This document shows positions 1-64,000 of a DNA stretch of 64,000 nt, in pieces. Numbering within the stretch: position 1 is the first letter of the stretch; the number at the start of each line of letters is the position of its first letter. The stretch comes from Nocardioides sp. Kera G14. GTDB taxonomy: Bacteria > Actinomycetota > Actinomycetes > Propionibacteriales > Nocardioidaceae. Below the pieces are notes generated by a model. The model had not been told where the DNA came from. It saw only the letters and a program-made list of their open reading frames with translations, and did no database searches. The DNA lies in the NCBI RefSeq assembly GCF_020715565.1, contig NZ_CP085839.1, positions 186,001-250,000 of the forward strand, read 5' to 3'. The position numbers were made by a program, and so were the translations under genes.

Positions 1-45
1 GCAGGAGAGCCCGGACTCGGCCGCAGGGGAGGCGGGATTCGGTGA
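1..45 (+). CDS. possible C-terminal end of an upstream gene (partial)
   Basis: Frame 1 is open from the window edge to a TGA at 43-45. That stop would overlap the GTG start of menC as GTGA, the coupling used by most neighbouring genes. Only 14 residues (rich in Gly and Arg) are visible, so the product cannot be identified. In actinobacteria menB or menE often lies here, but nothing in the sequence shows it. Confidence 0.3.
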   Translation, partial: AGEPGLGRRGGGIR

Positions 46-977
46 ACGTCTTCTCGATCGCGATGCGGACGAGATTTCGGGGCATCACGGTGCGCGAGGG
101 TGTCCTGATCCGCGGTGAGGTGGGCTGGGGGGAGTGGAGCCCGTTCCTGGACTACACCGACCCGGCCGAGGTTCGGCCCTGGCTGGCCGCGGCCAAGGAG
201 AGTGCGGTCCTCGGCTGGCCGACGCCGTTGCGTGACAGGGTCCCGGTCAACGTGACCGTCCCGGTCGTCCCGCCTGAGAAGGCGCAGGAGATCGTCCGCA
301 ACGGCGGCTGCCGCACGGCCAAGGTCAAGGTCGGCGAGTCGACGCTCGCCGAGGACCAGGCCCGCCTGGAGGCGGTGCGGGACGCGCTCGGCCCCGACGG
401 CCGGATCAGGATCGACGTCAACGGACTGTGGGACGTCGACCATGCGGTCGAGGCCATCGGACTTCTCGACCGCGCCGCCGGCGGCCTCGAATATGTCGAG
501 CAGCCCGTCGCCTCGGTCGAGGACCTCGCCGTCGTACGCCGACGAGTCGACGTCCCGATCGCCGCTGATGAGTCCATCCGGCGGGCCGAGGACCCCTATC
601 GGGTCAAGGCCCTGGAGGCCGCCGACATCGCGGTCCTCAAGGTCCAGCCGCTGGGAGGAGTGCGGGCGTGCCTCGAGATCGCCGAGCGGATCGGCCTGCC
701 CGTCGTGGTCTCCAGCGCGCTGGAGACCAGTGTCGGGATCGCGGCCGGCGTCGCCCTGGCGGCAGCGCTCCCGGAGCTGCCCCACGCCTGCGGGCTCGCG
801 ACCGTCCAGCTGCTGACGGACGACGTCGTCGTGGAGCCGTTGCTGCCGGTCGACGGGTTCCTCCGGGTCACGCATCCTGTCGTCGACGAGGTCGCCCTCG
901 AGCGCCTCGCCGCCACGCCCGACCGCGTCGCGCATTGGAAGGCCCGCCGCCTCGCGGTGGATGATCTTGGGTCGTGA
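42..977 (+). CDS. menC: o-succinylbenzoate synthase MenC
   Basis: Cytoplasmic enolase-superfamily enzyme that dehydrates SHCHC to o-succinylbenzoate in menaquinone synthesis. The 311-residue product has the family's catalytic set: the KVKVG lysine pair at about 94-96, metal ligands Asp125 (IDVN), Glu153 (VEQP) and Asp176 (ADES), and a second catalytic lysine at about 200 (LKVQP). Its length is normal for the short actinobacterial form. The GTG start follows a purine-rich GGGGAGG. The stop overlaps the menD start by four bases, so the two are probably translationally coupled. Confidence 0.95.
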   Translation: MNVFSIAMRTRFRGITVREGVLIRGEVGWGEWSPFLDYTDPAEVRPWLAAAKESAVLGWPTPLRDRVPVNVTVPVVPPEKAQEIVRNGGCRTAKVKVGESTLAEDQARLEAVRDALGPDGRIRIDVNGLWDVDHAVEAIGLLDRAAGGLEYVEQPVASVEDLAVVRRRVDVPIAADESIRRAEDPYRVKALEAADIAVLKVQPLGGVRACLEIAERIGLPVVVSSALETSVGIAAGVALAAALPELPHACGLATVQLLTDDVVVEPLLPVDGFLRVTHPVVDEVALERLAATPDRVAHWKARRLAVDDLGS

Positions 978-2602
978 ACCCCTCCACTGAGCTGGCCCGC
1001 GCGGTCGTGACGGCCCTCATCGAGGCCGGCGTCCGCGAGGTCGTGCTCGCCCCGGGTTCGCGCAACGCCCCCCTCTCGTACGCCGTCCACGACGCCGACG
1101 CCGCCGGACTGATCCGCCTCCACGTCCGGGTGGACGAGCGCAGCGCCGCCTTCCTCGCACTCGGCCTCACCAAGACCGGCAGCCGTGCGGCCGTCATGTG
1201 CACGAGCGGCACCGCCGTCACCAACCTCCACCCCGCACTGCTCGAGGCCGCACACGCCGGGGTCGCCCTGGTGGCGGTCACGGCCGATCGACCGGCGCGG
1301 CTGCGGGGGACTGATGCCAACCAGACGACCGACCAGGTCGGCGTCTTCGGTCCGCTGATCCCGACCGACGACCTCGCGTCCGCTGTCGACGTGGACAGTA
1401 CGCCGGTCTGGGAGGCGACCGGCCCGACCCACTGGAACGTCCAGTTCGACGAGCCGCTCCTGCCCGAGGACGTCGACGAGGTCTGGACCTCGACGGCCTC
1501 CCCGCGACCCGCGCATCAGTGGCCGACGCCGCGGATCCTGGAGTCCATCGACGCCGGCCTTGGCTCGCCCCGGACGGTCGTCGTGGCCGGCGATGACGCC
1601 GGCCCCGCCGCCCGCCGACTCGCCGAGGCCGCCGGCTGGCCGCTCCTCGCCGAGCCCTCGAGCGGTTCGCGCACAGGAGCCCACGCCCTCCGGGCCTACC
1701 GCCTCCTGCTCGCCGACGACAGTCTCCGCAAGGGCATCGAGCGGGTCGTCGTCTACGGCCACCCCACGTTGTCGCGCCCGGTCTCGCGCCTCCTGTCGGA
1801 CCGGAGTGTCGAGGTCTGGGCGGAGGCCCGGCGTACGGCATGGGGCGAGCGGTCCTTCCCCGTCGCCCGCACCTTCCGGACCGAGCTCCAGGTGAACCCA
1901 GTCCCCGACTCGCCCTCAGGAAACCCCGGACTCGAGTGGCTGGCCGAGTGGCAGGCCGCCGACCGGGCTGTCTCCCGCCAGCTCGACGCCCTCCTCGCCG
2001 AGCAGCAGGAGATGACCGGCCACCAGGTCGCCGCCGCGGTCGCCGCAGCGATCCCACCCGGCAGCCAGTTGGTGGTCGGACCCAGCAACCCGATCCGCGA
2101 CCTCGACCTCATGCACCGCCCCACTCCCGTGGGCGAACGCCGCAAGATCCTGAGCAACAGGGGCCTGGCCGGCATCGACGGCGTCGTCTCCACGGCGATC
2201 GGCGCGGCACTCGGGCGCACCGAGGCGCCGACGTACGCTCTGATGGGTGATCTCACGTTCCTGCACGACGCCAACGGCCTGATCATCGGACCAGGCGAGC
2301 CGCGGCCGGAGAGCCTCACGATCGTCGTCGCCAACGACGACGGAGGCTCGATCTTCGCGACGCTCGAGCAGGGTGCACCCGAGCGCCAGCAGAGGTTCGA
2401 ACGTGTCTTCGGCACCCCGCACGGCACGAGCATCGAGCAGCTCTGCGCTGCCACGCGGACGCCGTACGCCCGCGTCACGACGCCCGGAGAGCTGGCCCAG
2501 ATCCTGCAGAGCCCCAACGGCGGCGTCGAGGTGGTTGAGGCGGTCATCTCCCGCACAGCCCGCCGAGAGCTCGACGAACAGATCCGGGAGTTGCGCGCAT
2601 GA
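974..2602 (+). CDS. menD: SEPHCHC synthase MenD
   Basis: ThDP-dependent enzyme joining isochorismate and 2-oxoglutarate in the first committed menaquinone step. The 542-residue protein starts with the pyrimidine-binding domain carrying Glu55 (VDERSAAF), has a central domain, and ends with the pyrophosphate domain whose GDLTFLHDANGL motif is typical of MenD. It starts at a GTG inside the menC stop (GTGA) and ends in an ATGA overlap with the next gene, so all three are probably one transcript. Its partner menF lies 1.7 kb downstream, separated by three unrelated small genes. Confidence 0.96.
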   Translation: MNPSTELARAVVTALIEAGVREVVLAPGSRNAPLSYAVHDADAAGLIRLHVRVDERSAAFLALGLTKTGSRAAVMCTSGTAVTNLHPALLEAAHAGVALVAVTADRPARLRGTDANQTTDQVGVFGPLIPTDDLASAVDVDSTPVWEATGPTHWNVQFDEPLLPEDVDEVWTSTASPRPAHQWPTPRILESIDAGLGSPRTVVVAGDDAGPAARRLAEAAGWPLLAEPSSGSRTGAHALRAYRLLLADDSLRKGIERVVVYGHPTLSRPVSRLLSDRSVEVWAEARRTAWGERSFPVARTFRTELQVNPVPDSPSGNPGLEWLAEWQAADRAVSRQLDALLAEQQEMTGHQVAAAVAAAIPPGSQLVVGPSNPIRDLDLMHRPTPVGERRKILSNRGLAGIDGVVSTAIGAALGRTEAPTYALMGDLTFLHDANGLIIGPGEPRPESLTIVVANDDGGSIFATLEQGAPERQQRFERVFGTPHGTSIEQLCAATRTPYARVTTPGELAQILQSPNGGVEVVEAVISRTARRELDEQIRELRA

Positions 2603-3240
2603 AGCGCCTCGCCCTCGCCATCGTCGCAATGGTGGTGATCCTGATCGCGGCCGTCCTCATCGCCACACGCCTGCCCGACCACACCGACTCCTCTGAGGCC
2701 GATGACGTCGTGAGCGCCGGTCAGATCAGGGCCGAGCGCGTCCGGATCCGGGTCAACGGTGTCCGCAGCAGTGCCGTGACCCCGCTGCGTGCTGGTGACC
2801 TGATCACCCTCCACGCCGACGTCACCACGACTGGCTCGGCGTCGCAGTGGATGCGGACGGCGCTGGACTTCTCGGGCACCGATCCGGAGCTGGCCAAGCA
2901 CCTGTACGTCTACGACGGCCCGCTCCCCACCGGCGTCGGGCTCAAGGCCGCCGTCGACGTCACCGACACCGTCACCTTCCCCGGGTACGTCGGCACCGCC
3001 GATGTCCCGCGACTCGCCAACCCGCCCATGGTTCTCAACGGCGCGGATGAGAGCGAGGCCGCAGGGCTCGAGGAGTATCCGCTCGCTGTCGCGATCTACG
3101 TCGACCCCGCGACTCCGAAGGAGCTGCTCGAGCGACCACTGGCGATGACCGCCACGGTCCAGTCGTCGGCGTACCGCGCGCATCCGGGGGAGCCCGCGAA
3201 CGGTGACTGGAGCGCAGGTCCCCAGCTCCCCGTGCAGTGA
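2599..3240 (+). CDS. membrane-anchored protein of unknown function
   Basis: A 213-residue protein with one N-terminal hydrophobic segment (about residues 4-24) after Lys-Arg and no lipobox. The rest is a polar, probably extracytoplasmic domain of mostly beta character. I recognise no family. It is coupled to menD by an ATGA overlap. The position suggests co-expression with menaquinone genes, not a known step in the pathway. A second anchored protein of similar size lies after menF (5529-6125), but the two do not look related. Confidence 0.8.
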   Translation: MKRLALAIVAMVVILIAAVLIATRLPDHTDSSEADDVVSAGQIRAERVRIRVNGVRSSAVTPLRAGDLITLHADVTTTGSASQWMRTALDFSGTDPELAKHLYVYDGPLPTGVGLKAAVDVTDTVTFPGYVGTADVPRLANPPMVLNGADESEAAGLEEYPLAVAIYVDPATPKELLERPLAMTATVQSSAYRAHPGEPANGDWSAGPQLPVQ

Positions 3241-3264
3241 CCACGGGATGACCACGGGGATGAC

Positions 3265-3270
3265 TAGGGT
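3265..3270 (+). promoter_or_regulatory. -10 hexamer of a leaderless promoter
   Basis: TAGGGT lies six bases before the ATG at 3277, so transcription should begin at or next to the start codon. No Shine-Dalgarno sequence is present. Confidence 0.55.
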
Positions 3271-3276
3271 GATCCC

Positions 3277-3915
3277 ATGCGGATCACGAAGTTCGGGCAC
3301 GCCTGCGTGCGTGTCGAGACCGAGAGCGGCACCCTCCTCTTCGACCCCGGCATGTTCGTCACGCCGGAGGTCTTCGACGGCGTCGACGCCGTGCTCATCA
3401 CCCACGAGCACCCCGACCACTACCTCCCCGACCTGCTGACGTCGACTGACGCACCGGTCTTCACCATCGACGCCGTCGCGGCGAAGATCAACGACGAGGC
3501 TCCGGAGGTCCGGGAACGCACCACGATCGTCACGCCCGGCCAGGGCTTCGAGGCTGCTGGCGTCCAGGTCACCGCGGTCGGTGAGCTGCACGCGGTGATC
3601 CACCCCGAGATGCCGCGCTTCTTCAACTCCGGCTACCTCGTCGACGCCGACGGTACGTCGGTCTTCCACCCGGGTGACGCGCTCACGGCGCCTGAGGGCG
3701 TCACACCGGGCGTCCTCCTGGCACCCTCGTCGGCTCCGTGGGCACGCAGCTCCGAGCTGATCGACTTCGTCCGCTCGGTCGGCGCCGCCCGCAACCTCGC
3801 GATCCACGACCGGATCTACTCCGACGTCGGCGCGGCCATCTTCGACCAGCAGATGAACGGCCTCATCGGTGAGGGCCAGGCCTGGTCCCGGCTCGCCGAC
3901 GGCGCCGATCTCTGA
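3277..3915 (+). CDS. MBL-fold metal-dependent hydrolase
   Basis: A 212-residue metallo-beta-lactamase-fold protein of the YtkL/UlaG-like type. The metal motif THEHPDH gives His43, His45, Asp47 and His48. Later ligands are probably His in GELHAVIHP and Asp in HPGDAL, and a late histidine (AIHDR) is present. The substrate cannot be inferred. It appears to have its own leaderless promoter and lies between menD and menF without an obvious link to quinone synthesis. Confidence 0.85.
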   Translation: MRITKFGHACVRVETESGTLLFDPGMFVTPEVFDGVDAVLITHEHPDHYLPDLLTSTDAPVFTIDAVAAKINDEAPEVRERTTIVTPGQGFEAAGVQVTAVGELHAVIHPEMPRFFNSGYLVDADGTSVFHPGDALTAPEGVTPGVLLAPSSAPWARSSELIDFVRSVGAARNLAIHDRIYSDVGAAIFDQQMNGLIGEGQAWSRLADGADL

Positions 3916-3953
3916 CCCCTGCCTCCCCCACCTCGAGCCTGACAGGACCTGCC

Positions 3954-4238
3954 ATGCCGATCTTCGCCGTCACCTACGTCTACGAGAACAACCCCGAGGG
4001 CCTCGCCGAGCTGCGTCCCACCCACCGCGACTTCCTGATCAGCCAGGACGGCCTGCTCCTGTCGGGCCCGACCGACGACAACGGGGCGCTCCTCCTCTGG
4101 GAGGGCAAGGACGCCGGTGAGGTCGAGACCGTCCTCGACGACGACCCCTTCTGGACCGAGGGGCTGATCGTCGAGCGCAACATCGTCGGCTTCGAGCCCA
4201 AGTCCGGTCCCTGGCTCGAGCCGCTCGGCCTCGACTGA
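3954..4238 (+). CDS. YciI-like protein
   Basis: A 94-residue protein of the YciI/YCII ferredoxin-like (dimeric alpha-beta barrel) superfamily. It contains the family's conserved histidine and aspartate (RPTHRDFL, about residues 22-30) and a C-terminal DDPF segment. Proteins of this fold are usually small cytoplasmic enzymes or fusion partners, and no substrate is known for this subgroup. It lies 38 bp after the MBL gene, with AGGA before the ATG, probably in the same transcript. Confidence 0.8.
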   Translation: MPIFAVTYVYENNPEGLAELRPTHRDFLISQDGLLLSGPTDDNGALLLWEGKDAGEVETVLDDDPFWTEGLIVERNIVGFEPKSGPWLEPLGLD

Positions 4239-4249
4239 GGGTGCCCCAC

Positions 4250-4255
4250 TACCCT
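4250..4255 (+). promoter_or_regulatory. -10 hexamer of a leaderless promoter
   Basis: TACCCT lies six bases before the GTG at 4262. This supports that codon over an in-frame GTG at 4241 as the start of menF. Confidence 0.55.
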
Positions 4256-4261
4256 GAGAGG

Positions 4262-5512
4262 GTGCCGCCGTCCCTCGTCGTGACCTCCCGTCCGATCGAG
4301 CTGGACGAGGCAACGGATCTGATCTGTCGCCTGCCCGCTGAGGGACCGCTCTCGTGGGTCCGCCGCGGCGAGGGCCTCGTCGGCTGGGGCGTTGCCGCGT
4401 CCGTCCGTACGTCGGGTCCGACCCGTTTCGCCGACGCCGCGAAGTGGTGGGCTGAAGTGGCCGCCCAGGCCGACGTCGTCGACACCGTCCACGAGCCCGG
4501 CTCGGGGCTGGTCAGCTTCGGCTCCTTCGCCTTCGCCGACAACGGTGTGGACTCGGTGCTCATCGTTCCCGCGGTGCTCATCGGGCGCCGTGGCGAGGAG
4601 GCCTGGCGCACCGACATCACGGTGGGGCCGGAGCCACAGCGGATCGACGAGTCGAGCACCGTCACGCTCAGCGTCGCGCCGCCGCCCACGTTCACCGAGG
4701 GGCCGGGCTCCCTCACGCCGGGCCGGTGGACCGAGGTCGTCGCCGAGGCCACGGCCCGGATCAACCACGGTGAGCTCGAGAAGGTCGTCCTCGCCCGCGA
4801 CATCACCGCCACCAGCGACGGCCCGATCGACCCCCGCCGGCCGCTCGCGTTCCTGGCCGAGCACTACCCGATGTGCTGGACCTTCCACGTCGACGGCCTC
4901 TTCGGCGCGACGCCGGAGCTCCTCGTCCGCCGCGAGCGGGGCCTGGTCACCTCCCGCGTCCTGGCCGGCACGCTGAGCTCGATCGATGCGGGCCCGACGG
5001 GCGAGGCGCACCCCGAGACCCTCGCCGGCGAGCTGTCGCGGTCCAGCAAGGACCTCGAGGAGCACGAGTACGCCGTCCGCTCGGTGGCCGACGCCCTGGA
5101 ACCGCACTGCTCCTCCATGAACGTGCCGGAGGCGCCGTACGTCCTCCACCTGCCCAACGTCATGCACCTGGCCACGGACGTGACGGGGGTGGCCCGTGAC
5201 GGGATCACGAGCCTCGAGCTCGCCGCGGCGCTGCACCCCAGCGCGGCGGTCGGTGGCACCCCACGCGCGGCTGCGCTGGCGCTGATCGAGGAGCTCGAGG
5301 GCATGGACCGTGGGCGGTATGCGGCCCCCGTCGGGTGGATGGATGCGGGTGGCGACGGCGAGTGGGGCATCGCCCTGAGGTCTGCCCAGATCGAGGGCCG
5401 GACGGTGCGCCTCTTCGCCGGCTGCGGCGTGGTCGGGTCCAGCGACCCGGACGCGGAGCTGGCCGAGTCGAACGCCAAGCTCGTACCGGTGAGATCCGCC
5501 CTCGGCCTCTGA
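4262..5512 (+). CDS. menF: isochorismate synthase MenF
   Basis: Chorismate-utilising enzyme that makes isochorismate, the substrate of MenD. The C-terminal two thirds carry the chorismate-binding fold, including KVVLARDI, TPELLVRRE, AGTL, SSKDLEEH and HPSAAVGGTPRAAA. The N-terminal part is variable, as usual. I choose GTG 4262 (416 residues) because a -10-like TACCCT sits six bases upstream; GTG 4241 would add seven residues. The sequence alone cannot fully exclude a salicylate or siderophore isochorismate synthase, but menC, menD and menG nearby make menaquinone the clear role. Confidence 0.92.
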   Translation: MPPSLVVTSRPIELDEATDLICRLPAEGPLSWVRRGEGLVGWGVAASVRTSGPTRFADAAKWWAEVAAQADVVDTVHEPGSGLVSFGSFAFADNGVDSVLIVPAVLIGRRGEEAWRTDITVGPEPQRIDESSTVTLSVAPPPTFTEGPGSLTPGRWTEVVAEATARINHGELEKVVLARDITATSDGPIDPRRPLAFLAEHYPMCWTFHVDGLFGATPELLVRRERGLVTSRVLAGTLSSIDAGPTGEAHPETLAGELSRSSKDLEEHEYAVRSVADALEPHCSSMNVPEAPYVLHLPNVMHLATDVTGVARDGITSLELAAALHPSAAVGGTPRAAALALIEELEGMDRGRYAAPVGWMDAGGDGEWGIALRSAQIEGRTVRLFAGCGVVGSSDPDAELAESNAKLVPVRSALGL

Positions 5513-5514
5513 GG

Positions 5515-5520
5515 TAGCGT
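5515..5520 (+). promoter_or_regulatory. -10 hexamer of a leaderless promoter
   Basis: TAGCGT lies eight bases before the GTG at 5529. A GGAGG-like stretch is also present, so either start mode is possible. Confidence 0.45.
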
Positions 5521-5528
5521 GCGGAGGC

Positions 5529-6125
5529 GTGAACAAGCATCGCGTGGTCCTGCCCGGCCTCATCGTCGGAGCGCTGCTGCTGGCCCTGGTCGCGGTGTTC
5601 GCGATCTTCCTGCCGAAGGTCGAGGGCAAGACCGGTGACCTCACCCTGCCGGCGACGCTACCCGGCGGCTACGTCGCCGCCGACCGTCGTGAGGCGTACG
5701 AGTCGCTGACGTCCGCCACCGACGCCGACAAGGCGAACTACGTCACGAGCCAGGTCAACGCCGGCAAGTTCGCGGCGAAGTCCTACAAGGCGATGGGCGT
5801 CGAGGGTGTCTCCCGCAACTACCTCACCAAGGACGGCCAGCAGTTCGTCGCGGTCCAGCTGATCCGCGCCCAGGGCGGTGCGATCTCGCCGTTCCTCTTC
5901 ACCGACCCGAAGACCGCCGAGCAGGGCACCCAGCTCGACCACTACGTGAAGGCCGGCGACGCGACCTGCATCGAGACGGGCACCTCCGACGGCGCCGGCA
6001 AGGTGCAGCAGTCGGTGATCGAGTGCCAGAAGAGCGAGGACGGCCTCACCCTGCAGGTCACCACCCAGAACTCGATCAGTGCCGTCGGCAAGCTGATCGA
6101 CGCCATCTGGGACGACGTCGCCTGA
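5529..6125 (+). CDS. membrane-anchored protein of unknown function
   Basis: A 198-residue protein with one N-terminal transmembrane segment (about 8-29) and a polar, probably extracytoplasmic domain. The domain has two cysteines (CIETG and IECQK) that could form a disulfide. I recognise no family. It begins 16 bp after menF and ends two bases before menG, so it is embedded in the menaquinone cluster. Any link to quinone synthesis is guilt by association only. Confidence 0.78.
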
Positions 6126-6127
6126 CG

Positions 6128-6817
6128 ATGGCCCGCGCCGACCTCGACAAGCAGCCCGCCGATGTCCGGCGCATGTTCGACGCCGTCGCGCGTCGCTATG
6201 ACCTGACCAACGACGTCCTGTCGATGGGGCAGGACAGGCGGTGGCGGCGTGAGGTCGTCGCTTCCGTGGACGCCAAGCCCGGTGAGATGGTCCTCGACCT
6301 CGCTGCCGGCACCGGTACGTCGTCGCAGCCGTTCTCCGACGCGGGGGCTGTGGTGGTCCCGACGGACTTCAGCGTCGGCATGCTGAAGGTCGGCAAGAAG
6401 GCCCGCCCGGCCCTGCCCTTCACAGCCGGCGACGGCACCCGCCTGCCCTATCGGGATGCGACCTTCGACGCCGTCACGATCAGCTTCGGGCTGCGCAACA
6501 TCGTCGACCCCGAGGCCGGCCTGGCCGAGCTGCGTCGCGTGACCAAGCCGGGTGGGCGGCTCGTGGTCTGCGAGTTCTCGCACCCGACCAACACGCTCTT
6601 CCGGACGGTCTACATGGAGTACCTCATGAAGGCCCTCCCTGCCGTCTCGCGCGCCGTCTCCTCCTCGCCCGACGCCTACGTCTATCTCGCCGAGTCGATT
6701 CGCGCGTGGCCCGACCAGGAGGGTCTCGCCCGCCTGATCCGGTCGGCGGGCTGGGCGCGTCCGCAGTGGAAGAACCTCTCTGGCGGCATCGTCGCCCTCC
6801 ACCGCGCCTCCGCGTAA
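6128..6817 (+). CDS. menG: demethylmenaquinone methyltransferase MenG/UbiE
   Basis: SAM-dependent C-methyltransferase for the last step of menaquinone synthesis. The 229-residue product matches the UbiE/COQ5 family: [21 protein letters not shown] near the start, the SAM motif [11 protein letters not shown] (about 57-67), FGLRNI, and [14 protein letters not shown] 6128 gives the family's usual length and lies two bases after the previous stop; longer upstream in-frame starts would add residues not seen in the family. The TAA stop forms part of the left arm of the nested palindrome that follows. Confidence 0.95.
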
Positions 6818-6910
6818 AGGCGGAGCGTCGCCGGCGTTGCCGACGCTCGACGACCGCTTCGCTCCAAGGTCGTCTTCGCGACGGCGCCTTGGCGCCGCAC
6901 GCGCCTTTAC
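6814..6910. repeat. cloverleaf-like nested palindromic element
   Basis: Outer 9-bp arms (GTAAAGGCG at 6814-6822, complement at 6902-6910) enclose three perfect hairpins. These are 8 bp (6823-6830 with 6841-6848), 7 bp (6849-6855 with 6868-6874) and 7 bp (6882-6888 with 6891-6897). It contains the menG stop codon and has no U-tract. It may terminate menG transcription, act as a processing signal, or be a dispersed palindromic repeat. Confidence 0.7.
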
Positions 6911-6927
6911 ACGGATGCTCGAAACCT

Positions 6928-6943
6928 AGTGACATGGATCACA
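6928..6943. promoter_or_regulatory. CRP/GlxR-like site, distal
   Basis: AGTGACATGGATCACA differs from the TGTGA-N6-TCACA consensus at one outer base. Its centre is 45 bp upstream of the centre of the second site. Confidence 0.5.
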
Positions 6944-6972
6944 AGGAGGAGTAGAACGGTCCCTGAGGGGTT

Positions 6973-6988
6973 TGTGATTCAGATCACA
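6973..6988. promoter_or_regulatory. CRP/GlxR-like site, proximal
   Basis: TGTGATTCAGATCACA fits TGTGA-N6-TCACA exactly and lies 25 bp before nuoA. The arms extend to TTGTGAT/ATCACAA. In mycobacteria and corynebacteria such sites bind cAMP-responsive regulators at respiratory genes. Regulation of this nuo operon is inferred. Confidence 0.6.
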
Positions 6989-7013
6989 AGCTCACAAACT
7001 CAGGAGGCAGGCT

Positions 7014-7373
7014 ATGCATCCCTACGTGCCGATCCTGGTGCTGGTGGCACTGGCGACCGCCTTTGCCGTGGGCTCGGTGATCATGAGCTCGATGGTCGGG
7101 CCGCGGCGGGCGAACCGGGCGAAGCTCGACGCCTACGAGTGCGGCATCGACCCGACACCGCAGCCACTCGGCGGCGGCCGCTTCCCGGTGAAGTACTACG
7201 TCATCGCGATGCTCTTCATCCTCTTCGACGTCGAGATCATCTTCCTGATCCCGTGGGCCGTGCACTTCGACGCGATGGGGATGTTCGGACTTGTCGAGAT
7301 GCTTCTCTTCGTCGGCACCGTCTTCGTCGCCTACGCCTATGCCTGGCGTCGCGGCGGCCTGGAGTGGGACTGA
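7014..7373 (+). CDS. nuoA: NADH-quinone oxidoreductase subunit A
   Basis: First gene of the complex I operon; a 119-residue membrane subunit with three transmembrane helices. The conserved loop DAYECGIDP and the helix starting [17 protein letters not shown], with acidic residues within the membrane, identify NuoA. The ATG follows a strong AGGAGG. Two CRP-like palindromes lie within 90 bp upstream. The other subunits follow without a gap larger than 12 bp, so all are expected to form one 14.4-kb transcript. Confidence 0.96.
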
Positions 7374-7377
7374 CACC

Positions 7378-7932
7378 ATGGGTCTCGAGGAGAAGCTTCC
7401 GTCCGGCGTCCTGCTGACCACCGTCGAGGGCCTTGCGGGCTACATGCGCAAGGCCTCCTTCTGGCCTGCCACGTTCGGCCTGGCCTGTTGCGCGATCGAG
7501 ATGATGACGTCGGGCGGCCCGAAGTACGACCTCGCCCGCTTCGGCATGGAGGTCTTCCGCGCCAGCCCGCGGCAGGCGGATCTGATGATCGTCGCCGGCC
7601 GGGTCTCGCAGAAGATGGCACCGGTCCTGCGCCAGATCTACGACCAGATGCCGGAGCCCAAGTGGGTGCTGGCGATGGGCGTCTGCGCCTCGTCGGGCGG
7701 GATGTTCAACAACTACGCCATCGTGCAGGGGGTCGACCACGTCGTACCCGTCGACATGTACCTCCCCGGCTGCCCGCCCCGCCCCGAGATGCTGATCGAC
7801 GCCATTCTCAAGCTGCACGACAAGGTTCAGCACACGAAGCTCGGCGCCCACCGCACCGAGGAGATCGAGGAGCTCGAGACCCGGCAGCGGCGGATGCTGC
7901 CGTTGATCGAGGACCGGGGGCTGCTGCGATGA
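7378..7932 (+). CDS. nuoB: NADH-quinone oxidoreductase subunit B
   Basis: Peripheral-arm subunit holding the terminal cluster N2, which hands electrons to menaquinone. The 184-residue protein has the four N2 cysteines: the adjacent pair Cys37-Cys38 (GLACCAIEM), Cys103 (GVCASSGG) and Cys132 (PGCPPRP). ATG 7378 was chosen because the protein then begins in the usual NuoB way (GLEEKLP); a longer in-frame extension overlaps nuoA. It ends in an ATGA overlap with nuoC. Confidence 0.96.
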
Positions 7933-8422
7933 CGACCTCCGCCGACCAGGGCACCACGAGCCTGGAGTCGCTGCCGACCGACATCACCACCCTGGAGGCG
8001 CTGCACGTACGTCGCGAGGACCTGCCTGCGATCGCGCGGGCACTGCGCGACACCTATGCCTTCGAGATGTGCCTCGGCGTGATGGGGGTGCACTACCTCG
8101 AGGACGTCGGTGCCGAGCTGCACGCGGTCTACCACCTGCTGTCGATCAGCCGGAACCACCGCATCCGCCTGGAAACGACCGCACCGGACTCCGACCCCCA
8201 CATCCCAAGCCTGGTGGGCCTCTGGCCGACGCTGGACTGGCACGAGCGCGAGACCTGGGACATGTTCGGGATCATCTTCGACGGTCACCCGTCGCTCACG
8301 CGGATCCTCATGCCGGACGACTGGCCCGGCCATCCGCAGCGCAAGGACTACCCACTCGGCGGCATCGAGGTCGACTATCACGGCGCCACCATCCCGCCGC
8401 CCGACGAGCGGAGGCACGAGAG

Positions 8423-8426
<4 letters not shown>
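7929..8426 (+). CDS. nuoC: NADH-quinone oxidoreductase subunit C
   Basis: The 30-kDa-type peripheral subunit. The 165-residue protein carries the family signature [22 protein letters not shown] and the C-terminal [11 protein letters not shown]. It is at the short end for actinobacterial NuoC, with a brief N-terminal region before the conserved fold. The start is the ATG overlapping the nuoB stop; upstream in-frame extensions lie inside nuoB. It overlaps nuoD by GTGA. Confidence 0.94.
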
Positions 8427-9762
<1,336 letters not shown>

Positions 9763-9766
<4 letters not shown>

Positions 9767-10374
9767 GCGGAGCGAATGAGGTGCGGACCATTGAGGCGAC
9801 GACGTACGACGAACTGCGCGCGATCACCGAGCGTTACCCCAGTCCGCGCAGCGGTCTGCTGCCGATGCTCCACCTCGTGCAGTCGGTCGAGGGCTGCGTG
9901 ACGCCGGCCGGGATCGAGGCGTGCGCCGAGGTCCTCGGCATCACGCCGGCGGAGGTGACCGCCGTGGCGACCTTCTACTCGATGTACAAGCATGAGCCGG
10001 TCGGCGACTACCTCGTCGGTGTCTGCACCAACACGCTCTGCGCGGTCATGGGTGGCGACGCGATCTGGGAGCGGCTCAGCGCCATGCCTCCTGACGAGCG
10101 GATCACCTTGGAGCGCGTCGAGTGCAATGCTGCGTGCGACTACGCGCCGGTGGTCATGGTCAACTGGGAGTTCGTCGACAACCAGACGCCGGCCTCCGCC
10201 GAGCAGTTGGTGGACGATCTCCGCGCCGGGGTCCCGCGCTCGTCGACCCGCGGGCCGCAGCTCTGCACCTGGAAGCAGGCTGAGCGGGTGCTCGCCGGCT
10301 TCCCGGACGGGCTCGTCGATGCCGGTCCTGCTGCCGGGCCGGCCTCCCTGGCGGGCCTCGAGGTGACGGAATGA
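9763..10374 (+). CDS. nuoE: NADH-quinone oxidoreductase subunit E
   Basis: Thioredoxin-like ferredoxin subunit of the NADH-input module. The 203-residue protein binds the N1a [2Fe-2S] cluster through Cys88 and Cys93 (VCTNTLC) and Cys121 and Cys125 (ECNAAC). A tail of about 60 residues follows the ferredoxin fold, which is longer than in E. coli. The start ATG lies within the nuoD stop and the gene overlaps nuoF by ATGA. Confidence 0.95.
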
Positions 10375-11714
10375 GCGCGCTGACCCCTGTCCTGACTGCC
10401 GACTGGGCGACCGAGCGGTCGTGGACGCTGCCGGTCTACGCGAGCCGGGGTGGCTATGCGGCGCTGGACAAGGCGTTCGCGATGCAGCCCGAGGACGTCG
10501 TCCAGCTGGTCAAGGACTCCGGCCTGCGCGGCCGTGGGGGAGCGGGCTTCCCGACGGGGATGAAGTGGGGCTTCCTACCGCAGCTCGACCCGGACAACCC
10601 CAAGCCGCGCTATCTCGTGGTCAACGCCGACGAGTCCGAGCCGGGCACCTGCAAGGACATCCCGATGATGATGGCGACGCCGCACACGCTCGTCGAGGGC
10701 GTCATCCTGTCGTCGTACGCCATCCGTGCCAACCACGCCTTCATCTACGTCCGCGGTGAGGTGCTCCACGTCATCCGCCGGCTCCAGGCCGCCGTGCAGG
10801 AGGCGTACACCGCCGGCCACCTCGGTCACGACATCCACGGCTCCGGCTACGACCTGGACCTGGTGGTCCACGCCGGTGCGGGCGCCTACATCTGCGGTGA
10901 GGAGACGGCGCTGCTCGACTCGCTCGAGGGTTTCCGTGGCCAGCCGCGCCTGCGGCCGCCGTTCCCCGCGGTGGCCGGCCTCTACGCCAGCCCGACCGTG
11001 ATCAACAACGCCGAGTCGATCGCGTCGGTGCCCGGCATCGTGCGCAACGGCGCGGCGTGGTTCACCTCGATGGGCACCGAGAAGTCAGCAGGGCATGGGA
11101 TCTTCTCGCTCTCCGGGCACGTCACGCGACCGGGGCAGTACGAGGCAGGGCTGGGCATCACCCTGCGCGAGCTGCTCGAGTACGCCGGTGGCGTGCGTGC
11201 GGGCCACGAGCTGAAGTTCTGGACTCCGGGGGGTTCCTCGACGCCGATCTTCACCGCCGAGCACCTCGACGTACCCCTCGACTTCGAGTCCGTCGGCGCG
11301 GCCGGGTCGATGCTCGGCACGCGAGCGCTGCAGATCTTCGACGAGACCACGTGCGTCGTGCGGGCGGTGCTGCGCTGGAGCGAGTTCTACAAGCACGAGT
11401 CGTGCGGCAAGTGCACGCCCTGTCGCGAGGGCACCTACTGGCTCGTCCAGGTGCTCGCCCGCCTCGAGCGGGGTGAGGGCAGCGAGGCCGACCTCGAGTT
11501 GCTCCTCGACCAGTGCGACAACATCGCCGGTCGTTCCTTCTGCGCACTCGGCGACGGCGCGACGAGTCCGGTGGTCAGCTCGATCACGTACTTCCGCCAG
11601 GAGTACATCGACCACTTCACCCACGGCGGCTGTCCCTTCGACCCGGTGGCTTCCACCCTGTTCGCGAGCGAAGCGAGCGGACGATCCAACACAGAGCTCG
11701 GGAGCCTGGCATGA
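10371..11714 (+). CDS. nuoF: NADH-quinone oxidoreductase subunit F
   Basis: Binds NADH, FMN and the N3 [4Fe-4S] cluster. In the 447-residue protein the glycine-rich GRGGAGFPTGMKW and NADESEPGTCKD motifs form the nucleotide sites. The cluster ligands are Cys345, Cys348 and Cys351 (CGKCTPC) and Cys391 (SFCALGD). The last 20 codons include a repetitive purine-rich stretch (11664-11679, GCGAGCGAAGCGAGCG). It overlaps nuoG by ATGA. Confidence 0.97.
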   Translation: MSALTPVLTADWATERSWTLPVYASRGGYAALDKAFAMQPEDVVQLVKDSGLRGRGGAGFPTGMKWGFLPQLDPDNPKPRYLVVNADESEPGTCKDIPMMMATPHTLVEGVILSSYAIRANHAFIYVRGEVLHVIRRLQAAVQEAYTAGHLGHDIHGSGYDLDLVVHAGAGAYICGEETALLDSLEGFRGQPRLRPPFPAVAGLYASPTVINNAESIASVPGIVRNGAAWFTSMGTEKSAGHGIFSLSGHVTRPGQYEAGLGITLRELLEYAGGVRAGHELKFWTPGGSSTPIFTAEHLDVPLDFESVGAAGSMLGTRALQIFDETTCVVRAVLRWSEFYKHESCGKCTPCREGTYWLVQVLARLERGEGSEADLELLLDQCDNIAGRSFCALGDGATSPVVSSITYFRQEYIDHFTHGGCPFDPVASTLFASEASGRSNTELGSLA

Positions 11715-13966
11715 CGACCGCACCCGTCACCACTGTCACCCTCACCATCGACGGCCGCCAGGTCACCGTGCCCGAGGGCACGCTCCTGATCCGTGCGGCC
11801 GAGCAGCTCGGCATCGAGATCCCGCGCTTCTGCGACCACGCGCTGCTCGCCCCTGCGGGCGCATGCCGGCAGTGCCTGGTCAACATCAGCGATGCTGGCA
11901 ACGGCCGCGGCTTCCCCAAGCCGCAGGCGTCGTGCACCATCCCGGTCGCCGACGGCATGGTCGTCGAGACGGTCGACCCGGTCTCGACCAAGGCGCGGGC
12001 CGGCGTCATGGAGTTCCTGCTGATCAACCACCCGCTCGACTGCCCGGTGTGCGACAAGGGCGGCGAGTGCCCGCTGCAGAACCAGGCGATGTCCGCGGGC
12101 GGCGTCGAGTCCCGCTTCGCCGTCAGCGGAGGGGTGAAGCGGACCTACCCGAAGCCGATCCCGCTCTCGCCCAACATCCTGCTCGACCGGGAGCGGTGCG
12201 TGCTCTGCCAGCGTTGCACCCGCTTCGCCGAGGAGATCCCCGGCGATCCCGGCATCGCGCTGGTCGAGCGCGGCGCACGACAGCAGATCGGCATCGCCGA
12301 CGGTGTCCCGTTCTCGTCGTACTTCTCCGGAAACGTCATCCAGATCTGCCCGGTCGGAGCACTGACGTCGACGGAGTACCGCTTCCGGGGCCGTCCCTTC
12401 GACCTCGTCTCGATCCACGGTGTCGGCGAGCACGACGCGTGCGGTGCGGCGATCCGGACGGACGTACGTCGCGGCAAGGTGCTGCGTCGCCAAGCCGACG
12501 AGGACACGTTAGTCAACGAGGAGTGGATCTCCGACAAGGACCGCTTCGCCTTCCGCTACCTCGACGACCGGATCACGACTCCGCTGGTCCGCGACGCCCA
12601 CACCGGTGAGCTGCGCGAGGCTGCGTGGACCGAGGCGTTCGCCCTTGCGGCGCAGGGTCTTTCCGGTCGTACGGCAGGCCTCCTGCCCGGCGGGCGGCTG
12701 ACCCTCGAAGACGCCCGGGCCTGGGCCGACTTCGCCCGCACGCTCGGCGCCGACGTCGACTTCCGCTCGCGTCCTGTCTCCGACGAGGAGACGTCCTTCC
12801 TGCGCGAGCACGTCGTCGGCCGCGGCCTCGAGGTGACCTACAACGACCTCACGACGGCTCCTGTCGTCGTACTCGCCGGCCTGGAGCCCGAGGACGAGGC
12901 CGGCACCATCTTCCTCTGGCTCCGCAAGGCCGTGACCCTCGGTCACACCAAGGTGATCACGATCGCGCCGTTCACCTCGCCCGGATCGGCGAAGCTCCAG
13001 GCCGAGCTCATCCGCACCAAGCCGGGGGACGAGGCCGCAGCCCTTGCAGCGCTGGAGATTCCAGACGGAGCGATCGTGCTCGCCGGCGAGCGCCTGGCGC
13101 AGTCGCCTGGCGCGCTCACTGCTCTCACTGCTCTCACCCAAACGGCGCGCTGGGCGTGGGTGCCCCGCCGAGCAGGCGACCGAGGAGCGGTGGAGGCCGG
13201 ACTGCTCCCGGCCGACGGTGGCCGCAACACCGACGCAATCCTCGCCGCCGCAGCCAGTGGCGAAATCGAGGCCCTCATCGTCGGGGGAGTCCAGCTCCGC
13301 GACCTCGCCGATCCTGCCGTGGCAAGGGCCTCGATCGAGAAGGCGGGCTTTGTGATCAGCCTCGAGCAGCGCCTCTCGGAGGTCTCAGAGTTGGCCGACG
13401 TGGTCTTCCCTGTTGCTCCAGTGACGGAGAAGAGCGGCACGTTCCTCAACTGGGAGGGCCGCGCGCGAAGCTTCGACGCAGCGTTGAACACCCACGCCCT
13501 GTCAGATGCCAGAGTCCTAGACGGGATCGCCCACGAGTTGGGTGTCGGGAGCGAGGATCCCGCCCGCCCCCGGGTTGGCACGTCTGCAGGGCCGGCGTCC
13601 GCCGGCGCTGCAGACGTGGGCAGGCATGGATTTCCGGGGGCGGGCGGCGTCCTCGCGGACGAGGTCCAAGCCCGCGGGAGATTCCACCTCGCCACGTGGA
13701 AGTTGATGCTCGACAACGGCATCATGCAGCGCGGCGACAAGGACCTTGCAGCGACGGCACGTTCTGCTGTCGCACGGCTGAGCGCCGCATCGGCGGCACG
13801 GCTCGGCGCCAGCGTGACGATCACGGGTGACCGAGGAGCGATCACGCTGCCTGCCGAGGTCGCCGACCTGGACGACGACGTGGTCTGGGTGCCGGCCAAT
13901 TCGTTCGGCAACGGCGTCCTGGCAGATCTGGCCAGCCCCGGCAGCACCGTGGAGGTCACGGCATGA
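11711..13966 (+). CDS. nuoG: NADH-quinone oxidoreductase subunit G
   Basis: Large iron-sulfur subunit (751 residues). The N-terminal domain has a [2Fe-2S] site (FCDH...GACRQC...SC), then [18 protein letters not shown], then a [4Fe-4S] site ([11 protein letters not shown] with ICPVGAL). Two features are odd. The region equivalent to the N7 cluster reads [15 protein letters not shown] and [13 protein letters not shown], so most N7 cysteines are missing, as in mitochondrial-type subunits. And residues about 614-649 are encoded by a large nested palindrome (13551-13656) inserted in frame between HELGVG and GRFHLATW. The molybdopterin-type C-terminal domain is catalytically inactive in this family. 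Confidence 0.95.
13551..13656. repeat. nested palindromic element inside nuoG
   Basis: Outer arms of 23 bp (13551-13573 with 13634-13656) match at 21 of 23 positions, 13 of them in an unbroken run. They enclose a 40-nt hairpin (13579-13618) with an 11-bp perfect outer stem (CACGTCTGCAG) and an inner GCCGGC stem. The frame is open throughout and encodes a Gly/Ala/Pro-rich stretch. This looks like a palindromic element tolerated within a coding sequence. Confidence 0.8.
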
Positions 13967-15549
13967 GCACGACGTTCGGCACGGACCCCTGGTGGCTCAT
14001 CGCGATCAAGGTGGTCGCGATCTTCGCGATCCTGGTCGTCCTCACCCTCTTCAACATCTGGGCCGAGCGCCGAGTGGTGGCGCGGATGCAGCACCGCATC
14101 GGGCCCAACGTGCACGGGCCGTTCGGTCTGCTGCAGAGCCTCGCCGATGGCGTGAAGCTCGCGCTGAAGGAGGACATCATCCCGGCGGCGGCCGACAGGG
14201 TCGTCTACATCCTCGCGCCGGTCCTGGTGGCGGTTCCCGCCTTCGTCACGTTCTCGGTGATCCCCTTCGGTCCGGAGACGACGCTCTTCGGCCACCGCAC
14301 CGCCCTGCAGCTCACCGATCTGCCGATGGCAGTCCTCTTCGTGATGGCGATCGCGTCCATCGGCATCTATGGCATCGTCCTGGGCGGCTGGGCCAGCGGG
14401 TCGACGTACTCCCTCCTCGGGGGCCTGCGAAGCAGCGCCCAGATGATCTCGTACGAGGTCTCGATGGGGCTGAGCCTGATCGCCGTCTTCCTCTACGCCG
14501 GGAGCCTCTCGACCAGCGAGATCGTCTCGGCGCAGGAGAAGGTGTGGTTCGGGCTGCTCCTGCTGCCGAGCTTCCTGATCTATGCGACCTCGATGGTCGG
14601 CGAGACCAACCGTGCGCCGTTCGACCTGCCCGAGGCCGAAGGCGAGCTCGTCGGCGGGTTCCACACGGAGTACAGCAGCCTGAAGTTCGCGCTCTTCTTC
14701 CTCGCCGAGTACATCAACATGGCGACGGTCAGCGCGCTCGCGACCACGCTCTTCCTCGGCGGTTGGCGGGCACCGTTCTGGATCGACCAGCTGTGGAGCG
14801 GCTTCAACCACGGAGCCTTCCCGGTTGTCTGGTTCTTCGCCAAGGTGATGGCCTTCATCTTCGTCTTCATCTGGCTGCGAGGCTCGCTGCCGCGACTGCG
14901 CTACGACCAGTTCATGGCACTGGGCTGGAAGATCCTCATCCCCGTCAGCCTCGTCTGGGTGCTCGTCGTGGCCGCCGTCCGCGTGATCAGCGACGACGCC
15001 GACATCAACGCCAAGCTCGTCGTCTGCCTCGCCGGACTCGCGCTCACCGCCGTCTTCTTCGGCGTCGTGCGGGCGCGCACCGGCCCGCTCGGACCGCAGT
15101 TCGCGGGCTTCTGGGTCACCTTCCGGACGATGTTCAAGAAACCGGTGACCGAGCAGTACCCCTTCGTCAAGGAGCCGACCGCGCCGCGCTTCCACGGCCG
15201 GCACCAGCTCAACCGCTACGAGGACGGACCGCACGCCGGGCTGGAGAAGTGTGTGGGTTGCGAGCTCTGCGCGTGGGCCTGCCCGGCCGATGCGATCTAC
15301 GTCGAGGGCGCGCAGAACACCGACGGACCGGAGGGCGAGCGCTACAGCCCCGGCGAGCGCTACGGCCGCGTCTACCAGATCAACTATCTGCGCTGCATCC
15401 TCTGCGGACTCTGCATCGAGGCCTGCCCGACGCGGGCCCTCACGATGACCAACGAGTACGAGCTCGCCGACGACAACCGGCGCGACCTGATCTACGAGAA
15501 GTCCGACCTCCTGGTCGCGCCCTTCTCGCTGACGGACGTGCCGCGATGA
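13963..15549 (+). CDS. nuoHI: NuoH-NuoI fusion, NADH-quinone oxidoreductase
   Basis: A single 528-residue frame joins two complex I subunits that are normally separate. Residues 1 to about 380 are NuoH: eight or so transmembrane helices, [16 protein letters not shown], and the quinone-site loop [26 protein letters not shown]. Residues from about 383 are NuoI, starting [18 protein letters not shown]. The two [4Fe-4S] ferredoxin motifs follow: Cys430, 433, 436, 440 and Cys478, 481, 484, 488. No stop or internal frame change separates the halves, and the usual NuoI start methionine is absent. The fusion would tether the N6a/N6b carrier to the membrane heel. Confidence 0.93.
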
Positions 15550-16235
15550 GCGACGCAGCCTTCTGGATCCTCGCCCCCGTCATGGTCGTGGCAGCGCTCG
15601 GCATCCTCGTCGTCCGCAAGCCGGTCCACGCCGCTCTCCTCCTGGCGGTGGTGATGATCAGCCTCGCGGTGCAGTACGCCGCCCTCGATGCGCCGTTCCT
15701 CTTCGCCGTCCAGATCGTCGTCTACACCGGTGCGATCCTGATGCTCTTCCTCTTCGTCCTCATGCTCGTCGGTGCGGACGCCGTCGACACGGTGAAGGAG
15801 ACGATCAAGGGTCAGCGGCTGTCGGCGATCGTGGTCTCCGTCGCCCTCGGCGCCACGCTGATCACTGCTGTCACCCAAGGTGTCGCCAGCCTCGACACCG
15901 GTCTCGCGGATGCCAACCAGGGCGGCAACATCAACGCGATCGCCGACCTGATCTTCTCCCGCTACGTGCTCGCCTTCGAGGTCACGAGTGCCCTGCTGAT
16001 CACTGCCGCCATCGGCGCGATGGTCCTCGCCCATCAGGAGCGACTGACCCCACGACGTACGCAGGCGGAGCTGGCCGCCCAGCGGGTCAAGGACTGGAAG
16101 GAGCGCGGCCTCCACCTCGGGCCGGCCGCCGCACCCGGGACGCTCGCGACCAGCAACTCCGTCGAGACGCCCGCGCTGCTCCCGGACGGCTCCCACCTGG
16201 AGACGGGCAAGCCCCTGAAGGAGGTGCGCTCATGA
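15546..16235 (+). CDS. nuoJ: NADH-quinone oxidoreductase subunit J
   Basis: Membrane subunit of complex I with five predicted helices. The 229-residue protein has the NuoJ core ([35 protein letters not shown]) and a hydrophilic C-terminal tail of about 60 residues typical of actinobacterial NuoJ. The start ATG lies within the stop of the fused nuoHI gene, so a gene-sized gap for a separate nuoI does not exist. It overlaps nuoK by ATGA. Confidence 0.95.
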
Positions 16236-16525
16236 GCCAGTACGTCGTCCTCTCCACGATCCTCTTCGGCATCGGTGCCCTCGGCGTGCTGATCAGGCGT
16301 GACGCCATCGTGGTCTTCATGTGCATCGAGCTGATGCTCAACGCCTCGAACCTTGCGCTCGTCGCGTTCAGCCACCAGCACGGCACGCTCGACGGGCAGG
16401 TGATGGCCTTCTTCGTGATGGTCGTCGCGGCTGCCGAGGTCGTCATCGGCCTGGCGATCATCATGACCATCAACCGCACGCGCCGGACCATCTCGGTCGA
16501 CGCCCCGAGCCTGCTCAAGGGCTGA
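16232..16525 (+). CDS. nuoK: NADH-quinone oxidoreductase subunit K
   Basis: Three-helix membrane subunit (97 residues), MrpC-like. The conserved intramembrane glutamates are in [13 protein letters not shown] and [12 protein letters not shown]. Its length is normal. The start overlaps the nuoJ stop by ATGA and nuoL begins 12 bp downstream. Confidence 0.96.
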
Positions 16526-16537
16526 GGGGAGCACGCC

Positions 16538-18400
16538 ATGGAGAACCTGCTCTGGCTGATCATCGCCCTGCCCGCGCTCGGCGCGGCGCTCCTCCTGATC
16601 GGCGGACACCTCACCGACCGCTGGGGTCCGCTGCTCGCCACCCTCCTGCCGGCGGGCTCCTTCGGGCTCTCCGTCGCCCTCCTCGTCGAGGCGCTCGGCA
16701 GGGGCGACGATGACCGCACCTTCACCCAGCATCTCTGGACCTGGATCGACACCGGTCACCTGAGGATCGGCGCCGACCTGGCCGCCGACCAGCTCACGAT
16801 CCTCTTCCTCCTGCTGATCACCGGCGTGGGGACGCTCATCCACGTCTACTCACTCGGCTACATGGCCCACGACGACCGGAAGCGGCGCTTCTTCGCCTAT
16901 CTCAACCTCTTCGTCGCGGCGATGCTCACACTCGTCCTCGCGGCCAACTACCTCGTGCTCTTCCTCGGCTGGGAGGGCGTCGGCCTGGCGTCGTACCTCC
17001 TGATCGGCTTCTGGCAGCACAAGGTCTCGGCCGCCCGCGCCGCCAAGAAGGCCTTCGTCGTCAACCGCATCGGCGACCTCGGTCTCGCCGCCGCGGTCGC
17101 GTTGCTGCTGAAGTGGCAGGGCACGATCGACCTCCACGCCCTGAGCAGCAAGACCTTCAGCGAGCACGACGCGACCGTTCTTGGCCTCCTGCTCCTGCTC
17201 GGTGCGTGCGGCAAGTCGGCCCAGGTCCCGCTGCACACCTGGTTGCTTGACGCCATGGAGGGCCCCACCCCCGTCAGTGCGCTGATCCACGCCGCCACGA
17301 TGGTGACGGCTGGCGTCTACCTCATCGTCCGCAGCCACGGGATCTTCGACTCCGCCCCAGGAGCGCAGACCGCCGTCTGCGTCGTTGCGATCGTCAGCGT
17401 TCTATGGGGAGCGATCATCGGAACGGCCAAGGACGACATCAAGAAGGCGCTCGCCGGCTCCACGATGAGCCAGATCGGCTACATGATGCTCGGCGCCGGC
17501 CTCGGCCCGGCCGGCTACGCCTTCGCGATCTTCCACCTGCTGATGCACGGTTTCTTCAAGGCCACGATGTTCCTCGGCGCGGGCTCGGTCATGCACGCGA
17601 TGGACGACGACGTCGACATGCGGCACTACGGCGCGCTCCGAGCCGCCATGCCGGTCACCTTCGGCACCTTCGCGATGGGCTACCTCGCGATCATCGGATT
17701 CCCGGGCTTCTCGGGCTTCTGGAGCAAGGACAAGCTGATCGAGGCCGCCTTCCACGAGCGCCCGCTCTTCGGCGTCCTCGCCCTCCTCGGCGCCGGCCTC
17801 ACCGGCTTCTACATGACCCGCATCATGCTGATGACCTTCGTCGGCAAGAAGCGCTGGCCGCGCAAGGTGCACCCGCACGAGGCGCCACCATCGATGACGA
17901 TCCCGCTCTACGTCCTCGCCGCACTCTCGATCGGCGGTGGCACGCTGCTGGCCGGAGGCTGGATCACCGAGTGGCTCACCCCGGTGGTCGGCAAGGAGCC
18001 CGAGAATCACGGCGGCATGCCCGCCTGGCTCGTCTCGGTCCTCACCGTCGCGGTGGTCGCCTGTGGCGTGGCCCTCGCCTGGAGGTACGTCGGCCAGAAG
18101 CCCGTCCCGAAGACGGCTCCGCGTGCGTCGTGGCCCATCGTCGCCGCGCGCCACGAGCTCTACGGTGATGCGATCGCCGATGCGGTCGTGACCAAGCCCG
18201 TCGGCCTCCTGGCCCGCGGCAGTGTCGTCGCCGACCGGACTGTCGTCGGCGGGATCTTCACCGGCGCAAGCCTCGGAGTCGAGACTTTCGCCACCGTGCT
18301 CAGGTACGCCCAGAGCGGCTATGTCCGCTCCTACGCCGCCGGAGTCGTCGGCGGCAGCTTCCTCCTCGTGATCGCGATGCTGGCGGTGAACTGGTCATGA
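16538..18400 (+). CDS. nuoL: NADH-quinone oxidoreductase subunit L
   Basis: Distal antiporter-like proton-pumping subunit, 620 residues with about 16 helices including the long lateral helix region at the C-terminus. Key motifs are FLGWEGVGLASYLLIGFW (intramembrane glutamate), GACGKSAQVPLHTWLLDAMEGPTPVSALIHAATMV (read here as the conserved lysine and histidine regions), and the discontinuous helix around FSGFWSKDKL. It overlaps nuoM by ATGA. Confidence 0.96.
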   Translation: MENLLWLIIALPALGAALLLIGGHLTDRWGPLLATLLPAGSFGLSVALLVEALGRGDDDRTFTQHLWTWIDTGHLRIGADLAADQLTILFLLLITGVGTLIHVYSLGYMAHDDRKRRFFAYLNLFVAAMLTLVLAANYLVLFLGWEGVGLASYLLIGFWQHKVSAARAAKKAFVVNRIGDLGLAAAVALLLKWQGTIDLHALSSKTFSEHDATVLGLLLLLGACGKSAQVPLHTWLLDAMEGPTPVSALIHAATMVTAGVYLIVRSHGIFDSAPGAQTAVCVVAIVSVLWGAIIGTAKDDIKKALAGSTMSQIGYMMLGAGLGPAGYAFAIFHLLMHGFFKATMFLGAGSVMHAMDDDVDMRHYGALRAAMPVTFGTFAMGYLAIIGFPGFSGFWSKDKLIEAAFHERPLFGVLALLGAGLTGFYMTRIMLMTFVGKKRWPRKVHPHEAPPSMTIPLYVLAALSIGGGTLLAGGWITEWLTPVVGKEPENHGGMPAWLVSVLTVAVVACGVALAWRYVGQKPVPKTAPRASWPIVAARHELYGDAIADAVVTKPVGLLARGSVVADRTVVGGIFTGASLGVETFATVLRYAQSGYVRSYAAGVVGGSFLLVIAMLAVNWS

Positions 18401-19884
18401 CGCTCACCCTTCTCATCCTGCTGCCGCTCGTCGGCGCCTTCGCCACGGCACTCACGCCGTCCGGCGGCACACTCCCGCAGCGAGTCGCGGCGGCCTTCTC
18501 CCTTGCCACACTGGCGTTCACGATCGGCGTCGCCGTCCAGTTCCACCCCCACGACGGCGGCCAGTTCACCGAGGACGCGGAGTGGATCAAGCCGCTCGGC
18601 GCGCACTACGCGCTCAGCCTCGACGGGCTCGGACTGCTGCTGGTGCTGCTGACCACCGTCATCACGCCGATCGCGATCGCGGCGTCCTGGCGCGACACCA
18701 GCCGGGCGGCGTACTTCTCCTGGGCGCTGGCCCTCGAGGGACTCGCCCTCACGGTCTTCCTCGCCGACGACCTGCTGCTCTTCTACATCGCCTTCGAGGC
18801 CACGCTCATCCCCGCCTACTTCCTCATCGGCGGCTGGGGCAGGAGCGCGAGAGCCCAAGCAGCGTTGAAGTTCCTGCTCTTCCAACTCGGCGGAGGACTC
18901 GTCCTCCTCGCCGGTGTGATCGGCCTGTGGGTGATCAGCGCCGACCAGAGCGGCGGACCGTCCCTGCTGCTCGGTGACCTACGGCAGCTGGACGTCGGCA
19001 CCACCGCGGGCCGGTGGATCTTCGTCGCCTTCTTCGCGGCCTTCGCGGTCAAGGCGCCGCTCTTCCCGGTGCACACCTGGTTGGCCGACACGACCGAGCA
19101 GGCGACGCCGTCCACGAGCGTGCTGCTGGTCTGCATCCTCGACAAGATCGGCACCTTCGGGATGCTCCGCTTCTGCCTCGGCCTGCTGCCCGAGGCGAGC
19201 CGCTGGGCCACCCCGGTCGTGGTCGCGCTCGCGCTGATCTCGATCATCTACGGCGCCCTGCTGGCGATCGGACAGGACGATCTGCTGCGCCTGATCGGTC
19301 TCACCTCCCTCTCGCACTTCGGCTTCATCACGCTCGGTATCTTCGTGATCAGCCAGGACGGCGGTTCGGCGGCGATCCTCTACATGGTCAACCACGGGCT
19401 CTCCACCGGCGCGCTGCTCTTCGCGGCCGGTTTCCTGCTCAAGCGGCACGGCACGGTCTCGATCCGCGAGCTGGCCGGTCTCGAGCGTCAGACCCCAGTG
19501 CTGGCTGGGCTCTTCCTCGTCGCGGGCCTCGCCGCGCTCGGCCTCCCCGGGCTCGCGCAGTTCGTCTCCGAGGTGATGGTGATCGTCAGCGCCTTCGCCT
19601 GGCACTGGTACGTCGGCGCCCTCGCACTGCCCGCCATCGTGCTCGCCGCCGTCTACATCCTGTGGGCCTACCAGCGGATCTTCACCGGTCCGCCACGGGA
19701 GCCCGAGGCTGCCGAGACGCGCCACGTGAGCCAGAGCCCCTACCGCGACCTCACCAAGCGCGAGGTCGCCGTGATGGCCCCGCTGTTGGGGGCACTCGTC
19801 CTCTTCGGCTTCGTGCCCGGCCCGCTCTTCCACGTCGCCAACCCGACCGTGACGACGATCCTCCAGGCAGGGGAAGGCCGATGA
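18397..19884 (+). CDS. nuoM: NADH-quinone oxidoreductase subunit M
   Basis: Second antiporter-like subunit (495 residues, about 14 helices). FYIAFEATLIPAYFLIGGWG carries the conserved glutamate, and KAPLFPVHTWLADTTEQATPSTSVLL carries the lysine and proton-channel residues. TTEQATPSTS replaces the more usual acidic-histidine version of this loop, a minor variation. ATGA overlaps join it to nuoL and nuoN. Confidence 0.96.
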   Translation: MTLTLLILLPLVGAFATALTPSGGTLPQRVAAAFSLATLAFTIGVAVQFHPHDGGQFTEDAEWIKPLGAHYALSLDGLGLLLVLLTTVITPIAIAASWRDTSRAAYFSWALALEGLALTVFLADDLLLFYIAFEATLIPAYFLIGGWGRSARAQAALKFLLFQLGGGLVLLAGVIGLWVISADQSGGPSLLLGDLRQLDVGTTAGRWIFVAFFAAFAVKAPLFPVHTWLADTTEQATPSTSVLLVCILDKIGTFGMLRFCLGLLPEASRWATPVVVALALISIIYGALLAIGQDDLLRLIGLTSLSHFGFITLGIFVISQDGGSAAILYMVNHGLSTGALLFAAGFLLKRHGTVSIRELAGLERQTPVLAGLFLVAGLAALGLPGLAQFVSEVMVIVSAFAWHWYVGALALPAIVLAAVYILWAYQRIFTGPPREPEAAETRHVSQSPYRDLTKREVAVMAPLLGALVLFGFVPGPLFHVANPTVTTILQAGEGR

Positions 19885-21461
19885 ACACGTTCACGCAGCC
19901 CGACCTCGGCTATGCCCAGCTCTGGCCCCTTCTCGTCGTCTTCGGCGCCGCCTGCGCCGGGGTCGTGGTCGAGGCGTTCGTGGCGCGAGCCCAGCGCTAC
20001 GTGCTCCAGGTCAGCCTCGCCGGTGCCGCGGTCATCGTGGCGCTGGTCGGCACGATCGTCGTGGCGGCGGACCTGCCACGGGTCGGCCGCAGCAGTCACG
20101 GCCTCATCACCTCTGCCGGGGCGCTGGTCATCGACGGCCCGGCGATCTACCTCCAGGCCCTCGTCCTCGTCTGTGCCCTCGGCGGCGTACTCCTCTTCGC
20201 CGAGCGCCGCATCGGTGGCGGAGTGACTGCCTTCGCCGGCCAGGCCGCAGCGCTCCCGGGCAGCTCGGCCGAGAGGCGGGCGGCCGACCTCGAGCACACC
20301 GAGGTCTTCCCGCTCCTCCTCTTCGCCGTCGGCGGCATGATGCTGTTCCCGGCCGCCAACGACCTGCTCCTCCTCTTCGTCGCCCTTGAGGTGCTGAGCC
20401 TTCCGCTCTACCTCCTCGCCGGCCTCGCCCGCCGACGTCGCCTCCTCTCCCAGGAGGCGGCGCTCAAGTACTTCCTCCTCGGCGCGTTCTCCTCGGCCTT
20501 CTTCCTGTACGGCGCCGCCCTGGTCTACGGCGCCACCGGGGCGATCCGCTTCGCCGACATCGAGCGGACCGCCGCGAAGAGCAGTGACCACACCCTGCTC
20601 GTCGCCGGCATCGCGCTCATGGCCGTCGGCCTGCTCTTCAAGGTCGGTGCCGTTCCCTTCCAGGCATGGACGCCCGATGTCTACCAGGGGGCGCCCACCC
20701 CGCTTGTCGCCTTCATGGCGGCCGGCACCAAGATCGCGGCGTTCGGTGCGCTGCTGCGCCTCTTCTACGTCGCCTTCGGCGCGCAGCTCGACGAATGGCG
20801 CCCCCTGCTCTGGGCCGTCGCCATCGCCACCATGCTGGTCGGCGCGGTCGTCGCCCTCGTGCAGACCGACGTCAAGCGCATGCTCGGCTACTCCGCCGTC
20901 GCCCACTCGGGTTTTGTCCTGACCGGAATGATCGGCCTGCAGGGTCACGCAGGACATGACAGCGGCGTGCTGAGCAGTACCGGCGCGGTCCTCTTCTACC
21001 TGACGGCGTACGCCGCCGCGGTCCTCGGCTCCTTCGCCCTTGCCGGCCTCGTCCGCGATGCCGGGGGAGAGGCGACCGGATTCGCCGCCTGGACCGGCTT
21101 GGGCCGCCGCAGCCCGCTGCTCGGCGCCGTGATGACGCTCTTCATGCTCTCCCTGGCCGGGATCCCGCCCACCGCCGGCTTCATCGCGAAGTGGACGGTG
21201 ATCGCTGCGGCCGCGGACGCCGAGGCGTGGCCCGTCGTCATCGTCGCGATCCTCGCCAGCCTGATCGCGATCGTCTCCTACGTCCGGATGCTGCTCGTCC
21301 TCTTCTTCCGCGACCCCGGCCCCACCACCGCGACGGTCGGCCGCGGGTCGCTCCTCACGAGCGGGGTCATCACCGTCTGCGCCGTCGCGACGGTCGTCCT
21401 CGGCGTACTTCCCGGGCCGCTGCTGGACCTCGTCGTGAAGACAGGTTCGTTCATCGGCTGA
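19881..21461 (+). CDS. nuoN: NADH-quinone oxidoreductase subunit N
   Basis: Third antiporter-like subunit and last gene of the operon (526 residues). The conserved motifs FVALEVLSLPLYLLAGLARR and KVGAVPFQAWTPDVYQGAPTPLVAFMAAGTKIAAF identify NuoN. The start is the ATG that overlaps the nuoM stop; an upstream extension of the same frame lies inside nuoM. No hairpin terminator follows, and the next gene begins after 24 bp with its own promoter-like sequence. Confidence 0.96.
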   Translation: MNTFTQPDLGYAQLWPLLVVFGAACAGVVVEAFVARAQRYVLQVSLAGAAVIVALVGTIVVAADLPRVGRSSHGLITSAGALVIDGPAIYLQALVLVCALGGVLLFAERRIGGGVTAFAGQAAALPGSSAERRAADLEHTEVFPLLLFAVGGMMLFPAANDLLLLFVALEVLSLPLYLLAGLARRRRLLSQEAALKYFLLGAFSSAFFLYGAALVYGATGAIRFADIERTAAKSSDHTLLVAGIALMAVGLLFKVGAVPFQAWTPDVYQGAPTPLVAFMAAGTKIAAFGALLRLFYVAFGAQLDEWRPLLWAVAIATMLVGAVVALVQTDVKRMLGYSAVAHSGFVLTGMIGLQGHAGHDSGVLSSTGAVLFYLTAYAAAVLGSFALAGLVRDAGGEATGFAAWTGLGRRSPLLGAVMTLFMLSLAGIPPTAGFIAKWTVIAAAADAEAWPVVIVAILASLIAIVSYVRMLLVLFFRDPGPTTATVGRGSLLTSGVITVCAVATVVLGVLPGPLLDLVVKTGSFIG

Positions 21462-21472
21462 CACCCCTGTGG

Positions 21473-21478
21473 GAGGAT
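21473..21478 (+). promoter_or_regulatory. -10-like hexamer before the polyprenyl synthase gene
   Basis: GAGGAT lies seven bases before GTG 21486, the spacing seen at the other leaderless starts here. It overlaps an alternative ATG at 21477. Confidence 0.4.
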
Positions 21479-21485
21479 GCCTGAC

Positions 21486-22484
21486 GTGAGCTCGTCCCTT
21501 GCGCTGCCCGTCTCCGATCCCGCGCTGGAGGCTCGCCTGAAGACCCGGCTCGCCCTGATCGAGAAGCAGCTCCAGGGCCACGTCCAGAGTCGCGCGCCGT
21601 TCATCACCGAGGCCGCCGCCCACCTGCTCGAGGCCGGCGGCAAGCGCTTCCGCCCGCTCCTCGTCCTGCTCGCGGCCGAATGCGGCGACCGGGCCGACAG
21701 CGACGACGTACTCACCGCCGCCTGCGTGGTCGAGCTGACCCACCTCGCCAGCCTCTACCACGACGACGTGATGGACGAGGCGGCCGTGCGCCGCGGCACC
21801 CCGAGCGCCAACGCCCGATGGGACAACCACGTCGCCATCCTCACCGGCGACTTCCTCTTCGCCCGCTCCTCGGAGCTCACGGCCGAGCTCGGTCCCGAGG
21901 CGGTCGGCATCCAGGCGAAGGCCTTCGCCCGCCTCGTCGAGGGCCAGATCATGGAGACGCGCGCCCCCGCCGACGGCGAGGACCCGGTCGCGCACCACCT
22001 CGACGTCATCGCCGGCAAGACCGGCATCCTGATCGCCACCTCCGCCCGGTACGGCGCCCTCTTCGGAGGCGCGGCCCCCGAGGTGATCGAGGCCCTCACG
22101 GCGTACGGCGACATCGTCGGTGCCGCCTTCCAGATCTCCGACGACATCCTCGATATCGCCTCCGAGGGCGACGTGTCCGGCAAGACGCCCGGCACCGACC
22201 TCAAGGAGGGCGTGCCGACGCTGCCCGTACTCCTCGCCCGTCGGGCCAACCGCCCGGAGGACGCGCGACTGCTCGAGCTGCTCGCCTCGGACCTCAACGC
22301 CAACGACGACGCCCTCGCGGAGACCCTCGCCCTCCTGCGCGCCAACCCGGCGATGGACGAGGCTCGGGCCTACGTGCTCAACGAGGCCGCCAAGGCCAAG
22401 GCCCACCTGGCAGTCGTGCCCGAGGGCCCGGTCCGCGAAGCGCTGGAAGCTTTTGCGGACCTCGTCGCCACCCGCACCGCGTGA
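21486..22484 (+). CDS. long-chain polyprenyl diphosphate synthase
   Basis: Trans-prenyltransferase that elongates FPP or GGPP with isopentenyl diphosphate. Both aspartate-rich motifs are present: the first as LYHDDVMDEA, the second as ISDDILDIA. GGKRFRP and the GKTPGTDLKEG loop are also typical. Small residues before the first motif (ELTHLASLYHDD) favour a long product. Directly after nuoN and near the men genes, it most likely makes the octa- or heptaprenyl tail of menaquinone. GTG 21486 (332 residues) is preferred because of the -10-like GAGGAT; ATG 21477 would add three residues. Confidence 0.88.
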   Translation: MSSSLALPVSDPALEARLKTRLALIEKQLQGHVQSRAPFITEAAAHLLEAGGKRFRPLLVLLAAECGDRADSDDVLTAACVVELTHLASLYHDDVMDEAAVRRGTPSANARWDNHVAILTGDFLFARSSELTAELGPEAVGIQAKAFARLVEGQIMETRAPADGEDPVAHHLDVIAGKTGILIATSARYGALFGGAAPEVIEALTAYGDIVGAAFQISDDILDIASEGDVSGKTPGTDLKEGVPTLPVLLARRANRPEDARLLELLASDLNANDDALAETLALLRANPAMDEARAYVLNEAAKAKAHLAVVPEGPVREALEAFADLVATRTA

Positions 22485-23389
22485 ACGAGCAGCGCACCGG
22501 CGTCCTCGCCGGGATCGCTGCCTATGTGATGTGGGGAGCGTTTCCCCTCTACTGGCCGCTGCTGCAGCCGGCGGGCGCGTTCGAGATCCTCGCCCACCGG
22601 ATCATCTGGTCGCTGGTCGTCATGGGCGGCCTCGTCGTCGCCCTCGGCCGAGCGCGGCACGTCAAGCAGCTGGTCACCACGCCCCGGAGCCTCGCACTCC
22701 TGAGCACGGCGGCCGTCGCGGTGAGCATCAACTGGGCGACGTACATCTGGGGTGTCAACCACCACTACGTCGTCGAAACCAGCCTCGGCTACTTCATCAA
22801 CCCGCTCGTCACGGTCCTGATGGGTGTGCTGATCCTCGGCGAGCGGATGCGGCCGCTGCAGTGGGTGGCGATCGGCATCGGCGCGGTGGCCGTGCTGGTG
22901 ATCGCGGTCGACTACGGCCACCCGCCGTGGATCGCGCTCGTCCTCGCCTTCAGCTTCGGCAGCTACGGCCTGCTCAAGAAGAAGGCCAACGCCGGCGCCT
23001 TCGAGTCGCTCGCCGTGGAGACCTCCGTGATGACGCCGATCGCCCTGGCGTACGTCGTCTGGCTGACGTTCCAAGGGGACGGCCACTTCACGTCCGAGGG
23101 TCCGGGCCACACGGCCCTCTTCATCCTCTGCGGTGTCGTCACCGCCGTGCCGCTCATCTGTTTCGGCGCCGCGGCGACGCGCGTGCCGCTGGTGCTGCTC
23201 GGTCTGCTGCAGTACCTGGCGCCGCTCTTCCAGTTCGCGCTGGGGATCCTGCACTTCCACGAGGACATGTCGGCGGGGCGTTGGGTCGGCTTCGTCCTCG
23301 TCTGGTTGGCGCTGTGCGTCTTCACGGCCGATGGCCTGTGGACGCGGCGCCGCGCCCACAATGTGGCCAATTACGGCGAACTTACTTAA
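22481..23389 (+). CDS. rarD: RarD-type EamA transporter
   Basis: A 302-residue drug/metabolite-superfamily permease with ten predicted helices in two EamA repeats. The start GIAAYVMWGAFPLYW, the motif NWATYIWGVNHHYVVETSLGYFINPL and LLQYLAPLFQF are characteristic of RarD (chloramphenicol-sensitive protein in older literature). The substrate is unknown. GTGA overlap couples it to the polyprenyl synthase gene. Confidence 0.88.
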   Translation: MNEQRTGVLAGIAAYVMWGAFPLYWPLLQPAGAFEILAHRIIWSLVVMGGLVVALGRARHVKQLVTTPRSLALLSTAAVAVSINWATYIWGVNHHYVVETSLGYFINPLVTVLMGVLILGERMRPLQWVAIGIGAVAVLVIAVDYGHPPWIALVLAFSFGSYGLLKKKANAGAFESLAVETSVMTPIALAYVVWLTFQGDGHFTSEGPGHTALFILCGVVTAVPLICFGAAATRVPLVLLGLLQYLAPLFQFALGILHFHEDMSAGRWVGFVLVWLALCVFTADGLWTRRRAHNVANYGELT

Positions 23390-23395
23390 TTGCAC

Positions 23396-23401
23396 TAATC
23401 T
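23396..23401 (+). promoter_or_regulatory. -10 hexamer of a leaderless promoter
   Basis: TAATCT lies eight bases before the ATG at 23410, in an AT-rich stretch (about 23380-23410) that stands out from the GC-rich surroundings. Confidence 0.55.
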
Positions 23402-23409
23402 GCTCGACT

Positions 23410-24450
23410 ATGAACATCAAGTTGGGTGCGCTTCTTGTTGCCGGGGCCTTGGCCCTCACGGCCTGCGGCAGCGGGTCCTCGTCGTCCTCGGACACGACCA
23501 CGATCAACGTCAACGGCTTCTCCATCCTGGAGCAGGCCAACCAGGCCGTCTTCAAGGACTTCCAGAAGACGGACGCCGGCAAGGATGTCGAGTTCAAGAC
23601 GTCGTACGGCGCCAGCGGCGACCAGTCCCGCGGAGTGGAGTCGGGCAACAAGGCCGACGTCGTCCACTACTCGCTCGAGACCGACGTCACGCGCCTGGTG
23701 AAGGACGGCATCGTCGCCGAGGACTGGAACACCGGTCCCACCAAGGGCGTCCTCACGTCCAGCGTCGTCGTTCTGACGGTCCGCAAGGGCAACCCGCTGA
23801 ACATCACGGGCTGGGACGACCTGATCAAGCCCGGCGTCAAGATCATCACGCCCAACCCCGGCTCCTCGGGCTCGGCCCGCTGGAACATCCTCGCCGCGTG
23901 GGCGCACATCGCCGGCAACGGCGGCACGGACGCCCAGGCCAAGGCGTTCGTGACGAAGCTCCTCGACAACACCATCGCGCTGCCCGGCTCGGGTCGTGAG
24001 GCGACCACCGCCTTCACCTCCGGCTCCGGCGACGTCCTCATCTCCTACGAGAACGAGGCGATCCTCGCCAAGGCCTCCGGCGCCGACGTCGACTACGTCA
24101 TCCCGTCCGACACGCTCAAGATCGAGAACACGGGCGCCGTCACCAAGACCGCGCCCCAGGCAGCCAAGGACTTCCTCGCCTTCCAGACCAGCGCCGAGGG
24201 CCAGAAGGCCTACGCGCAGTCCGGCTTCCGCCCCGTGATCGACGGTGTGGACGTCGGTGAGGTGAAGGGCGCCAACGACCCGTCTGACCCGTTCCCTACG
24301 CCGGAGAAGCTCTTCACGATCGCCGACCCGATCTTCGGTGGCTGGAGCGTCGCGGCCGACAAGTTCTTCGGTGACGGCACCGAGGGCAAGCCGCTCGGCA
24401 TCATCACCGCCATCCAGCAGGCCACCGGAAAGGGTGTCGACGACCAGTGA
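23410..24450 (+). CDS. sulfate/thiosulfate ABC transporter, substrate-binding lipoprotein
   Basis: A 346-residue binding protein with a lipoprotein signal peptide (lipobox LTACG, Cys19) followed by a serine-rich linker. The mature part matches the Sbp/CysP family: SYGASGDQSRGVESG near the start, ITPNPGSSGSARWN in the middle, and SGRGA-like SGREATTAF. It captures sulfate outside the membrane and delivers it to the two permeases encoded directly downstream. It overlaps the cysT-like gene by GTGA. Sulfate, thiosulfate and molybdate cannot be told apart with certainty from sequence, but the whole operon has the Cys pattern. Confidence 0.9.
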   Translation: MNIKLGALLVAGALALTACGSGSSSSSDTTTINVNGFSILEQANQAVFKDFQKTDAGKDVEFKTSYGASGDQSRGVESGNKADVVHYSLETDVTRLVKDGIVAEDWNTGPTKGVLTSSVVVLTVRKGNPLNITGWDDLIKPGVKIITPNPGSSGSARWNILAAWAHIAGNGGTDAQAKAFVTKLLDNTIALPGSGREATTAFTSGSGDVLISYENEAILAKASGADVDYVIPSDTLKIENTGAVTKTAPQAAKDFLAFQTSAEGQKAYAQSGFRPVIDGVDVGEVKGANDPSDPFPTPEKLFTIADPIFGGWSVAADKFFGDGTEGKPLGIITAIQQATGKGVDDQ

Positions 24451-25238
24451 GCCAGAAACTCAGTGCCGGTGCGGGCCTGAGTCTCGGTGTCGCTGTCCTC
24501 TGGTTCAGCCTGCTCGTCCTCCTGCCGCTGGCGGCGATCATCGCCGCCGCAGCAGAGGGCGGGTGGAGCAACTACGCCGACGTCATCACCGAACCCCAGA
24601 CCTGGTCCGCGGTCAGACTGACCGTGGAGCAGGCTGGGCTCGTCACCGTGGTCAACATCGTGATCGGCACGATCATCGCCTGGGTACTGGTCCGTGACCG
24701 GTTCTGGGGCAAGTCGATCCTCGGCGTCGTCATCGACGTCCCCTTCGCCCTGCCGACCGTCGTCGCAGGGCTCGTGCTGCTCTCGCTCTACGGGCCCGAA
24801 TCGCCCGTCGGCGTGCATGCGGCCTTCACCCCGTCGGCGGTGACGCTCGCCTTCGCCTTCGTCACGCTGCCCTTCATCGTCCGCACCGTGCAGCCGGTGC
24901 TCGAGGAGCTCGACACCGACGTCGAGGAGGCCGCCGCCTCGCTCGGTGCCGGTCGTGGCGTCATCCTGCGGCGGATCATCCTGCCCTCGCTCGTGCCGGC
25001 CATTGCCGCCGGAGCTGCGCTCTCCTTCGCCCGCGCGATCTCCGAGTACGGCTCCCTCGTGCTGCTCAGCGGCAACAAGCCCTTCCACACCGAGGTCGTC
25101 TCGGTCCGGGTGCTGAGCTTCATCGAGAACGGCTCCAACGCCTCGGCGGCAGCCGTCGCGAGTCTGATGCTGGCGGTCGCGCTCGTCGTGATCATCGCCC
25201 TCGACGTCGTACAGCGAAGGGTGGCCCGCCGTGGTTAA
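24447..25238 (+). CDS. cysT: sulfate ABC transporter permease CysT
   Basis: A 263-residue inner-membrane permease with six predicted helices and the EAA loop (EEAAASLGAGRGVILRRIILPSLVPAI). The start region SLGVAVLWFSLLVLLPLAAI and PFALPTVVAGLVLL match CysT/CysU. It overlaps both neighbours by a few bases, consistent with a coupled four-gene transporter operon. Confidence 0.92.
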   Translation: MSQKLSAGAGLSLGVAVLWFSLLVLLPLAAIIAAAAEGGWSNYADVITEPQTWSAVRLTVEQAGLVTVVNIVIGTIIAWVLVRDRFWGKSILGVVIDVPFALPTVVAGLVLLSLYGPESPVGVHAAFTPSAVTLAFAFVTLPFIVRTVQPVLEELDTDVEEAAASLGAGRGVILRRIILPSLVPAIAAGAALSFARAISEYGSLVLLSGNKPFHTEVVSVRVLSFIENGSNASAAAVASLMLAVALVVIIALDVVQRRVARRG

Positions 25239-26046
25239 GCTCCCGCGCTGGTGGAACTGGACCTTGCGGATCATCGCCATCGGGTACGTCATCATGCTGG
25301 TCGTCTGGCCCGTCGGAATGCTTGTGCGCGAGACGTTCTCCTCCGGCCTCGACGCGCTGCGTTCCGTCTTCGAGGACGAGAACGTGGTCAGCGCGCTGCA
25401 GCTCACGGCCTGGATCGCCGTGGTCGCCGTGCTGATCAACCTGGTCTTCGGTGTGACGATCTCGCTGCTGCTGGTCCGCTTCGACTTCCCCGGCAAGCGG
25501 GTGCTCTCCGCACTCGTCGACCTGCCGCTGTCGGTCTCGCCCGTCGTGGTCGGTCTCGCGCTGCTGCTGGTCTACAACAGCCGTTCAGGCTGGCTCGGTG
25601 AGCCCCTCGACGGTGCCGGCATCCGGCTGATGTTCTCCTCCCCGGCTTTGGTGATGGCGACCTGCTTCGTCGCGCTGCCGCTGGTGATCCGCGAGGTCGT
25701 GCCGGTCCTCACCGAGATCGGCGACGACCAGGAGCAGGCCGCGCGCTCGCTGGGCGCCTCCGGTCCGCAGACCTTCTGGCGGATCACCCTGCCGAGCATC
25801 AAGTGGGCCGTCGTCTACGGCGTCGTGCTCTCGCTGGCCCGGTCCGTCGGCGAGTTCGGCGCGGTCAAGGTGGTCTCCGGCAACATCACGGGTGACACCC
25901 AGACCGCCACGCTCGCGGTGGAAGCCAAGTACCAGGGCTTCGCCCAGCCGACGGCGTACGCCATCGCCTTCCTCCTCGTCCTCGTGTCGATCGCCTGTCT
26001 GGTGGTCGTCGCCTTCCTCCGGCCCCGCGCCGAGAAGGAGCACTGA
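25231..26046 (+). CDS. cysW: sulfate ABC transporter permease CysW
   Basis: Partner permease of CysT (271 residues, six helices). [18 protein letters not shown] and the EAA loop ([21 protein letters not shown] type, here [10 protein letters not shown]) are CysW-like; [17 protein letters not shown] is diagnostic. The GTG start lies eight bases inside cysT. The gene ends five bases before the ATPase gene. Confidence 0.92.
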
Positions 26047-26051
26047 CACCC

Positions 26052-27002
26052 ATGTCTATTGATGTCCGCAACGTCACCAAGCAGTACGGCGACTTCTACG
26101 CCCTCAACGACGTCTCCGTCTCCATCCCGACCGGGCAGCTGACCGCCCTGCTCGGCCCGTCGGGCGGCGGGAAGTCCACGCTCCTCCGCATCATCGCCGG
26201 CCTCGACAGCGCCGACTCCGGCTCGGTCTCGATCGAGGGCGTGGACGCCACGAAGCTGCCGCCGCAGAAGCGCAACGTCGGCTTCGTCTTCCAGCACTAC
26301 GCCGTCTTCAAGCACATGTCGGTCGCGAAGAACGTCGCCTTCGGCCTTGAGATCCGCAAGCGCTCCAAGCCCGAGATCAAGCAGCGGGTGGGGGAGCTGC
26401 TCGAGCTCGTCCACCTCTCGCAGTTCGCCGATCGCCTGCCGGCCCAGCTCTCGGGCGGTCAGCGCCAGCGCATGGCGCTCGCCCGGGCCCTCGCCGTCGA
26501 GCCGAAGGTGCTCCTGCTCGACGAGCCCTTCGGTGCCCTGGATGCGAAGGTGCGCAAGGAGCTTCGCGACTGGCTGCGCCGGCTGCACGACGAGGTCCAC
26601 GTGACGACGGTCTTCGTGACGCACGACCAGGAGGAGGCCCTCGAGGTCGCCGACGAGATCGTCGTGATCAACGACGGTCACGTGGAGCAGATCGGCTCGC
26701 CCGACTCGCTCTACGACGAGCCGGCCAACGACTTCGTGATGGGCTTCCTGGGCGACGTCACCCGCTTGGGCGGCTCGCTGCTGCGGCCGCACGACGTGGT
26801 CATCTCTCCCACGCCGTCCGGGGGTTACGAGGGCACGGTCACGCGGGTCCTGCGCGTCGGTTTCGAGGTCCGCGTCACCGTCCTCACCGTGGCCGGTGAG
26901 GAGGTGCTGGTCGAGCTCACCCGCACCCACGCGCGCTCACTCGGCGTGGTCGAGGGCGCGACGGTCTGGCTCTCGGCCGCTCCGGGCGCGACCACCGTCT
27001 GA
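26052..27002 (+). CDS. cysA: sulfate ABC transporter ATPase CysA
   Basis: ATPase that powers the CysTW permease. The 316-residue protein has Walker [10 protein letters not shown] (35-43), the Q-loop VFQHYAVF, signature [15 protein letters not shown], Walker [12 protein letters not shown] and the switch histidine FVTHDQEEA. It ends with a short TOBE-like domain ([17 protein letters not shown]), and is somewhat shorter than enterobacterial CysA. The nested palindrome at 27015 begins 12 bp after the stop. Confidence 0.94.
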
Positions 27003-27014
27003 CCGCACCCGCCG

Positions 27015-27095
27015 AAAGGGTCACCGTGACCCTTGCCGCTGTGCGTGACCCTTGCGAAAGGTCACCGACAGCGCGAAGCATCACGGTGACCCTTT
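27015..27095. repeat. nested palindrome between convergent cysA and rrf2-type genes
   Basis: Perfect 15-bp outer arms (27015-27029 with 27081-27095) enclose a second stem: CGCTGT at 27037-27042 with ACAGCG at 27068-27073, then GTGACC at 27045-27050 with GGTCAC at 27060-27065. The left arm continues as its own near-palindrome, AAGGGTCACCGTGACCCTT. It could work as a bidirectional terminator for the two convergent genes, or be a dispersed repeat. No T-tract is present. Confidence 0.7.
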
Positions 27096-27098
27096 GGC

Positions 27099-27557
27099 TC
27101 AGTGCGGCTGCCAGGCCTCGTCGCTCGCGGTGCGCTTCGTGACCGCGCTGGGGAGCTTGCCCAGGGAGAGCTGCTCGATCGTGACGAACTCGAGCACCTC
27201 GCGCAGCGAGTCCCGGGCGGCGACCCAGACCTGCTGGAGGCCCTCGGCGCGGTCGTTGTAGGTGACCGACTCGGGCCGCAGGCCGTAGACCGACACCAGA
27301 GGTCCGTCGACCGCACGGATCACGTCAGCCACCGTCACGCCGCTCGCGGGACGGGCCAGGCGCCAGCCGCCGGAGGGACCGCGCTGGCTGATCACGATGT
27401 CGGCCTTCCGCAGGTCGGCCAGGATCGCCTGGAGGAAGCCGTGCGGGATCTCCTGAAGGCGGCCGAGCTCCTCCGCGCTCACCGCCTTGCCGTCCTCGCG
27501 CGCGACCATCTCGATGAGGGCACGCAGGGCATAGTCGGACTTCGCAGAGACACGCAC
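27099..27557 (-). CDS. Rrf2-family transcriptional regulator without cluster cysteines
   Basis: A 152-residue winged-helix regulator. The N-terminal MRVSAKSDYALRALIEM and the recognition region ERL-like LQEIPHGFLQAILADLRKADIVISQRGPSGGWRLARP are typical of Rrf2. No cysteine is present anywhere, so it cannot bind the Fe-S cluster of IscR, NsrR or RirA and resembles CymR-type members. Convergent with the sulfate importer, it is a candidate regulator of sulfur assimilation, but no operator is proven. Start GTG 27557; repeated GTCAG/GTCGAC-like sequences lie just upstream (about 27558-27590) and might be its own operator. Confidence 0.88.
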   Translation of the reverse strand: MRVSAKSDYALRALIEMVAREDGKAVSAEELGRLQEIPHGFLQAILADLRKADIVISQRGPSGGWRLARPASGVTVADVIRAVDGPLVSVYGLRPESVTYNDRAEGLQQVWVAARDSLREVLEFVTIEQLSLGKLPSAVTKRTASDEAWQPH

Positions 27558-27714
27558 AGAGTCAGTTTGTCAGATTGTCGACTGACTTCGTGCTCCACAG
27601 CCATCGCGTCGGTGGAATGGTGCAGCAGCGCAACGGATGCTGAGAGGATGACCCTGCTGCGCACGGATGCGTCTCCGGGCGGCGTGACGGAAGACGAGCG
27701 AGGAGCGTGACGCG

Positions 27715-28401
27715 ATGGGGCAGGACTCCGCGGGCGCCTCTCCGATGTCGAGCAGATCCAGCCAGGCCTACGAGGATCTTCGGGATCTGCTGCTCGCTGG
27801 GCGATTTCCGCCGAACACACGGCTCACCGAGGCTGAGCTGACGGACATGCTCGAGGTCTCGCGTGGAACGGTGCGGGCAGTTCTCGTCCGGCTGGTTCAG
27901 GAGGGGTACCTGACGAGCGAGCCGAACGTCGGCGTACGCACGCGCTTCATCTCGATCCCCGAGGCACTCGCGATCCTGGAGGCGCGCGAGACGCTCGAGT
28001 CTGCGCTGGCCGAGAAGGCCGCCGAGCGCGCCACAGACGAGGAGCTCGACGAGCTGGTCGAGGTCTGCGACGAGATGAGTGCTTCTGAGTACGTCGAGTC
28101 GGAGGCCGTGTACTCGCGACTGAACCGGCGGTTCCATCAGTTGATCAGGGACTCAGCACGGCAACCGATCCTCACGACCTTCGCCGACTCGCTCGTCTAC
28201 CCGCTGGTGATGCGCCAGTACCGCGACCTGACGCATACGAGTCCGCGGCAGATGGCGCGGATCGAGCACCGGGCCATCCTGTCGGCTCTGCAGACGCGGA
28301 ACACTGACGCTGCTGCCGCAGCCATGCGGCACCACACGGCGTCGGCCCGCCGATCGCTCCTCAAGAGCGTTCAGTCGGATCGAGATGACCCGGTTGAGTA
28401 G
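27715..28401 (+). CDS. GntR-family regulator, FCD type (paralogue 1)
   Basis: A 228-residue regulator with an N-terminal winged helix (about 17-80; SQAYEDLRDLLLAGRFPPNTRLTEAELTDML and SRGTVRAVLVRLVQEGYL) and a C-terminal FCD ligand-binding domain. The FCD histidines in FHQLIRD and IEHRAILSAL could bind metal and an organic acid. It is a close paralogue of 42899-43570; the two bracket the catabolic island. GAGGAG lies before ATG 27715; ATG 27745 is an alternative start. Its 3' end overlaps the convergent MFS gene by 31 bp. It probably represses island genes in response to an acidic metabolite (inference). Confidence 0.9.
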   Translation: MGQDSAGASPMSSRSSQAYEDLRDLLLAGRFPPNTRLTEAELTDMLEVSRGTVRAVLVRLVQEGYLTSEPNVGVRTRFISIPEALAILEARETLESALAEKAAERATDEELDELVEVCDEMSASEYVESEAVYSRLNRRFHQLIRDSARQPILTTFADSLVYPLVMRQYRDLTHTSPRQMARIEHRAILSALQTRNTDAAAAAMRHHTASARRSLLKSVQSDRDDPVE

Positions 28402-29660
28402 GTCGGGTGGAGGGGCGCGCCTCGGAGCCGGCGACTGAGTGCGGCACCGAGGAGAAGCGTCGGAATCGCCCCGGCGACGAGTGCCCATCGACTGCCGGCG
28501 TGCTCGCCGATGGCGCCGACCAGCGGCCCTCCCACGACCGCGCTGCCGGTCCAGCTGATGGCCCAGAGTGACATCACCCTTCCTCGCATGTCCGGCCGCG
28601 CCGCGAGCTGCATGACGGATTTGGCGGTGGCGTTGAGGCTCATGCTCGCGTAGCCGACGACGGCCAGCAGGGCGAGCTCGGTGAGGAGGGTCGGAGCCAG
28701 TGCCGCGGCGAGGCTCGCTACGCCCCAGCACAGGCAGGTGACAGGCAGCGTGCGATGGCTGGGAGGGGTGTCGCTCCCGGCCACGTTGATCCCCGCCACG
28801 ACGGAGCCCACCGCCATTGCGGCTGCCATCCACCCATAGGTGCGAGCATCGCCGGAGAAGGCGTCGACGGCGAGGAGCGGCAGCGTCGTCGGGTACTCGT
28901 AGGCGAAGGTGCCGGTGACCGCCAGCATCAACAACGGCAGCGCGATCTCGGGGGTCCGCGCCGTGTACCGCCAGCCTTCCCGGAGTTGTCCTCGCTGCTT
29001 CGCCACGGGAGTGGAGGCCCGGATCTGGGATCCGCTCATCATCGCGAGGCTCAGGATGACGACGAGGAACGTCGCCGCGTTGACCAGCAGCGCCGTGGAT
29101 GCGCCCAGCGTTGCGACCAGGGCGCCTCCGAGCAGCGCGCCCACCGCGCGCGCCACATTGACGGATACCGAGTTGAGCACCACGGCATTGGCGAGTACGT
29201 CGCGCTCGACCAGTTCGCCGATCAGGCCTTGCCGTGCCGGATTGTCGAGCACCAGCAACGACCCCATGACGAGGAGGACGACCAGGACAACGGGGTAGGA
29301 CGCCCGATCGGTGTGGGTGAGCACGGCAAGGATCAGTGCCCCCACCGACGAAAGGGCTTGGGTGACGTACAGGACCTTGCGCTTGTTGCTCCGGTCGGCG
29401 ACCAGGCCACCCCAGGGTCCGAGAACGAAGAGTGGCGCGAGCCTGGCTGCGATGGCGGTCCCGAGCGCCGCGCCGCTGTGGGTGAGATCGAGGACCAGGA
29501 AGGCGACGGCGACCAGCTGCATCTGGTTGCCGACCACCGAGACCGTCTGGCCGAGGAAGTAGAGCCGATAGTTCCGCACCCGCAAGGACGCGCCAGCCCG
29601 CCGGAAGCGGGCCACGAGCGCGGGGAGGTGGAGCTCGCCTGCGCCGAGCAACCTCGTCAA
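28371..29660 (-). CDS. MFS exporter, EntS/MFS_3-like
   Basis: A 429-residue major-facilitator protein with about 12 helices, of the EntS/enterobactin-exporter-like group (RNYRLYFLGQTVSVVGNQMQLVAVAFLVLDLT; GGLVADRSNKRKVL). It is the last gene of the leftward catabolic operon, starting at a TTG that overlaps the stop of the ABC ATPase gene (TTGA). Most members of this group export small molecules, so it may expel a toxic intermediate. The substrate is unknown. The TTG start has no clear Shine-Dalgarno sequence and depends on coupling; a later start near residue 16 is possible. Confidence 0.82.
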   Translation of the reverse strand: MTRLLGAGELHLPALVARFRRAGASLRVRNYRLYFLGQTVSVVGNQMQLVAVAFLVLDLTHSGAALGTAIAARLAPLFVLGPWGGLVADRSNKRKVLYVTQALSSVGALILAVLTHTDRASYPVVLVVLLVMGSLLVLDNPARQGLIGELVERDVLANAVVLNSVSVNVARAVGALLGGALVATLGASTALLVNAATFLVVILSLAMMSGSQIRASTPVAKQRGQLREGWRYTARTPEIALPLLMLAVTGTFAYEYPTTLPLLAVDAFSGDARTYGWMAAAMAVGSVVAGINVAGSDTPPSHRTLPVTCLCWGVASLAAALAPTLLTELALLAVVGYASMSLNATAKSVMQLAARPDMRGRVMSLWAISWTGSAVVGGPLVGAIGEHAGSRWALVAGAIPTLLLGAALSRRLRGAPLHPTYSTGSSRSD

Positions 29661-30835
29661 CTGGCGAGGTAGCTGGTGCTCGCCGGGTCGAGTCGGACTC
29701 CCACCCTGTCGCCGGGCCTCACACCGGAGCCTGATCGGGCGAATGCGGTGATCCGCACCTCTGCGGCGCCCACGACGACCTCCAGCCGGTCGCCGAGGAA
29801 CTCGGCGGACTCGACCACGGCGGTGAAGTCGCAGTCGCCTGGATCGTCGGTCGCCTCCAGGCGGCGTACCTCCACGTTCTCCGGGCGGACGAAGACGAAC
29901 CCTCCCTCGCCCTGGGTCCCCGTCGATCCGGCAGTCCGCCGCCCACAGTGCAGGGTGCCGACTGCCGTGCTCGCAAGCACATCACCCGCGGTGTCCTGGG
30001 ACGCCAGCTCCACCGGCACCAGGTTCGCACTGCCGATGAAGTCCGCCACGAAGGCGGTGCGCGGGAAGTCGTAGACCTCTTCGGGAGTTCCGATCTGCTC
30101 CACCACGCCGCTGTTCATCACCACCACCGTGTCGGACATCGTCAGTGCCTCGGTCTGGTCGTGGGTGACGAAGAGCGCGGTGATCCCGAATCGCTGCTGG
30201 AACTCGCGGAGCTCGTGCCGCAACCGGACCCGGAGCTTCGCGTCCAGGTTCGACAGTGGCTCGTCGAGCAGGAGCACCTCCGGGTCGCCGAGGAGCGCCC
30301 GGGCCAGGGCCAGGCGTTGCTGTTGTCCGCCGCTCAGCTGCGTTGCCCAGCGGTCGGCCATACCGGCCAGGCCCACCTGCTCGAGCACCTCGAGCGTCCG
30401 GGTGCGGGCGTCGCGCCTCGGCATCCGGTGGCGGCCGTGGCGCAGGGGGAAGGCGGCGTTGTCCAGCACCGTCATGTGGGGCCAGATGCCGTAGGACTGG
30501 GGCACCATCGCGATGGGCCGGTCCTCGGTCCGGACGATGCGTCCTCCGGCGGAGTCGAAGACGACCTTGCCGCCCATGGTGATCCGCCCCTCCGTCGCCT
30601 GCTCCAGCCCGGCCACGCAGCGCAGTGTCGTGGTCTTGCCGCAGCCGCTCGGCCCGAGCAGGGTGACCAGGGATCCTTGTGGAATCTCGAAGGAGACGCC
30701 GTCGATGGCGTAGGCCGACCCCTTCTTGACGGCCCGGTCGTAGGACTTCCGCAGCCCTTCGATCAGGACGCTCCCCGACGGACTTGGCGTTGTCGCCTTC
30801 ATGTCGTTCGCCCTCCGGTTGCTTAACACGGTCAT
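29657..30835 (-). CDS. ABC transporter ATPase with TOBE domain
   Basis: A 392-residue ATPase of the FbpC/PotA/UgpC group. It has Walker A GPSGCGKTT (61-69), Q-loop PQSYGIWPHMTV, signature LSGGQQQRLALARAL, Walker B LLLDEPLSNLD, FVTHDQTEA, and a TOBE_2-like C-terminus (FVRPENVEVRRLE). The ATG at 30835 overlaps the permease stop (ATGA); an in-frame ATG at 30802 would cut 11 residues. It energises the fused permease upstream. The set resembles ferric-ion importers, but its place in a catabolic operon favours an organic acid. Confidence 0.92.
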   Translation of the reverse strand: MTVLSNRRANDMKATTPSPSGSVLIEGLRKSYDRAVKKGSAYAIDGVSFEIPQGSLVTLLGPSGCGKTTTLRCVAGLEQATEGRITMGGKVVFDSAGGRIVRTEDRPIAMVPQSYGIWPHMTVLDNAAFPLRHGRHRMPRRDARTRTLEVLEQVGLAGMADRWATQLSGGQQQRLALARALLGDPEVLLLDEPLSNLDAKLRVRLRHELREFQQRFGITALFVTHDQTEALTMSDTVVVMNSGVVEQIGTPEEVYDFPRTAFVADFIGSANLVPVELASQDTAGDVLASTAVGTLHCGRRTAGSTGTQGEGGFVFVRPENVEVRRLEATDDPGDCDFTAVVESAEFLGDRLEVVVGAAEVRITAFARSGSGVRPGDRVGVRLDPASTSYLAS

Positions 30836-32610
30836 GCTGCTTCCTCCACTCCGCCGCGGCGGTTGACCAACCACATGGTGATCATCGAGACGACGAGGAG
30901 AGTCACCGCCAGGGCGCTCGCCTCCGGGTAGTTGACACTCGAGGTGAAGCTGTCCCACAGGAGCACCACGAGCGTCTTGTTGTCCGAGCCGGTCAGCAGC
31001 AGCGCGATCGGCAGCTCGCCGAGGGCGTGGGCGAAGACCCAGAACCAACAGGTGACCAGTGCGGGCCTGAGCAGTGGCAGCACGACCGTGCGGGTCACGG
31101 TGAGACGCGAGGCGCCGGCGACCCTCGCCGCCTCCACCAACCCGTCGTCGAGTTGCATGAGGGCCGTGTGGACCACGCGTGATCCGCGGGGCAGGAACCG
31201 AGTCACCAGGGCGACGACGATGATCCACACCGTTCCATAGATGCCGACGGGAACGAAGAGGTAGACGAAGAGCACTGAGACTCCCAGGACCACGCTCGGA
31301 ATGCCGAAGACGAGGAAGGTCGACTCGAACAGGAAGGTGCTCCCGGGAAACTGGCGCCGTGCCGCGGCAAGCGCCAGCCAGATCGAGATCGCCGTGGTCA
31401 CCGTGGCGGTCACCAGGACCACTTCGGCGGTGTTGATCAGGACCTGTCCGAACTCGCTGCTGGTGAACACGTTCCGGTACGGCGCCAGGGTCATGCTGTT
31501 CAGGCCCGACAGGCTCATCGGCCGGCTGTGAGGGGAGAGGCTGGTCCACAGCAGCGCAAGGATCGGAAGGACGACGGCGATCGCCATGTAGACCAGGACC
31601 AGTGCGACCAGTGGCAGGCGCCAGCGGCCGAGAGAGGTCCGGTTGGCGCGGTAGCCCTTGCCCGAGACCACCTTGAAGCGGTCGGCATCGCGGACCCTCC
31701 GACGGTAGACCAGCAGCATCACCATCGAGAGCACGAGGACCAGGACGCCGTACGCGCTGGCCTGGCCGTAGTTGGCGACACCGCTCGGAGGCTGGAGCGA
31801 GTACTGGATCAGGCTGCTGTAGACGAAGATCTGGTGCGGAAGGCCGAGGATGGCCGGGATGGCGAAGCCTTCGAGCACCACGACGACCATGAGCATGGAT
31901 GCTGCTGCCACGGCAGGGACGACGAGCGGGAAGACGATCAGACGCAGGCGCCGAGTCAGTGAGGCGCCCGCGGTGGCGGCGGCCTCTTCGAGCTCAGGAT
32001 TGAGCCGTGCGAAAGCCGGCGCGAGCATCAGGTACATGCTCGGCATGCCGAAGATCCCGGTCACCATGATCATCCCCGGCAACGAGTAGATGTTCAGCTG
32101 CAGACCGAGGAGCTGGCGGAGCATCACGGCCAGCGGACCGTTGGCAGGGTTGGCCGCCAGCGCCCAAGCGATCGCAGTGACCGTCACGGGAATGGCCATT
32201 GGCGCAAGCGCTGCCGGTCCGAGGAGTCGCCTTCCGGGAAGGTCGGTGCGCTCGAACAGGTACGCCAGGCTGAGGCTGAGTGCCAGAGCGACGGCGAGTG
32301 AGCCGACGACGTAGATCGCCGTGTTCAGCGTGACCGAGCCGATCCTGGATGAGGAGAAGACTGCCTGGAAGTTGGAGAGGGAGAGGCCGGGCACTTGGAA
32401 CGGAAGCTCCGTGGTGGTGGGCTTCAGGCTGCTGTAGATCAGGATCGCCAGCGGCACCAGCACGAGGTAGCTGACCAGGATGATCATCGCGAGGTTCACC
32501 AGCGGGCCGAGCAGGGATCCTGCTCTGCTCCGCCTTCTCGGCGTGTGACCGCTTCCTCGACGAGGAGGATCCGTTGCTGCGACCACCGGTTCGGTCGTCG
32601 TCATGCCCAT
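30832..32610 (-). CDS. two-domain fused ABC permease (FbpB-like)
   Basis: A 592-residue permease with about 12 helices, made of two BPD_transp_1 halves in one chain. Each half has an EAA loop: LEEAAATAGASLTRRLRLIVFPLVVPA and LVEAARVAGASRLTVTRTVVLPLLRPA. This layout is typical of the ferric/thiamine/2-aminoethylphosphonate import group. A long polar N-terminus (about 37 residues) precedes the first helix. It starts 34 bp after the binding-protein gene and overlaps the ATPase gene. Confidence 0.92.
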   Translation of the reverse strand: MGMTTTEPVVAATDPPRRGSGHTPRRRSRAGSLLGPLVNLAMIILVSYLVLVPLAILIYSSLKPTTTELPFQVPGLSLSNFQAVFSSSRIGSVTLNTAIYVVGSLAVALALSLSLAYLFERTDLPGRRLLGPAALAPMAIPVTVTAIAWALAANPANGPLAVMLRQLLGLQLNIYSLPGMIMVTGIFGMPSMYLMLAPAFARLNPELEEAAATAGASLTRRLRLIVFPLVVPAVAAASMLMVVVVLEGFAIPAILGLPHQIFVYSSLIQYSLQPPSGVANYGQASAYGVLVLVLSMVMLLVYRRRVRDADRFKVVSGKGYRANRTSLGRWRLPLVALVLVYMAIAVVLPILALLWTSLSPHSRPMSLSGLNSMTLAPYRNVFTSSEFGQVLINTAEVVLVTATVTTAISIWLALAAARRQFPGSTFLFESTFLVFGIPSVVLGVSVLFVYLFVPVGIYGTVWIIVVALVTRFLPRGSRVVHTALMQLDDGLVEAARVAGASRLTVTRTVVLPLLRPALVTCWFWVFAHALGELPIALLLTGSDNKTLVVLLWDSFTSSVNYPEASALAVTLLVVSMITMWLVNRRGGVEEAA

Positions 32611-32644
32611 GTGTCCTCATCTCTCCGTTCGTGATGGTCGACGT

Positions 32645-33724
32645 CTAGCCGACGTCGGTCCCGAGGGCCTTCTCCGCCTGGGGGAAGAAGTCCGTGAGCT
32701 GGTTGTACGCCGCGATGTCGGGCGTCGGGAACCACTCGAGGTGGGCAGCACAGATCGCTGTGAGCACCGCGTTCTGACCGGGGTCTGAGCAGTCGGTGCT
32801 CGCCGGGATCCGTGAGTTGTAGGTCTTGGCCAGGGCCGCCTGCGCCTCGTCACTGGAGAGGAAGGAGGTCAGGAGGACGGCCGCGGCGGGATGCGGTGCG
32901 CCCGTGGGCACGTACAGGTAGCTCTCGTTCGCGTTGGTCGGCGAGATCGGGGCGACCGCGACCGGGGCGCCCTTCGCCTGCGCGTCGAGCACGAGGTTGA
33001 TCAGGCTGGTGCCGATGCTCACCTGTCCGGACTCGATCGGCGCCTCCGACTCCGTCGTCGTCGGGGTGTAGTGCGGCTTCTGGGCGGCGAACTTCGTCGC
33101 CCAGGCGGTGGCCTTGGCCGCCCCGAGATCCGGGTCGAGGTCCCAGGCGGTCATGAAGGACGCACGTGCCTCTGCCGAGATCTTCCCGCCGGACCACTTC
33201 GGGTCGAGCAGGTCGTCCCAGCTCTTCGGTACGTCGGCGGCGGAGACCTTGTCGGTGTTGTAGGCCCAGACCTTCGGCACGGCCCAGATGTAGACGAACT
33301 TCTTCTCGAAGATGTCGTCACTCCCGATGCCGTACTTCGTCCAGTCGACGTCGTCGGCGAGGGGCGCCGACGGAACGACCGTGAGCCCTCCGGCATTGGC
33401 AACGTCGACAGAGACCTTGTGGGCCGCCTGCTCGACCTTGATCTGACTCACCTGGTCAGGAGCCTTGGTGTTGGTGTACTTCACCTTGATACCGGGGTAC
33501 TTCTTCTCGAACAGGTCGATGGCCGGCTGCATCTGCTCGATCGGCTTCGGTGCTGACCAGTTGACCACGCCGTCGTCCTCGGCCTGGCTGATGAGCTTGT
33601 CCATGGACGTGGGCAGATCTGCTGCCGACGACGTACTGCCGCCGCAGGCCGTGAGACCTGCTCCGGTCACCAGCAGCGCAGCCGCCAGGGCGAGCGGTCG
33701 ACTGCGCCATTGCATGTTGTTCAT
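32645..33724 (-). CDS. ABC transporter substrate-binding lipoprotein (FbpA-like)
   Basis: A 359-residue binding protein with a lipoprotein signal peptide (lipobox LTACG, Cys27). The mature part resembles extracellular binding proteins of the Fe3+/spermidine/phosphonate clusters (NWSAPKPIEQMQPAIDLFEKKYPGIKV; KSWDDLLDPKWSGGKIS). ATG 33724 is chosen because AAAGGAGG precedes it at the right distance; an upstream in-frame start would add 19 residues before the signal peptide. It is co-transcribed with an amidohydrolase upstream and its permease downstream, so its ligand is probably a substrate of the island's enzymes (inference). Confidence 0.9.
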   Translation of the reverse strand: MNNMQWRSRPLALAAALLVTGAGLTACGGSTSSAADLPTSMDKLISQAEDDGVVNWSAPKPIEQMQPAIDLFEKKYPGIKVKYTNTKAPDQVSQIKVEQAAHKVSVDVANAGGLTVVPSAPLADDVDWTKYGIGSDDIFEKKFVYIWAVPKVWAYNTDKVSAADVPKSWDDLLDPKWSGGKISAEARASFMTAWDLDPDLGAAKATAWATKFAAQKPHYTPTTTESEAPIESGQVSIGTSLINLVLDAQAKGAPVAVAPISPTNANESYLYVPTGAPHPAAAVLLTSFLSSDEAQAALAKTYNSRIPASTDCSDPGQNAVLTAICAAHLEWFPTPDIAAYNQLTDFFPQAEKALGTDVG

Positions 33725-33777
33725 TGTTCCTCCTTTGGAACCTGTCGAACTGTCGTTCAGTGCCGTCGAGCGTGTGC

Positions 33778-34641
33778 TCATCGGGTGGCCGGGGGGCCGT
33801 AGACGCGGGTGGCGTTGCCGCTGAGGACCGCGGAGAGCGCGTCCTCGTCGAGCCAGTGGAGGCGCTCCTCGATGCCGTCGCGCAGTTCACGCAGCGAGCC
33901 CTCGGAGGCCGGGAAGTTGGACCCCCACATCACCTTGTGGGCTCCGAAGGTCTCGACCAGGCGCTTGAGCACCTCGGTCGTGTCGGCGCCGGGCTCGGCG
34001 TCGAGCCGGTTGAGTGCCGGTGGCGTGATCTTGAGGTGGACGCCGTCGTACTTCGCCAGTTGGCCCAACTCATCGAGCAGGGCGTACGGCGGCCCGCCGG
34101 CCGCATTGGGCCGGCCCAGGTGGTCCAGCAGGACCGTCAGGCCTGGATGCGATCCGAGGACCTGGAGGAGCTTGTCCGTGTCCTTGGAGTGCATCTGGAT
34201 GCAGACCGGAACCTCCTGTGCGGCGACGTACTCCCACACGCCGGCCATCCGCTCGTCGGCCACGCCGGAGCCGGGGGTGGGCACCTTGGTGGTGCCGTCG
34301 GAGACGCGGATGCGAACTCCTGAGAAGCCGCGCTCCTCGATCCAGTGGCGCAGGTCCGCCACCGCCGTGTCGGCGAGGAAGTCGACGGAGCAGACACCGA
34401 TCAGTCGGTCGGGGTAGCGGGCGAGGGCATCGGCGGCGTACGAACTGTCGAATCCATAGACCGTCGAGGCGTGCACGAGGGCGGCCCGTTGCACGCCGGC
34501 GTCATCGAGCGCTCGGATGAGCCCATCGACGTCGACCGGCCGCACCTGTGACCACTCCGAGTGTGTGCCCCCCAGAGGGGAGTGCGGATAGGTGGCGGTG
34601 TCAGGGGAGATGGCGTGAGTGTGGGTGTCGAAGTAGTCCAT
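33778..34641 (-). CDS. amidohydrolase, LigI-like lactonase family (paralogue A)
   Basis: A 287-residue TIM-barrel amidohydrolase (COG3618 type). DTHTHAIS at residues 5-12 is the metal-site HxH, DHLGRPN the second histidine region, and MWGSNFPAS carries the end-of-barrel motif. This group includes 2-pyrone-4,6-dicarboxylate lactonase (LigI) and 4-sulfomuconolactonase. It and the gene at 42014 share the opening pattern P.SPLGG..S.W...RPV and are paralogues, so a related lactone or cyclic ester is the likely substrate. The start overlaps the upstream stop (TGATG). The exact reaction is unassigned. Confidence 0.82.
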   Translation of the reverse strand: MDYFDTHTHAISPDTATYPHSPLGGTHSEWSQVRPVDVDGLIRALDDAGVQRAALVHASTVYGFDSSYAADALARYPDRLIGVCSVDFLADTAVADLRHWIEERGFSGVRIRVSDGTTKVPTPGSGVADERMAGVWEYVAAQEVPVCIQMHSKDTDKLLQVLGSHPGLTVLLDHLGRPNAAGGPPYALLDELGQLAKYDGVHLKITPPALNRLDAEPGADTTEVLKRLVETFGAHKVMWGSNFPASEGSLRELRDGIEERLHWLDEDALSAVLSGNATRVYGPPATR

Positions 34642-35561
34642 CAACGCTCCTCAGGTGTGTAGGTGCCGACGTGCTTCTCAAAGGGGGCGAAGAGCTCACG
34701 CGCATCGAGTTCGGTCCGGATGACCTCCTGCTCACGGGCGTAACGGATCGCGGTCTCCAAGGCGCCGATCAGGGAGTCGGTGATGCCGTGGTCCACGACG
34801 AGCTCGCGCGTGGTGCCGCCGGGCTCGGCCGGCCGGGCGGCATCGATGCCGGCGGCGAGGGCGCGGTAGACGGCCGCCGCTGCGGCCGGGTCGTTCTCCA
34901 GGAGGTCGCGTCGGACGACGGCGAGGTGGTTGATCGGCACCCAGTGGTGCTGCGCGAGCCAGCTCTGCTGCTGTTCGCTCCAGTTGTTGATGAGCGGAGC
35001 CAGCCCTTCGACGTGGTCGGCGGACCGGGTGCCCATCACGACTGCTTCCACCTCACCGGCGCGCAGTGCGTCGACGAGTCTGGAGTCGGTGCGCTCGACA
35101 TTGGTCGGCTCCTGATACGTCGGGACGTGTGCCCCTTCGGTCGTCACCCAGGTGACCTCCTCGGCTCGCACACCATAGGTGTCGCTCAGGACACCCCGGA
35201 CCCACAGGCCCGTGGTCTGGCTGTAGGCCCGGACCCCCACTCGCCGTCCACGGAGATCCTCAGGACGCAGATGCTGCTCACCCCATCCCCAGAGGGAGCG
35301 GTGGTGGAAGTTGCCGTGGAGGACCACCGGCAGGGGGACGATCGGCACACCGGCCTCCAGCGCCTGGAAGAGCGTCGCGATCGCGAGCTCGCAGACGTCG
35401 TAACGCAGCTCGCGCACCATGGGGGCGAAGGCGCGGTTGATCGGTTCGACCTCGGCGTACTCGACCTCGTAGCCCTCGACGGGAATGCTTCCGTCCAGCA
35501 ACGGGGCCGTGTGCGGGTATTCGCGCAGCGCGATCGTCAGCGGCGACGACACGGTGCTCAC
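34641..35561 (-). CDS. 4,5-dihydroxyphthalate decarboxylase-like protein (paralogue A)
   Basis: A 306-residue protein with the type-2 periplasmic-binding-protein fold of the Pht5-like group. It opens with LTIALREYPHTAPLLDG and has YDVCELAIATL, GNFHHRSL and GRRVGVRAYSQTTGLWVRGVLSDTYGV. No signal peptide is present, so it is probably a cytoplasmic enzyme and not a transport receptor. The GTG start overlaps the stop of paralogue B (GTGA), which suggests a joint complex. Pht5 converts 4,5-dihydroxyphthalate to protocatechuate; the real substrate here is unknown. Confidence 0.75.
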   Translation of the reverse strand: MSTVSSPLTIALREYPHTAPLLDGSIPVEGYEVEYAEVEPINRAFAPMVRELRYDVCELAIATLFQALEAGVPIVPLPVVLHGNFHHRSLWGWGEQHLRPEDLRGRRVGVRAYSQTTGLWVRGVLSDTYGVRAEEVTWVTTEGAHVPTYQEPTNVERTDSRLVDALRAGEVEAVVMGTRSADHVEGLAPLINNWSEQQQSWLAQHHWVPINHLAVVRRDLLENDPAAAAAVYRALAAGIDAARPAEPGGTTRELVVDHGITDSLIGALETAIRYAREQEVIRTELDARELFAPFEKHVGTYTPEER

Positions 35562-36472
35562 GCTCCCAACCGGTCGGAGCTGACGCCGAGTGCCACCGAC
35601 GTGCGCTCGACCAGCTCGTCGTAGACGACGGGTCGTGGGAGCAGGCCCTGGGCCTCGGCGAAGCGCGCGGCGGACTCCACGGCGGGGCGCAGCGCCGCGA
35701 ACCCGACGGGGTTGAGCGGCGGGCCGGTCCTGTCGGCGTTGCGGGCCTCGAGGTCCGCGGCAAGCGCGTCGTACATCGCAAGGATGGCTCCCGGGACGGC
35801 GCGTGCGGTCGAGCCGCGGGCGGCGATCACGTGGTTCACCGGTACGAAGCCAGTCCGGACCGACCACGCAGCCGCTGCGGCGGCCGGCTCCGGGATGATG
35901 CTCCTGATTCGAGCGTCGTCGGGACGGTCGTTGCCCATGATCGCGAAGTCGACACGCCCGCTCAGCAGATCGTCGGCGAGGGAGGCGCCCTCCTCGGCAG
36001 GGGTCACGAAGGGCGGCTCGGCCTGCTCCGGCACATGGCCCCTGCTGTAGGTCCGCCACGTGATGGAGCTGAGGTCGACGCCGTGCTGCTCGGCGAGGAT
36101 CCCTCGTACCCACACGCCGGTCGTCTGGCTCCAGGCTCGCACCCCGCCGGTCCGGCCGGCGAGGTCGGTCACGTCCAGCGGCTCTGCGCTGATCAGGGTC
36201 TGGTGCTGCTGGCGGCCGAGCGCCGTGAGGGGAAGGAAGAGGACATCCTTGTCGAAGGCCACGGCCTGGAGCAGAGTGACGATGGCGATCTCGCTGACGT
36301 CGAAGCTCGTCTGGTCCACGAAGGCGCGGAATCCCTTGTGTACAGGGCGGAGCGGCGAGGCCACGACGGGGCCGACGCCATCGTCGGAAGCCAGAGCTGC
36401 CGCCGCGATCTCGGCAAGCGCGGGGTCATTGATCAGCAGGTCGAGCGCCATGTCGATATCGGTGGAGGTCAT
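35558..36472 (-). CDS. diverged 4,5-dihydroxyphthalate decarboxylase-like protein (paralogue B)
   Basis: A 304-residue relative of the genes at 34641 and 41005. The core is recognisable (FDVSEIAIVTLLQA, GVRAWSQTTGVWVRGILAEQHGV), but the first 55 residues are unlike the other two, and the FHH motif is replaced by RQQHQ. The glycine-rich GRRVGV has become GRTGGV. These changes may mean loss of catalysis and a partner role with paralogue A, to which it is translationally coupled. AAAGGAAGG precedes the ATG. No signal peptide. Confidence 0.72.
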   Translation of the reverse strand: MTSTDIDMALDLLINDPALAEIAAAALASDDGVGPVVASPLRPVHKGFRAFVDQTSFDVSEIAIVTLLQAVAFDKDVLFLPLTALGRQQHQTLISAEPLDVTDLAGRTGGVRAWSQTTGVWVRGILAEQHGVDLSSITWRTYSRGHVPEQAEPPFVTPAEEGASLADDLLSGRVDFAIMGNDRPDDARIRSIIPEPAAAAAAWSVRTGFVPVNHVIAARGSTARAVPGAILAMYDALAADLEARNADRTGPPLNPVGFAALRPAVESAARFAEAQGLLPRPVVYDELVERTSVALGVSSDRLGA

Positions 36473-36522
36473 GACAGGGCCTTCCTTTCAGGGCTGGGAT
36501 GGGGCTGGGGGGACATGGGCGC

Positions 36523-38175
36523 TCAGACGTCCTCGGCGAAGTGCAGCCGTCGGTAGGGGACGCTGAGCACCTCCCGGCTGATACGCACGTCGATCACCGT
36601 CGGACCCGGGTTGGCGAGGTACCTTCCGACCGCTTGCTGCAGGTCGGCCATCGTGCGAACGGTGGCTCCGCTGCCGCCCATGGCGAGAGCGATCGCCCCC
36701 AGGTCGGGTGACGGAATGGCCGAGAGCTCCGGGCGCAGCCCGTGGGCAGCAGACTTGTGGAACTCGGCGCCGAGTGCCTCGTCGTTCATCACGACGATGA
36801 GGACGGGCCAGCCGTAGCGGACGGCGGTGTCGAACTCGGCCAGGTGCATGATGAAGCTCGCGTCACCCTCGATGACGACGGTGGGCTGACGGCCCCGGCC
36901 CAAGCTCCAGCCCATCGTGATGAGCGGTGCCTGTCCGATGGCGCCGAACATGCCGTAGTTGCTGACGATCTCCCGCGGACGCGTGAAGAGCATGGTGCCG
37001 AAGTCGACCTGGTGCCCGCTGCCGAGCACGAGTGGAAGCTCTTGCGGCATCAGCTCGTCGAGAGCCAGGACGACCTCGCGAGGGTCGAGGCGCCCTTCCT
37101 CGCGGTGGAACGACTCGCGCAAGGTGTCGGCCTCCCGCAGCCGGGCGGCGATGTCCTCGTCGTGGAAGCCCTCGCTTCGAGTTGGGTTGTTGCGGAGGAC
37201 CTCGAGCAGCCGGTCGAGCGAAGCGCGAGCGTCGCCGCGGACGTAGCAGTCGACCGGCTGACCGGTGCCAGTGACGACCTGGTCGGCGTGATCGAGCTGG
37301 ATCATCCGCGCCGCCGGGTAGAGGTAGCCGTGTTCGGTGGTGAACTGGTTGAGGCTCGCCCCGACGGCAATCACACAGTCGGCCTCCTGGAGCAGCTCGT
37401 GTGCCGCCTGAGTGCCGTAGAGGCCCGAGATCCCGGCGTAGTAGGGCGTGCGGTCCCGAAGCCAGTTCTTCACCTGCAGGGTCGTTGCGACGAGCGCCCG
37501 GGTCAGCTCGGCCAGCTCGACGACCTGGTCGCCTGCGTCGGCGGTCCGTGCACCCCGCCCGATCAGGACGACGACCCGCTTGCTCTCCTCGATGATCGCC
37601 GCCGCCTCCCGGATCCTTGCCGGGTCGGGGATCCGGGGAGCGGCGTCGACCAGCTCGGTCGACGTCAGATAGAAGGGTGCACCATCGAACTCCTCGAGCT
37701 GGACGTCGAAGGGTGCGCTCACCATGACCGGCCGGGACTTGGTCCGGGCCAGCCAGAATGCCCGCCGAACCGCGTCCTGGGCCTTGGTGGCCGTCAACAC
37801 GTGGACGAACTCGCACTCGACGCCTTCGGCGAACTTCTGCTGGTCCAAGTACTGCGTCGCGGTGAGGTCACCACGGGCGGACTCGCCACAGAAGAGCACC
37901 ATCGGGGTCCGGGCGCGGCTGGCACACACCAGGCTGGTGGCGAGTTGGGTGACGCCGGGACCACTCGTGGTGGTGGCGACCCCAACCTTCCCGGCCCCTC
38001 GCGCCCATCCGTCAGCCATGGCGAGGCCGGAGCCCTCATGGCGCGCCTCGAGGAGTTCGACGCCCCGCTCGGCCATCGCATTCATCCAGTGCATGTTGGC
38101 GTCGCCCATCATCCCGTAAACGGTGGTGGCACCCTCGGCGACGAACGCCTCCGCCATTGCCTCATAGACCTTCAC
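36523..38175 (-). CDS. thiamine-diphosphate-dependent enzyme of unknown specificity
   Basis: A 550-residue member of the acetolactate synthase/benzoylformate decarboxylase superfamily. The catalytic glutamate is Glu47 (ARHEGSGLAMADGWAR), and the ThDP-Mg motif starts GDASFIMHLAEF and ends VVMND (about 433-461). The middle domain (VVVLIGRGAR; IAVGASLNQF) is intact. It does not match acetolactate synthase, oxalyl-CoA decarboxylase or sulfoacetaldehyde acetyltransferase well enough to name. In the operon it lies between LigJ-like hydratase and the decarboxylase-like pair, so it may act on a 2-oxo acid made by the aldolase. GTG start with AGGAGAGG upstream. Confidence 0.85.
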   Translation of the reverse strand: MKVYEAMAEAFVAEGATTVYGMMGDANMHWMNAMAERGVELLEARHEGSGLAMADGWARGAGKVGVATTTSGPGVTQLATSLVCASRARTPMVLFCGESARGDLTATQYLDQQKFAEGVECEFVHVLTATKAQDAVRRAFWLARTKSRPVMVSAPFDVQLEEFDGAPFYLTSTELVDAAPRIPDPARIREAAAIIEESKRVVVLIGRGARTADAGDQVVELAELTRALVATTLQVKNWLRDRTPYYAGISGLYGTQAAHELLQEADCVIAVGASLNQFTTEHGYLYPAARMIQLDHADQVVTGTGQPVDCYVRGDARASLDRLLEVLRNNPTRSEGFHDEDIAARLREADTLRESFHREEGRLDPREVVLALDELMPQELPLVLGSGHQVDFGTMLFTRPREIVSNYGMFGAIGQAPLITMGWSLGRGRQPTVVIEGDASFIMHLAEFDTAVRYGWPVLIVVMNDEALGAEFHKSAAHGLRPELSAIPSPDLGAIALAMGGSGATVRTMADLQQAVGRYLANPGPTVIDVRISREVLSVPYRRLHFAEDV

Positions 38176-38231
38176 GATCGGTTGTCCTCTCCTGTGTTCG
38201 TCTTGTCGTTGCTGCTGGCAGGTCGGCCGCG

Positions 38232-39302
38232 TCAGGAGACGGCGACCGGGATGGAGAGCGCTGTCTCGGGCAGGGTGATCCCGCGCTCGTCGAGGGCGGC
38301 CGCGAGCCGGGGGAAGACCCGCAGCGCATTGCCCGACGAGATCGCCGAGAGGTCGTCCTGGCTCACTCCGTCCAAGGACTCCAGCAGCGACCTGGTGTCG
38401 TCGTATCGCCGCCCTCGCGACGGGTCGATGCCGCGGACGGCGCCGATCATCTCGGAGGCGAAGAGGATGTTGGAGGAGGGCACCGTGTCGACGAGGAGCT
38501 GCATTCCGCGCTGCCAGTAGACGCAGGTGTCGAAGAAGACGTTGCGCCCGATGAGCTCGATGAGATCACCGCGGCCCTGGTCCAGCATGACGCCCTGGTA
38601 ACGGCCCCAGTGGTAGGGCACTGCGCCGCCGCCGTGCGGGATGATCAACTTCAGGTCGGGGAAGTCCCGGAAGAGATCGGAGAGGCACAGTTGCATGAAG
38701 GCGGTGGTGTCACCGTTCAGGTAGTGGGCGCAGGTGCCGTGCACAGCCGGGTTCGCCGACATCGACGCATGCACCATCGCAGGCACGCCGAGCTCGACCA
38801 TCGCCTCGTAGAGGGGGTAGTAGGAGCGGTCCGTGATCGGGGGCGCCGCCCAGCTCCCGTCCGAGGGATCGGGGTTGAGATTGCAGCCGACGAAGCCGAG
38901 GTCCTCGACACATCGGTGCAGCTCCTCGACACAGGCGTCGATCGGCGATCCCGGCGACTGCGGCAGCTGCGCCACTCCGACGAAGCTCTGTGGGAAGAGC
39001 TGGACCGCCCGGTACACCGTGTCGTTGGCGAGACGCGACCAGGTGGTGCTGGTCTCCTGATCGCCGTAGTGGTGCGCCATCTTTCCTGCGATCGGCGACA
39101 GGAGGGAGAGGTCGATGCCGTGTTCCGCCTGCAGAGCCAGTTGGCCACTCGTGAGCGCCTGGACCAGCTCGTCGTCTGAGATCTCGATGCCGTCGGGTGA
39201 GAGGTGCCCGCCGTGCTCCTCATATTCCGCGATCTGGCGGTCGCGCCACTCCTTGAGGGCGTCGGGGACGGTGGTGAAGTGCGTGTGGCAGTCGATGTAC
39301 AT
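38232..39302 (-). CDS. ligJ: 4-oxalomesaconate hydratase-like amidohydrolase (LigJ family)
   Basis: A 356-residue amidohydrolase-fold lyase. From memory of the LigJ family, the matching segments are MYIDCHTHFTT (metal HxH), the SWAAPPITDRSYYPLYE region after NLNPDP, HGGGAVPYHWGR, and FASEMIGAVRGIDPSRG. LigJ adds water to 4-oxalomesaconate, giving 4-carboxy-4-hydroxy-2-oxoadipate, in protocatechuate 4,5-cleavage. The aldolase that would split that product is the next gene upstream. ATG 39302 follows GAGGAGG; an extra in-frame start 45 bp upstream has no such site. Its specificity is inferred. Confidence 0.82.
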   Translation of the reverse strand: MYIDCHTHFTTVPDALKEWRDRQIAEYEEHGGHLSPDGIEISDDELVQALTSGQLALQAEHGIDLSLLSPIAGKMAHHYGDQETSTTWSRLANDTVYRAVQLFPQSFVGVAQLPQSPGSPIDACVEELHRCVEDLGFVGCNLNPDPSDGSWAAPPITDRSYYPLYEAMVELGVPAMVHASMSANPAVHGTCAHYLNGDTTAFMQLCLSDLFRDFPDLKLIIPHGGGAVPYHWGRYQGVMLDQGRGDLIELIGRNVFFDTCVYWQRGMQLLVDTVPSSNILFASEMIGAVRGIDPSRGRRYDDTRSLLESLDGVSQDDLSAISSGNALRVFPRLAAALDERGITLPETALSIPVAVS

Positions 39303-39327
39303 GGATGCCTCCTCAGGGGGACGGGAA

Positions 39328-40176
39328 TCAGCGACCGGCGAGGGCACGGCCGCGGTCGAGACCGGGGTACTTCACGACAGGGGCGGTCAGGAGCACTCGG
39401 TAGCCGTCGGCAAGAACCTGCTCGACGTTCGCCTGCGTGACATGCGGGTGGGCGACCGCGACGCCATGTGCGGCGCACGTCGCGAGAACCCGTCGCTTCA
39501 GCTCCAGGACGGTCGGATGCTCATACTCGCGAGGGAGCCCGAGCTCCTGGCTGAGGTCGCCCTCGCCGATCATGATCAGGCCGATGCCGGGAACTTCGCC
39601 CAGGATGTCGTCGAGGTTCTCGATCGCCTGGACGCTCTCGATCATCAGGACGACGAGGATCTCCCCGGAGGGGGCGAGGGGCCAGACATCGGCCCGCTGG
39701 TAGTACTCCGAGGTGGGGATGCCCCAGTACCGGGCCGCCCACGCCGGGCTGTCTCCGCGGAGCCCCGGCGGTTCTTCCTTGGGCCGGTCCAGCCGGGGAT
39801 AGCGACAGGCGGACACCGCATTGCGCGCGTCCTCCACGGTGTCGATGTGGGGCCAGACGACGCCGAAGGCTCCGAGATCGAGAGCCTGCTTGGCGTGCCA
39901 CTGCGAGCGCTCCCCGCCGTTGGCCGGAATTCGCACGATGGGTGTGATGGGAGCAGTGACCGTCTCGGCGCCGACGAGCTGACGCCGGTCGAGCAGGTAC
40001 TGCAGGGCGTCCTTGAGCAATGGGGCATCCCACGGCTTGTGCTCCGCTTCGAAGAGGACCAGGTCGTAGGCGACGTCGCGCACAGAGACAGCCGCGGCCG
40101 GCTCGGGTGCGGCAAAGCCGCCGAAGACAGTCGCACCCTGCTCGAGGAGCGCGATGACACGGTTGAGGCGAGTCAT
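39328..40176 (-). CDS. HpcH/HpaI-family aldolase
   Basis: A 282-residue class II (metal-dependent) aldolase of the HpcH/HpaI/macrophomate-synthase fold. VLFEAEHKPW holds the likely base histidine, MIESVQAIENLDDIL the metal glutamate, and IGEGDLSQELG the second acidic ligand. The family cleaves 4-hydroxy-2-oxo acids to pyruvate and an aldehyde or oxo acid. Next to a LigJ homologue it could split 4-carboxy-4-hydroxy-2-oxoadipate into pyruvate and oxaloacetate in place of LigK (inference). ATGA overlap with the upstream gene. Confidence 0.85.
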   Translation of the reverse strand: MTRLNRVIALLEQGATVFGGFAAPEPAAAVSVRDVAYDLVLFEAEHKPWDAPLLKDALQYLLDRRQLVGAETVTAPITPIVRIPANGGERSQWHAKQALDLGAFGVVWPHIDTVEDARNAVSACRYPRLDRPKEEPPGLRGDSPAWAARYWGIPTSEYYQRADVWPLAPSGEILVVLMIESVQAIENLDDILGEVPGIGLIMIGEGDLSQELGLPREYEHPTVLELKRRVLATCAAHGVAVAHPHVTQANVEQVLADGYRVLLTAPVVKYPGLDRGRALAGR

Positions 40177-40772
40177 GCGCCCGACTTCCTCGCGTGGGTT
40201 CGGGCCTGACGAGAGGCTCGTAGATCGCGGACGCGCCGCCACACGCGACCGAGCCAGGCGGTGAGGCGCTGCGCTGCTGGGGTGTGCGGAACCAGAGCGG
40301 CGCCCCGGCCGGCGGTCGCGGGGTCCCGTTCGGCGCAGGTCGCCTCGAGTTTCTCGCTGAACGTCCGGGTCATCCGGTCAACGACGACTGCCGCACCCGT
40401 GGTGACCAAGGACGCCAGCTGTCCGTTCAGTTCGATGACGCCGTCGAGAGCGACCTCCGAGCCGGTCGCCGTGGGGCTCACGGCGAAGGCCGCGTTCCCC
40501 TGGACTCGTGTGGACCCGCGGGAGTCGGCGCCTCGCGCCTCCATCCGTCCGGTCCGCTCGGCCTCATCCAGGTCCAACGAGATGCGCGCGGCGAATCCGA
40601 CCTTGATCGCGGCGAACTTGACGGCGAGACGAGCATCGAAGGTTCCGTCCTCATGCTGCTCTCCCAGCTCGGACCCGTCGATGCAGGAGACGACCGTGGC
40701 CGGGTCCGACAGCACCTCCCACACGATCTCGGGCGGGTGGGGCACGCGAATGCGTTCCGCGATGGTGATCAA
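40173..40772 (-). CDS. CoxG-like SRPBCC protein
   Basis: A 199-residue protein of the START/SRPBCC fold, CoxG (CO dehydrogenase subunit G) type: RVPHPPEIVWEVLSDPATVVSCIDGSEL near the start and FSEKLE near position 140, then a basic tail. CoxG proteins are usually found with molybdenum hydroxylases, but none is present here. It is the first gene of the leftward 11-gene operon. It starts at TTG 40772 behind AGGAG; the 5' leader carries an operator-like TTGTTTAACAA. Its role in the pathway is unknown. Confidence 0.82.
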   Translation of the reverse strand: MITIAERIRVPHPPEIVWEVLSDPATVVSCIDGSELGEQHEDGTFDARLAVKFAAIKVGFAARISLDLDEAERTGRMEARGADSRGSTRVQGNAAFAVSPTATGSEVALDGVIELNGQLASLVTTGAAVVVDRMTRTFSEKLEATCAERDPATAGRGAALVPHTPAAQRLTAWLGRVWRRVRDLRASRQARTHARKSGA

Positions 40773-40792
40773 GCTGCATCTCCTACCAAGAG

Positions 40793-40803
40793 TTGTTTAA
40801 CAA
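40793..40803. promoter_or_regulatory. operator-like palindrome, leftward operon
   Basis: TTGTTTAACAA is a perfect palindrome around one central base (TTGTT-T-AACAA). It sits 16 bp downstream of the leftward -10 hexamer and 20 bp before the TTG start. It matches the site at 40980-40990 at 10 of 11 positions. FCD-GntR regulators commonly use such short TTGT-N3-ACAA sites. Confidence 0.6.
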
Positions 40804-40819
40804 TCTGGTTCGATGGCCG

Positions 40820-40825
40820 ACCGTA
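40820..40825 (-). promoter_or_regulatory. -10 hexamer of the leftward 11-gene operon
   Basis: TACGGT on the minus strand, identical to the -10 of the divergent operon, with the operator-like palindrome directly downstream. Confidence 0.5.
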
Positions 40826-40965
40826 GCAACATTCGTGGGGGATGTGAAGGGGGTCACACAAATCGACGAAATTAGTCAGCTAGGCGCTGTTGTCGCGCTC
40901 GATCGCCGAGCGTACGGCGTCGATTTCTCAGCCCTCCGCACGGTGCGTGGCGGCACGTTGCGTGC

Positions 40966-40971
40966 TACGGT
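40966..40971 (+). promoter_or_regulatory. -10 hexamer of the rightward operon
   Basis: TACGGT, followed after eight bases by the operator-like palindrome. Transcription should start near 40978, so a bound repressor would block initiation. Confidence 0.5.
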
Positions 40972-40979
40972 CAACTCAA

Positions 40980-40990
40980 TTGTCTAACAA
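40980..40990. promoter_or_regulatory. operator-like palindrome, rightward operon
   Basis: TTGTCTAACAA lies at the expected transcription start, 14 bp before the ATG at 41005. It differs from the 40793-40803 site only by C for T. Confidence 0.6.
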
Positions 40991-41004
40991 AACATGGAGC
41001 CCCG

Positions 41005-41964
41005 ATGAAGTCTTTGACCCTTGCGCTCGGCCACTACGCCCACTCGGCTGCGGTGGAGGACGGCCGGGCGCCGGTGGACGGTTACGTCACCAAGCCGGTG
41101 GAGGTGCGGCCGATCATTGCCGCGTACCGGCGCATGATTCGCGACCTCGAGTTCGATGTCTGCGAGCTCGCGCCCGTCTCTTACCTCATGGCCCGGGATG
41201 CCGGCATCCCGTTGGTCGCCATCCCTGTGTTCCTCAATCGCCGTTTCCATCACGGGGACATCCAGTGCTCACCGAACTCCGGCATCCGGACACCCCGGGA
41301 CCTCGAGGGGCGTCGTGTCGGCGTTCGTGCTTATTCGGTGAGCACGGGGGTGTGGGCGCGCGGTGTCCTCACCGAGGAGTACGGCGTGAACCTGAGCCAG
41401 GTCACCTGGGTCGTCGACGACGATGACCACATCGAGGGCCGCTCGCCCGACAACGTCGAACGCGTCGAGGACGGACGGTCCCTGGGCGAACTGTTGGCGG
41501 CGTCCGAGATCGACGCGGCCTTCACCGGCAACGCCGGGACGGGACGCGCCGGGAACCCGGCGACGGGATGGGAGGCGGCCGCGGACGAGCCGGCGTCGAC
41601 GTACCCGCTCTTCGCCGACCACGAGGTGCTCGAGCGTGACTACTACCTGCGCACGGGGATCTATCCGCTGCACTCGGTCGTCGTGCTGCGCGCCGAGCTC
41701 GTCGAGCAGGATCCGGACCTGCCCACCAAGCTCTACGCCGCGTTCTGTGACGGCAAGCGCGCCGCGCTCGACGAGGATCCGGATTTCACTGCGCTCCCGC
41801 GGCTCGCTCGTCAGGGAGCCATGATCGGGTCAGACCCCATCCCGTACGGCGTCGATTCGAACGCCGCGACGCTCGCAGCGCTTCAGCGCTTCAGTGCCGA
41901 TCAGGGTCTCCTACGTGGCCAGCCTGAGGCGCTCTTCGCGCCGGGCGACTATCCCGACTGCTGA
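41005..41964 (+). CDS. 4,5-dihydroxyphthalate decarboxylase-like protein (paralogue C)
   Basis: A 319-residue protein of the same group as 34641 and 35558. LTLALGHYAHSAAVEDG, FDVCELAPVSYLMARDAGIPLVAIPVF, RRFHHGD and GRRVGVRAYSVSTGVWARGVLTEEYGV are close to paralogue A, so the FHH and GRRVGV motifs are intact. There is no signal peptide. It is the first gene of the rightward operon, behind its own operator, with GGAG before the ATG. It could be the catalytic decarboxylase of the pathway, or a soluble ligand-binding protein. Confidence 0.75.
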   Translation: MKSLTLALGHYAHSAAVEDGRAPVDGYVTKPVEVRPIIAAYRRMIRDLEFDVCELAPVSYLMARDAGIPLVAIPVFLNRRFHHGDIQCSPNSGIRTPRDLEGRRVGVRAYSVSTGVWARGVLTEEYGVNLSQVTWVVDDDDHIEGRSPDNVERVEDGRSLGELLAASEIDAAFTGNAGTGRAGNPATGWEAAADEPASTYPLFADHEVLERDYYLRTGIYPLHSVVVLRAELVEQDPDLPTKLYAAFCDGKRAALDEDPDFTALPRLARQGAMIGSDPIPYGVDSNAATLAALQRFSADQGLLRGQPEALFAPGDYPDC

Positions 41965-42013
41965 CCCAAGCCACTCACCAAGCCGAACCAGCCCAAGGAG
42001 CAGAAGAAGCATC

Positions 42014-42862
42014 ATGCATGTCGTCGACAGTCACTGCCACATCATCTCGCCCAACACGGATCTCTTTCCGCGCTCGCCGTTGGGAGGGAAGCAGTCGGCG
42101 TGGGCGAGCGATCGGCCCGTGACGGCGGAGGGACTCCTCGCGCTGATGGACGAGTCAGGCATCGACCAGGCAGTCCTCGTCCAGGCCACCACCGCCTACG
42201 GCTACGACAACAGCTACGTGATCGACTCCGCGCAGAGGTGGCCCGACCGCTTCGCGGCTGTCGGAACCTTCGATCCGCTCGCGACGGACGCTGCCGGTCG
42301 GCTCGCCAAGGGAATCGCCGAGGGACTCGTCGGTGTCCGATTGTTCACGACGGGTAGCACCATGTCCGAACAGGGAATGTGGTTCGCCGAGGAGTCGACG
42401 GACGAGTTCTGGACCGCTGCCTCGAAGGCCCGCATCCCCGTCTGCCTCCAGCTCCGATTGGGTGAAGACACCCGTGCGGCCCTCGACCTGCTGCTGAGTC
42501 GACACCCGGAGGCGACGGTGCTGTTGGACCACTGCGGATACCCGGACGTTGTCGCGTCGCCGGGTGCGGCGGCGGAGCTGGTCACCTCCTTCGCCGGTGC
42601 TGGCGGCCTGAATCTCAAGCTCACACATCGCACCCTCGAAGGCCTCCAGCATCTCGGACCGTCCGCGGCGGCCGACTTCCTCGAGCCACTCTTTGCGAAG
42701 TTCGGTGCTGAGCGGGTGGCGTGGGGCTCCAACTGTCCGGCCGCCGACCAGCCGATGTCGGAACTCGTTGCACTGGCTCGCGACGTCCTTGGTTCCTATG
42801 ACGATGACACGCAGGCGGCGGTCTTCGGTGGAACGGTGAGCCGGCTCTACTCGCTGGCCTGA
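42014..42862 (+). CDS. amidohydrolase, LigI-like lactonase family (paralogue B)
   Basis: A 282-residue TIM-barrel amidohydrolase paralogous to 33778-34641. VDSHCHIIS gives the HxH metal motif, VLLDHCGYPD the next histidine and VAWGSNCPAA the C-terminal strand. The family includes 2-pyrone-4,6-dicarboxylate lactonase. Two diverged copies in opposite operons suggest two different but related lactone substrates. ATG 42014 is preferred over longer in-frame starts because AAGGAG precedes it and the protein then begins immediately before the metal motif. Confidence 0.82.
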   Translation: MHVVDSHCHIISPNTDLFPRSPLGGKQSAWASDRPVTAEGLLALMDESGIDQAVLVQATTAYGYDNSYVIDSAQRWPDRFAAVGTFDPLATDAAGRLAKGIAEGLVGVRLFTTGSTMSEQGMWFAEESTDEFWTAASKARIPVCLQLRLGEDTRAALDLLLSRHPEATVLLDHCGYPDVVASPGAAAELVTSFAGAGGLNLKLTHRTLEGLQHLGPSAAADFLEPLFAKFGAERVAWGSNCPAADQPMSELVALARDVLGSYDDDTQAAVFGGTVSRLYSLA

Positions 42863-42898
42863 CGCGCTGGAGGTCGGACGCCAAGAGGAGAAGCCCGG

Positions 42899-43570
42899 AT
42901 GAACCTGGAGATCGTGCAATCCGAGGCGACGGGACAGTCGAGCCGGTCCGTCCAGGCGTACGAGGACCTGCGCAATCTCATCGTCTCCGGCCATTTCGTG
43001 CCGAACGCGCGATTGACCGAGGCGGAGCTGACGACTCTCCTCGACGTGTCCCGCGGCACCGTGCGATCGGTGATCGTCCGGCTGGCTCAGGAGGGATATC
43101 TGACCAGGGAACCGAATCGCGGCGTGCGAACGCGACTCTTCACCGTCGAGGAGGCCGCAGCTGTGCTCGAGGCTCGCGAGACACTCGAGTCGGCGCTTGC
43201 AGGGAAGTGCGCAGAGCGGGCGACCGACAGCGAGGTCGAGCTGCTCGGCGCGACGTGGGACGAGATGCGCGAGGCGGATCAGACCGGTGACGCTGCGCGG
43301 TACTCGGAACTCAACAGGGCGTTTCACCGCTACATCCGCGAGGGCGCCCGGCAGCCGATCATGGTGGGTTTCGTTGATCGTCTGATGTACCCACTGGTGA
43401 TGCGTCAGTTCCGGGACCAGACCCGCTCACACCCGCGGGCGAACTCGTTGGGCGAGCACGAGGCGATCCTTGCCGCCATCCGCACGCGCAATGCGGACGC
43501 GGCTGCGGCGGCGATGCGCCACCACGTCTCGTCGGCGCGGCGGGCGCTGCTGCTCAGTACTGCGCGCTGA
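42899..43570 (+). CDS. GntR-family regulator, FCD type (paralogue 2)
   Basis: A 223-residue paralogue of the regulator at 27715, sharing VQAYEDLRNLI.SG.F.PNARLTEAEL, SRGTVRSVIVRLAQEGYL and a C-terminal MRHHVSSARRALL. The winged helix is at about 16-80 and the FCD effector domain follows, with probable metal histidines (FHRYIRE, EHEAILAAI). Last gene of the rightward operon, so it is probably autoregulated through the site at 40980-40990. AGAGGAGAAG precedes the ATG. Confidence 0.9.
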   Translation: MNLEIVQSEATGQSSRSVQAYEDLRNLIVSGHFVPNARLTEAELTTLLDVSRGTVRSVIVRLAQEGYLTREPNRGVRTRLFTVEEAAAVLEARETLESALAGKCAERATDSEVELLGATWDEMREADQTGDAARYSELNRAFHRYIREGARQPIMVGFVDRLMYPLVMRQFRDQTRSHPRANSLGEHEAILAAIRTRNADAAAAAMRHHVSSARRALLLSTAR

Positions 43571-43618
43571 CTCCTGGCGTGGACCGTTGATCTTCGGTGT
43601 CGCGGGTACCAGCACTCC

Positions 43619-43774
43619 ATGTACTCCGACCTCAAGCCGTGCCGGATCTGTGGCTCCGACGTCGAGCTCCGGCCGCACCAGACCGACCAGGTCGCCGAGC
43701 CTGACGGCACGCCGGACGACCGTGTCTGCATGAATCCGGACTGCCCCAGCCACACCAGCGACGAGATGCCCTGA
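43619..43774 (+). CDS. 51-residue zinc-ribbon protein
   Basis: A small frame not usually annotated: Cys8-x2-Cys11 (PCRICGS) and Cys37-x4-Cys42 (VCMNPDCP) form a rubredoxin/zinc-ribbon-like pair of knuckles around an acidic loop (EPDGTPDD). Codon use is strongly coding (GC-rich third positions) and a strong terminator follows eight bases after the stop. It stands alone between the regulator gene and tRNA-Tyr. Function unknown; small ribbons like this often belong to ribosome- or polymerase-associated proteins. Confidence 0.68.
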   Translation: MYSDLKPCRICGSDVELRPHQTDQVAEPDGTPDDRVCMNPDCPSHTSDEMP

Positions 43775-43780
43775 AATGAC

Positions 43781-43808
43781 CTGAGGCCCTGATCGCTCAG
43801 GGCCTCAG
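43781..43808. terminator. bidirectional hairpin terminator
   Basis: A perfect 12-bp stem (CTGAGGCCCTGA with its complement) around a 4-base loop, between the zinc-ribbon gene and the convergent tRNA-Tyr. It can serve both; the tRNA side ends in a short T-rich stretch. Confidence 0.85.
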
Positions 43809-43817
43809 ACAGTTGTG

Positions 43818-43898
43818 TGGCGGGTGAAGGATTCGAACCTTCGAAGCTTTCGCGACGGATTTACAGTCCGCTCCCATTGGCCGCTCGGGCAACCCGCC
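43818..43898 (-). tRNA. tRNA-Tyr (GTA)
   Basis: Class II tRNA of 81 nt with a long variable arm. The acceptor stem GGCGGGT pairs with ACCCGCC; the anticodon loop CTGTAAA gives anticodon GTA; the T loop is GGTTCGAATCC. CCA is not encoded. Its 3' end faces the catabolic island. Confidence 0.95.
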
Positions 43899-43939
43899 TC
43901 AGATCAACGCAGGAGACGATAGCGCAGGGTGGGCGGCGA

Positions 43940-44656
43940 CTAGAAAACGGCGTCGAGCCTGATCAGGCCGTACGCCGACACCAACTCCTCCACCCCGTCC
44001 GACGCGGTCCACGCCCCGATCGAGGCGATCTGGTGCACGCCACGTCCCGAGCCCACGGCGGCGGCCCGGTCGAACTGCTCGAGGTCATCGGCCCGAACCG
44101 GTTCCGAGCCGATCGACACGCGATCGGCCAGCAGTGCAACGGTGACACTCGGCAGCGCCGGTGCCTGCGGAGTGACCCAGGTGCCATCAGGCCGGCCGAG
44201 GACGAGGGACCAGGTCGTGCCCTCGCTGAGCAGGCCCTGCCCGGTGACGAAGAGCGAGTCGTCGAGGCCTTCGGCGAGGGCCGCGTCCCGCTCGGCGAAC
44301 TCGGGGGCGGTCAGGGTGTGCTTCATCTCCGGCCGGAAGCGGTCGTGCCGGACAGCGCGTACGCGCAGCGGGACGTCGGAGGGGGTCACGGCGCGCGTGG
44401 ACGCAGCGATCTCCAGGTCACGGGTCCCGACGGCGAGCCGCACGAGGATCGGCAGGTCGACAGCCTCGACGGCGGCGTACACCGCCTCGACCATCGCCTC
44501 ACGCGAGACGGGCTCACCGAAGAGGGCCGCGCTGTCCCGCTGCAGCCGCGAGACGTGGCGCTCCCAGCCACGCACGCCCACGCCGCCCCGGGAGTCCGGG
44601 GAGCCCGGCAGGGCGTCGACGCGCATCGTCGTGAAGCATCCGTAGTTCTGACTCAT
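43940..44656 (-). CDS. pabC: class IV aminotransferase (aminodeoxychorismate lyase-like)
   Basis: A 238-residue PLP fold-type IV protein. The PLP lysine is in EMKHT, and the phosphate-binding LLSEGTTWSLVL is the PabC/branched-chain-aminotransferase motif. Divergent from pabA/pabB-like genes, it probably releases pyruvate from aminodeoxychorismate to give p-aminobenzoate for folate. D-amino-acid or branched-chain transaminase activity cannot be excluded. ATG 44656 sits nine bases after a minus-strand TACCAT. Confidence 0.82.
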   Translation of the reverse strand: MSQNYGCFTTMRVDALPGSPDSRGGVGVRGWERHVSRLQRDSAALFGEPVSREAMVEAVYAAVEAVDLPILVRLAVGTRDLEIAASTRAVTPSDVPLRVRAVRHDRFRPEMKHTLTAPEFAERDAALAEGLDDSLFVTGQGLLSEGTTWSLVLGRPDGTWVTPQAPALPSVTVALLADRVSIGSEPVRADDLEQFDRAAAVGSGRGVHQIASIGAWTASDGVEELVSAYGLIRLDAVF

Positions 44657-44665
44657 CGCGCTCGC

Positions 44666-44671
44666 ATGGTA
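44666..44671 (-). promoter_or_regulatory. -10 hexamer of a leaderless promoter
   Basis: TACCAT on the minus strand, nine bases before the start of the pabC-like gene, inside the 25-bp gap to the divergent amidotransferase gene. Confidence 0.45.
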
Positions 44672-44681
44672 GGACCTCCGC

Positions 44682-45299
44682 ATGACTCTGGGTCGCAGCG
44701 GCGGGGAAGCGCGCCTGCTGCACGTGCTGCTCGTCGACAACCACGACTCCTACACCTTCAACCTCGCCGCGCAGTTGACGTCTGCCGGCGCCGAGGTACG
44801 GGTGCTGGTCAACGACGATCCGGCTCTCCTGGCGGTCGACACCGCCGATCTCGATGCCCTCGTCATCTCGCCCGGTCCTGGCACGCCGTTGAATCCCGAC
44901 GACGTCGGCCACACGCCCGCCGTGCTCGACCTCCTCGACCAGACGCCGGTGCTCGGTGTCTGTCTGGGGCATCAGCTGCTCGGCGTACGTGCGGGTGCGG
45001 CGATCGTGAGGATCGAGCCGCACCACGGGCACGTCTCGGAGGTGACGCACGACGGCACCGGCCCCTTCGCAGGGCTTCCCTCACCGCTGAGGGCCACGCG
45101 CTATCACTCGCTTGCGATCGAGCCGTCACACGGCATCCGGGTCACGGCGACCGCCGAGGACGGCGTGGTGATGGGGCTCGCGGTCGTCGGCCGGCCGTGG
45201 TGGGGCGTGCAGTTCCACCCCGAGTCGATCGCGACGGAGTACGGCGACCGGATGGTCTCAAGCTTCCTCGACACGCTCCGCGCGTGGGAGCCCAGATGA
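44682..45299 (+). CDS. pabA: glutamine amidotransferase, PabA/TrpG type
   Basis: A 205-residue class I amidotransferase that supplies ammonia to a chorismate enzyme. It has the oxyanion motif ISPGPGTP, the nucleophile cysteine in GVCLGHQ and the FHPES histidine-glutamate pair. Its next neighbour (ATGA overlap) is a PabB-type synthase, which points to aminodeoxychorismate formation; no trpE is present here. About 13 residues precede the usual start of the domain (LHVLLVDNHDSYTFN). Confidence 0.9.
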   Translation: MTLGRSGGEARLLHVLLVDNHDSYTFNLAAQLTSAGAEVRVLVNDDPALLAVDTADLDALVISPGPGTPLNPDDVGHTPAVLDLLDQTPVLGVCLGHQLLGVRAGAAIVRIEPHHGHVSEVTHDGTGPFAGLPSPLRATRYHSLAIEPSHGIRVTATAEDGVVMGLAVVGRPWWGVQFHPESIATEYGDRMVSSFLDTLRAWEPR

Positions 45300-46459
45300 T
45301 CGGAGAGTACTTGGTCGACCATCCTGACGGCACCGTCCTCTCCGGCACGTCCGACACTGTCGCCACGTACGTCGCCGGTGACGGCGTGCGGATCGACGGA
45401 CATGTCGTCGCCACAGATCTCTGGGACTGGCTCGACGGTCTCCACGGCACGTGGGTCGGCTACCTCGGCTATGGCGTCGGTGATCGAGAGCAGCGGTCGG
45501 TGACGTCGCCGGCCGGTGTCCCTGATGCGCTGTGGATGCGAGTCGATGAGGTCCGGGAGGCTGGTCCTGAGGCCGCCTTCGCGGCAGTGAACGAACGTTC
45601 ATTCACTCGTGGAGCGGGCCTCCCGACCAGCAACCCCGACCAGCAGGCGTATCTCGCCGCGATCGGGACGATCAAGGAGCACCTTGCGGCCGGAGAGTCC
45701 TACGAGGTCTGCCTGACGCGGACGCTCTCTCTCGCTCCGCACCCCGACCCGTTCGCCCTGTTCCTCGCGATGCGCGAGGCCTCGCCGACCGGGCGCAACG
45801 TCTACCTTCGATCCGGTGACGTCGCGATCGCGTCGGCCACGCCCGAGGAGTTCCTCTCCATCACGCCCGGCGGCGTCGTGAGCTCGAGTCCGATCAAGGG
45901 CACTGCGCCACGTCACCACGACGACCGCACGGCGGACCGTGCTGCGGCCGACGAGCTGACGTCGGACCCCAAGACCCGCGCCGAGAACCTGATGATCGTC
46001 GACCTCGTCCGCAACGACCTCAACCGGGTCTGCGAGCCCGGATCCGTCACGGTCCCGCGGTTCCTGGAGGTCGAGTCGTACAGCACGGTGCACCAGCTCG
46101 TCTCGACCGTCACCGGACGACTTGCGCCCACGCGCACGAGGGTCGACGCGATCCGCGCCGCGTTTCCGCCGGGATCGATGACGGGGGCGCCCAAGGAGCG
46201 CACGATGCAGATCATCGACGCCCTCGAGCAGGTGCCGCGAGGTGTCTACTCCGGTGCGATCGGCATCCTGACCGCTGACGGAGGCGCGGACCTGCGGGTC
46301 GTGATCAGGACCGCCGTCACCACCCCCGACGCCACGACGATCGGCACCGGCGGGGCGATCGTCTGGGCCTCGGATCCCGAGCAGGAATGGGAGGAGACGG
46401 AGCTCAAACTCAAGGCCGTCCTGTCGGCGTACGACCGCACCCGAGCCGCCCTAGACTGA
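45296..46459 (+). CDS. pabB: aminodeoxychorismate synthase component I
   Basis: A 387-residue chorismate-binding enzyme. The C-terminal domain has [33 protein letters not shown] and [19 protein letters not shown], the conserved chorismate and Mg2+ sites. The alanine in KGTAPR fits PabB/TrpE enzymes that use ammonia; the lysine of PIKG is the PabB mark. Coupled to the amidotransferase gene. It makes 4-amino-4-deoxychorismate for folate. Confidence 0.9.
46452..46457 (+). promoter_or_regulatory. -10 hexamer of a leaderless promoter
   Basis: TAGACT lies seven bases before the ATG at 46465 and overlaps the stop region of pabB. Confidence 0.55.
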
Positions 46460-46464
46460 GGCCC

Positions 46465-46956
46465 ATGGCTGACTCCTCCTTCGACATCGTGAGCAAGCTC
46501 GACCGCCAGGAGGTCGACAACGCGCTCTCCCAGACCGCCCGCGAGATCTCGACGCGCTTCGACTTCAAGGGCACCGGCGCGACGATCGAGTGGAAGGGCG
46601 ACGAGGCGATCGAGATCACCGCCAGCGCCGACGACCGTGCCTCGGCGGTCCTGAGCGTCTTCCAGGACAAGCTGATCAAGCGCAACCAGAGCCTCAAGAT
46701 CCTCGACGCCTCCGAGCCGCGCCAGTCGGGCCAGCAGAGCAAGATCGACATCAAGCTCAAGGAGGGCATCACCTCCGAGGACGCCAAGAAGATCGGCAAG
46801 CTGATCCGCGACGAGGGCCCCAAGTCGGTCAAGGCGCAGATCCAGGGTGACGAGCTCCGCGTCTCCTCCAAGAGCCGCGACGACCTCCAGGCCGTGCAGG
46901 CCCTCGTGAAGGGCCACGACTGGGACTTCGCGGTGCAGTTCGTCAACTATCGCTGA
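46465..46956 (+). CDS. YajQ-family nucleotide-binding protein
   Basis: A 163-residue member of the UPF0234/YajQ family: [20 protein letters not shown] at the start, [15 protein letters not shown], and [11 protein letters not shown] at the end. YajQ proteins form two ferredoxin-like domains and bind nucleotides; in Xanthomonas a homologue binds cyclic di-GMP. The role in actinobacteria is unclear. Probably a single-gene transcript with a leaderless start. Confidence 0.93.
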
Positions 46957-46981
46957 GCACCTCAGAGCCGTCTGCGGAACC

Positions 46982-46999
46982 TCCGTTCTGCATAACGGA
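46982..46999. promoter_or_regulatory. palindrome upstream of the AAHS transporter
   Basis: TCCGTT-CTGCAT-AACGGA, followed by an overlapping AACGG-AA-CCGTT (46994-47005). The arrangement resembles IclR-type operators of aromatic-acid genes; the regulator is not in the window. Confidence 0.45.
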
Positions 47000-47016
47000 A
47001 CCGTTTTGGTGCGGTC

Positions 47017-47030
47017 GTGATGGCCATCAC
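47017..47030. promoter_or_regulatory. perfect 14-bp palindrome at the AAHS promoter
   Basis: GTGATGGCCATCAC touches a -10-like CACCAT (47030-47035) that lies six bases before the GTG start, a good position for a repressor. Confidence 0.5.
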
Positions 47031-47041
47031 ACCATCGTTCC

Positions 47042-48355
47042 GTGACTCAGACCTCCACCTCTCGGACCCGGCCCGCCTGGCTCGTGGTCGCTCTCTGTTG
47101 GCTCGTCGTGATCTTCGACGGCTATGACCTGATCGTCTACGGCACGACCATCCCCTCGCTCCTCGGTGAGAAGGACTGGCACCTGACGCCCGACGGCGCC
47201 GGCCACATCGGATCGCTCGCGTTCCTCGGCATGCTCGTCGGCGCGCTCTCCGGTGGCGCCATCGCCGACATCCTCGGCCGCCGGCTCACGATCATCACCG
47301 CCATCGTCTGGTTCTCGCTCTTCACCGGGCTGACCGGCTTCGCCGACGGGCCGGGCATGTTCGGCCTCCTCCGCTTCGTCGCGGGTCTGGGCCTCGGCGC
47401 CCTCGTGCCGAGCTCCAACGCGATCGCCGCCGAGTTCGTCAAGGACCGCCACCGCTCGATCGCGGCCACCGCGATGATGTCGGGTGTCCCGGTCGGCGGC
47501 TCGATCGCCGCCATCATCGGCCTCAAGGTCCTCACCGACCCGAGCGACTGGCCGACCCTGTACTTCCTCGCCTTCGCCGGCCTCGCCCTCGCCGTCCTCG
47601 TCGTGGTCGCCCTGCCCGAGTCGCCGACCTGGCTGCGCAGCAAGGGCCGCGCCGCCGAGGCCGACGTGATCGACGCACGCTACGGGCTGGAGAAGGCCAG
47701 CGACGACCTCGCCCACGTCACCAGGGCCAGCGTCCTCGAGGTCTTCAAGCCGGCGTACGTCGTCGCCACCCTGCTCTTCTTCGTGGCGACCACTGCGACG
47801 ATGTTCGCCTGGTACGGCCTCGGCACGTGGCTGCCCAAGCTGACGAAGGCCGACGTCCGCTTCGACCTCGGGTCCGACCCGCTGACCTACCTGCTCGCGC
47901 TCAACCTCGGCGCGGTCGCCGTCTCGGTCGTCACCGCCTGGACCGCCACCCGTTTCGGCGCGCTGCGGGTCGCGATCATCGCCGCCTTCGTCGGCGCGAT
48001 CAGCCTCGCGGTCCTCACGACCTTCCCGAGCTCGATCGCCGTGGTCTACCTGCTGCTGATCCTGGCCGGAGTCGGCTCGCACGGCACGCTCTGCCTGATC
48101 ATCTCGGCGATCGCCAGCCACTTCCCGCCGAACCTCCGAGGCACAGCGCTCGGTACGGCCCTCGGTGGAGGGCGGGTGGGAGCCGTCATCGCTCCGACCG
48201 CCGCAGGATGGCTGCTCGACCGCGACCCGACGAGTGCGGCGCCCAGCATCGTCCTCTTCGCCGTCGCCTCAGGCGTCGGCGCCGTCCTCCTGCTCCTGAC
48301 GTACGTCGTCGCGAAGCCGGCCTCGGACCGGACCGTCCTGCAGCTCGCCCACTGA
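47042..48355 (+). CDS. aromatic acid:H+ symporter family MFS transporter
   Basis: A 437-residue permease with 12 helices of the AAHS (PcaK/BenK) family: FDGYDLIVYGTTIPSLL in helix 1, GALSGGAIADILGRR in the loop 2-3 motif, PTWLRSKGR in the central loop. PcaK-type members import 4-hydroxybenzoate or protocatechuate. It stands 3.5 kb to the right of the catabolic island and has its own operator-like palindromes, so it may feed that or another aromatic pathway. Start GTG 47042, with no Shine-Dalgarno. Confidence 0.88.
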   Translation: MTQTSTSRTRPAWLVVALCWLVVIFDGYDLIVYGTTIPSLLGEKDWHLTPDGAGHIGSLAFLGMLVGALSGGAIADILGRRLTIITAIVWFSLFTGLTGFADGPGMFGLLRFVAGLGLGALVPSSNAIAAEFVKDRHRSIAATAMMSGVPVGGSIAAIIGLKVLTDPSDWPTLYFLAFAGLALAVLVVVALPESPTWLRSKGRAAEADVIDARYGLEKASDDLAHVTRASVLEVFKPAYVVATLLFFVATTATMFAWYGLGTWLPKLTKADVRFDLGSDPLTYLLALNLGAVAVSVVTAWTATRFGALRVAIIAAFVGAISLAVLTTFPSSIAVVYLLLILAGVGSHGTLCLIISAIASHFPPNLRGTALGTALGGGRVGAVIAPTAAGWLLDRDPTSAAPSIVLFAVASGVGAVLLLLTYVVAKPASDRTVLQLAH

Positions 48356-48370
48356 GCTCACAACCCGCGC

Positions 48371-49300
48371 TCAGGCTCCGGTGGCGATCCCGCTGGTGTT
48401 GAACTCCGAGTCCTTGCGCGACAGCTGATCGATCCGCTCCTCCGGGCTGAGCGCCTCCAGCGCGGCCATGAGGAGCGGATCGACGTTGTAGACCGCCGGC
48501 GACTCGGTGAGCGGCACCACGGTGTGCACCAGCCGGTCGGCGTAGACGTGCGTGAGGTTGATCGACTGGGCACCGTCGACGCCACGCAGGATGGCGGCCG
48601 CGGGCGTGGGATCGACGGTGTAGCAGGAGGCAGACGCGACCGAGACCGGGATCCCATCGGCGAAGGTCGAGTAGGTCGAGTAGTGCAGGTGCCCGGCGAG
48701 GATCCCACGCACGTCGGTGCCCTCGAGCACGGCGGCGAAGGAGTCGTGGTCGTAGAGGCCGATGATCGCGTCGACCGGGGCGAGCGGCAGCGGGATCGGC
48801 GGGTGGTGCATCCCGATGATGGTGCCGTGCTCCGCCGGCTCGCTGAGCTCCTCACGGAGCCACTCCAGTTGGTCGGCGTCGACCAGCCCGTGGTGATAAC
48901 CGGGCACGGTGGAGTCGAGCGAGATCACCCGAAGCCCGTCGACGTCGTACACCCGGTCCTGCGGGTCGTCCGACGGCCAGCCGAAGAGCTCCGTCGCATA
49001 GGCCGGCCGCTCGTCGTGGTTGCCCATCACCCAGACCAGCTCGGCCCCCATGTCCTCGGCGACCGGCGCGACCAGCGACTTCAGCCGCTCGTAGGCCTGC
49101 GGCTCGGCGATGTCGGCCAGGTCGCCCGTCACCAGCACGACGTCCGGCACATGCGCGAGCCGGGAGAGCCGGTCCAGTGCCAGCCGCAGCCCCACCTCCG
49201 GGTCCACCACGCCGTACTGCCGCGCCCCGCCGGCCAACAGGTGCGTGTCCGACAGGTGCGCGATCGTGTGGAGCGGATCGGGATAGAGGTCGAGATGCAC
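48371..49300 (-). CDS. metallophosphoesterase, CpdA/Rv0805-like
   Basis: A 309-residue calcineurin-like phosphoesterase. It has all five family blocks: LSDTHLL, VLVTGDLAD, VMGNHDERP, GMHHPPIP and GILAGHLHYSTY. The closest known type is the cyclic-nucleotide phosphodiesterase CpdA (Rv0805 of M. tuberculosis), which degrades 3',5'-cAMP and also other phosphodiesters. This would link it to the CRP-like sites before nuoA, as an inference. GTG start, six bases after a -10-like TACTGT on the minus strand. Confidence 0.88.
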   Translation of the reverse strand: MHLDLYPDPLHTIAHLSDTHLLAGGARQYGVVDPEVGLRLALDRLSRLAHVPDVVLVTGDLADIAEPQAYERLKSLVAPVAEDMGAELVWVMGNHDERPAYATELFGWPSDDPQDRVYDVDGLRVISLDSTVPGYHHGLVDADQLEWLREELSEPAEHGTIIGMHHPPIPLPLAPVDAIIGLYDHDSFAAVLEGTDVRGILAGHLHYSTYSTFADGIPVSVASASCYTVDPTPAAAILRGVDGAQSINLTHVYADRLVHTVVPLTESPAVYNVDPLLMAALEALSPEERIDQLSRKDSEFNTSGIATGA

Positions 49301-49306
49301 GCCTCC

Positions 49307-49312
49307 ACAGTA
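49307..49312 (-). promoter_or_regulatory. -10 hexamer of a leaderless promoter
   Basis: TACTGT on the minus strand, six bases before the GTG start of the phosphodiesterase gene. Confidence 0.5.
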
Positions 49313-49358
49313 GAGACGACATTCGGCTCCCGTTCACAGGACGGTCGACTCCGGGACC

Positions 49359-49364
49359 TACCGT
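49359..49364 (+). promoter_or_regulatory. -10 hexamer of a leaderless promoter
   Basis: TACCGT lies six bases before the GTG at 49371. Confidence 0.55.
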
Positions 49365-49370
49365 CCCCGT

Positions 49371-50855
49371 GTGCTCACGCGTGGTCTCCTCGGCAGCCTC
49401 TGTGTGCTGCTCGGCGGCTGGGTCGTGGCCACGCTGCCGGACTCGACACCGATGCTGCGCCATCACCTGCTCGTGTCGCTGCGCGACCACGAGGCCGGAC
49501 GCATGGCCGGACTCACGGTGATCATGCTCGGCCTCGGACTCCTTGCGCACGCATGGCTCCGACTCCGCGTGGTCGTCGGCGGGCTGGACACCGCCGACGG
49601 CCTCGGCCTCGCCCGGTTCGCGACCGTCCTCTGGGCCGCGCCGCTCCTGATCGCGCCGCCGCTCTTCTCCCGCGACGGCTGGTCGTACGCCGCCCAGGGC
49701 GCGCTCGTCGCCGCCGGGATCAGTCCCTACCAGCACGGACCGTGGATCCTCGAGGGCCCGGTGCACGAGGCGGTCGACCCGCGCTGGTGGTTCACGCCGA
49801 CGCCGTACGGCCCGCTGCCGGTCTGGTGGGGCGCCGAGATGGCGCACCACACCGGCAACCCGCTCATGCTGGCGATCGGTCACCGGGTGCTCGCGCTGGT
49901 CGGCCTCGTCCTCCTCGCCTGGGCGATGCCGCGGCTGGCCCGCTGGACCGGCGTCAACCCCGCCGTCGCCACCGTGCTGGTGATCGCGAGCCCGATGATG
50001 ATCGCCAACGGCGTCGGCGGCCTGCACAACGACCTGCTGATGATCGGCCTCATGGCGGCGGCCCTCGTCGTCGGAGTCGAGCGGCACTGGGCGCTCGGTG
50101 CCCTGCTCGCCGGCCTCGCCGCGGCCGTGAAGCTTCCCGGCGGCCTGGTCGCGCTCGGCATCGTGCTGGCCACCGTGCCGGTCGCCGCCTCCCTCGCCCA
50201 GCGTGCCCGTCGTGCCGTCGAGGTGGGTGTGGTCGCGCTCGGCGTGCTGCTCGGCCTCGGCGTGGTCAGCGGCCTCGGTCACGGCTGGATCGCCGCCCTC
50301 GGCGTCCCGGGCACGGTCAACACCCTGCTCACGCCCGCGGTCATCGTCGGCGGCATCGCCGACTGGACCTCAGGCATGCTCCATCTCGGGACCGAACCTG
50401 CCTTCTTCATCGGGGTCCTGCGCAAGCTCGGCACCGTCGCCACGCTCGCGGTCCTGGCCTGGGTCGCGCTCCGATGGCGGACGGGCGACCGCAGGAGTGC
50501 TGTCACGGCCGTCGCCGTCATCGTCGGCGCCCTGGTGCTCTTCAGCCCTGTCGTCCAGCTCTGGTACTTCCTCTGGCCGCTGCCGTTCCTCGCCGCCGTC
50601 CAGATGCCGGCCCGCGGACGGGTCGCACTCGTGATCGGCATGATCGTCGCCGGCCTGATCGCCCCGCTCGACCCGTCACTCCACGGTGCCTACGTCGCGA
50701 TCGTCCTGACGGTCGCCATGGGCCTGCTGGTCGTCGGCGTCCTGTGGCTGCTCAACCGCAGCACCCTCAGGGCCGTCTTCGGCTCACGCCGTCAGCACGG
50801 CCTCGCGCCCGCTGATCCGGGCGTGCAGGCCGAGCAGCTGCTCCACGGAGGCTGA
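49371..50855 (+). CDS. polyprenyl-phosphomannose-dependent mannosyltransferase, MptB-like
   Basis: A 494-residue integral membrane glycosyltransferase (GT-C fold) with about 12 helices. The first outer loop carries the acidic motif SRDGWSYAAQG; YGPLPVWWG and GLHNDLLMIGLMAAAL are MptB-family marks. MptB-like enzymes add alpha-1,6-mannose from polyprenyl-phosphomannose in lipomannan or related cell-envelope glycan synthesis. The last 72 bp overlap the convergent glycosyltransferase gene, and the C-terminus there is polar and possibly dispensable. Confidence 0.85.
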   Translation: MLTRGLLGSLCVLLGGWVVATLPDSTPMLRHHLLVSLRDHEAGRMAGLTVIMLGLGLLAHAWLRLRVVVGGLDTADGLGLARFATVLWAAPLLIAPPLFSRDGWSYAAQGALVAAGISPYQHGPWILEGPVHEAVDPRWWFTPTPYGPLPVWWGAEMAHHTGNPLMLAIGHRVLALVGLVLLAWAMPRLARWTGVNPAVATVLVIASPMMIANGVGGLHNDLLMIGLMAAALVVGVERHWALGALLAGLAAAVKLPGGLVALGIVLATVPVAASLAQRARRAVEVGVVALGVLLGLGVVSGLGHGWIAALGVPGTVNTLLTPAVIVGGIADWTSGMLHLGTEPAFFIGVLRKLGTVATLAVLAWVALRWRTGDRRSAVTAVAVIVGALVLFSPVVQLWYFLWPLPFLAAVQMPARGRVALVIGMIVAGLIAPLDPSLHGAYVAIVLTVAMGLLVVGVLWLLNRSTLRAVFGSRRQHGLAPADPGVQAEQLLHGG

Positions 50856-51899
50856 CCAGGGGAACTGCTCGGCGCGGGCACGTGCCGCCGCCCGTCGCTG
50901 ATCCACCGGTCGCGCCGCCACCGCCAGTACGGCGTCCGCCAGTGCCGCGGGGAGCGGAGCGCCCCACGCACCGGACCAACGGTCGACCAGCTCCCGGGCG
51001 CCACCACGGTCGGCCGTGATCACCGGCGTGCCGGAGGCGAGCGCCTCGAGGACGGCGAGGCCGAACGTCTCGGCCGGGCAGCACGAGAGCGACACATCGG
51101 CCTCGGCGATGCGGCGGGCCAGCTCGACCCTGTCGCCGAGGTGGCCGCGGAACGTCACGGGGACGCCCGCGGACATGGCCAGCAGCTCGTCGAGCATGGG
51201 GCCCTCGCCGTACACGTCGAGGTGGACGGGGAGGCCGCGGCGGTGGAGTTCGACGGCGGTGCCCACGGCGAGCTGCGGCGACTTCTCGGGGGAGAGACGG
51301 CCGACGTGGATCAGGCGCAGCACGTCGGAGGGGACGTGCGGCCGGCGCCGGAAGAGGTCGAGGTCGACGCCGAGCGGGATCTTGGTCATCGGGGTGCCGG
51401 CGGCGTCGGCGAGGCGCTGGAACTCGCGGCGCGCGTAGTGCGAGGTCACGACGACGTTGTCGAAGGAGCGGACCAGGATCCGGTTGAGCAGGCCGATGGA
51501 GACCTTGGTCGTGGTCTCCAGACCGGTGCGCAGCGTCACCTGGTCGTCGAGCCGCTCGTGGCTGAAGAGCACCGTGCCGACACCGTTGCGCCGGGCCCAC
51601 CAGGTGACCGGGACGAGGGTGAACTTGTCGGAGAGCTCCAGCGACGTGGGCGCCCACGACTCGAGGATGTCGATCACCCGCCACGGCTCGAGGATCAGGC
51701 GGTAACCGCCGCCGACCCGAGGAGCACGCACCTCGACGACGGGACCGTGCGGGCCGTCGTACCGCCGGTCGGTCTCGCCGGGGACGACGAGCAGCCGCTC
51801 GCAGCCGGCCTCGGCGTAGCCCGCGCCGAGCGCCTCGAGTGCGGTCTTCATGCCGCCTGACCGAGGGCCGACGAAGTTGGCGAGCTGGGCGATCCGCAC
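50784..51899 (-). CDS. GT4-family glycosyltransferase
   Basis: A 371-residue cytoplasmic GT-B glycosyltransferase. The N-terminal domain has FVGPRSGGMKTALEAL; the C-terminal donor site has LIHVGRLSPEKSPQLAV and the E-x7-E motif in CPAETFGLAVLEALASGTPVI. Related enzymes are GDP-mannose-dependent PimB/MgtA-type and MshA-type. Next to an MptB-like enzyme, a mannosyltransferase is plausible but unproven. GTG start at 51899; its 3' end lies antisense inside the mannosyltransferase gene. Confidence 0.85.
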   Translation of the reverse strand: MRIAQLANFVGPRSGGMKTALEALGAGYAEAGCERLLVVPGETDRRYDGPHGPVVEVRAPRVGGGYRLILEPWRVIDILESWAPTSLELSDKFTLVPVTWWARRNGVGTVLFSHERLDDQVTLRTGLETTTKVSIGLLNRILVRSFDNVVVTSHYARREFQRLADAAGTPMTKIPLGVDLDLFRRRPHVPSDVLRLIHVGRLSPEKSPQLAVGTAVELHRRGLPVHLDVYGEGPMLDELLAMSAGVPVTFRGHLGDRVELARRIAEADVSLSCCPAETFGLAVLEALASGTPVITADRGGARELVDRWSGAWGAPLPAALADAVLAVAARPVDQRRAAARARAEQFPWSASVEQLLGLHARISGREAVLTA

Positions 51900-51972
51900 G
51901 CGGTGACCTTCCCGGACGCAGGTGAACGGGGTGGGGCGGCTGTGTGGATGTCGTGCGAACCGCCCCGGGACC

Positions 51973-51997
51973 GAGCACCGGCCTCGAGCAGGTGCTC
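51973..51997. terminator. weak hairpin after the membrane-protein gene
   Basis: A 7-bp stem (GAGCACC with GGTGCTC) with an 11-base loop, 7 bp beyond the stop of the leftward gene at 52004. It has no T-tract, so its role as a terminator is uncertain. Confidence 0.35.
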
Positions 51998-52003
51998 ACC
52001 GGC

Positions 52004-52639
52004 TCAGCGCGTGGTGCGGCAGGTCGTGCGGTAGGTGAGGGCGGAGCCGAGCGTGGCGACGGGGTACGCCGCGAGGAAGCCGATCAGGCAGAGGCAGCCG
52101 CCCGCGAAGGTCATCATCAACGCGAGGACCGCCCAGACCAGGACGGGTCCGGGGTGGCGCGCGGTCAGCTGCAGAGCCTCGCGGACCGCCTCCACCGGAC
52201 TGTTGCCGGTGGCCAGCGCGACGACGGGTACGGAGTAGAGCAGCACCGCCGCGACGAGGCCGGGCAGGAGCCACAGGGCGAGGCCGAGGCCGCAGATCGC
52301 GCCGACCGTCGCGCCGACGGCGAGCATGCGCGGCCAGGCGATCGGCGGTGTCGGGTGCCCGGCCTCGAGCAGGGCCGCCCGGCCCAGCGGGGCGCCGAGG
52401 ACGATCACGAGCGCGAGGGTGAGCCCGGCGACGAAGGCCGTCGACAGCCGCCCGCTGATCCCGTCCTCGCCGAGGCTCGGTAGGAAGAAGGCGAACGGCA
52501 GCGAGATCACGGAGATGGCCAGCAGCGGCAGCGCCGCGAGGCCGACGAAGCGGGTCACGTCAGCACGGAAGAGGTCGAGCGCGGTCGCCAGCGTCGTCTC
52601 GACCGACCACGGCTCGTCGATCTCGTCGGGCTCGTCCAC
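52004..52639 (-). CDS. small multi-spanning membrane protein
   Basis: A 211-residue protein with about five predicted transmembrane helices (AALPLLAISVISLPFAFF, STAFVAGLTLALVIVLG, AVGATVGAICGLGLALWLLPGLVAAVLL, VLVWAVLALMMTFAGGCLCLIGFLAAYPVA). It resembles the glycerophosphoryl-diester-phosphodiesterase membrane-domain/DUF975-like proteins, but I cannot name it. GTG 52639 is preferred because CAGAAT lies seven bases upstream on the minus strand; longer frames add low-complexity sequence. Confidence 0.75.
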   Translation of the reverse strand: MDEPDEIDEPWSVETTLATALDLFRADVTRFVGLAALPLLAISVISLPFAFFLPSLGEDGISGRLSTAFVAGLTLALVIVLGAPLGRAALLEAGHPTPPIAWPRMLAVGATVGAICGLGLALWLLPGLVAAVLLYSVPVVALATGNSPVEAVREALQLTARHPGPVLVWAVLALMMTFAGGCLCLIGFLAAYPVATLGSALTYRTTCRTTR

Positions 52640-52646
52640 ACGCGTG

Positions 52647-52652
52647 ATTCTG
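52647..52652 (-). promoter_or_regulatory. -10 hexamer of a leaderless promoter
   Basis: CAGAAT on the minus strand, seven bases before GTG 52639. Confidence 0.4.
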
Positions 52653-52705
52653 CCCGAGCTCACCGCCCGCCCGCGAAGGCGTGCAGTGAGGACGTCTGGG
52701 CGTGG

Positions 52706-52711
52706 GACCAT
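52706..52711 (+). promoter_or_regulatory. -10-like hexamer of the pirin gene
   Basis: GACCAT lies seven bases before GTG 52719. Confidence 0.4.
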
Positions 52712-52718
52712 GGGCCCT

Positions 52719-53750
52719 GTGACCAACCCGGAGCGCAATCCCCAGGTGCTCGACTGCACCTCGGGTGGCCGCGCGACGGTCGAGCTCATCACCCCGCGCG
52801 ACGTCCCCCTGGGCGGGCCGCGTGCGATGACCGTACGGCGGACGCTGCCGTCCCGTTCGCGGTCCCTGATCGGTGCCTGGTGCTTCCTCGACCACTACGG
52901 CCCGGACGACGTGGCCGAGACCGGTGGGATGAAGGTCGCGCCGCACCCGCACATCGGGCTCCAGACCGTGTCGTGGCTCTTCACCGGTGAGATCGAGCAC
53001 CGTGACTCGGCCGGCAACCACGCGATCGTGCGGCCCGGTGAGGTCAACCTGATGACGGGCGGCCGTGGCATCTCGCACTCGGAGATCTCCTCCGACGACC
53101 ACCCGGTCCTGCGCGGCGCGCAGCTGTGGACGGCCCTGCCGGACTCCGCCCGCGACACCGAGCCGCGCTTCGACCACTACGTCCCACCCGAGATCACCGG
53201 TGAGGGCTGGGCGGTGCGGGTCTTCCTCGGCTCCCTGCTCGGGTCGACGTCGCCGGTCGAGACCTTCACGCCGCTGCTCGGTGCCGAACTCCTGCTCGAG
53301 GCGGGGGCGACGCTGTCGTTCGCCCTCGATCCGGCCTTCGAACACGGGGTGCTCGTGGACACGGGAGGGGTCGCCGTACGGGTGGACGGCGGGATCCTGC
53401 CCAGCGGCGGCGAGGCGACGATGGTGGTCAAGGACGTCCTCGCCTACACCGCCCCGGGCGCCATGACCATGACCGTGCAGGCCAACGAGTCGACCCGCCT
53501 CCTGCTGCTCGGCGGGCCGCCGTTCGGCGAGTCGATCGTGATGTGGTGGAACTTCATCGGCCGCACGCACGAGGAGATCGTCGAGGCGCGGGACGCCTGG
53601 CAGGCGGCGATCACCGACGCGTCCTCGGGTGCGGTGGTGCCGGATTCGCAGCTGGTCTCGGCGTCGCAGTTCGGCACGGTGCTGGGCGACCACCTGCCGC
53701 CCATCCCGGCGCCTCCGCTGCCCAACCTCCGGCTCCGATCCCGCCGATGA
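52719..53750 (+). CDS. pirin family protein
   Basis: A 343-residue bicupin. The N-terminal cupin holds the pirin metal motif: FLDHYGP, PHPHIGLQTVSWLFTGEIEHRDS, and later HSE in GRGISHSEIS. The C-terminal cupin is less conserved, as in all pirins, and ends with a proline-rich tail. Bacterial pirins bind iron and some act as quercetinases; others modulate enzymes. GTG 52719 is favoured by the -10-like GACCAT; ATG 52710 would add three residues. Confidence 0.9.
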   Translation: MTNPERNPQVLDCTSGGRATVELITPRDVPLGGPRAMTVRRTLPSRSRSLIGAWCFLDHYGPDDVAETGGMKVAPHPHIGLQTVSWLFTGEIEHRDSAGNHAIVRPGEVNLMTGGRGISHSEISSDDHPVLRGAQLWTALPDSARDTEPRFDHYVPPEITGEGWAVRVFLGSLLGSTSPVETFTPLLGAELLLEAGATLSFALDPAFEHGVLVDTGGVAVRVDGGILPSGGEATMVVKDVLAYTAPGAMTMTVQANESTRLLLLGGPPFGESIVMWWNFIGRTHEEIVEARDAWQAAITDASSGAVVPDSQLVSASQFGTVLGDHLPPIPAPPLPNLRLRSRR

Positions 53751-53763
53751 GTAGGCAGTGACT

Positions 53764-53786
53764 CCCCGATTTTGTGCCGATCGGGG
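53764..53786. terminator. hairpin after the pirin gene
   Basis: A 7-bp stem (CCCCGAT with ATCGGGG) with a 9-base loop, 13 bp after the pirin stop and before tRNA-Thr. It lacks a run of T. Confidence 0.4.
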
Positions 53787-53810
53787 CGACCGGTAATCTT
53801 CTCGGTCGTT

Positions 53811-53882
<72 letters not shown>

Positions 53883-53886
53883 CTGT

Positions 53887-53963
53887 GGCGGGGTAGCTCA
53901 GGCGGTTAGAGCGCACGACTCATAATCGTGAGGTCGCGGGTTCGATCCCCGCCCCCGCTACCA
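53887..53963 (+). tRNA. tRNA-Met (CAT, elongator)
   Basis: A 77-nt tRNA including an encoded CCA. The acceptor GGCGGGG pairs with CCCCGCT (a terminal G-U pair); the anticodon loop CTCATAA gives CAT. The stem lacks the unpaired first position and GGG/CCC anticodon stem of initiator tRNA. Confidence 0.94.
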
Positions 53964-54023
53964 AGTTCCATCCGGCGTCACCAGCGCAACACCACGAGCA
54001 CCACCCACCATAAGGACTTCCCA

Positions 54024-54194
54024 ATGGCCTCCAAGAGCAGCGACGTTCGCCCCAAGATCACTCTTGCGTGCAATGAGTGCAAGGAGCGCAACTACATCAC
54101 GAAGAAGAACCGCCGCAACGACCCCGACCGCATCGAGCTGTCGAAGTTCTGCCCGCGCTGCCGCTGCCACCAGCCGCACCGCGAGACGCGCTGA
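54024..54194 (+). CDS. rpmG: 50S ribosomal protein L33
   Basis: A 56-residue ribosomal protein with both zinc-binding CxxC pairs ([10 protein letters not shown] and FCPRCRC), so it is the zinc-containing (C+) form. The tail QPHRETR is typical of the Actinobacteria L33. It follows the two tRNA genes, a common order in this phylum, and is followed by a strong terminator. AAGGA lies before the ATG. Confidence 0.97.
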
Positions 54195-54221
54195 GTCGCA
54201 GCGATCGACTGACGCAGTTTC

Positions 54222-54254
54222 TAGAAGACCCCGCCCTCGTGGCGGGGTCTTCTA
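54222..54254 (+). terminator. rpmG terminator
   Basis: A perfect 14-bp stem (TAGAAGACCCCGCC, 54222-54235, with 54241-54254) and a 5-base loop, followed by a short pyrimidine-rich run. Confidence 0.88.
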
Positions 54255-54296
54255 CATTTCCAGCACACTTGGGCGTGACCGATCTTGGGCGCGACC

Positions 54297-54369
54297 GATC
54301 GTGCATTTGTGGGGTTACGCGCCGAGTTCATGCCGGCACGTCGGCGCGTAACCCCACAAATGCACGATC
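54297..54369. repeat. long perfect inverted repeat
   Basis: Two 29-bp arms (54297-54325 and 54341-54369) match perfectly around a 15-base centre that itself contains TGCCGGCA. It lies between the rpmG terminator and the promoter of the next gene, so it is not needed as a terminator. The partly AT-containing arms (GCATTTGTGGGGTTACG) stand out from the surroundings. Confidence 0.85.
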
Positions 54370-54414
54370 AGATCTTTGGAGGCGAGGCCTGAGGAGACCC
54401 CGCCGGCGAACGCC

Positions 54415-54420
54415 TACCGT
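54415..54420 (+). promoter_or_regulatory. -10 hexamer of a leaderless promoter
   Basis: TACCGT lies seven bases before GTG 54428. Confidence 0.55.
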
Positions 54421-54427
54421 CGGGCGC

Positions 54428-54823
54428 GTGGATGACTCTCTCGTCGGCCGGGCCTTCGCCCCGGTCGGGCCCTGGTTGGTGGAGGCCGAGCGGGTCGCCG
54501 CCTTCGCCTCGGCGACGTCGTACGCCGGCCCCGGTGTCCCACCGACGTTCCCGATCGTGCTGCTCAACGATGCGATGCTGGCCTTCCTGGCCGACGTCGG
54601 GGCGCGCCTCGAGCGGATCGTGCACGGGGAGCAGCGCTTCGCCTGGAGCCGCCCCGTCGTGGTGGGCGACTCGCTGACCGCCACCATGTCGGTGTCGTCG
54701 CTGCGCTCGCTGGGCGGCGCTGACCTGATCGGGACCCTCACCGTGCTGACCGACGCCGCGGGGGAGGTCATCGGTGAGGCCCGCGCGACGCTGGTCCACT
54801 CAGCCGGGGGGACTGCCGCATGA
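54428..54823 (+). CDS. HadA-like dehydratase subunit (MaoC N-terminal half)
   Basis: A 131-residue hot-dog-fold protein matching the FAS1-like/MaoC N-terminal dehydratase group (HadA/HadC of mycobacteria): VGRAFAPVGPWLVEAERVAAFASAT near the start and VHGEQRFAWSRPVVVGDSL in the middle. Such subunits lack the hydratase-2 motif and pair with HadB. Its stop overlaps the HadB-like gene (ATGA). In mycobacteria the pair dehydrates 3-hydroxyacyl-ACP in mycolate elongation; here a general fatty-acid role is more likely, and its position before murB is shared by many actinobacteria. Confidence 0.85.
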   Translation: MDDSLVGRAFAPVGPWLVEAERVAAFASATSYAGPGVPPTFPIVLLNDAMLAFLADVGARLERIVHGEQRFAWSRPVVVGDSLTATMSVSSLRSLGGADLIGTLTVLTDAAGEVIGEARATLVHSAGGTAA

Positions 54824-55212
54824 GCGCCGAGGCGACGGCGTACGCACCGCGGACGTTCGCCCTGACCCGAGCCGACCTCCTCGCCTACGCCGAGGCGAGC
54901 GGCGACCACAACCCGATCCACCAGTCCGACGAGGCGGCGGCCGCCGTCGGGCTGCCCGGTGTCATCGCCCATGGCATGCTCACGATGGGGCTCGTGGCCT
55001 CCGCAGTGTCGGACTGGACCGGCGGTGCTGACGTACTGGAGCTCGCGACGAAGTTCACCTCACCCGTCGTCGTACCGGCACAGGGAGCGGCCGAGGTGAC
55101 CGTCGCGGTGAAGTCGGCCAAGCCCGGTGACGGCACCCTCGCGCTCGCGCTCGAGGTGACCTGCGGTGACCAGAGGGTGCTGGGCAACCCTCGGGCAGTC
55201 GTCCGTCTCTGA
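54820..55212 (+). CDS. HadB-like MaoC dehydratase subunit
   Basis: A 130-residue hot-dog-fold hydratase. It carries the complete hydratase-2 motif: the catalytic Asp and His in YAEASGDHNPIHQSDEAA, then VGLPGVIAHGMLTMG. It is the catalytic partner of the HadA-like protein encoded just upstream and probably forms a heterodimer acting on 3-hydroxyacyl thioesters. Confidence 0.88.
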   Translation: MSAEATAYAPRTFALTRADLLAYAEASGDHNPIHQSDEAAAAVGLPGVIAHGMLTMGLVASAVSDWTGGADVLELATKFTSPVVVPAQGAAEVTVAVKSAKPGDGTLALALEVTCGDQRVLGNPRAVVRL

Positions 55213-55222
55213 GTCCGCCTGA

Positions 55223-55228
55223 GAGGAT
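55223..55228 (+). promoter_or_regulatory. -10-like hexamer of murB
   Basis: GAGGAT lies six bases before GTG 55235. Confidence 0.4.
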
Positions 55229-55234
55229 GGGCGG

Positions 55235-56248
55235 GTGACCCACCTGCTCGCCGACCACACCACGTTGCACCTGGGCGGGCCGGCGGCTGACTGGGTCGAG
55301 GCGACCACGATCGAGGAGCTCACCGAGGCGGCGGCTGATCGCAGTGCGCTGATCCTCGGGGGTGGCTCCAACCTGGTCATCGCCGACGAGGGTGTACCCG
55401 GAACGGTCGTGCACGTCGCGACGCGCGGCATCACGCCCGACGTCACGACGGACGACCCCACGTGCGGAGGCGTCATGCTCACGGTGGCGGCCGGCGAGAC
55501 CCTGGACGACCTGGTCGCGCGCGCCGTCGCGGAGGGCTGGACCGGTCTCGAGGCACTCTCGGGCATCCCCGGCTCGGTCGGCGCGACGCCGATCCAGAAT
55601 GTCGGTGCCTATGGCGCCGAGGTGGCCCAGACGGTCGCGCAGGTGCGGGTCTGGGACCGCGTGCTCAAGGGCTTCCGCACGTTCGCGGCGGCTGACTGCC
55701 AGTTCACCTATCGCAACAGTCGGTTCAAGGCGGACCCTGGCCGACATGTCGTCGTCGAGGTCGTCTTCCAGCTGAGACAGGGCACGCTGTCGGCGCCGAT
55801 CGCGTACGCCGAGCTGGCCTCGAAGCTCGGCGTCACCGTCGGCGAGCGCGTCCCGCTGGCCGACGTCCGCGCGGCCGTGCTCGAGCTGCGCGGCTCCAAG
55901 GGGATGGTGCTCGACCCCGCCGACCATGACACCTGGAGCGCGGGCTCCTTCTTCACCAACCCGATCATCGAGCCCGAGGCGCTCCCGGCCGGGGCGCCGA
56001 CGTACGACCAGGGCGACGGGACGGTGAAGACGAGCGCGGCGTGGTTGATCCAGGCGGCCGGTTTCTCGAAGGGCTACGGCAACGCGAGGGTGTCGGTGTC
56101 GACGAAGCACACGCTGGCCCTGACGAACCGCGGCGGTGCGACCACGGCAGAGCTTCTCTCACTCGCTCGCGAGATCCGGGACGGGGTCGAGCGGGAGTTC
56201 GGCATCGAGCTCGTGCCTGAGCCGGTCCTGCTCGGCACAGAGCTGTAG
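55235..56248 (+). CDS. murB: UDP-N-acetylmuramate dehydrogenase MurB
   Basis: FAD-dependent enzyme that reduces UDP-GlcNAc-enolpyruvate for peptidoglycan synthesis. The 337-residue protein has the FAD motif LILGGGSNLVIADEG, the GIPGSVGATPIQNVGAYGAEV segment, the catalytic serine in SAGSFFTNP and glutamate in EPVLLGTEL. It is a type I MurB of normal length. It ends four bases before the convergent rlmC gene. Confidence 0.97.
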   Translation: MTHLLADHTTLHLGGPAADWVEATTIEELTEAAADRSALILGGGSNLVIADEGVPGTVVHVATRGITPDVTTDDPTCGGVMLTVAAGETLDDLVARAVAEGWTGLEALSGIPGSVGATPIQNVGAYGAEVAQTVAQVRVWDRVLKGFRTFAAADCQFTYRNSRFKADPGRHVVVEVVFQLRQGTLSAPIAYAELASKLGVTVGERVPLADVRAAVLELRGSKGMVLDPADHDTWSAGSFFTNPIIEPEALPAGAPTYDQGDGTVKTSAAWLIQAAGFSKGYGNARVSVSTKHTLALTNRGGATTAELLSLAREIRDGVEREFGIELVPEPVLLGTEL

Positions 56249-56252
56249 GCCC

Positions 56253-57383
56253 TCAGGCCCCGACGCCTCCTCGGCTGAGCAGCACGAGCACCTCGTGGTG
56301 GTCCGTGTGGGGGAACATGTCGAGCAATTGCGCTGACACGGGCCTCAGCGAGGGCATGAGCGCGAGGTCCTGAGCCAGCGTCCTGGCGTTGCAGGAGGAG
56401 TAGACGACGTGCTCCACGTCGGATTCCTCGAGCCAGGTGGCCAACCCGGCTCCGATGCCTCGGCGGGGCGGGTTCACGATCACGAGCTCCGGCGTCTCGT
56501 CAGGAGTCGAGGACAGGGCGAAGTCCGACGCGTCGCCGGCCAGCCAGGTCGCCTCGATGCCGAGGGCCTCGGAGGAGAGCCGGGCCGACTCGATGGCCTG
56601 CTCGCTCATCTCGACTCCGAGGACGGAGCGGCCCGCGGCGGCGACGTGGAGCCCGAAGCCGCCGACGCCGCAGTAGAGGTCCCACACGCTGCTCGGTGCG
56701 ACGGCATCGACATGCGCGGCTGCAGCGCGGTAGAGCGCTCCCGCGACCTCGGTGTTGGTCTGGAAGAAGGACTGCGGCCGCAGGTGGAGCGGTCGCCCGT
56801 TGACCTCCATGGTCAGCGTGTCGCGCTCGGTGAGGACGATCTCGTCGGGCCCTTCCAGCACGGCCTTGTGCTCGGGCTGCAGGTTGGCGCTGACCACCGC
56901 AACCGGCAGCGCGTCGAGCAGGACGGGCAGGTGCTTGCGCAGCCGCGCGATCGCCTCGGTCGAGCGCAGCACGAAGCGGATCATCAGCTCACCCGCGGGC
57001 GAGACCGTCGCGAGCACGTGCTTCAGCTCGCCACGTCGCTCCGGCACCGAGTACGGCGTCAGCCCGGCGCGACGCGCGAGGTCGGCGACCTGCGGCAGAG
57101 CCGCACGGAGGCGCGGGTCGTGGAGACCGCAGCCCTGCAGGTCGATGCCACGTCCCGACGGGTCGAGGATGCCGAGCGTCGGCTTGGAGACAGTGCCGGC
57201 GACGACCATCTTCGCCTTGTTGCGGAAGCCCTCCTCGGCCGAGCCGATCGGGTTCACCCACGGAAGGTCCGACGGGAGAAGCGAGGCCACCCGCGCCTGT
57301 TTGGTGGTGAGCTGGTCGGCGTACGGCATGCCGAGCCACTGGCAGGAGCGGCACAGGCCGGCGTCGAAATAGTCGCAGCGCAC
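56253..57383 (-). CDS. rlmC: 23S rRNA (uracil-C5)-methyltransferase RlmC
   Basis: A 376-residue SAM-dependent RNA methyltransferase of the RlmC/RlmD/TrmA group. The N-terminus MRCDYFDAGLCRSCQW with Cys3, Cys11, Cys14 and a fourth cysteine in LQGCGLHDP should bind a [4Fe-4S] cluster, as in RlmC. The SAM site is DLYCGVGGFGLHVA; VNPPRRGIG and the nucleophile cysteine in YSSCNARTLAQDL complete the active site. It probably modifies U747 of 23S rRNA (E. coli numbering). Confidence 0.92.
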   Translation of the reverse strand: MRCDYFDAGLCRSCQWLGMPYADQLTTKQARVASLLPSDLPWVNPIGSAEEGFRNKAKMVVAGTVSKPTLGILDPSGRGIDLQGCGLHDPRLRAALPQVADLARRAGLTPYSVPERRGELKHVLATVSPAGELMIRFVLRSTEAIARLRKHLPVLLDALPVAVVSANLQPEHKAVLEGPDEIVLTERDTLTMEVNGRPLHLRPQSFFQTNTEVAGALYRAAAAHVDAVAPSSVWDLYCGVGGFGLHVAAAGRSVLGVEMSEQAIESARLSSEALGIEATWLAGDASDFALSSTPDETPELVIVNPPRRGIGAGLATWLEESDVEHVVYSSCNARTLAQDLALMPSLRPVSAQLLDMFPHTDHHEVLVLLSRGGVGA

Positions 57384-57418
57384 AGGTGATTCGGGTTCAG
57401 GACGGGGCGGTTCGACGG

Positions 57419-57979
57419 TCAGGCGCTGGTGCCGTAGTCGTACGTCGTGTCGTTGAAGCTGTCGGAGTTGACGACGCCGACGATGACGAGCGCGATGAGG
57501 GCCACGAAGGCGAGGACCGCGAGTGCCAGCAGGATGGTGCCGATCAGGCCCATGACGAAGCCGGCCTGGGCGTTGCTGCGTCCGCCCAACCGACCGCCGG
57601 AGGCGTCGATCCGGTGCTTGGAGCGCAGGCCCATGACCATCGCGACGGGCGAGGCGAAGAAGCCGAGGCCGCAGGCCAGGAAGCCGATGGCGAGCCCGAC
57701 GATGCCGACGACCATCGCGGTCTGCGCGCCGGGGTCGTTGGGCTGGGCGTAGTGATAGCCGGCGGGCGCGGCCGGATAGCTCGGACCCTGCGGGTACCCC
57801 GGGGGTGGGCCGTACTGCCCCGGCTGTTGGCCGTAGGTGTACTGACCGGGCTGGCCGTACGGCGGCGGCGAGTCCTTCCCGAGCTGCGGCCGATAGCCGT
57901 CGCCGGGCTCGCTCGACTCGCCGGGACCGTCGTTGCCGCCGGTGCCGCCTGTGCCGCCGGGGCCGTAAGGGTCGCTCAT
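57419..57979 (-). CDS. DUF4190-type membrane protein with Pro/Gly/Tyr-rich N-terminus
   Basis: A 186-residue protein. Residues 1 to about 85 are low-complexity and rich in Gly, Pro, Gln and Tyr (GQPGQYTYGQQPGQYGPPPG); two hydrophobic segments follow (about 88-118 and 143-170), with an acidic tail. This layout is common in actinobacterial DUF4190 proteins of unknown function. The low-complexity part probably faces the cytoplasm. Confidence 0.82.
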   Translation of the reverse strand: MSDPYGPGGTGGTGGNDGPGESSEPGDGYRPQLGKDSPPPYGQPGQYTYGQQPGQYGPPPGYPQGPSYPAAPAGYHYAQPNDPGAQTAMVVGIVGLAIGFLACGLGFFASPVAMVMGLRSKHRIDASGGRLGGRSNAQAGFVMGLIGTILLALAVLAFVALIALVIVGVVNSDSFNDTTYDYGTSA

Positions 57980-57986
57980 GCGCCCA

Positions 57987-59012
57987 TCATTCCTCAGATC
58001 CGTCGCCGGCGAGCCATTCGTCGACCTCGGCCAGGAGCGCGGCCCTCAGCGAGTCGGGCGCGGCCGAGGCGCGGATCGAGCCACGCGCCAGCTCCGCGAG
58101 CTGCTGGTCCGTGAGGTCGTGGGCGGCGCGGACGGCGGCGTACTGGCCGAGCAGGCGCGAGCCGAAGAGCAGCGGGTCATCGGCGCCGAGCGCGATCGTC
58201 GCGCCGGCTGCCATCAGGGTCGGGACGGGCACCTCGGCGAGCGAGGAGTAGACACCGAGGGAGACGTTGGACGTCGGACAGACCTCGAGCGCGATGCCGG
58301 CGTCGACCAACGCCTCCAGCAGTGCCGGGTCCTCGGCCGACCGGACGCCGTGACCGAGCCGGGTCGGGTGCAGCGAGGACATCACCGTGCGGATGTGGGC
58401 CGGGCCGAGCAGCTCACCGCCGTGAGGGACGAGCATCAGCCCGGCCCGCTCGGCGATCGCGAAGGCGTGGGCGAACTCCTCGGTCGAGCCCCGCCGCTCG
58501 TCGTTGGAGAGTCCGAACCCGCTGACCCCGCGGTCGACGTACTTCGCGGCGAGGCGGGCGAGGATGCGCGCGTCCAGCGGGTGCCGGGTGCGGTTGGAGG
58601 CGATGATCGTCGAGATCGCGAGACCGGTCTCGCGTGAGGCCACGGCGACGGCGTCGAGGACCAGGTCGGTGAAGGCCGTGATCCCGTCGAACTTCGAGGC
58701 GTAGCCCGATGGGTCGACCTGGATCTCCAGCCACCGGCCCCCGTCGGCCACATCGTCCTCGGCGGCCTCACGGACGAGGCGGTAGATGTCGGCCTCCGTG
58801 CGCAGGACCGAGCGGGCGACGTCGTACAAGCGCTGGAAGCGGAACCAGCCCTTCTCATCCGCGGCCGAGAGCTCGGGCGGCCATTGGGCGACCAGCTGCT
58901 CGGGCAGCCGGATGCCGTCGCGCTCGGCGAGCTCGAGCAACGTCGAGTGCCGCATGCTGCCGGTGAAGTGCAGATGCAGATGGGCCTTGGGCAGCGCCCG
59001 CAGATCACGCAC
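57987..59012 (-). CDS. adenosine deaminase family protein
   Basis: A 341-residue zinc-dependent TIM-barrel deaminase. KAHLHLHFTGS supplies the first metal histidines, VPHGGE replaces the usual HAGE, RLGHGV and LEVCPTSNVSLG match the family, and LGADDPLLFGS replaces the usual NTDDP. These changes are shared, as far as I recall, by many actinobacterial members annotated as Add. Adenosine, or another purine nucleoside, is the likely substrate. The GTG start directly follows the stop of the aminotransferase gene without a gap. Confidence 0.85.
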   Translation of the reverse strand: MRDLRALPKAHLHLHFTGSMRHSTLLELAERDGIRLPEQLVAQWPPELSAADEKGWFRFQRLYDVARSVLRTEADIYRLVREAAEDDVADGGRWLEIQVDPSGYASKFDGITAFTDLVLDAVAVASRETGLAISTIIASNRTRHPLDARILARLAAKYVDRGVSGFGLSNDERRGSTEEFAHAFAIAERAGLMLVPHGGELLGPAHIRTVMSSLHPTRLGHGVRSAEDPALLEALVDAGIALEVCPTSNVSLGVYSSLAEVPVPTLMAAGATIALGADDPLLFGSRLLGQYAAVRAAHDLTDQQLAELARGSIRASAAPDSLRAALLAEVDEWLAGDGSEE

Positions 59013-60206
59013 TCAGGCGAAGAGCTTCTGAAGGCGCGAGATGCCCTCGACCAGGTCGTCGTCGCCGAGCGCGTAGGAGAGACGGAGGTAGCCCGGCGTA
59101 CCGAAGGCCTCGCCCGGCACCACGGCGACCTCCGCCTGCTCGAGGATGTGCTCCGCGAGCTCGGCCGAGGAGCCGATCCCGGTGCGCTCGAGCAGCCCCT
59201 TCACGGACGGGTAGACGTAGAAGGCGCCCTCGGGGGTCGGGCACTCGACGCCGTCGATCTCGTTGAGCATCGAGACGATCAGCTTCCGACGGCGGTCGAA
59301 GGCGGTGCGCATCTCGTCGACCGCGGACAGGTCGCCCTCGAGGGCAGCGATCGCAGCGCGCTGCGAGACGTTGGCGACGTTGGAGGTCGCGTGCGACTGG
59401 AGGTTGGTCGCGGCCTTGACGAGGTCGGCGGGACCGATCATCCACCCGACGCGCCACCCGGTCATCGCATAGGTCTTGGCCACACCGTTGAGGATCACCG
59501 TGTAGTCGGCGACCTCCGGGCACAGCGTCGCGATCGAGCCGGTCTCGACCCCGTCGTAGAGCAGGTGCTCGTAGATCTCGTCGGTGACGACCCAGAGCTC
59601 GTGCTCGGCGACCCACGCGCCGATCGCGCGGATCTCGTCGGCGGTGTAGACCGCACCGGTCGGGTTCGAGGGGGAGACGAAGAGCAGGATCTTCGTGCGC
59701 TCGGTGCGGGCGGCCTCGAGCTGCTCGACGGTGACCTTGTAGCCCTGCGTCTCGTCGGCGAAGACCTCGACGGCCACACCGCCCGCCAGCTGGATGCACT
59801 CGGGGTACGTCGTCCAGTACGGCGCCGGCAACAGCACCTCGTCACCCGGGTCGATCATCGCGGCGAAGGACTCGTAGACGGCCTGCTTGCCACCGTTGGT
59901 GACCAGCACCTGGCTGGCGTCGATCTCGTAGCCGCTGTCCCGCTTGGTCTTGGCGACGATCGCGGCCTTGAGCTCGGGCAGCCCGCCGGCCGGGGTGTAG
60001 CGGTGATTCTTCGGGTCGCGGGCAGCCGTGGCGGCCGCCTCCACGATGTAGTCAGGGGTGGGGAAGTCCGGCTCGCCGGCGCCGAAACCGATGACCGGCC
60101 GGCCCTCCGCCTTGAGCGCCTTCGCCTTGGCATCCACCTTCAACGTGGCGGATTCGGCGATGGCACCGATCCTGCGGGAGATACGACGGTCGCGGGGAGA
60201 GCTCAT
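59013..60206 (-). CDS. pyridoxal-phosphate aminotransferase, aspartate type
   Basis: A 397-residue class I/II aminotransferase. It has [11 protein letters not shown] near the start, [10 protein letters not shown], the Schiff-base lysine in [16 protein letters not shown], and the C-terminal arginine in YLRLSYAL. The type is aspartate aminotransferase Ib, which can also use prephenate in some bacteria. ATG 60206 is favoured by TAGAGT seven bases upstream; GTG 60215 would add three residues. Confidence 0.92.
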
Positions 60207-60213
60207 GGGCGCC

Positions 60214-60219
60214 ACTCTA
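60214..60219 (-). promoter_or_regulatory. -10 hexamer of a leaderless promoter
   Basis: TAGAGT on the minus strand, seven bases before ATG 60206. It is back to back with the promoter at 60230. Confidence 0.55.
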
Positions 60220-60229
60220 TCGGCGCCGT

Positions 60230-60235
60230 TAGTGT
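60230..60235 (+). promoter_or_regulatory. -10 hexamer of a leaderless promoter
   Basis: TAGTGT lies six bases before ATG 60242. The two divergent -10 hexamers are only 10 bp apart, so the polymerases should exclude each other. Confidence 0.55.
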
Positions 60236-60241
60236 GGCCGC

Positions 60242-61588
60242 ATGAGCCTTTACGCCGTCATCAACCCCGCCACCGGCGAGGTGGTCCAGGAGTTCCCGAC
60301 CGCCACCGCGGCCGACGTCGAGGCCGCGCTCGCGTCGACCACCGAGGCCTGGCGGACGTGGTCGAAGACGTCGACCGTCGCCGAGCGCGCCGCGCTTCTC
60401 AAGCGGGTCGCCGAGCTGCACTACGAGCGCAAGGAGGCCCTCGGCGAGATCATCGTGCGCGAGATGGGCAAGCCGCTCGAGGACGCCGTCGGCGAGGCGG
60501 AGTTCGCGGGCGCGATCTTCGAGTACTACGCCGACAACGCCGAGCGCTTCCTGGCCGACCAGCCGATCGATCTCCTCGACGGTGAGGGCTCCGCGGTGAT
60601 CAAGCGGTCGCCGTACGGCGTCCTGCTGGGCATCATGCCGTGGAACTTCCCGTACTACCAGGTCGCCCGCTTCGCCGGCCCCAACCTCGCGACCGGCAAC
60701 CCGATCATCCTCAAGCACGCGCCGCAGTGCCCGGAGTCGGCTGCGGCGATCCAGCAGATCTTCGACGACGCAGGGTTCCCCAAGGGGGCCTACGTCAACA
60801 TCTACGCCACCAACGAGCAGGTCGCCCAGATGATCGAGGACCCGCGCGTTGCGGGCGTCTCGCTCACCGGCTCCGAGCGTGCCGGTGCAGCCGTGGCCGA
60901 GATCGCCGGCCGCAACCTCAAGAAGGTCGTCCTCGAGCTCGGCGGCTCGGATCCCTTCATCGTGCTCGGGAGTGACGACCTGGATGCGACCGTGGAGGCG
61001 GCTGTCACGGCCCGTCTCGACAACACCGGTCAGGCCTGCAACGCCGCGAAGCGCTTCGTCGTCGCTGAGGGCATCTACGACGAGTTCGTCGAGAAGTTCA
61101 CGGCCAAGATCCTCGAGAGCGCCGACGGCATCACGCCGCTGTCCTCCGAGGCGGCCGCGGCCAACCTGCAGCGTCAGATCGACGAGGCCGTCGCCGGCGG
61201 CGCGCATCTGGAGAGTGCCGGCGAGCGCCGCGGAGCGTACGTCCCGACAGGTGTCCTCACCGACGTCACGCCGGACAACGAGGTCTACTACCAGGAGCTC
61301 TTCGGCCCGATCGCCATGGTCTTCAAGGCGTCCGACGAGGACGAGGCGGTGCGGATCGCCAACGACACCCCGTTCGGCCTGGGCTCCTACGTCTTCACGC
61401 CCGACGCCGAGCAGGCCGCCCGCGTCGCCGAGAAGATCGAGGCCGGCATGGTCTTCGTCAACGGCGTCCTCGCCGACGGCGTCGAGCTCCCCTTCGGCGG
61501 CATCAAGCGCAGCGGCTTCGGTCGTGAGCTCGGCTCGCTGGGTATCGACGAGTTCGTGAACAAGAAGCTCATCCGCACCATCGCCTGA
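60242..61588 (+). CDS. NAD(P)-dependent aldehyde dehydrogenase, succinate-semialdehyde type
   Basis: A 448-residue aldehyde dehydrogenase. The cofactor and active-site motifs are [21 protein letters not shown], the glutamate in LELGGSDPF and the catalytic cysteine in [11 protein letters not shown]. Length and the TCNAAKR-like loop match the GabD1/YneI succinate-semialdehyde dehydrogenase group. Substrate assignment is from similarity only. Confidence 0.88.
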
Positions 61589-61594
61589 TCTCTC

Positions 61595-62254
61595 CTAGAG
61601 GGCGGCAGCCTCGGCGGCGAGGTGGCTGACCCGCGCCCAGTCGCCCTTGGCGAGGGCGTCCGCGGGCGTGATCCAGGTGCCACCGACACAGCCGACGTTC
61701 GGCAGGTCGAGGTACGCCGACGCGTTGGCCGGACGGATCCCGCCGGTCGGACAGAAGCGGGCCGTGGGCACGACGGTGGGCAGTGACGCCAGGAAGGTCG
61801 CTCCTCCGATCGCGGCGGCGGGGAAGAACTTCATCTGCGTCAGGCCCGCCTCGAGGATCGTCAGGACCTCCGAGACGGTCGCCGTGCCGGGGAGGAACGG
61901 CAGCCCCGTCTCGAACATCCCGTCGAGCAGCCGCGGCGTGGCGCCCGGCGAGACCAGGAACGAGGCCCCGGCGGCTGCAGCCTGCTTGGCCAGCTCCGGC
62001 GTGGTGACCGTGCCGGCGCCGAGGGTGATCTCGGGGACCTCGTCGGCGATGGCACGCATCGCCTCGAGGGCCACGGGGGTGCGCAGCGTCAGCTCGATGA
62101 CGGGCAGGCCGCCCTCGACGAGGGCGCGGGCCACGGGCACGGCGTGCGTCAGGTCCTCGATCACGACGACCGGGATGACGGGAGCGATGGAGAGCAGGTC
62201 GGTGGGACCCGGCGGGTCGGTGGGGCGCGGCAGGGTGGTGCTGGCCTCAGGCAA
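61595..62254 (-). CDS. eda: KDPG/KHG aldolase
   Basis: A 219-residue class I aldolase, last step of the Entner-Doudoroff pathway. [19 protein letters not shown], the catalytic glutamate in this segment, [16 protein letters not shown] and the Schiff-base lysine in [11 protein letters not shown] identify Eda. No ATG is available before the conserved part; the TTG at 62254, eight bases inside edd, follows a GGAG and gives an 31-residue Pro/Thr-rich extension. Confidence 0.93.
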
Positions 62255-64000
62255 CGGAGGACTCCTTCGTGTGGGCGCCGACGGCGCTGGGGATGCTGGG
62301 GGTACGCGGTCGCGCCAGCGGCTGGCTGGCGCTGGGGGTGGCGAAGACCGACGCGCCGAGGTCGGCCCGGCCGACGGCATGGCGGAACGCCGCGAAGAGT
62401 TCGCGACCGGTGCCGACCCACTCCTCGTCGGACAGTGCCCGACCGGTGGCAGGACGGAAGGCGAGCTCCTCGGCAGGGACATCGATCGTCAGCACGCCGC
62501 GATCGGCGTCGACGGTGACGAGGTCGCCGTCGCGGACCTTGGCGAGGACACCGCCGAGCGCGGCCTCGGGCGTCACGTGGATGGCGGCGGGCACCTTGCC
62601 GGAGGCGCCGGACATGCGGCCGTCGGTGACGAGTGCGACCCGCTGGCCGCGGTCCTGAAGCACGCCGAGGGCCGGCGTCAGCTTGTGCAGCTCGGGCATG
62701 CCGTTGGCGGCCGGGCCCTGGTAGCGCAGGACGGCGACGAAGTCGCGACCGTCGAGCGCCCCTGACGCGAAGGCGGCGAGGAAGTCGGCCTGGTCGTCGA
62801 AGACGGCGGCCGGTGCCGACACGAAGCGGTGCTCCGGCTTCACGGCCGACACCTTGATCACCGACGTGCCGAGCGGGCCGTGGAGGACGCGGAGCCCACC
62901 GTCGGCGGAGAACGGGTTGTCGACCGCGCGCAGCACGCTCTCGTCGTACGACGACGCCGGCCCGTCCACCCACACGACCCCGGGTTCGAGCGGGGTGGCG
63001 CCGAGGCCGAATCCATCGAGTTGTGGCTCCGACGTGTAGCGCGACAGCCCGCGGCCCATGATCGTCTGCACGTCCTCGTGCATCAGTCCGGCCGAGAGGA
63101 GGGTGCGGATCAGGAAGCCGATCCCACCGGCGGCGTGGAAGTGGTTCACGTCGGCCTCGCCGTTGGGATAGACCCGAGCGAGCAGTGGCACGACCGACGA
63201 CAGGTCGGAGAGGTCGTCCCACGTGAGGACGATGCCGGCCGCGCGGGCCATCGCGACCAGGTGCATCGTGTGGTTGGTCGAGCCGCCCGAGGCCAGCAGC
63301 GCCACGCAGGCGTTGACGATCGCGCGCTCGTCGACCATCTCACCGATACCCGGCCCGCCGTCCAGCGCCAGAGCGGTGACCTGGGCCGCGGTGGCGCGGG
63401 TGAGTGCCTCGCGCAGCTCCGTGCCCGGGTTGACGAAGGAGGAGCCGGGCAGGTGGAGGCCGAGCACCTCCATCAGCAGCTGGTTGGAGTTCGCGGTGCC
63501 GTAGAAGGTGCACGTGCCCGCCGAGTGGTACGAGGAAGACTCCGCGGCGAGCAGCTCCTCGCGGCCGACCTTGCCCTCGGCGTGGAGCTGGCGGATGCGC
63601 GACTTCTCCGCATTGGGCAGGCCCGAGGTCATCGGCCCGGCCGGCACGAACGCGGTGGGCAGGTGCCCGAAGGAGAGGGCGCCGATCACGAGCCCGGGGA
63701 CGATCTTGTCGCAGACGCCGAGCATGAGGGCGGCGTCGAACATGTCGTGCGAGAGCCCGATCGCGGCGGACATCGCGATGACGTCGCGGCTGAAGAGGGA
63801 GAGCTGCATGCCGTCGCGGCCCTGGGTGATGCCGTCGCACATGGCTGGGACGCCGCCGGCGACCTGGGCGAGGCCTCCGGCGCGGATGACGGCCTGCTTG
63901 AGGACCGGCGGGTAGGCGACGTACGGCGCGTGGGCGCTGAGCATGTCGTTGTAGCTCGTCACGATCGCGACGTTCGGTTTGCCGACGGGCGTGACGACCT
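62247..64000 (-). CDS. edd: phosphogluconate dehydratase (5' end beyond window)
   Basis: Dehydrates 6-phosphogluconate to KDPG, which Eda then splits. The visible 584 residues lack only the N-terminal part: the frame is open to the edge ([20 protein letters not shown] is a run within it; only the later part can be a start codon by chance). Cluster cysteines are in [22 protein letters not shown] and [12 protein letters not shown] segments. The C-terminus is unusually long and Pro/Ser-rich after [13 protein letters not shown]. eda overlaps its 3' end, so the pair is an operon. Confidence 0.93.

Follow-up and report, generated by a model that had tools for sequence, protein, structure and literature searches.

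A Probably Acquired Gene Module in Nocardioides sp. Kera G14 That May Hydrate and Cleave an Oxalomesaconate-Type Tricarboxylate

Related Pathways and Layout of the Island

The lower pathway of protocatechuate 4,5-cleavage is formed by LigI, LigU, LigJ and LigK, of which LigU performs an allylic isomerisation. An island in the genome of Nocardioides sp. Kera G14 shares with this pathway a gene for a LigJ-type hydratase that adjoins one for a pyruvate-type aldolase, with LigI-fold proteins encoded nearby. By contrast, no LigAB, LigC, LigU or LigK domain is found in the island, the aldolase is of the HpaI rather than the RraA type, Asn stands in place of LigI Asp248, and there are additional genes for a ThDP-dependent enzyme, a CoxG-like protein and three Pht5-like proteins. 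One of the latter, M, is homologous to Pht5 of Polaromonas naphthalenivorans CJ2 (plasmid pPNAP04, locus L113; PDB 9jp7), but the island has three paralogues together, with other conserved residues, and lacks the phthalate oxygenase, reductase and diol dehydrogenase of that system. LigJ clusters of Variovorax (L093) and Streptomyces (L094) contain LigJ, a LigI-type protein (with the Asp seen in L093) and an RraA-like gene. As in the island, no annotated ring-cleaving enzyme lies near LigJ in the Variovorax cluster, whereas K is found in neither cluster, and the LigJ of L094, although actinobacterial, falls outside the clade of the island's hydratase. CoxG-type membrane adaptors serve CO dehydrogenase and the glycerol-3-phosphate dehydrogenase of Sulfolobus (PMC11962113). 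The island's protein L is likewise of the CoxG family and encoded with a possibly redox-linked enzyme, but its partner is a ThDP enzyme and its relatives outside the module lack the C-terminal tail.

The island comprises 15 genes, 11 leftward and four rightward, at positions 27715-43570 of the window, the stretch of 64,000 nucleotides that was analysed:

A, 27715..28401, plus strand: GntR/FCD regulator (Pfam FCD and GntR), 63.5% identical to O (blastp)
B, 28371..29660, minus strand: MFS_3-type transporter, perhaps an exporter (Pfam MFS_3, E 8e-49)
C, 29657..30835, minus strand: ABC importer ATPase with TOBE domain (Pfam; start corrected)
D, 30832..32610, minus strand: fused ABC permease with two BPD_transp_1 stretches (Pfam)
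E, 32645..33724, minus strand: substrate-binding protein of the ferric-ion/PhnS-like class (Pfam SBP_bac_6; NCBIfam PhnS weak)
F, 33778..34641, minus strand: LigI-fold amidohydrolase with Asn at the Asp248 position (Pfam; PDB LigI, E 6e-8)
G, 34641..35561, minus strand: Pht5-like PBP2-fold protein, probable decarboxylase or lyase (9jp7, E 7e-20)
H, 35558..36472, minus strand: Pht5-like PBP2-fold protein, assigned via G (34% identity)
I, 36523..38175, minus strand: ThDP-dependent enzyme of the acetolactate-synthase-like superfamily (Pfam TPP N/M/C)
J, 38232..39302, minus strand: LigJ-type 4-oxalomesaconate (KCH) hydratase (PDB 2gwg, E 1.1e-120)
K, 39328..40176, minus strand: HpcH/HpaI class II pyruvate aldolase (Pfam, PDB)
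L, 40173..40772, minus strand: CoxG-like SRPBCC protein with a basic aromatic C-terminal tail (Pfam COXG, E 1e-10)
Divergent intergenic region, 40773..41004, no strand: presumed shared promoter/operator, judged from position
M, 41005..41964, plus strand: Pht5-like PBP2-fold protein, conserved across phyla (9jp7, E 7e-37)
N, 42014..42862, plus strand: LigI-fold amidohydrolase with Asn at the Asp248 position
O, 42899..43570, plus strand: GntR/FCD regulator (Pfam)

The gene classes named in the sequence-only reading of this interval (LigJ-type hydratase, LigI-fold proteins, aldolase, three decarboxylase-like proteins, here the Pht5-like G, H and M, ThDP enzyme, importer and exporter, here the ABC importer and the MFS_3 protein) are all found, as is its leftward run of 11 genes from 40772 to 28371. 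Gaps in this run do not exceed 56 bp (38176-38231), and five of the ten junctions overlap, or six if E starts at 33781. Its three rightward genes are those beginning at 41005, 42014 and 42899, and the total becomes four once A is counted. The mechanical list of open reading frames contained some spurious starts; the genes probably begin at ∼30835 for C, ∼35561 for G, ∼39302 for J, ∼40176 for K and ∼42014 for N. We give about an even chance to reading the island as a catabolic module, probably acquired, which would hydrate an oxalomesaconate-type tricarboxylate and cleave it by an aldol reaction to pyruvate and oxaloacetate.

Conservation of the Module

Actinobacterial loci were recruited by the ThDP gene I (best 80 of 131), so that I is present in 49/49 by selection, and were read up to 10 kb on each side, with Pfam run on representatives of the shared neighbour families; sequences with in-frame stops (three J, two each of C and G, one each of H and L) were dropped before counting. 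K, J and I are contiguous on one strand in 46 of these 49 loci, and in 48 if L025 and L034, where they overlap slightly, are included. J is present in all 49, K in 48, N in 47, G in 46, M in 45, L and an O-type regulator in 44 each, H in 40 and F in 25. On plasmids, the 11 records with K of at least 52% identity are the same 11 that carry M of at least 40% (40 matches each listed, of 599 for K and of 167 for M), the M relatives on these 11 records being 40-47% identical. Seven of the 11 records were read. Each carries J, K and M together with a further Pht5-like gene and a protein of the F type; that of L092 is only 27% identical and lies ∼5 kb from J. ThDP genes occur in six of the seven proteobacterial loci and belong to subfamilies other than I (PRK07586 in L105-L108, an 84% identical relative in L109 and PRK08199 in L110), suggesting that a ThDP step is needed. 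The sequence-only reading had named an order conserved nowhere else as grounds for its rejection; this check came out for the reading, dozens of genomes sharing the gene set and its order, which is far beyond chance. Since K is present in only one of 215 genomes of the genus Nocardioides, the island was probably acquired. A search of an open-licence library brought up no published account of the cluster, which does not prove that none exists.

Hydratase J and Aldolase K

The firmest enzyme assignment of the island is that of J as a putative LigJ-type hydratase, which aligns with 2gwg (E 1.1e-120) over residues 1-341 and with 6dxq (E 3.7e-117). H6, H8, H178, H223 and E284, which we take to be the metal-binding and catalytic positions of LigJ, are kept in 54/54 J sequences (53 of the 56 from the loci, three with in-frame stops being left out, and that of the window). 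A substrate complex of LigJ E284Q is recorded in a PDB title. K belongs to PF03328, while the RraA-like domain PF03737 of the LigK type is absent among the 15 island products by Pfam. His45, Arg70, Glu149 and Asp175, presumably the key positions of HpaI class II aldolases, are kept in 56/56 K sequences (55 from the loci and that of the window). K probably replaces LigK as an HpaI-type aldolase: locus L017, which is without K, has an RraA/LigK-like gene ∼3 kb from J, as fits a role of K as the module aldolase, but the argument for replacement loses force from L015, where K and an RraA-like gene occur together.

J would add water to a tricarboxylate of the 2-keto-4-carboxy-3-hexenedioate (oxalomesaconate) type, and K, in the place of LigK, would cleave the product to pyruvate and oxaloacetate. 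Family membership, catalytic residues and fixed adjacency make this lower end the best-supported part of the proposed pathway, and the earlier idea of a coherent uptake-and-breakdown unit with regulators gains support from the LigJ-type hydratase adjoining a pyruvate-type aldolase. Relatives of J also occur without K, which counts against this explanation. In a tree of 25 J sequences from modules (that of the window and those of 24 among the 56 J-bearing loci) and ten labelled as other, one of which (L098) proved to be a module locus, the actinobacterial module J form a clade (100/99) separate from the LigJ linked to LigI and RraA. The proteobacterial module J lie outside this clade, unresolved beside non-module LigJ, so that the modules may not all share one substrate.

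LigI-Fold and Pht5-Like Proteins

F and N are 22-25% identical to the chains of LigI, the 2-pyrone-4,6-dicarboxylate hydrolase. They are assigned to the LigI/COG3618 barrel fold, N by its predicted model (pLDDT 92.9), for which COG3618/LigI structures top the structural ranking, and F by sequence (LigI, E 6e-8). In the alignment, Asn replaces LigI Asp248 in 48/48 N and 32/36 F, the window proteins included, while LigI Arg124 and His180 are each kept in all 84 sequences of F and N, and Tyr is found at LigI Arg183 in 47/48 N. The LigI mutants D248N and D248A are, we assume, inactive, and with Asp248 replaced the reading of F and N as functional LigI enzymes was rejected. Both are probably no lactonases, at odds with the earlier view of a “LigI” that opens a pyrone. 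Four F sequences (L015-L017 and L092) retain Asp, so F may not have a single function. Titles in the PDB list D248N and D248A among LigI complexes, the Asn change having been used for substrate-bound crystals. The Asn variants F and N may instead catalyse a non-hydrolytic step on a polycarboxylate, e.g., an allylic isomerisation like that of LigU.

M and G are homologous to Pht5 in 9jp7, while H, which has no Pfam or NCBIfam match of its own, is linked to it only through G. G, H and M share E54, H83, W117 and R119 with Pht5, but differ from two references of the Pht5 type at Arg108, Thr114, Gly115 and His142 (M numbering), which are Pro/Ala, Ala, Asn and Glu, respectively, in the references. 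On these residues they constitute a predicted Pht5-fold subfamily with conserved residues of its own. By contrast with L113, phthalate oxygenase and diol dehydrogenase are absent among the 15 island products (Pfam). In the proposed pathway G, H and M may remove carboxylates upstream of J.

The same enzyme families (Pht5, LigI, LigJ and aldolase) make up the phthalate/protocatechuate 4,5-cleavage pathway, and loci L100 and L102 of other actinobacteria have RraA-, LigJ- and Pht5-like genes together, so that the island might be a decayed or rearranged cluster of this kind that has lost LigAB and LigC. This is quite improbable, since the gene set is conserved as it is in two phyla, G, H and M differ from both references in their own residues, F and N are without Asp248, and J falls into another clade.

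ThDP Enzyme I and CoxG-Like Protein L

A catalytic-type Glu47 is present in 50/50 I sequences. I stays below the NCBIfam cut-offs for acetolactate synthase (238 vs 538 bits) and sulfoacetaldehyde acetyltransferase (237 vs 620), and none of the 25 models listed of 54 reaches its cut-off. Its top sequence relative in the PDB is BbmA, titled a ThDP-dependent HKA synthase. I is also found in 31 other fetched loci without J and is thus not tied to the island pathway. L scores 41.7 bits against PF06240 (gathering score 22.2), and by an ad hoc rule the basic aromatic tail is present in 38/43 actinobacterial L sequences, one with a stop being left out, and in that of the window. In 19 of the 31 loci outside the module, L precedes I on the same strand at a distance within 400 bp, and in two more (L067 and L073) it overlaps I. 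The tail occurs in one of 22 such relatives, and this one is a read-on artefact. For CoxG-type anchoring of the ThDP enzyme as a general feature, the pairing of L with I is thus secure and the membrane anchor is not. Within the proposed pathway, I with its partner L may break a C-C bond adjoining a keto group.

The PDB relatives of I include cyclohexane-1,2-dione hydrolase (2.7e-27). I might open a ring hydrolytically, as this enzyme does, in which case the substrate of the module would be a cyclic dione or a quinone-like polycarboxylate, broken down without oxygen. The recurrence of other ThDP subfamilies in six of seven proteobacterial modules is consistent with this, as is the seventh, L092, where a VOC dioxygenase is present and a ThDP gene is not annotated. 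However, cyclohexane-1,2-dione hydrolase is not among the closest relatives of I, profile and fold comparisons do not separate the ThDP subclasses, and L105, L108 and L109 each have both LigB and a ThDP gene; we regard this possibility as improbable. Only slightly better placed, and still unlikely, is an extended form of the hydration and aldol-cleavage reading, a pathway across phyla in which Asn-type LigI-fold proteins would be isomerases, an HpaI aldolase would serve for LigK, Pht5-fold proteins would successively decarboxylate a ring-opened or non-aromatic polycarboxylate, the actinobacterial ThDP enzyme would be linked to the membrane or quinone pool by the CoxG-like protein, and the actinobacterial module would operate without oxygen.

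Ring Cleavage as a Variable Front End

As the sequence-only reading stated, no ring-cleaving dioxygenase or LigC-type dehydrogenase is found among the 15 island products (Pfam). In the 49 actinobacterial loci, searched by tblastn only and without gene-by-gene annotation, four dioxygenases (two LigB, one VOC and one intradiol) gave no match at E 1e-4. LigB was searched genome-wide, VOC and intradiol with one query each in the fetched stretches. By contrast, four of the seven proteobacterial loci read contain a dioxygenase gene, of the LigB type in L105, L108 and L109 and of the VOC type in L092, and ring cleavage is therefore a variable front end across modules. The description of the unit as “complete” is not supported, and entry of the substrate below ring cleavage may hold for some hosts only.

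The island could also be the lower part of an aromatic degradation, in which a ring-cleaving dioxygenase cuts a polyhydroxylated aromatic acid (e.g., gallate- or tannin-derived) and the island processes the ring-opened product; the dioxygenase gene would belong to the cluster in certain hosts and lie elsewhere in the genomes of others. The LigB-family gene lies within the cluster in L105 and L108, in L109 an 86% identical LigB gene and an additional M-type gene lie side by side, the former ∼18 kb from J, and the VOC extradiol-type gene is within the cluster of L092. Furthermore, LigB matches of some kind occur in the genomes of 22/24 actinobacterial hosts, and Kera G14 itself has two LigB proteins, one clustered with a Pht5-type gene. 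On the other side, two of the 24 host genomes, the drafts of Sinomonas humi and Paenarthrobacter nitroguajacolicus, have no LigB match, none of the 24 has a LigB-family match within 100 kb of module J on the same contig (many contigs being shorter), the four queries are unmatched in the 49 actinobacterial loci, and no dioxygenase is annotated in the part of L107 that was read. A role below an aromatic ring cleavage is a serious possibility, about half as probable as the hydration and aldol cleavage of a tricarboxylate proposed here. Across the 24 genomes searched, the idea of a LigB dioxygenase close to the module was rejected. A case to be noted here is Rhodococcus yunnanensis (G468), where a LigB match adjoins a distant LigJ-like protein (38% identity), which is not the module J.

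Transport, Regulation and Implications

If the proposed pathway is right, a so far uncharacterised route feeds an oxalomesaconate-type intermediate into the central metabolism of soil actinomycetes and of Burkholderiales and Paracoccus that bear the plasmids. Proteins that now carry the label “amidohydrolase,” “acetolactate synthase,” “4,5-dihydroxyphthalate decarboxylase” or “ABC transporter substrate-binding protein” would be accounted for, and LigI-fold proteins of the D248N type would be at hand as a natural set in which to study changes of chemistry in the amidohydrolase barrel. Since isolates hold compact gene sets, the identity of the substrate is a well-posed question.

Judging by their families, the C-D-E importer would take up the substrate and the two related GntR/FCD regulators, A and O, would control the island. 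The MFS_3 protein, together with BbmA as the top PDB sequence relative of I, could point to a biosynthetic cluster that makes and exports a small molecule. This is very improbable, since importers are frequent (C, D and E are all found in 17/49 actinobacterial loci, the counts for C including unrelated ATPases, and an NMT1-type binding-protein family in 23 loci), J and K come from degradative families, and FCD regulators are typical of catabolic operons. The N-terminus of E resembles a lipobox and its best PDB match is YfuA (E 1.7e-6). In L012 and L013, too, C is followed by a B-like gene.

Island Layout and Borders

The catabolic island with LigI-, LigJ- and Pht5-like proteins that the sequence-only reading had described was confirmed. 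It consists of 15 genes, A to O, and lies in a 3.47 Mb single-contig actinobacterial genome, of which the window covers C1:186001-250000. Eleven leftward genes (L, K, J, I, H, G, F, E, D, C and B) either overlap or are at most 56 bp apart. M, N and O lie across an intergenic region shared with L and are read rightward, and at the opposite end of the island the regulator gene A faces the transporter gene B. Several products are related to one another, with 63.5% identity between the regulators A and O, 37% between the LigI-fold proteins F and N, and 31-35% among the Pht5-like proteins G, H and M. The borders and their surroundings are as follows (window coordinates):

26052-27002, CysA-type gene (named from sequence), bordering the island
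27003-27107, imperfect inverted repeat with 51-nt arms (76%), between the CysA-type gene and the island
27747-28046 and 42937-43236, 300-nt direct repeat (71% identity) formed by the two GntR regulator genes, one at each end of the island
43817-43898, tRNA-Tyr, bordering the island
45242-46459 (+), chorismate-binding-enzyme gene (PF00425), near the tRNA-Tyr

Relatives of the CysA-type gene with at least 75% identity over nearly the full length occur in 49 of 58 congeners, with one further partial match. A 405-residue part of the PF00425 gene product was found at E ≤1e-80 in one of 59 genus genomes, its own.

The island is accessory and was probably gained horizontally. The aldolase K was detected at E ≤1e-40 in one of 215 genus genomes, the window's own, and the best match to the ThDP enzyme I among 36 congeners is 35% identical. 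A protein search found Nocardioides sp. KR10-350 with matches to I (75%) and G (68%), so that the island is rare rather than unique in Nocardioides. Across the phylum, J-type proteins at E ≤1e-80 are present in 7 of 396 sampled genomes, including the window's own. The repeat search around the island found no attachment repeats.

Conservation of the Module

Related loci were recruited by a profile search of genome contigs, the query being 20 aligned ThDP relatives, and the best 80 of 131 were used. In the 49 actinobacterial loci among these (L011-L059), J is present in 49, K in 48, N in 47, G in 46, M in 45, the CoxG-like L and the regulator O in 44 each, H in 40 and F in 25. K, J and I are contiguous on the same strand in 46 of the 49 and overlap slightly in two more, the exception being L017, in which K is missing and the module has RraA-like, DHDPS-family and LigI-type genes as neighbours. 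L015 has K together with the same three kinds of gene, its LigI-type gene having Asp at position 248, and L016 has K with RraA-like and DHDPS-like genes. In L015:2732-7571 and L017:4558-8517 all three kinds of gene stand together with a LysR-type gene next to a reduced module.

Further families recur in L018-L057, each identified from one representative put to a family search: an NMT1-type binding protein (23 loci), a carboxylesterase (20), a DUF3500 protein (19) and a beta-propeller lactonase-family protein (18). These additions hint at a precursor that is an ester or a lactone. Examples of such added genes are:

L030:12613-13815
L028:17690-19279
L020:15976-16632
L034:19001-21011

Plasmid Modules and Ring Cleavage

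A tblastn search of plasmids gave 599 records with K and 167 with M. Among the 40 listed for each, 11 match K with an identity of at least 52%, and the very same 11 match M with at least 40%. Their hosts are Diaphorobacter, Acidovorax, two Paracoccus, Cupriavidus, Caballeronia, Burkholderia multivorans and four Paraburkholderia. All seven of the 11 that were read (L092 and L105-L110) contain K, M, J, an F-type protein and a second Pht5-like gene. In six, the ThDP gene is of a kind other than I, with 20-28% identity to I where aligned: PRK07586 type in L105-L108, an 84% identical relative of that type in L109 and PRK08199 type in L110. L105 and L108 carry a LigB-family gene, named protocatechuate 3,4-dioxygenase in their own records, L109 (the Burkholderia multivorans plasmid) has a LigB gene (86% identical) and a second M-type gene at 29495-32954, about 18 kb from J and the module, and L092 encodes a VOC protein akin to catechol-type extradiol dioxygenases. 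Ring cleavage thus looks like a front end that varies while the core stays constant.

In the 49 actinobacterial loci, tblastn at E 1e-4 gave no match to the L105 LigB, the L092 VOC protein, or the LigB or intradiol-type protein of the window's genome. Through 25 of these loci, 24 host genomes were reached, and 22 of them contain a match to PF02900 (LigB); the two without one, Sinomonas humi (G453) and Paenarthrobacter nitroguajacolicus (G454), are draft genomes. LigB lies within 100 kb of the module J on the same contig in none of the 24, many contigs being shorter than this, and the smallest distance is about 112 kb (G474).

Enzymes of the Island

Sequence comparison identifies J as a LigJ-type hydratase, and H6, H8, H178, H223 and E284, the metal-binding and catalytic positions of LigJ, are kept in all 54 sequences. 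A PDB title names a complex of LigJ E284Q with its substrate, (3Z)-2-keto-4-carboxy-3-hexenedioate. K is an HpcH/HpaI aldolase that keeps four HpaI positions in 56 of 56 sequences. Hydration by J followed by aldol cleavage by K would probably form the lower end of the pathway, yielding pyruvate and oxaloacetate. The earlier interpretation, an uptake-and-breakdown unit, was right in outline and wrong in its reading of LigI.

G, H and M are members of the Pht5 fold family, having E54, H83, W117 and R119 (M numbering) in common with Pht5. At R108, T114, G115 and H142 they differ from two Pht5-type references, Pht5 from the phthalate cluster of Polaromonas CJ2 and a Pht5-type protein encoded by the window's genome. 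I is a ThDP enzyme with the catalytic-type Glu kept in 50 of 50 sequences, and reached no cut-off among the 25 NCBIfam models listed.

A tree was built from 35 J sequences, comprising 24 of the 56 module loci, the window's own and 10 others. In it, J from the actinobacterial modules forms one clade (100/99). Outside it are LigJ proteins encoded beside LigI-type or RraA-type genes (L094, L104) or beside RraA- and Pht5-like genes (L100, L102). The proteobacterial module J also falls outside, its placement beside the LigJ of L091 and L093 being without resolution, so that J gives no sign of the module moving as a unit between phyla. A second LigJ-like protein occurs in 11 of 24 hosts, with 51-57% identity as against 62-76% for the module J; the two proteins may act on different substrates.

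The ThDP Enzyme and the CoxG-like Protein

The remaining 31 recruited loci (mostly Betaproteobacteria, two Chloroflexota and one Actinomadura) contain the ThDP gene without J, G, H, M or N, and K once, as a 28% match. In 19 of them L precedes I on the same strand by at most 400 bp, and it overlaps I in two more. None of the seven proteobacterial modules was found to contain L; their ThDP enzymes are of other kinds, and L thus goes with I rather than with the pathway. By our own rule, 38 of 43 actinobacterial L proteins, and the window's L as well, have a basic, aromatic segment towards the C-terminus, which is absent from L relatives outside the module. CoxG-like proteins tether the Sulfolobus glycerol-3-phosphate dehydrogenase to the membrane (PMC11962113), and by analogy a membrane- or quinone-linked ThDP step is tentatively conceivable. 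In betaproteobacterial MAGs (L061-L090), the CoxG-like and ThDP pair outside the module is often near TctC-type receptors, with CoA-transferases at some loci.

A Separate Aromatic Cluster

The window's genome encodes two LigB proteins. One, at C1:3117869-3118627, is followed by an alpha/beta hydrolase, a Pht5-type gene, an intradiol-type dioxygenase and an FAD-dependent aromatic hydroxylase; this aromatic cluster (C1:3117800-3124700, L111:9858-16676) is separate from the island. An apparent LigA-type stretch follows LigB in the cluster, and hydantoinase-like ORFs, read from the sequence, lie upstream of it.
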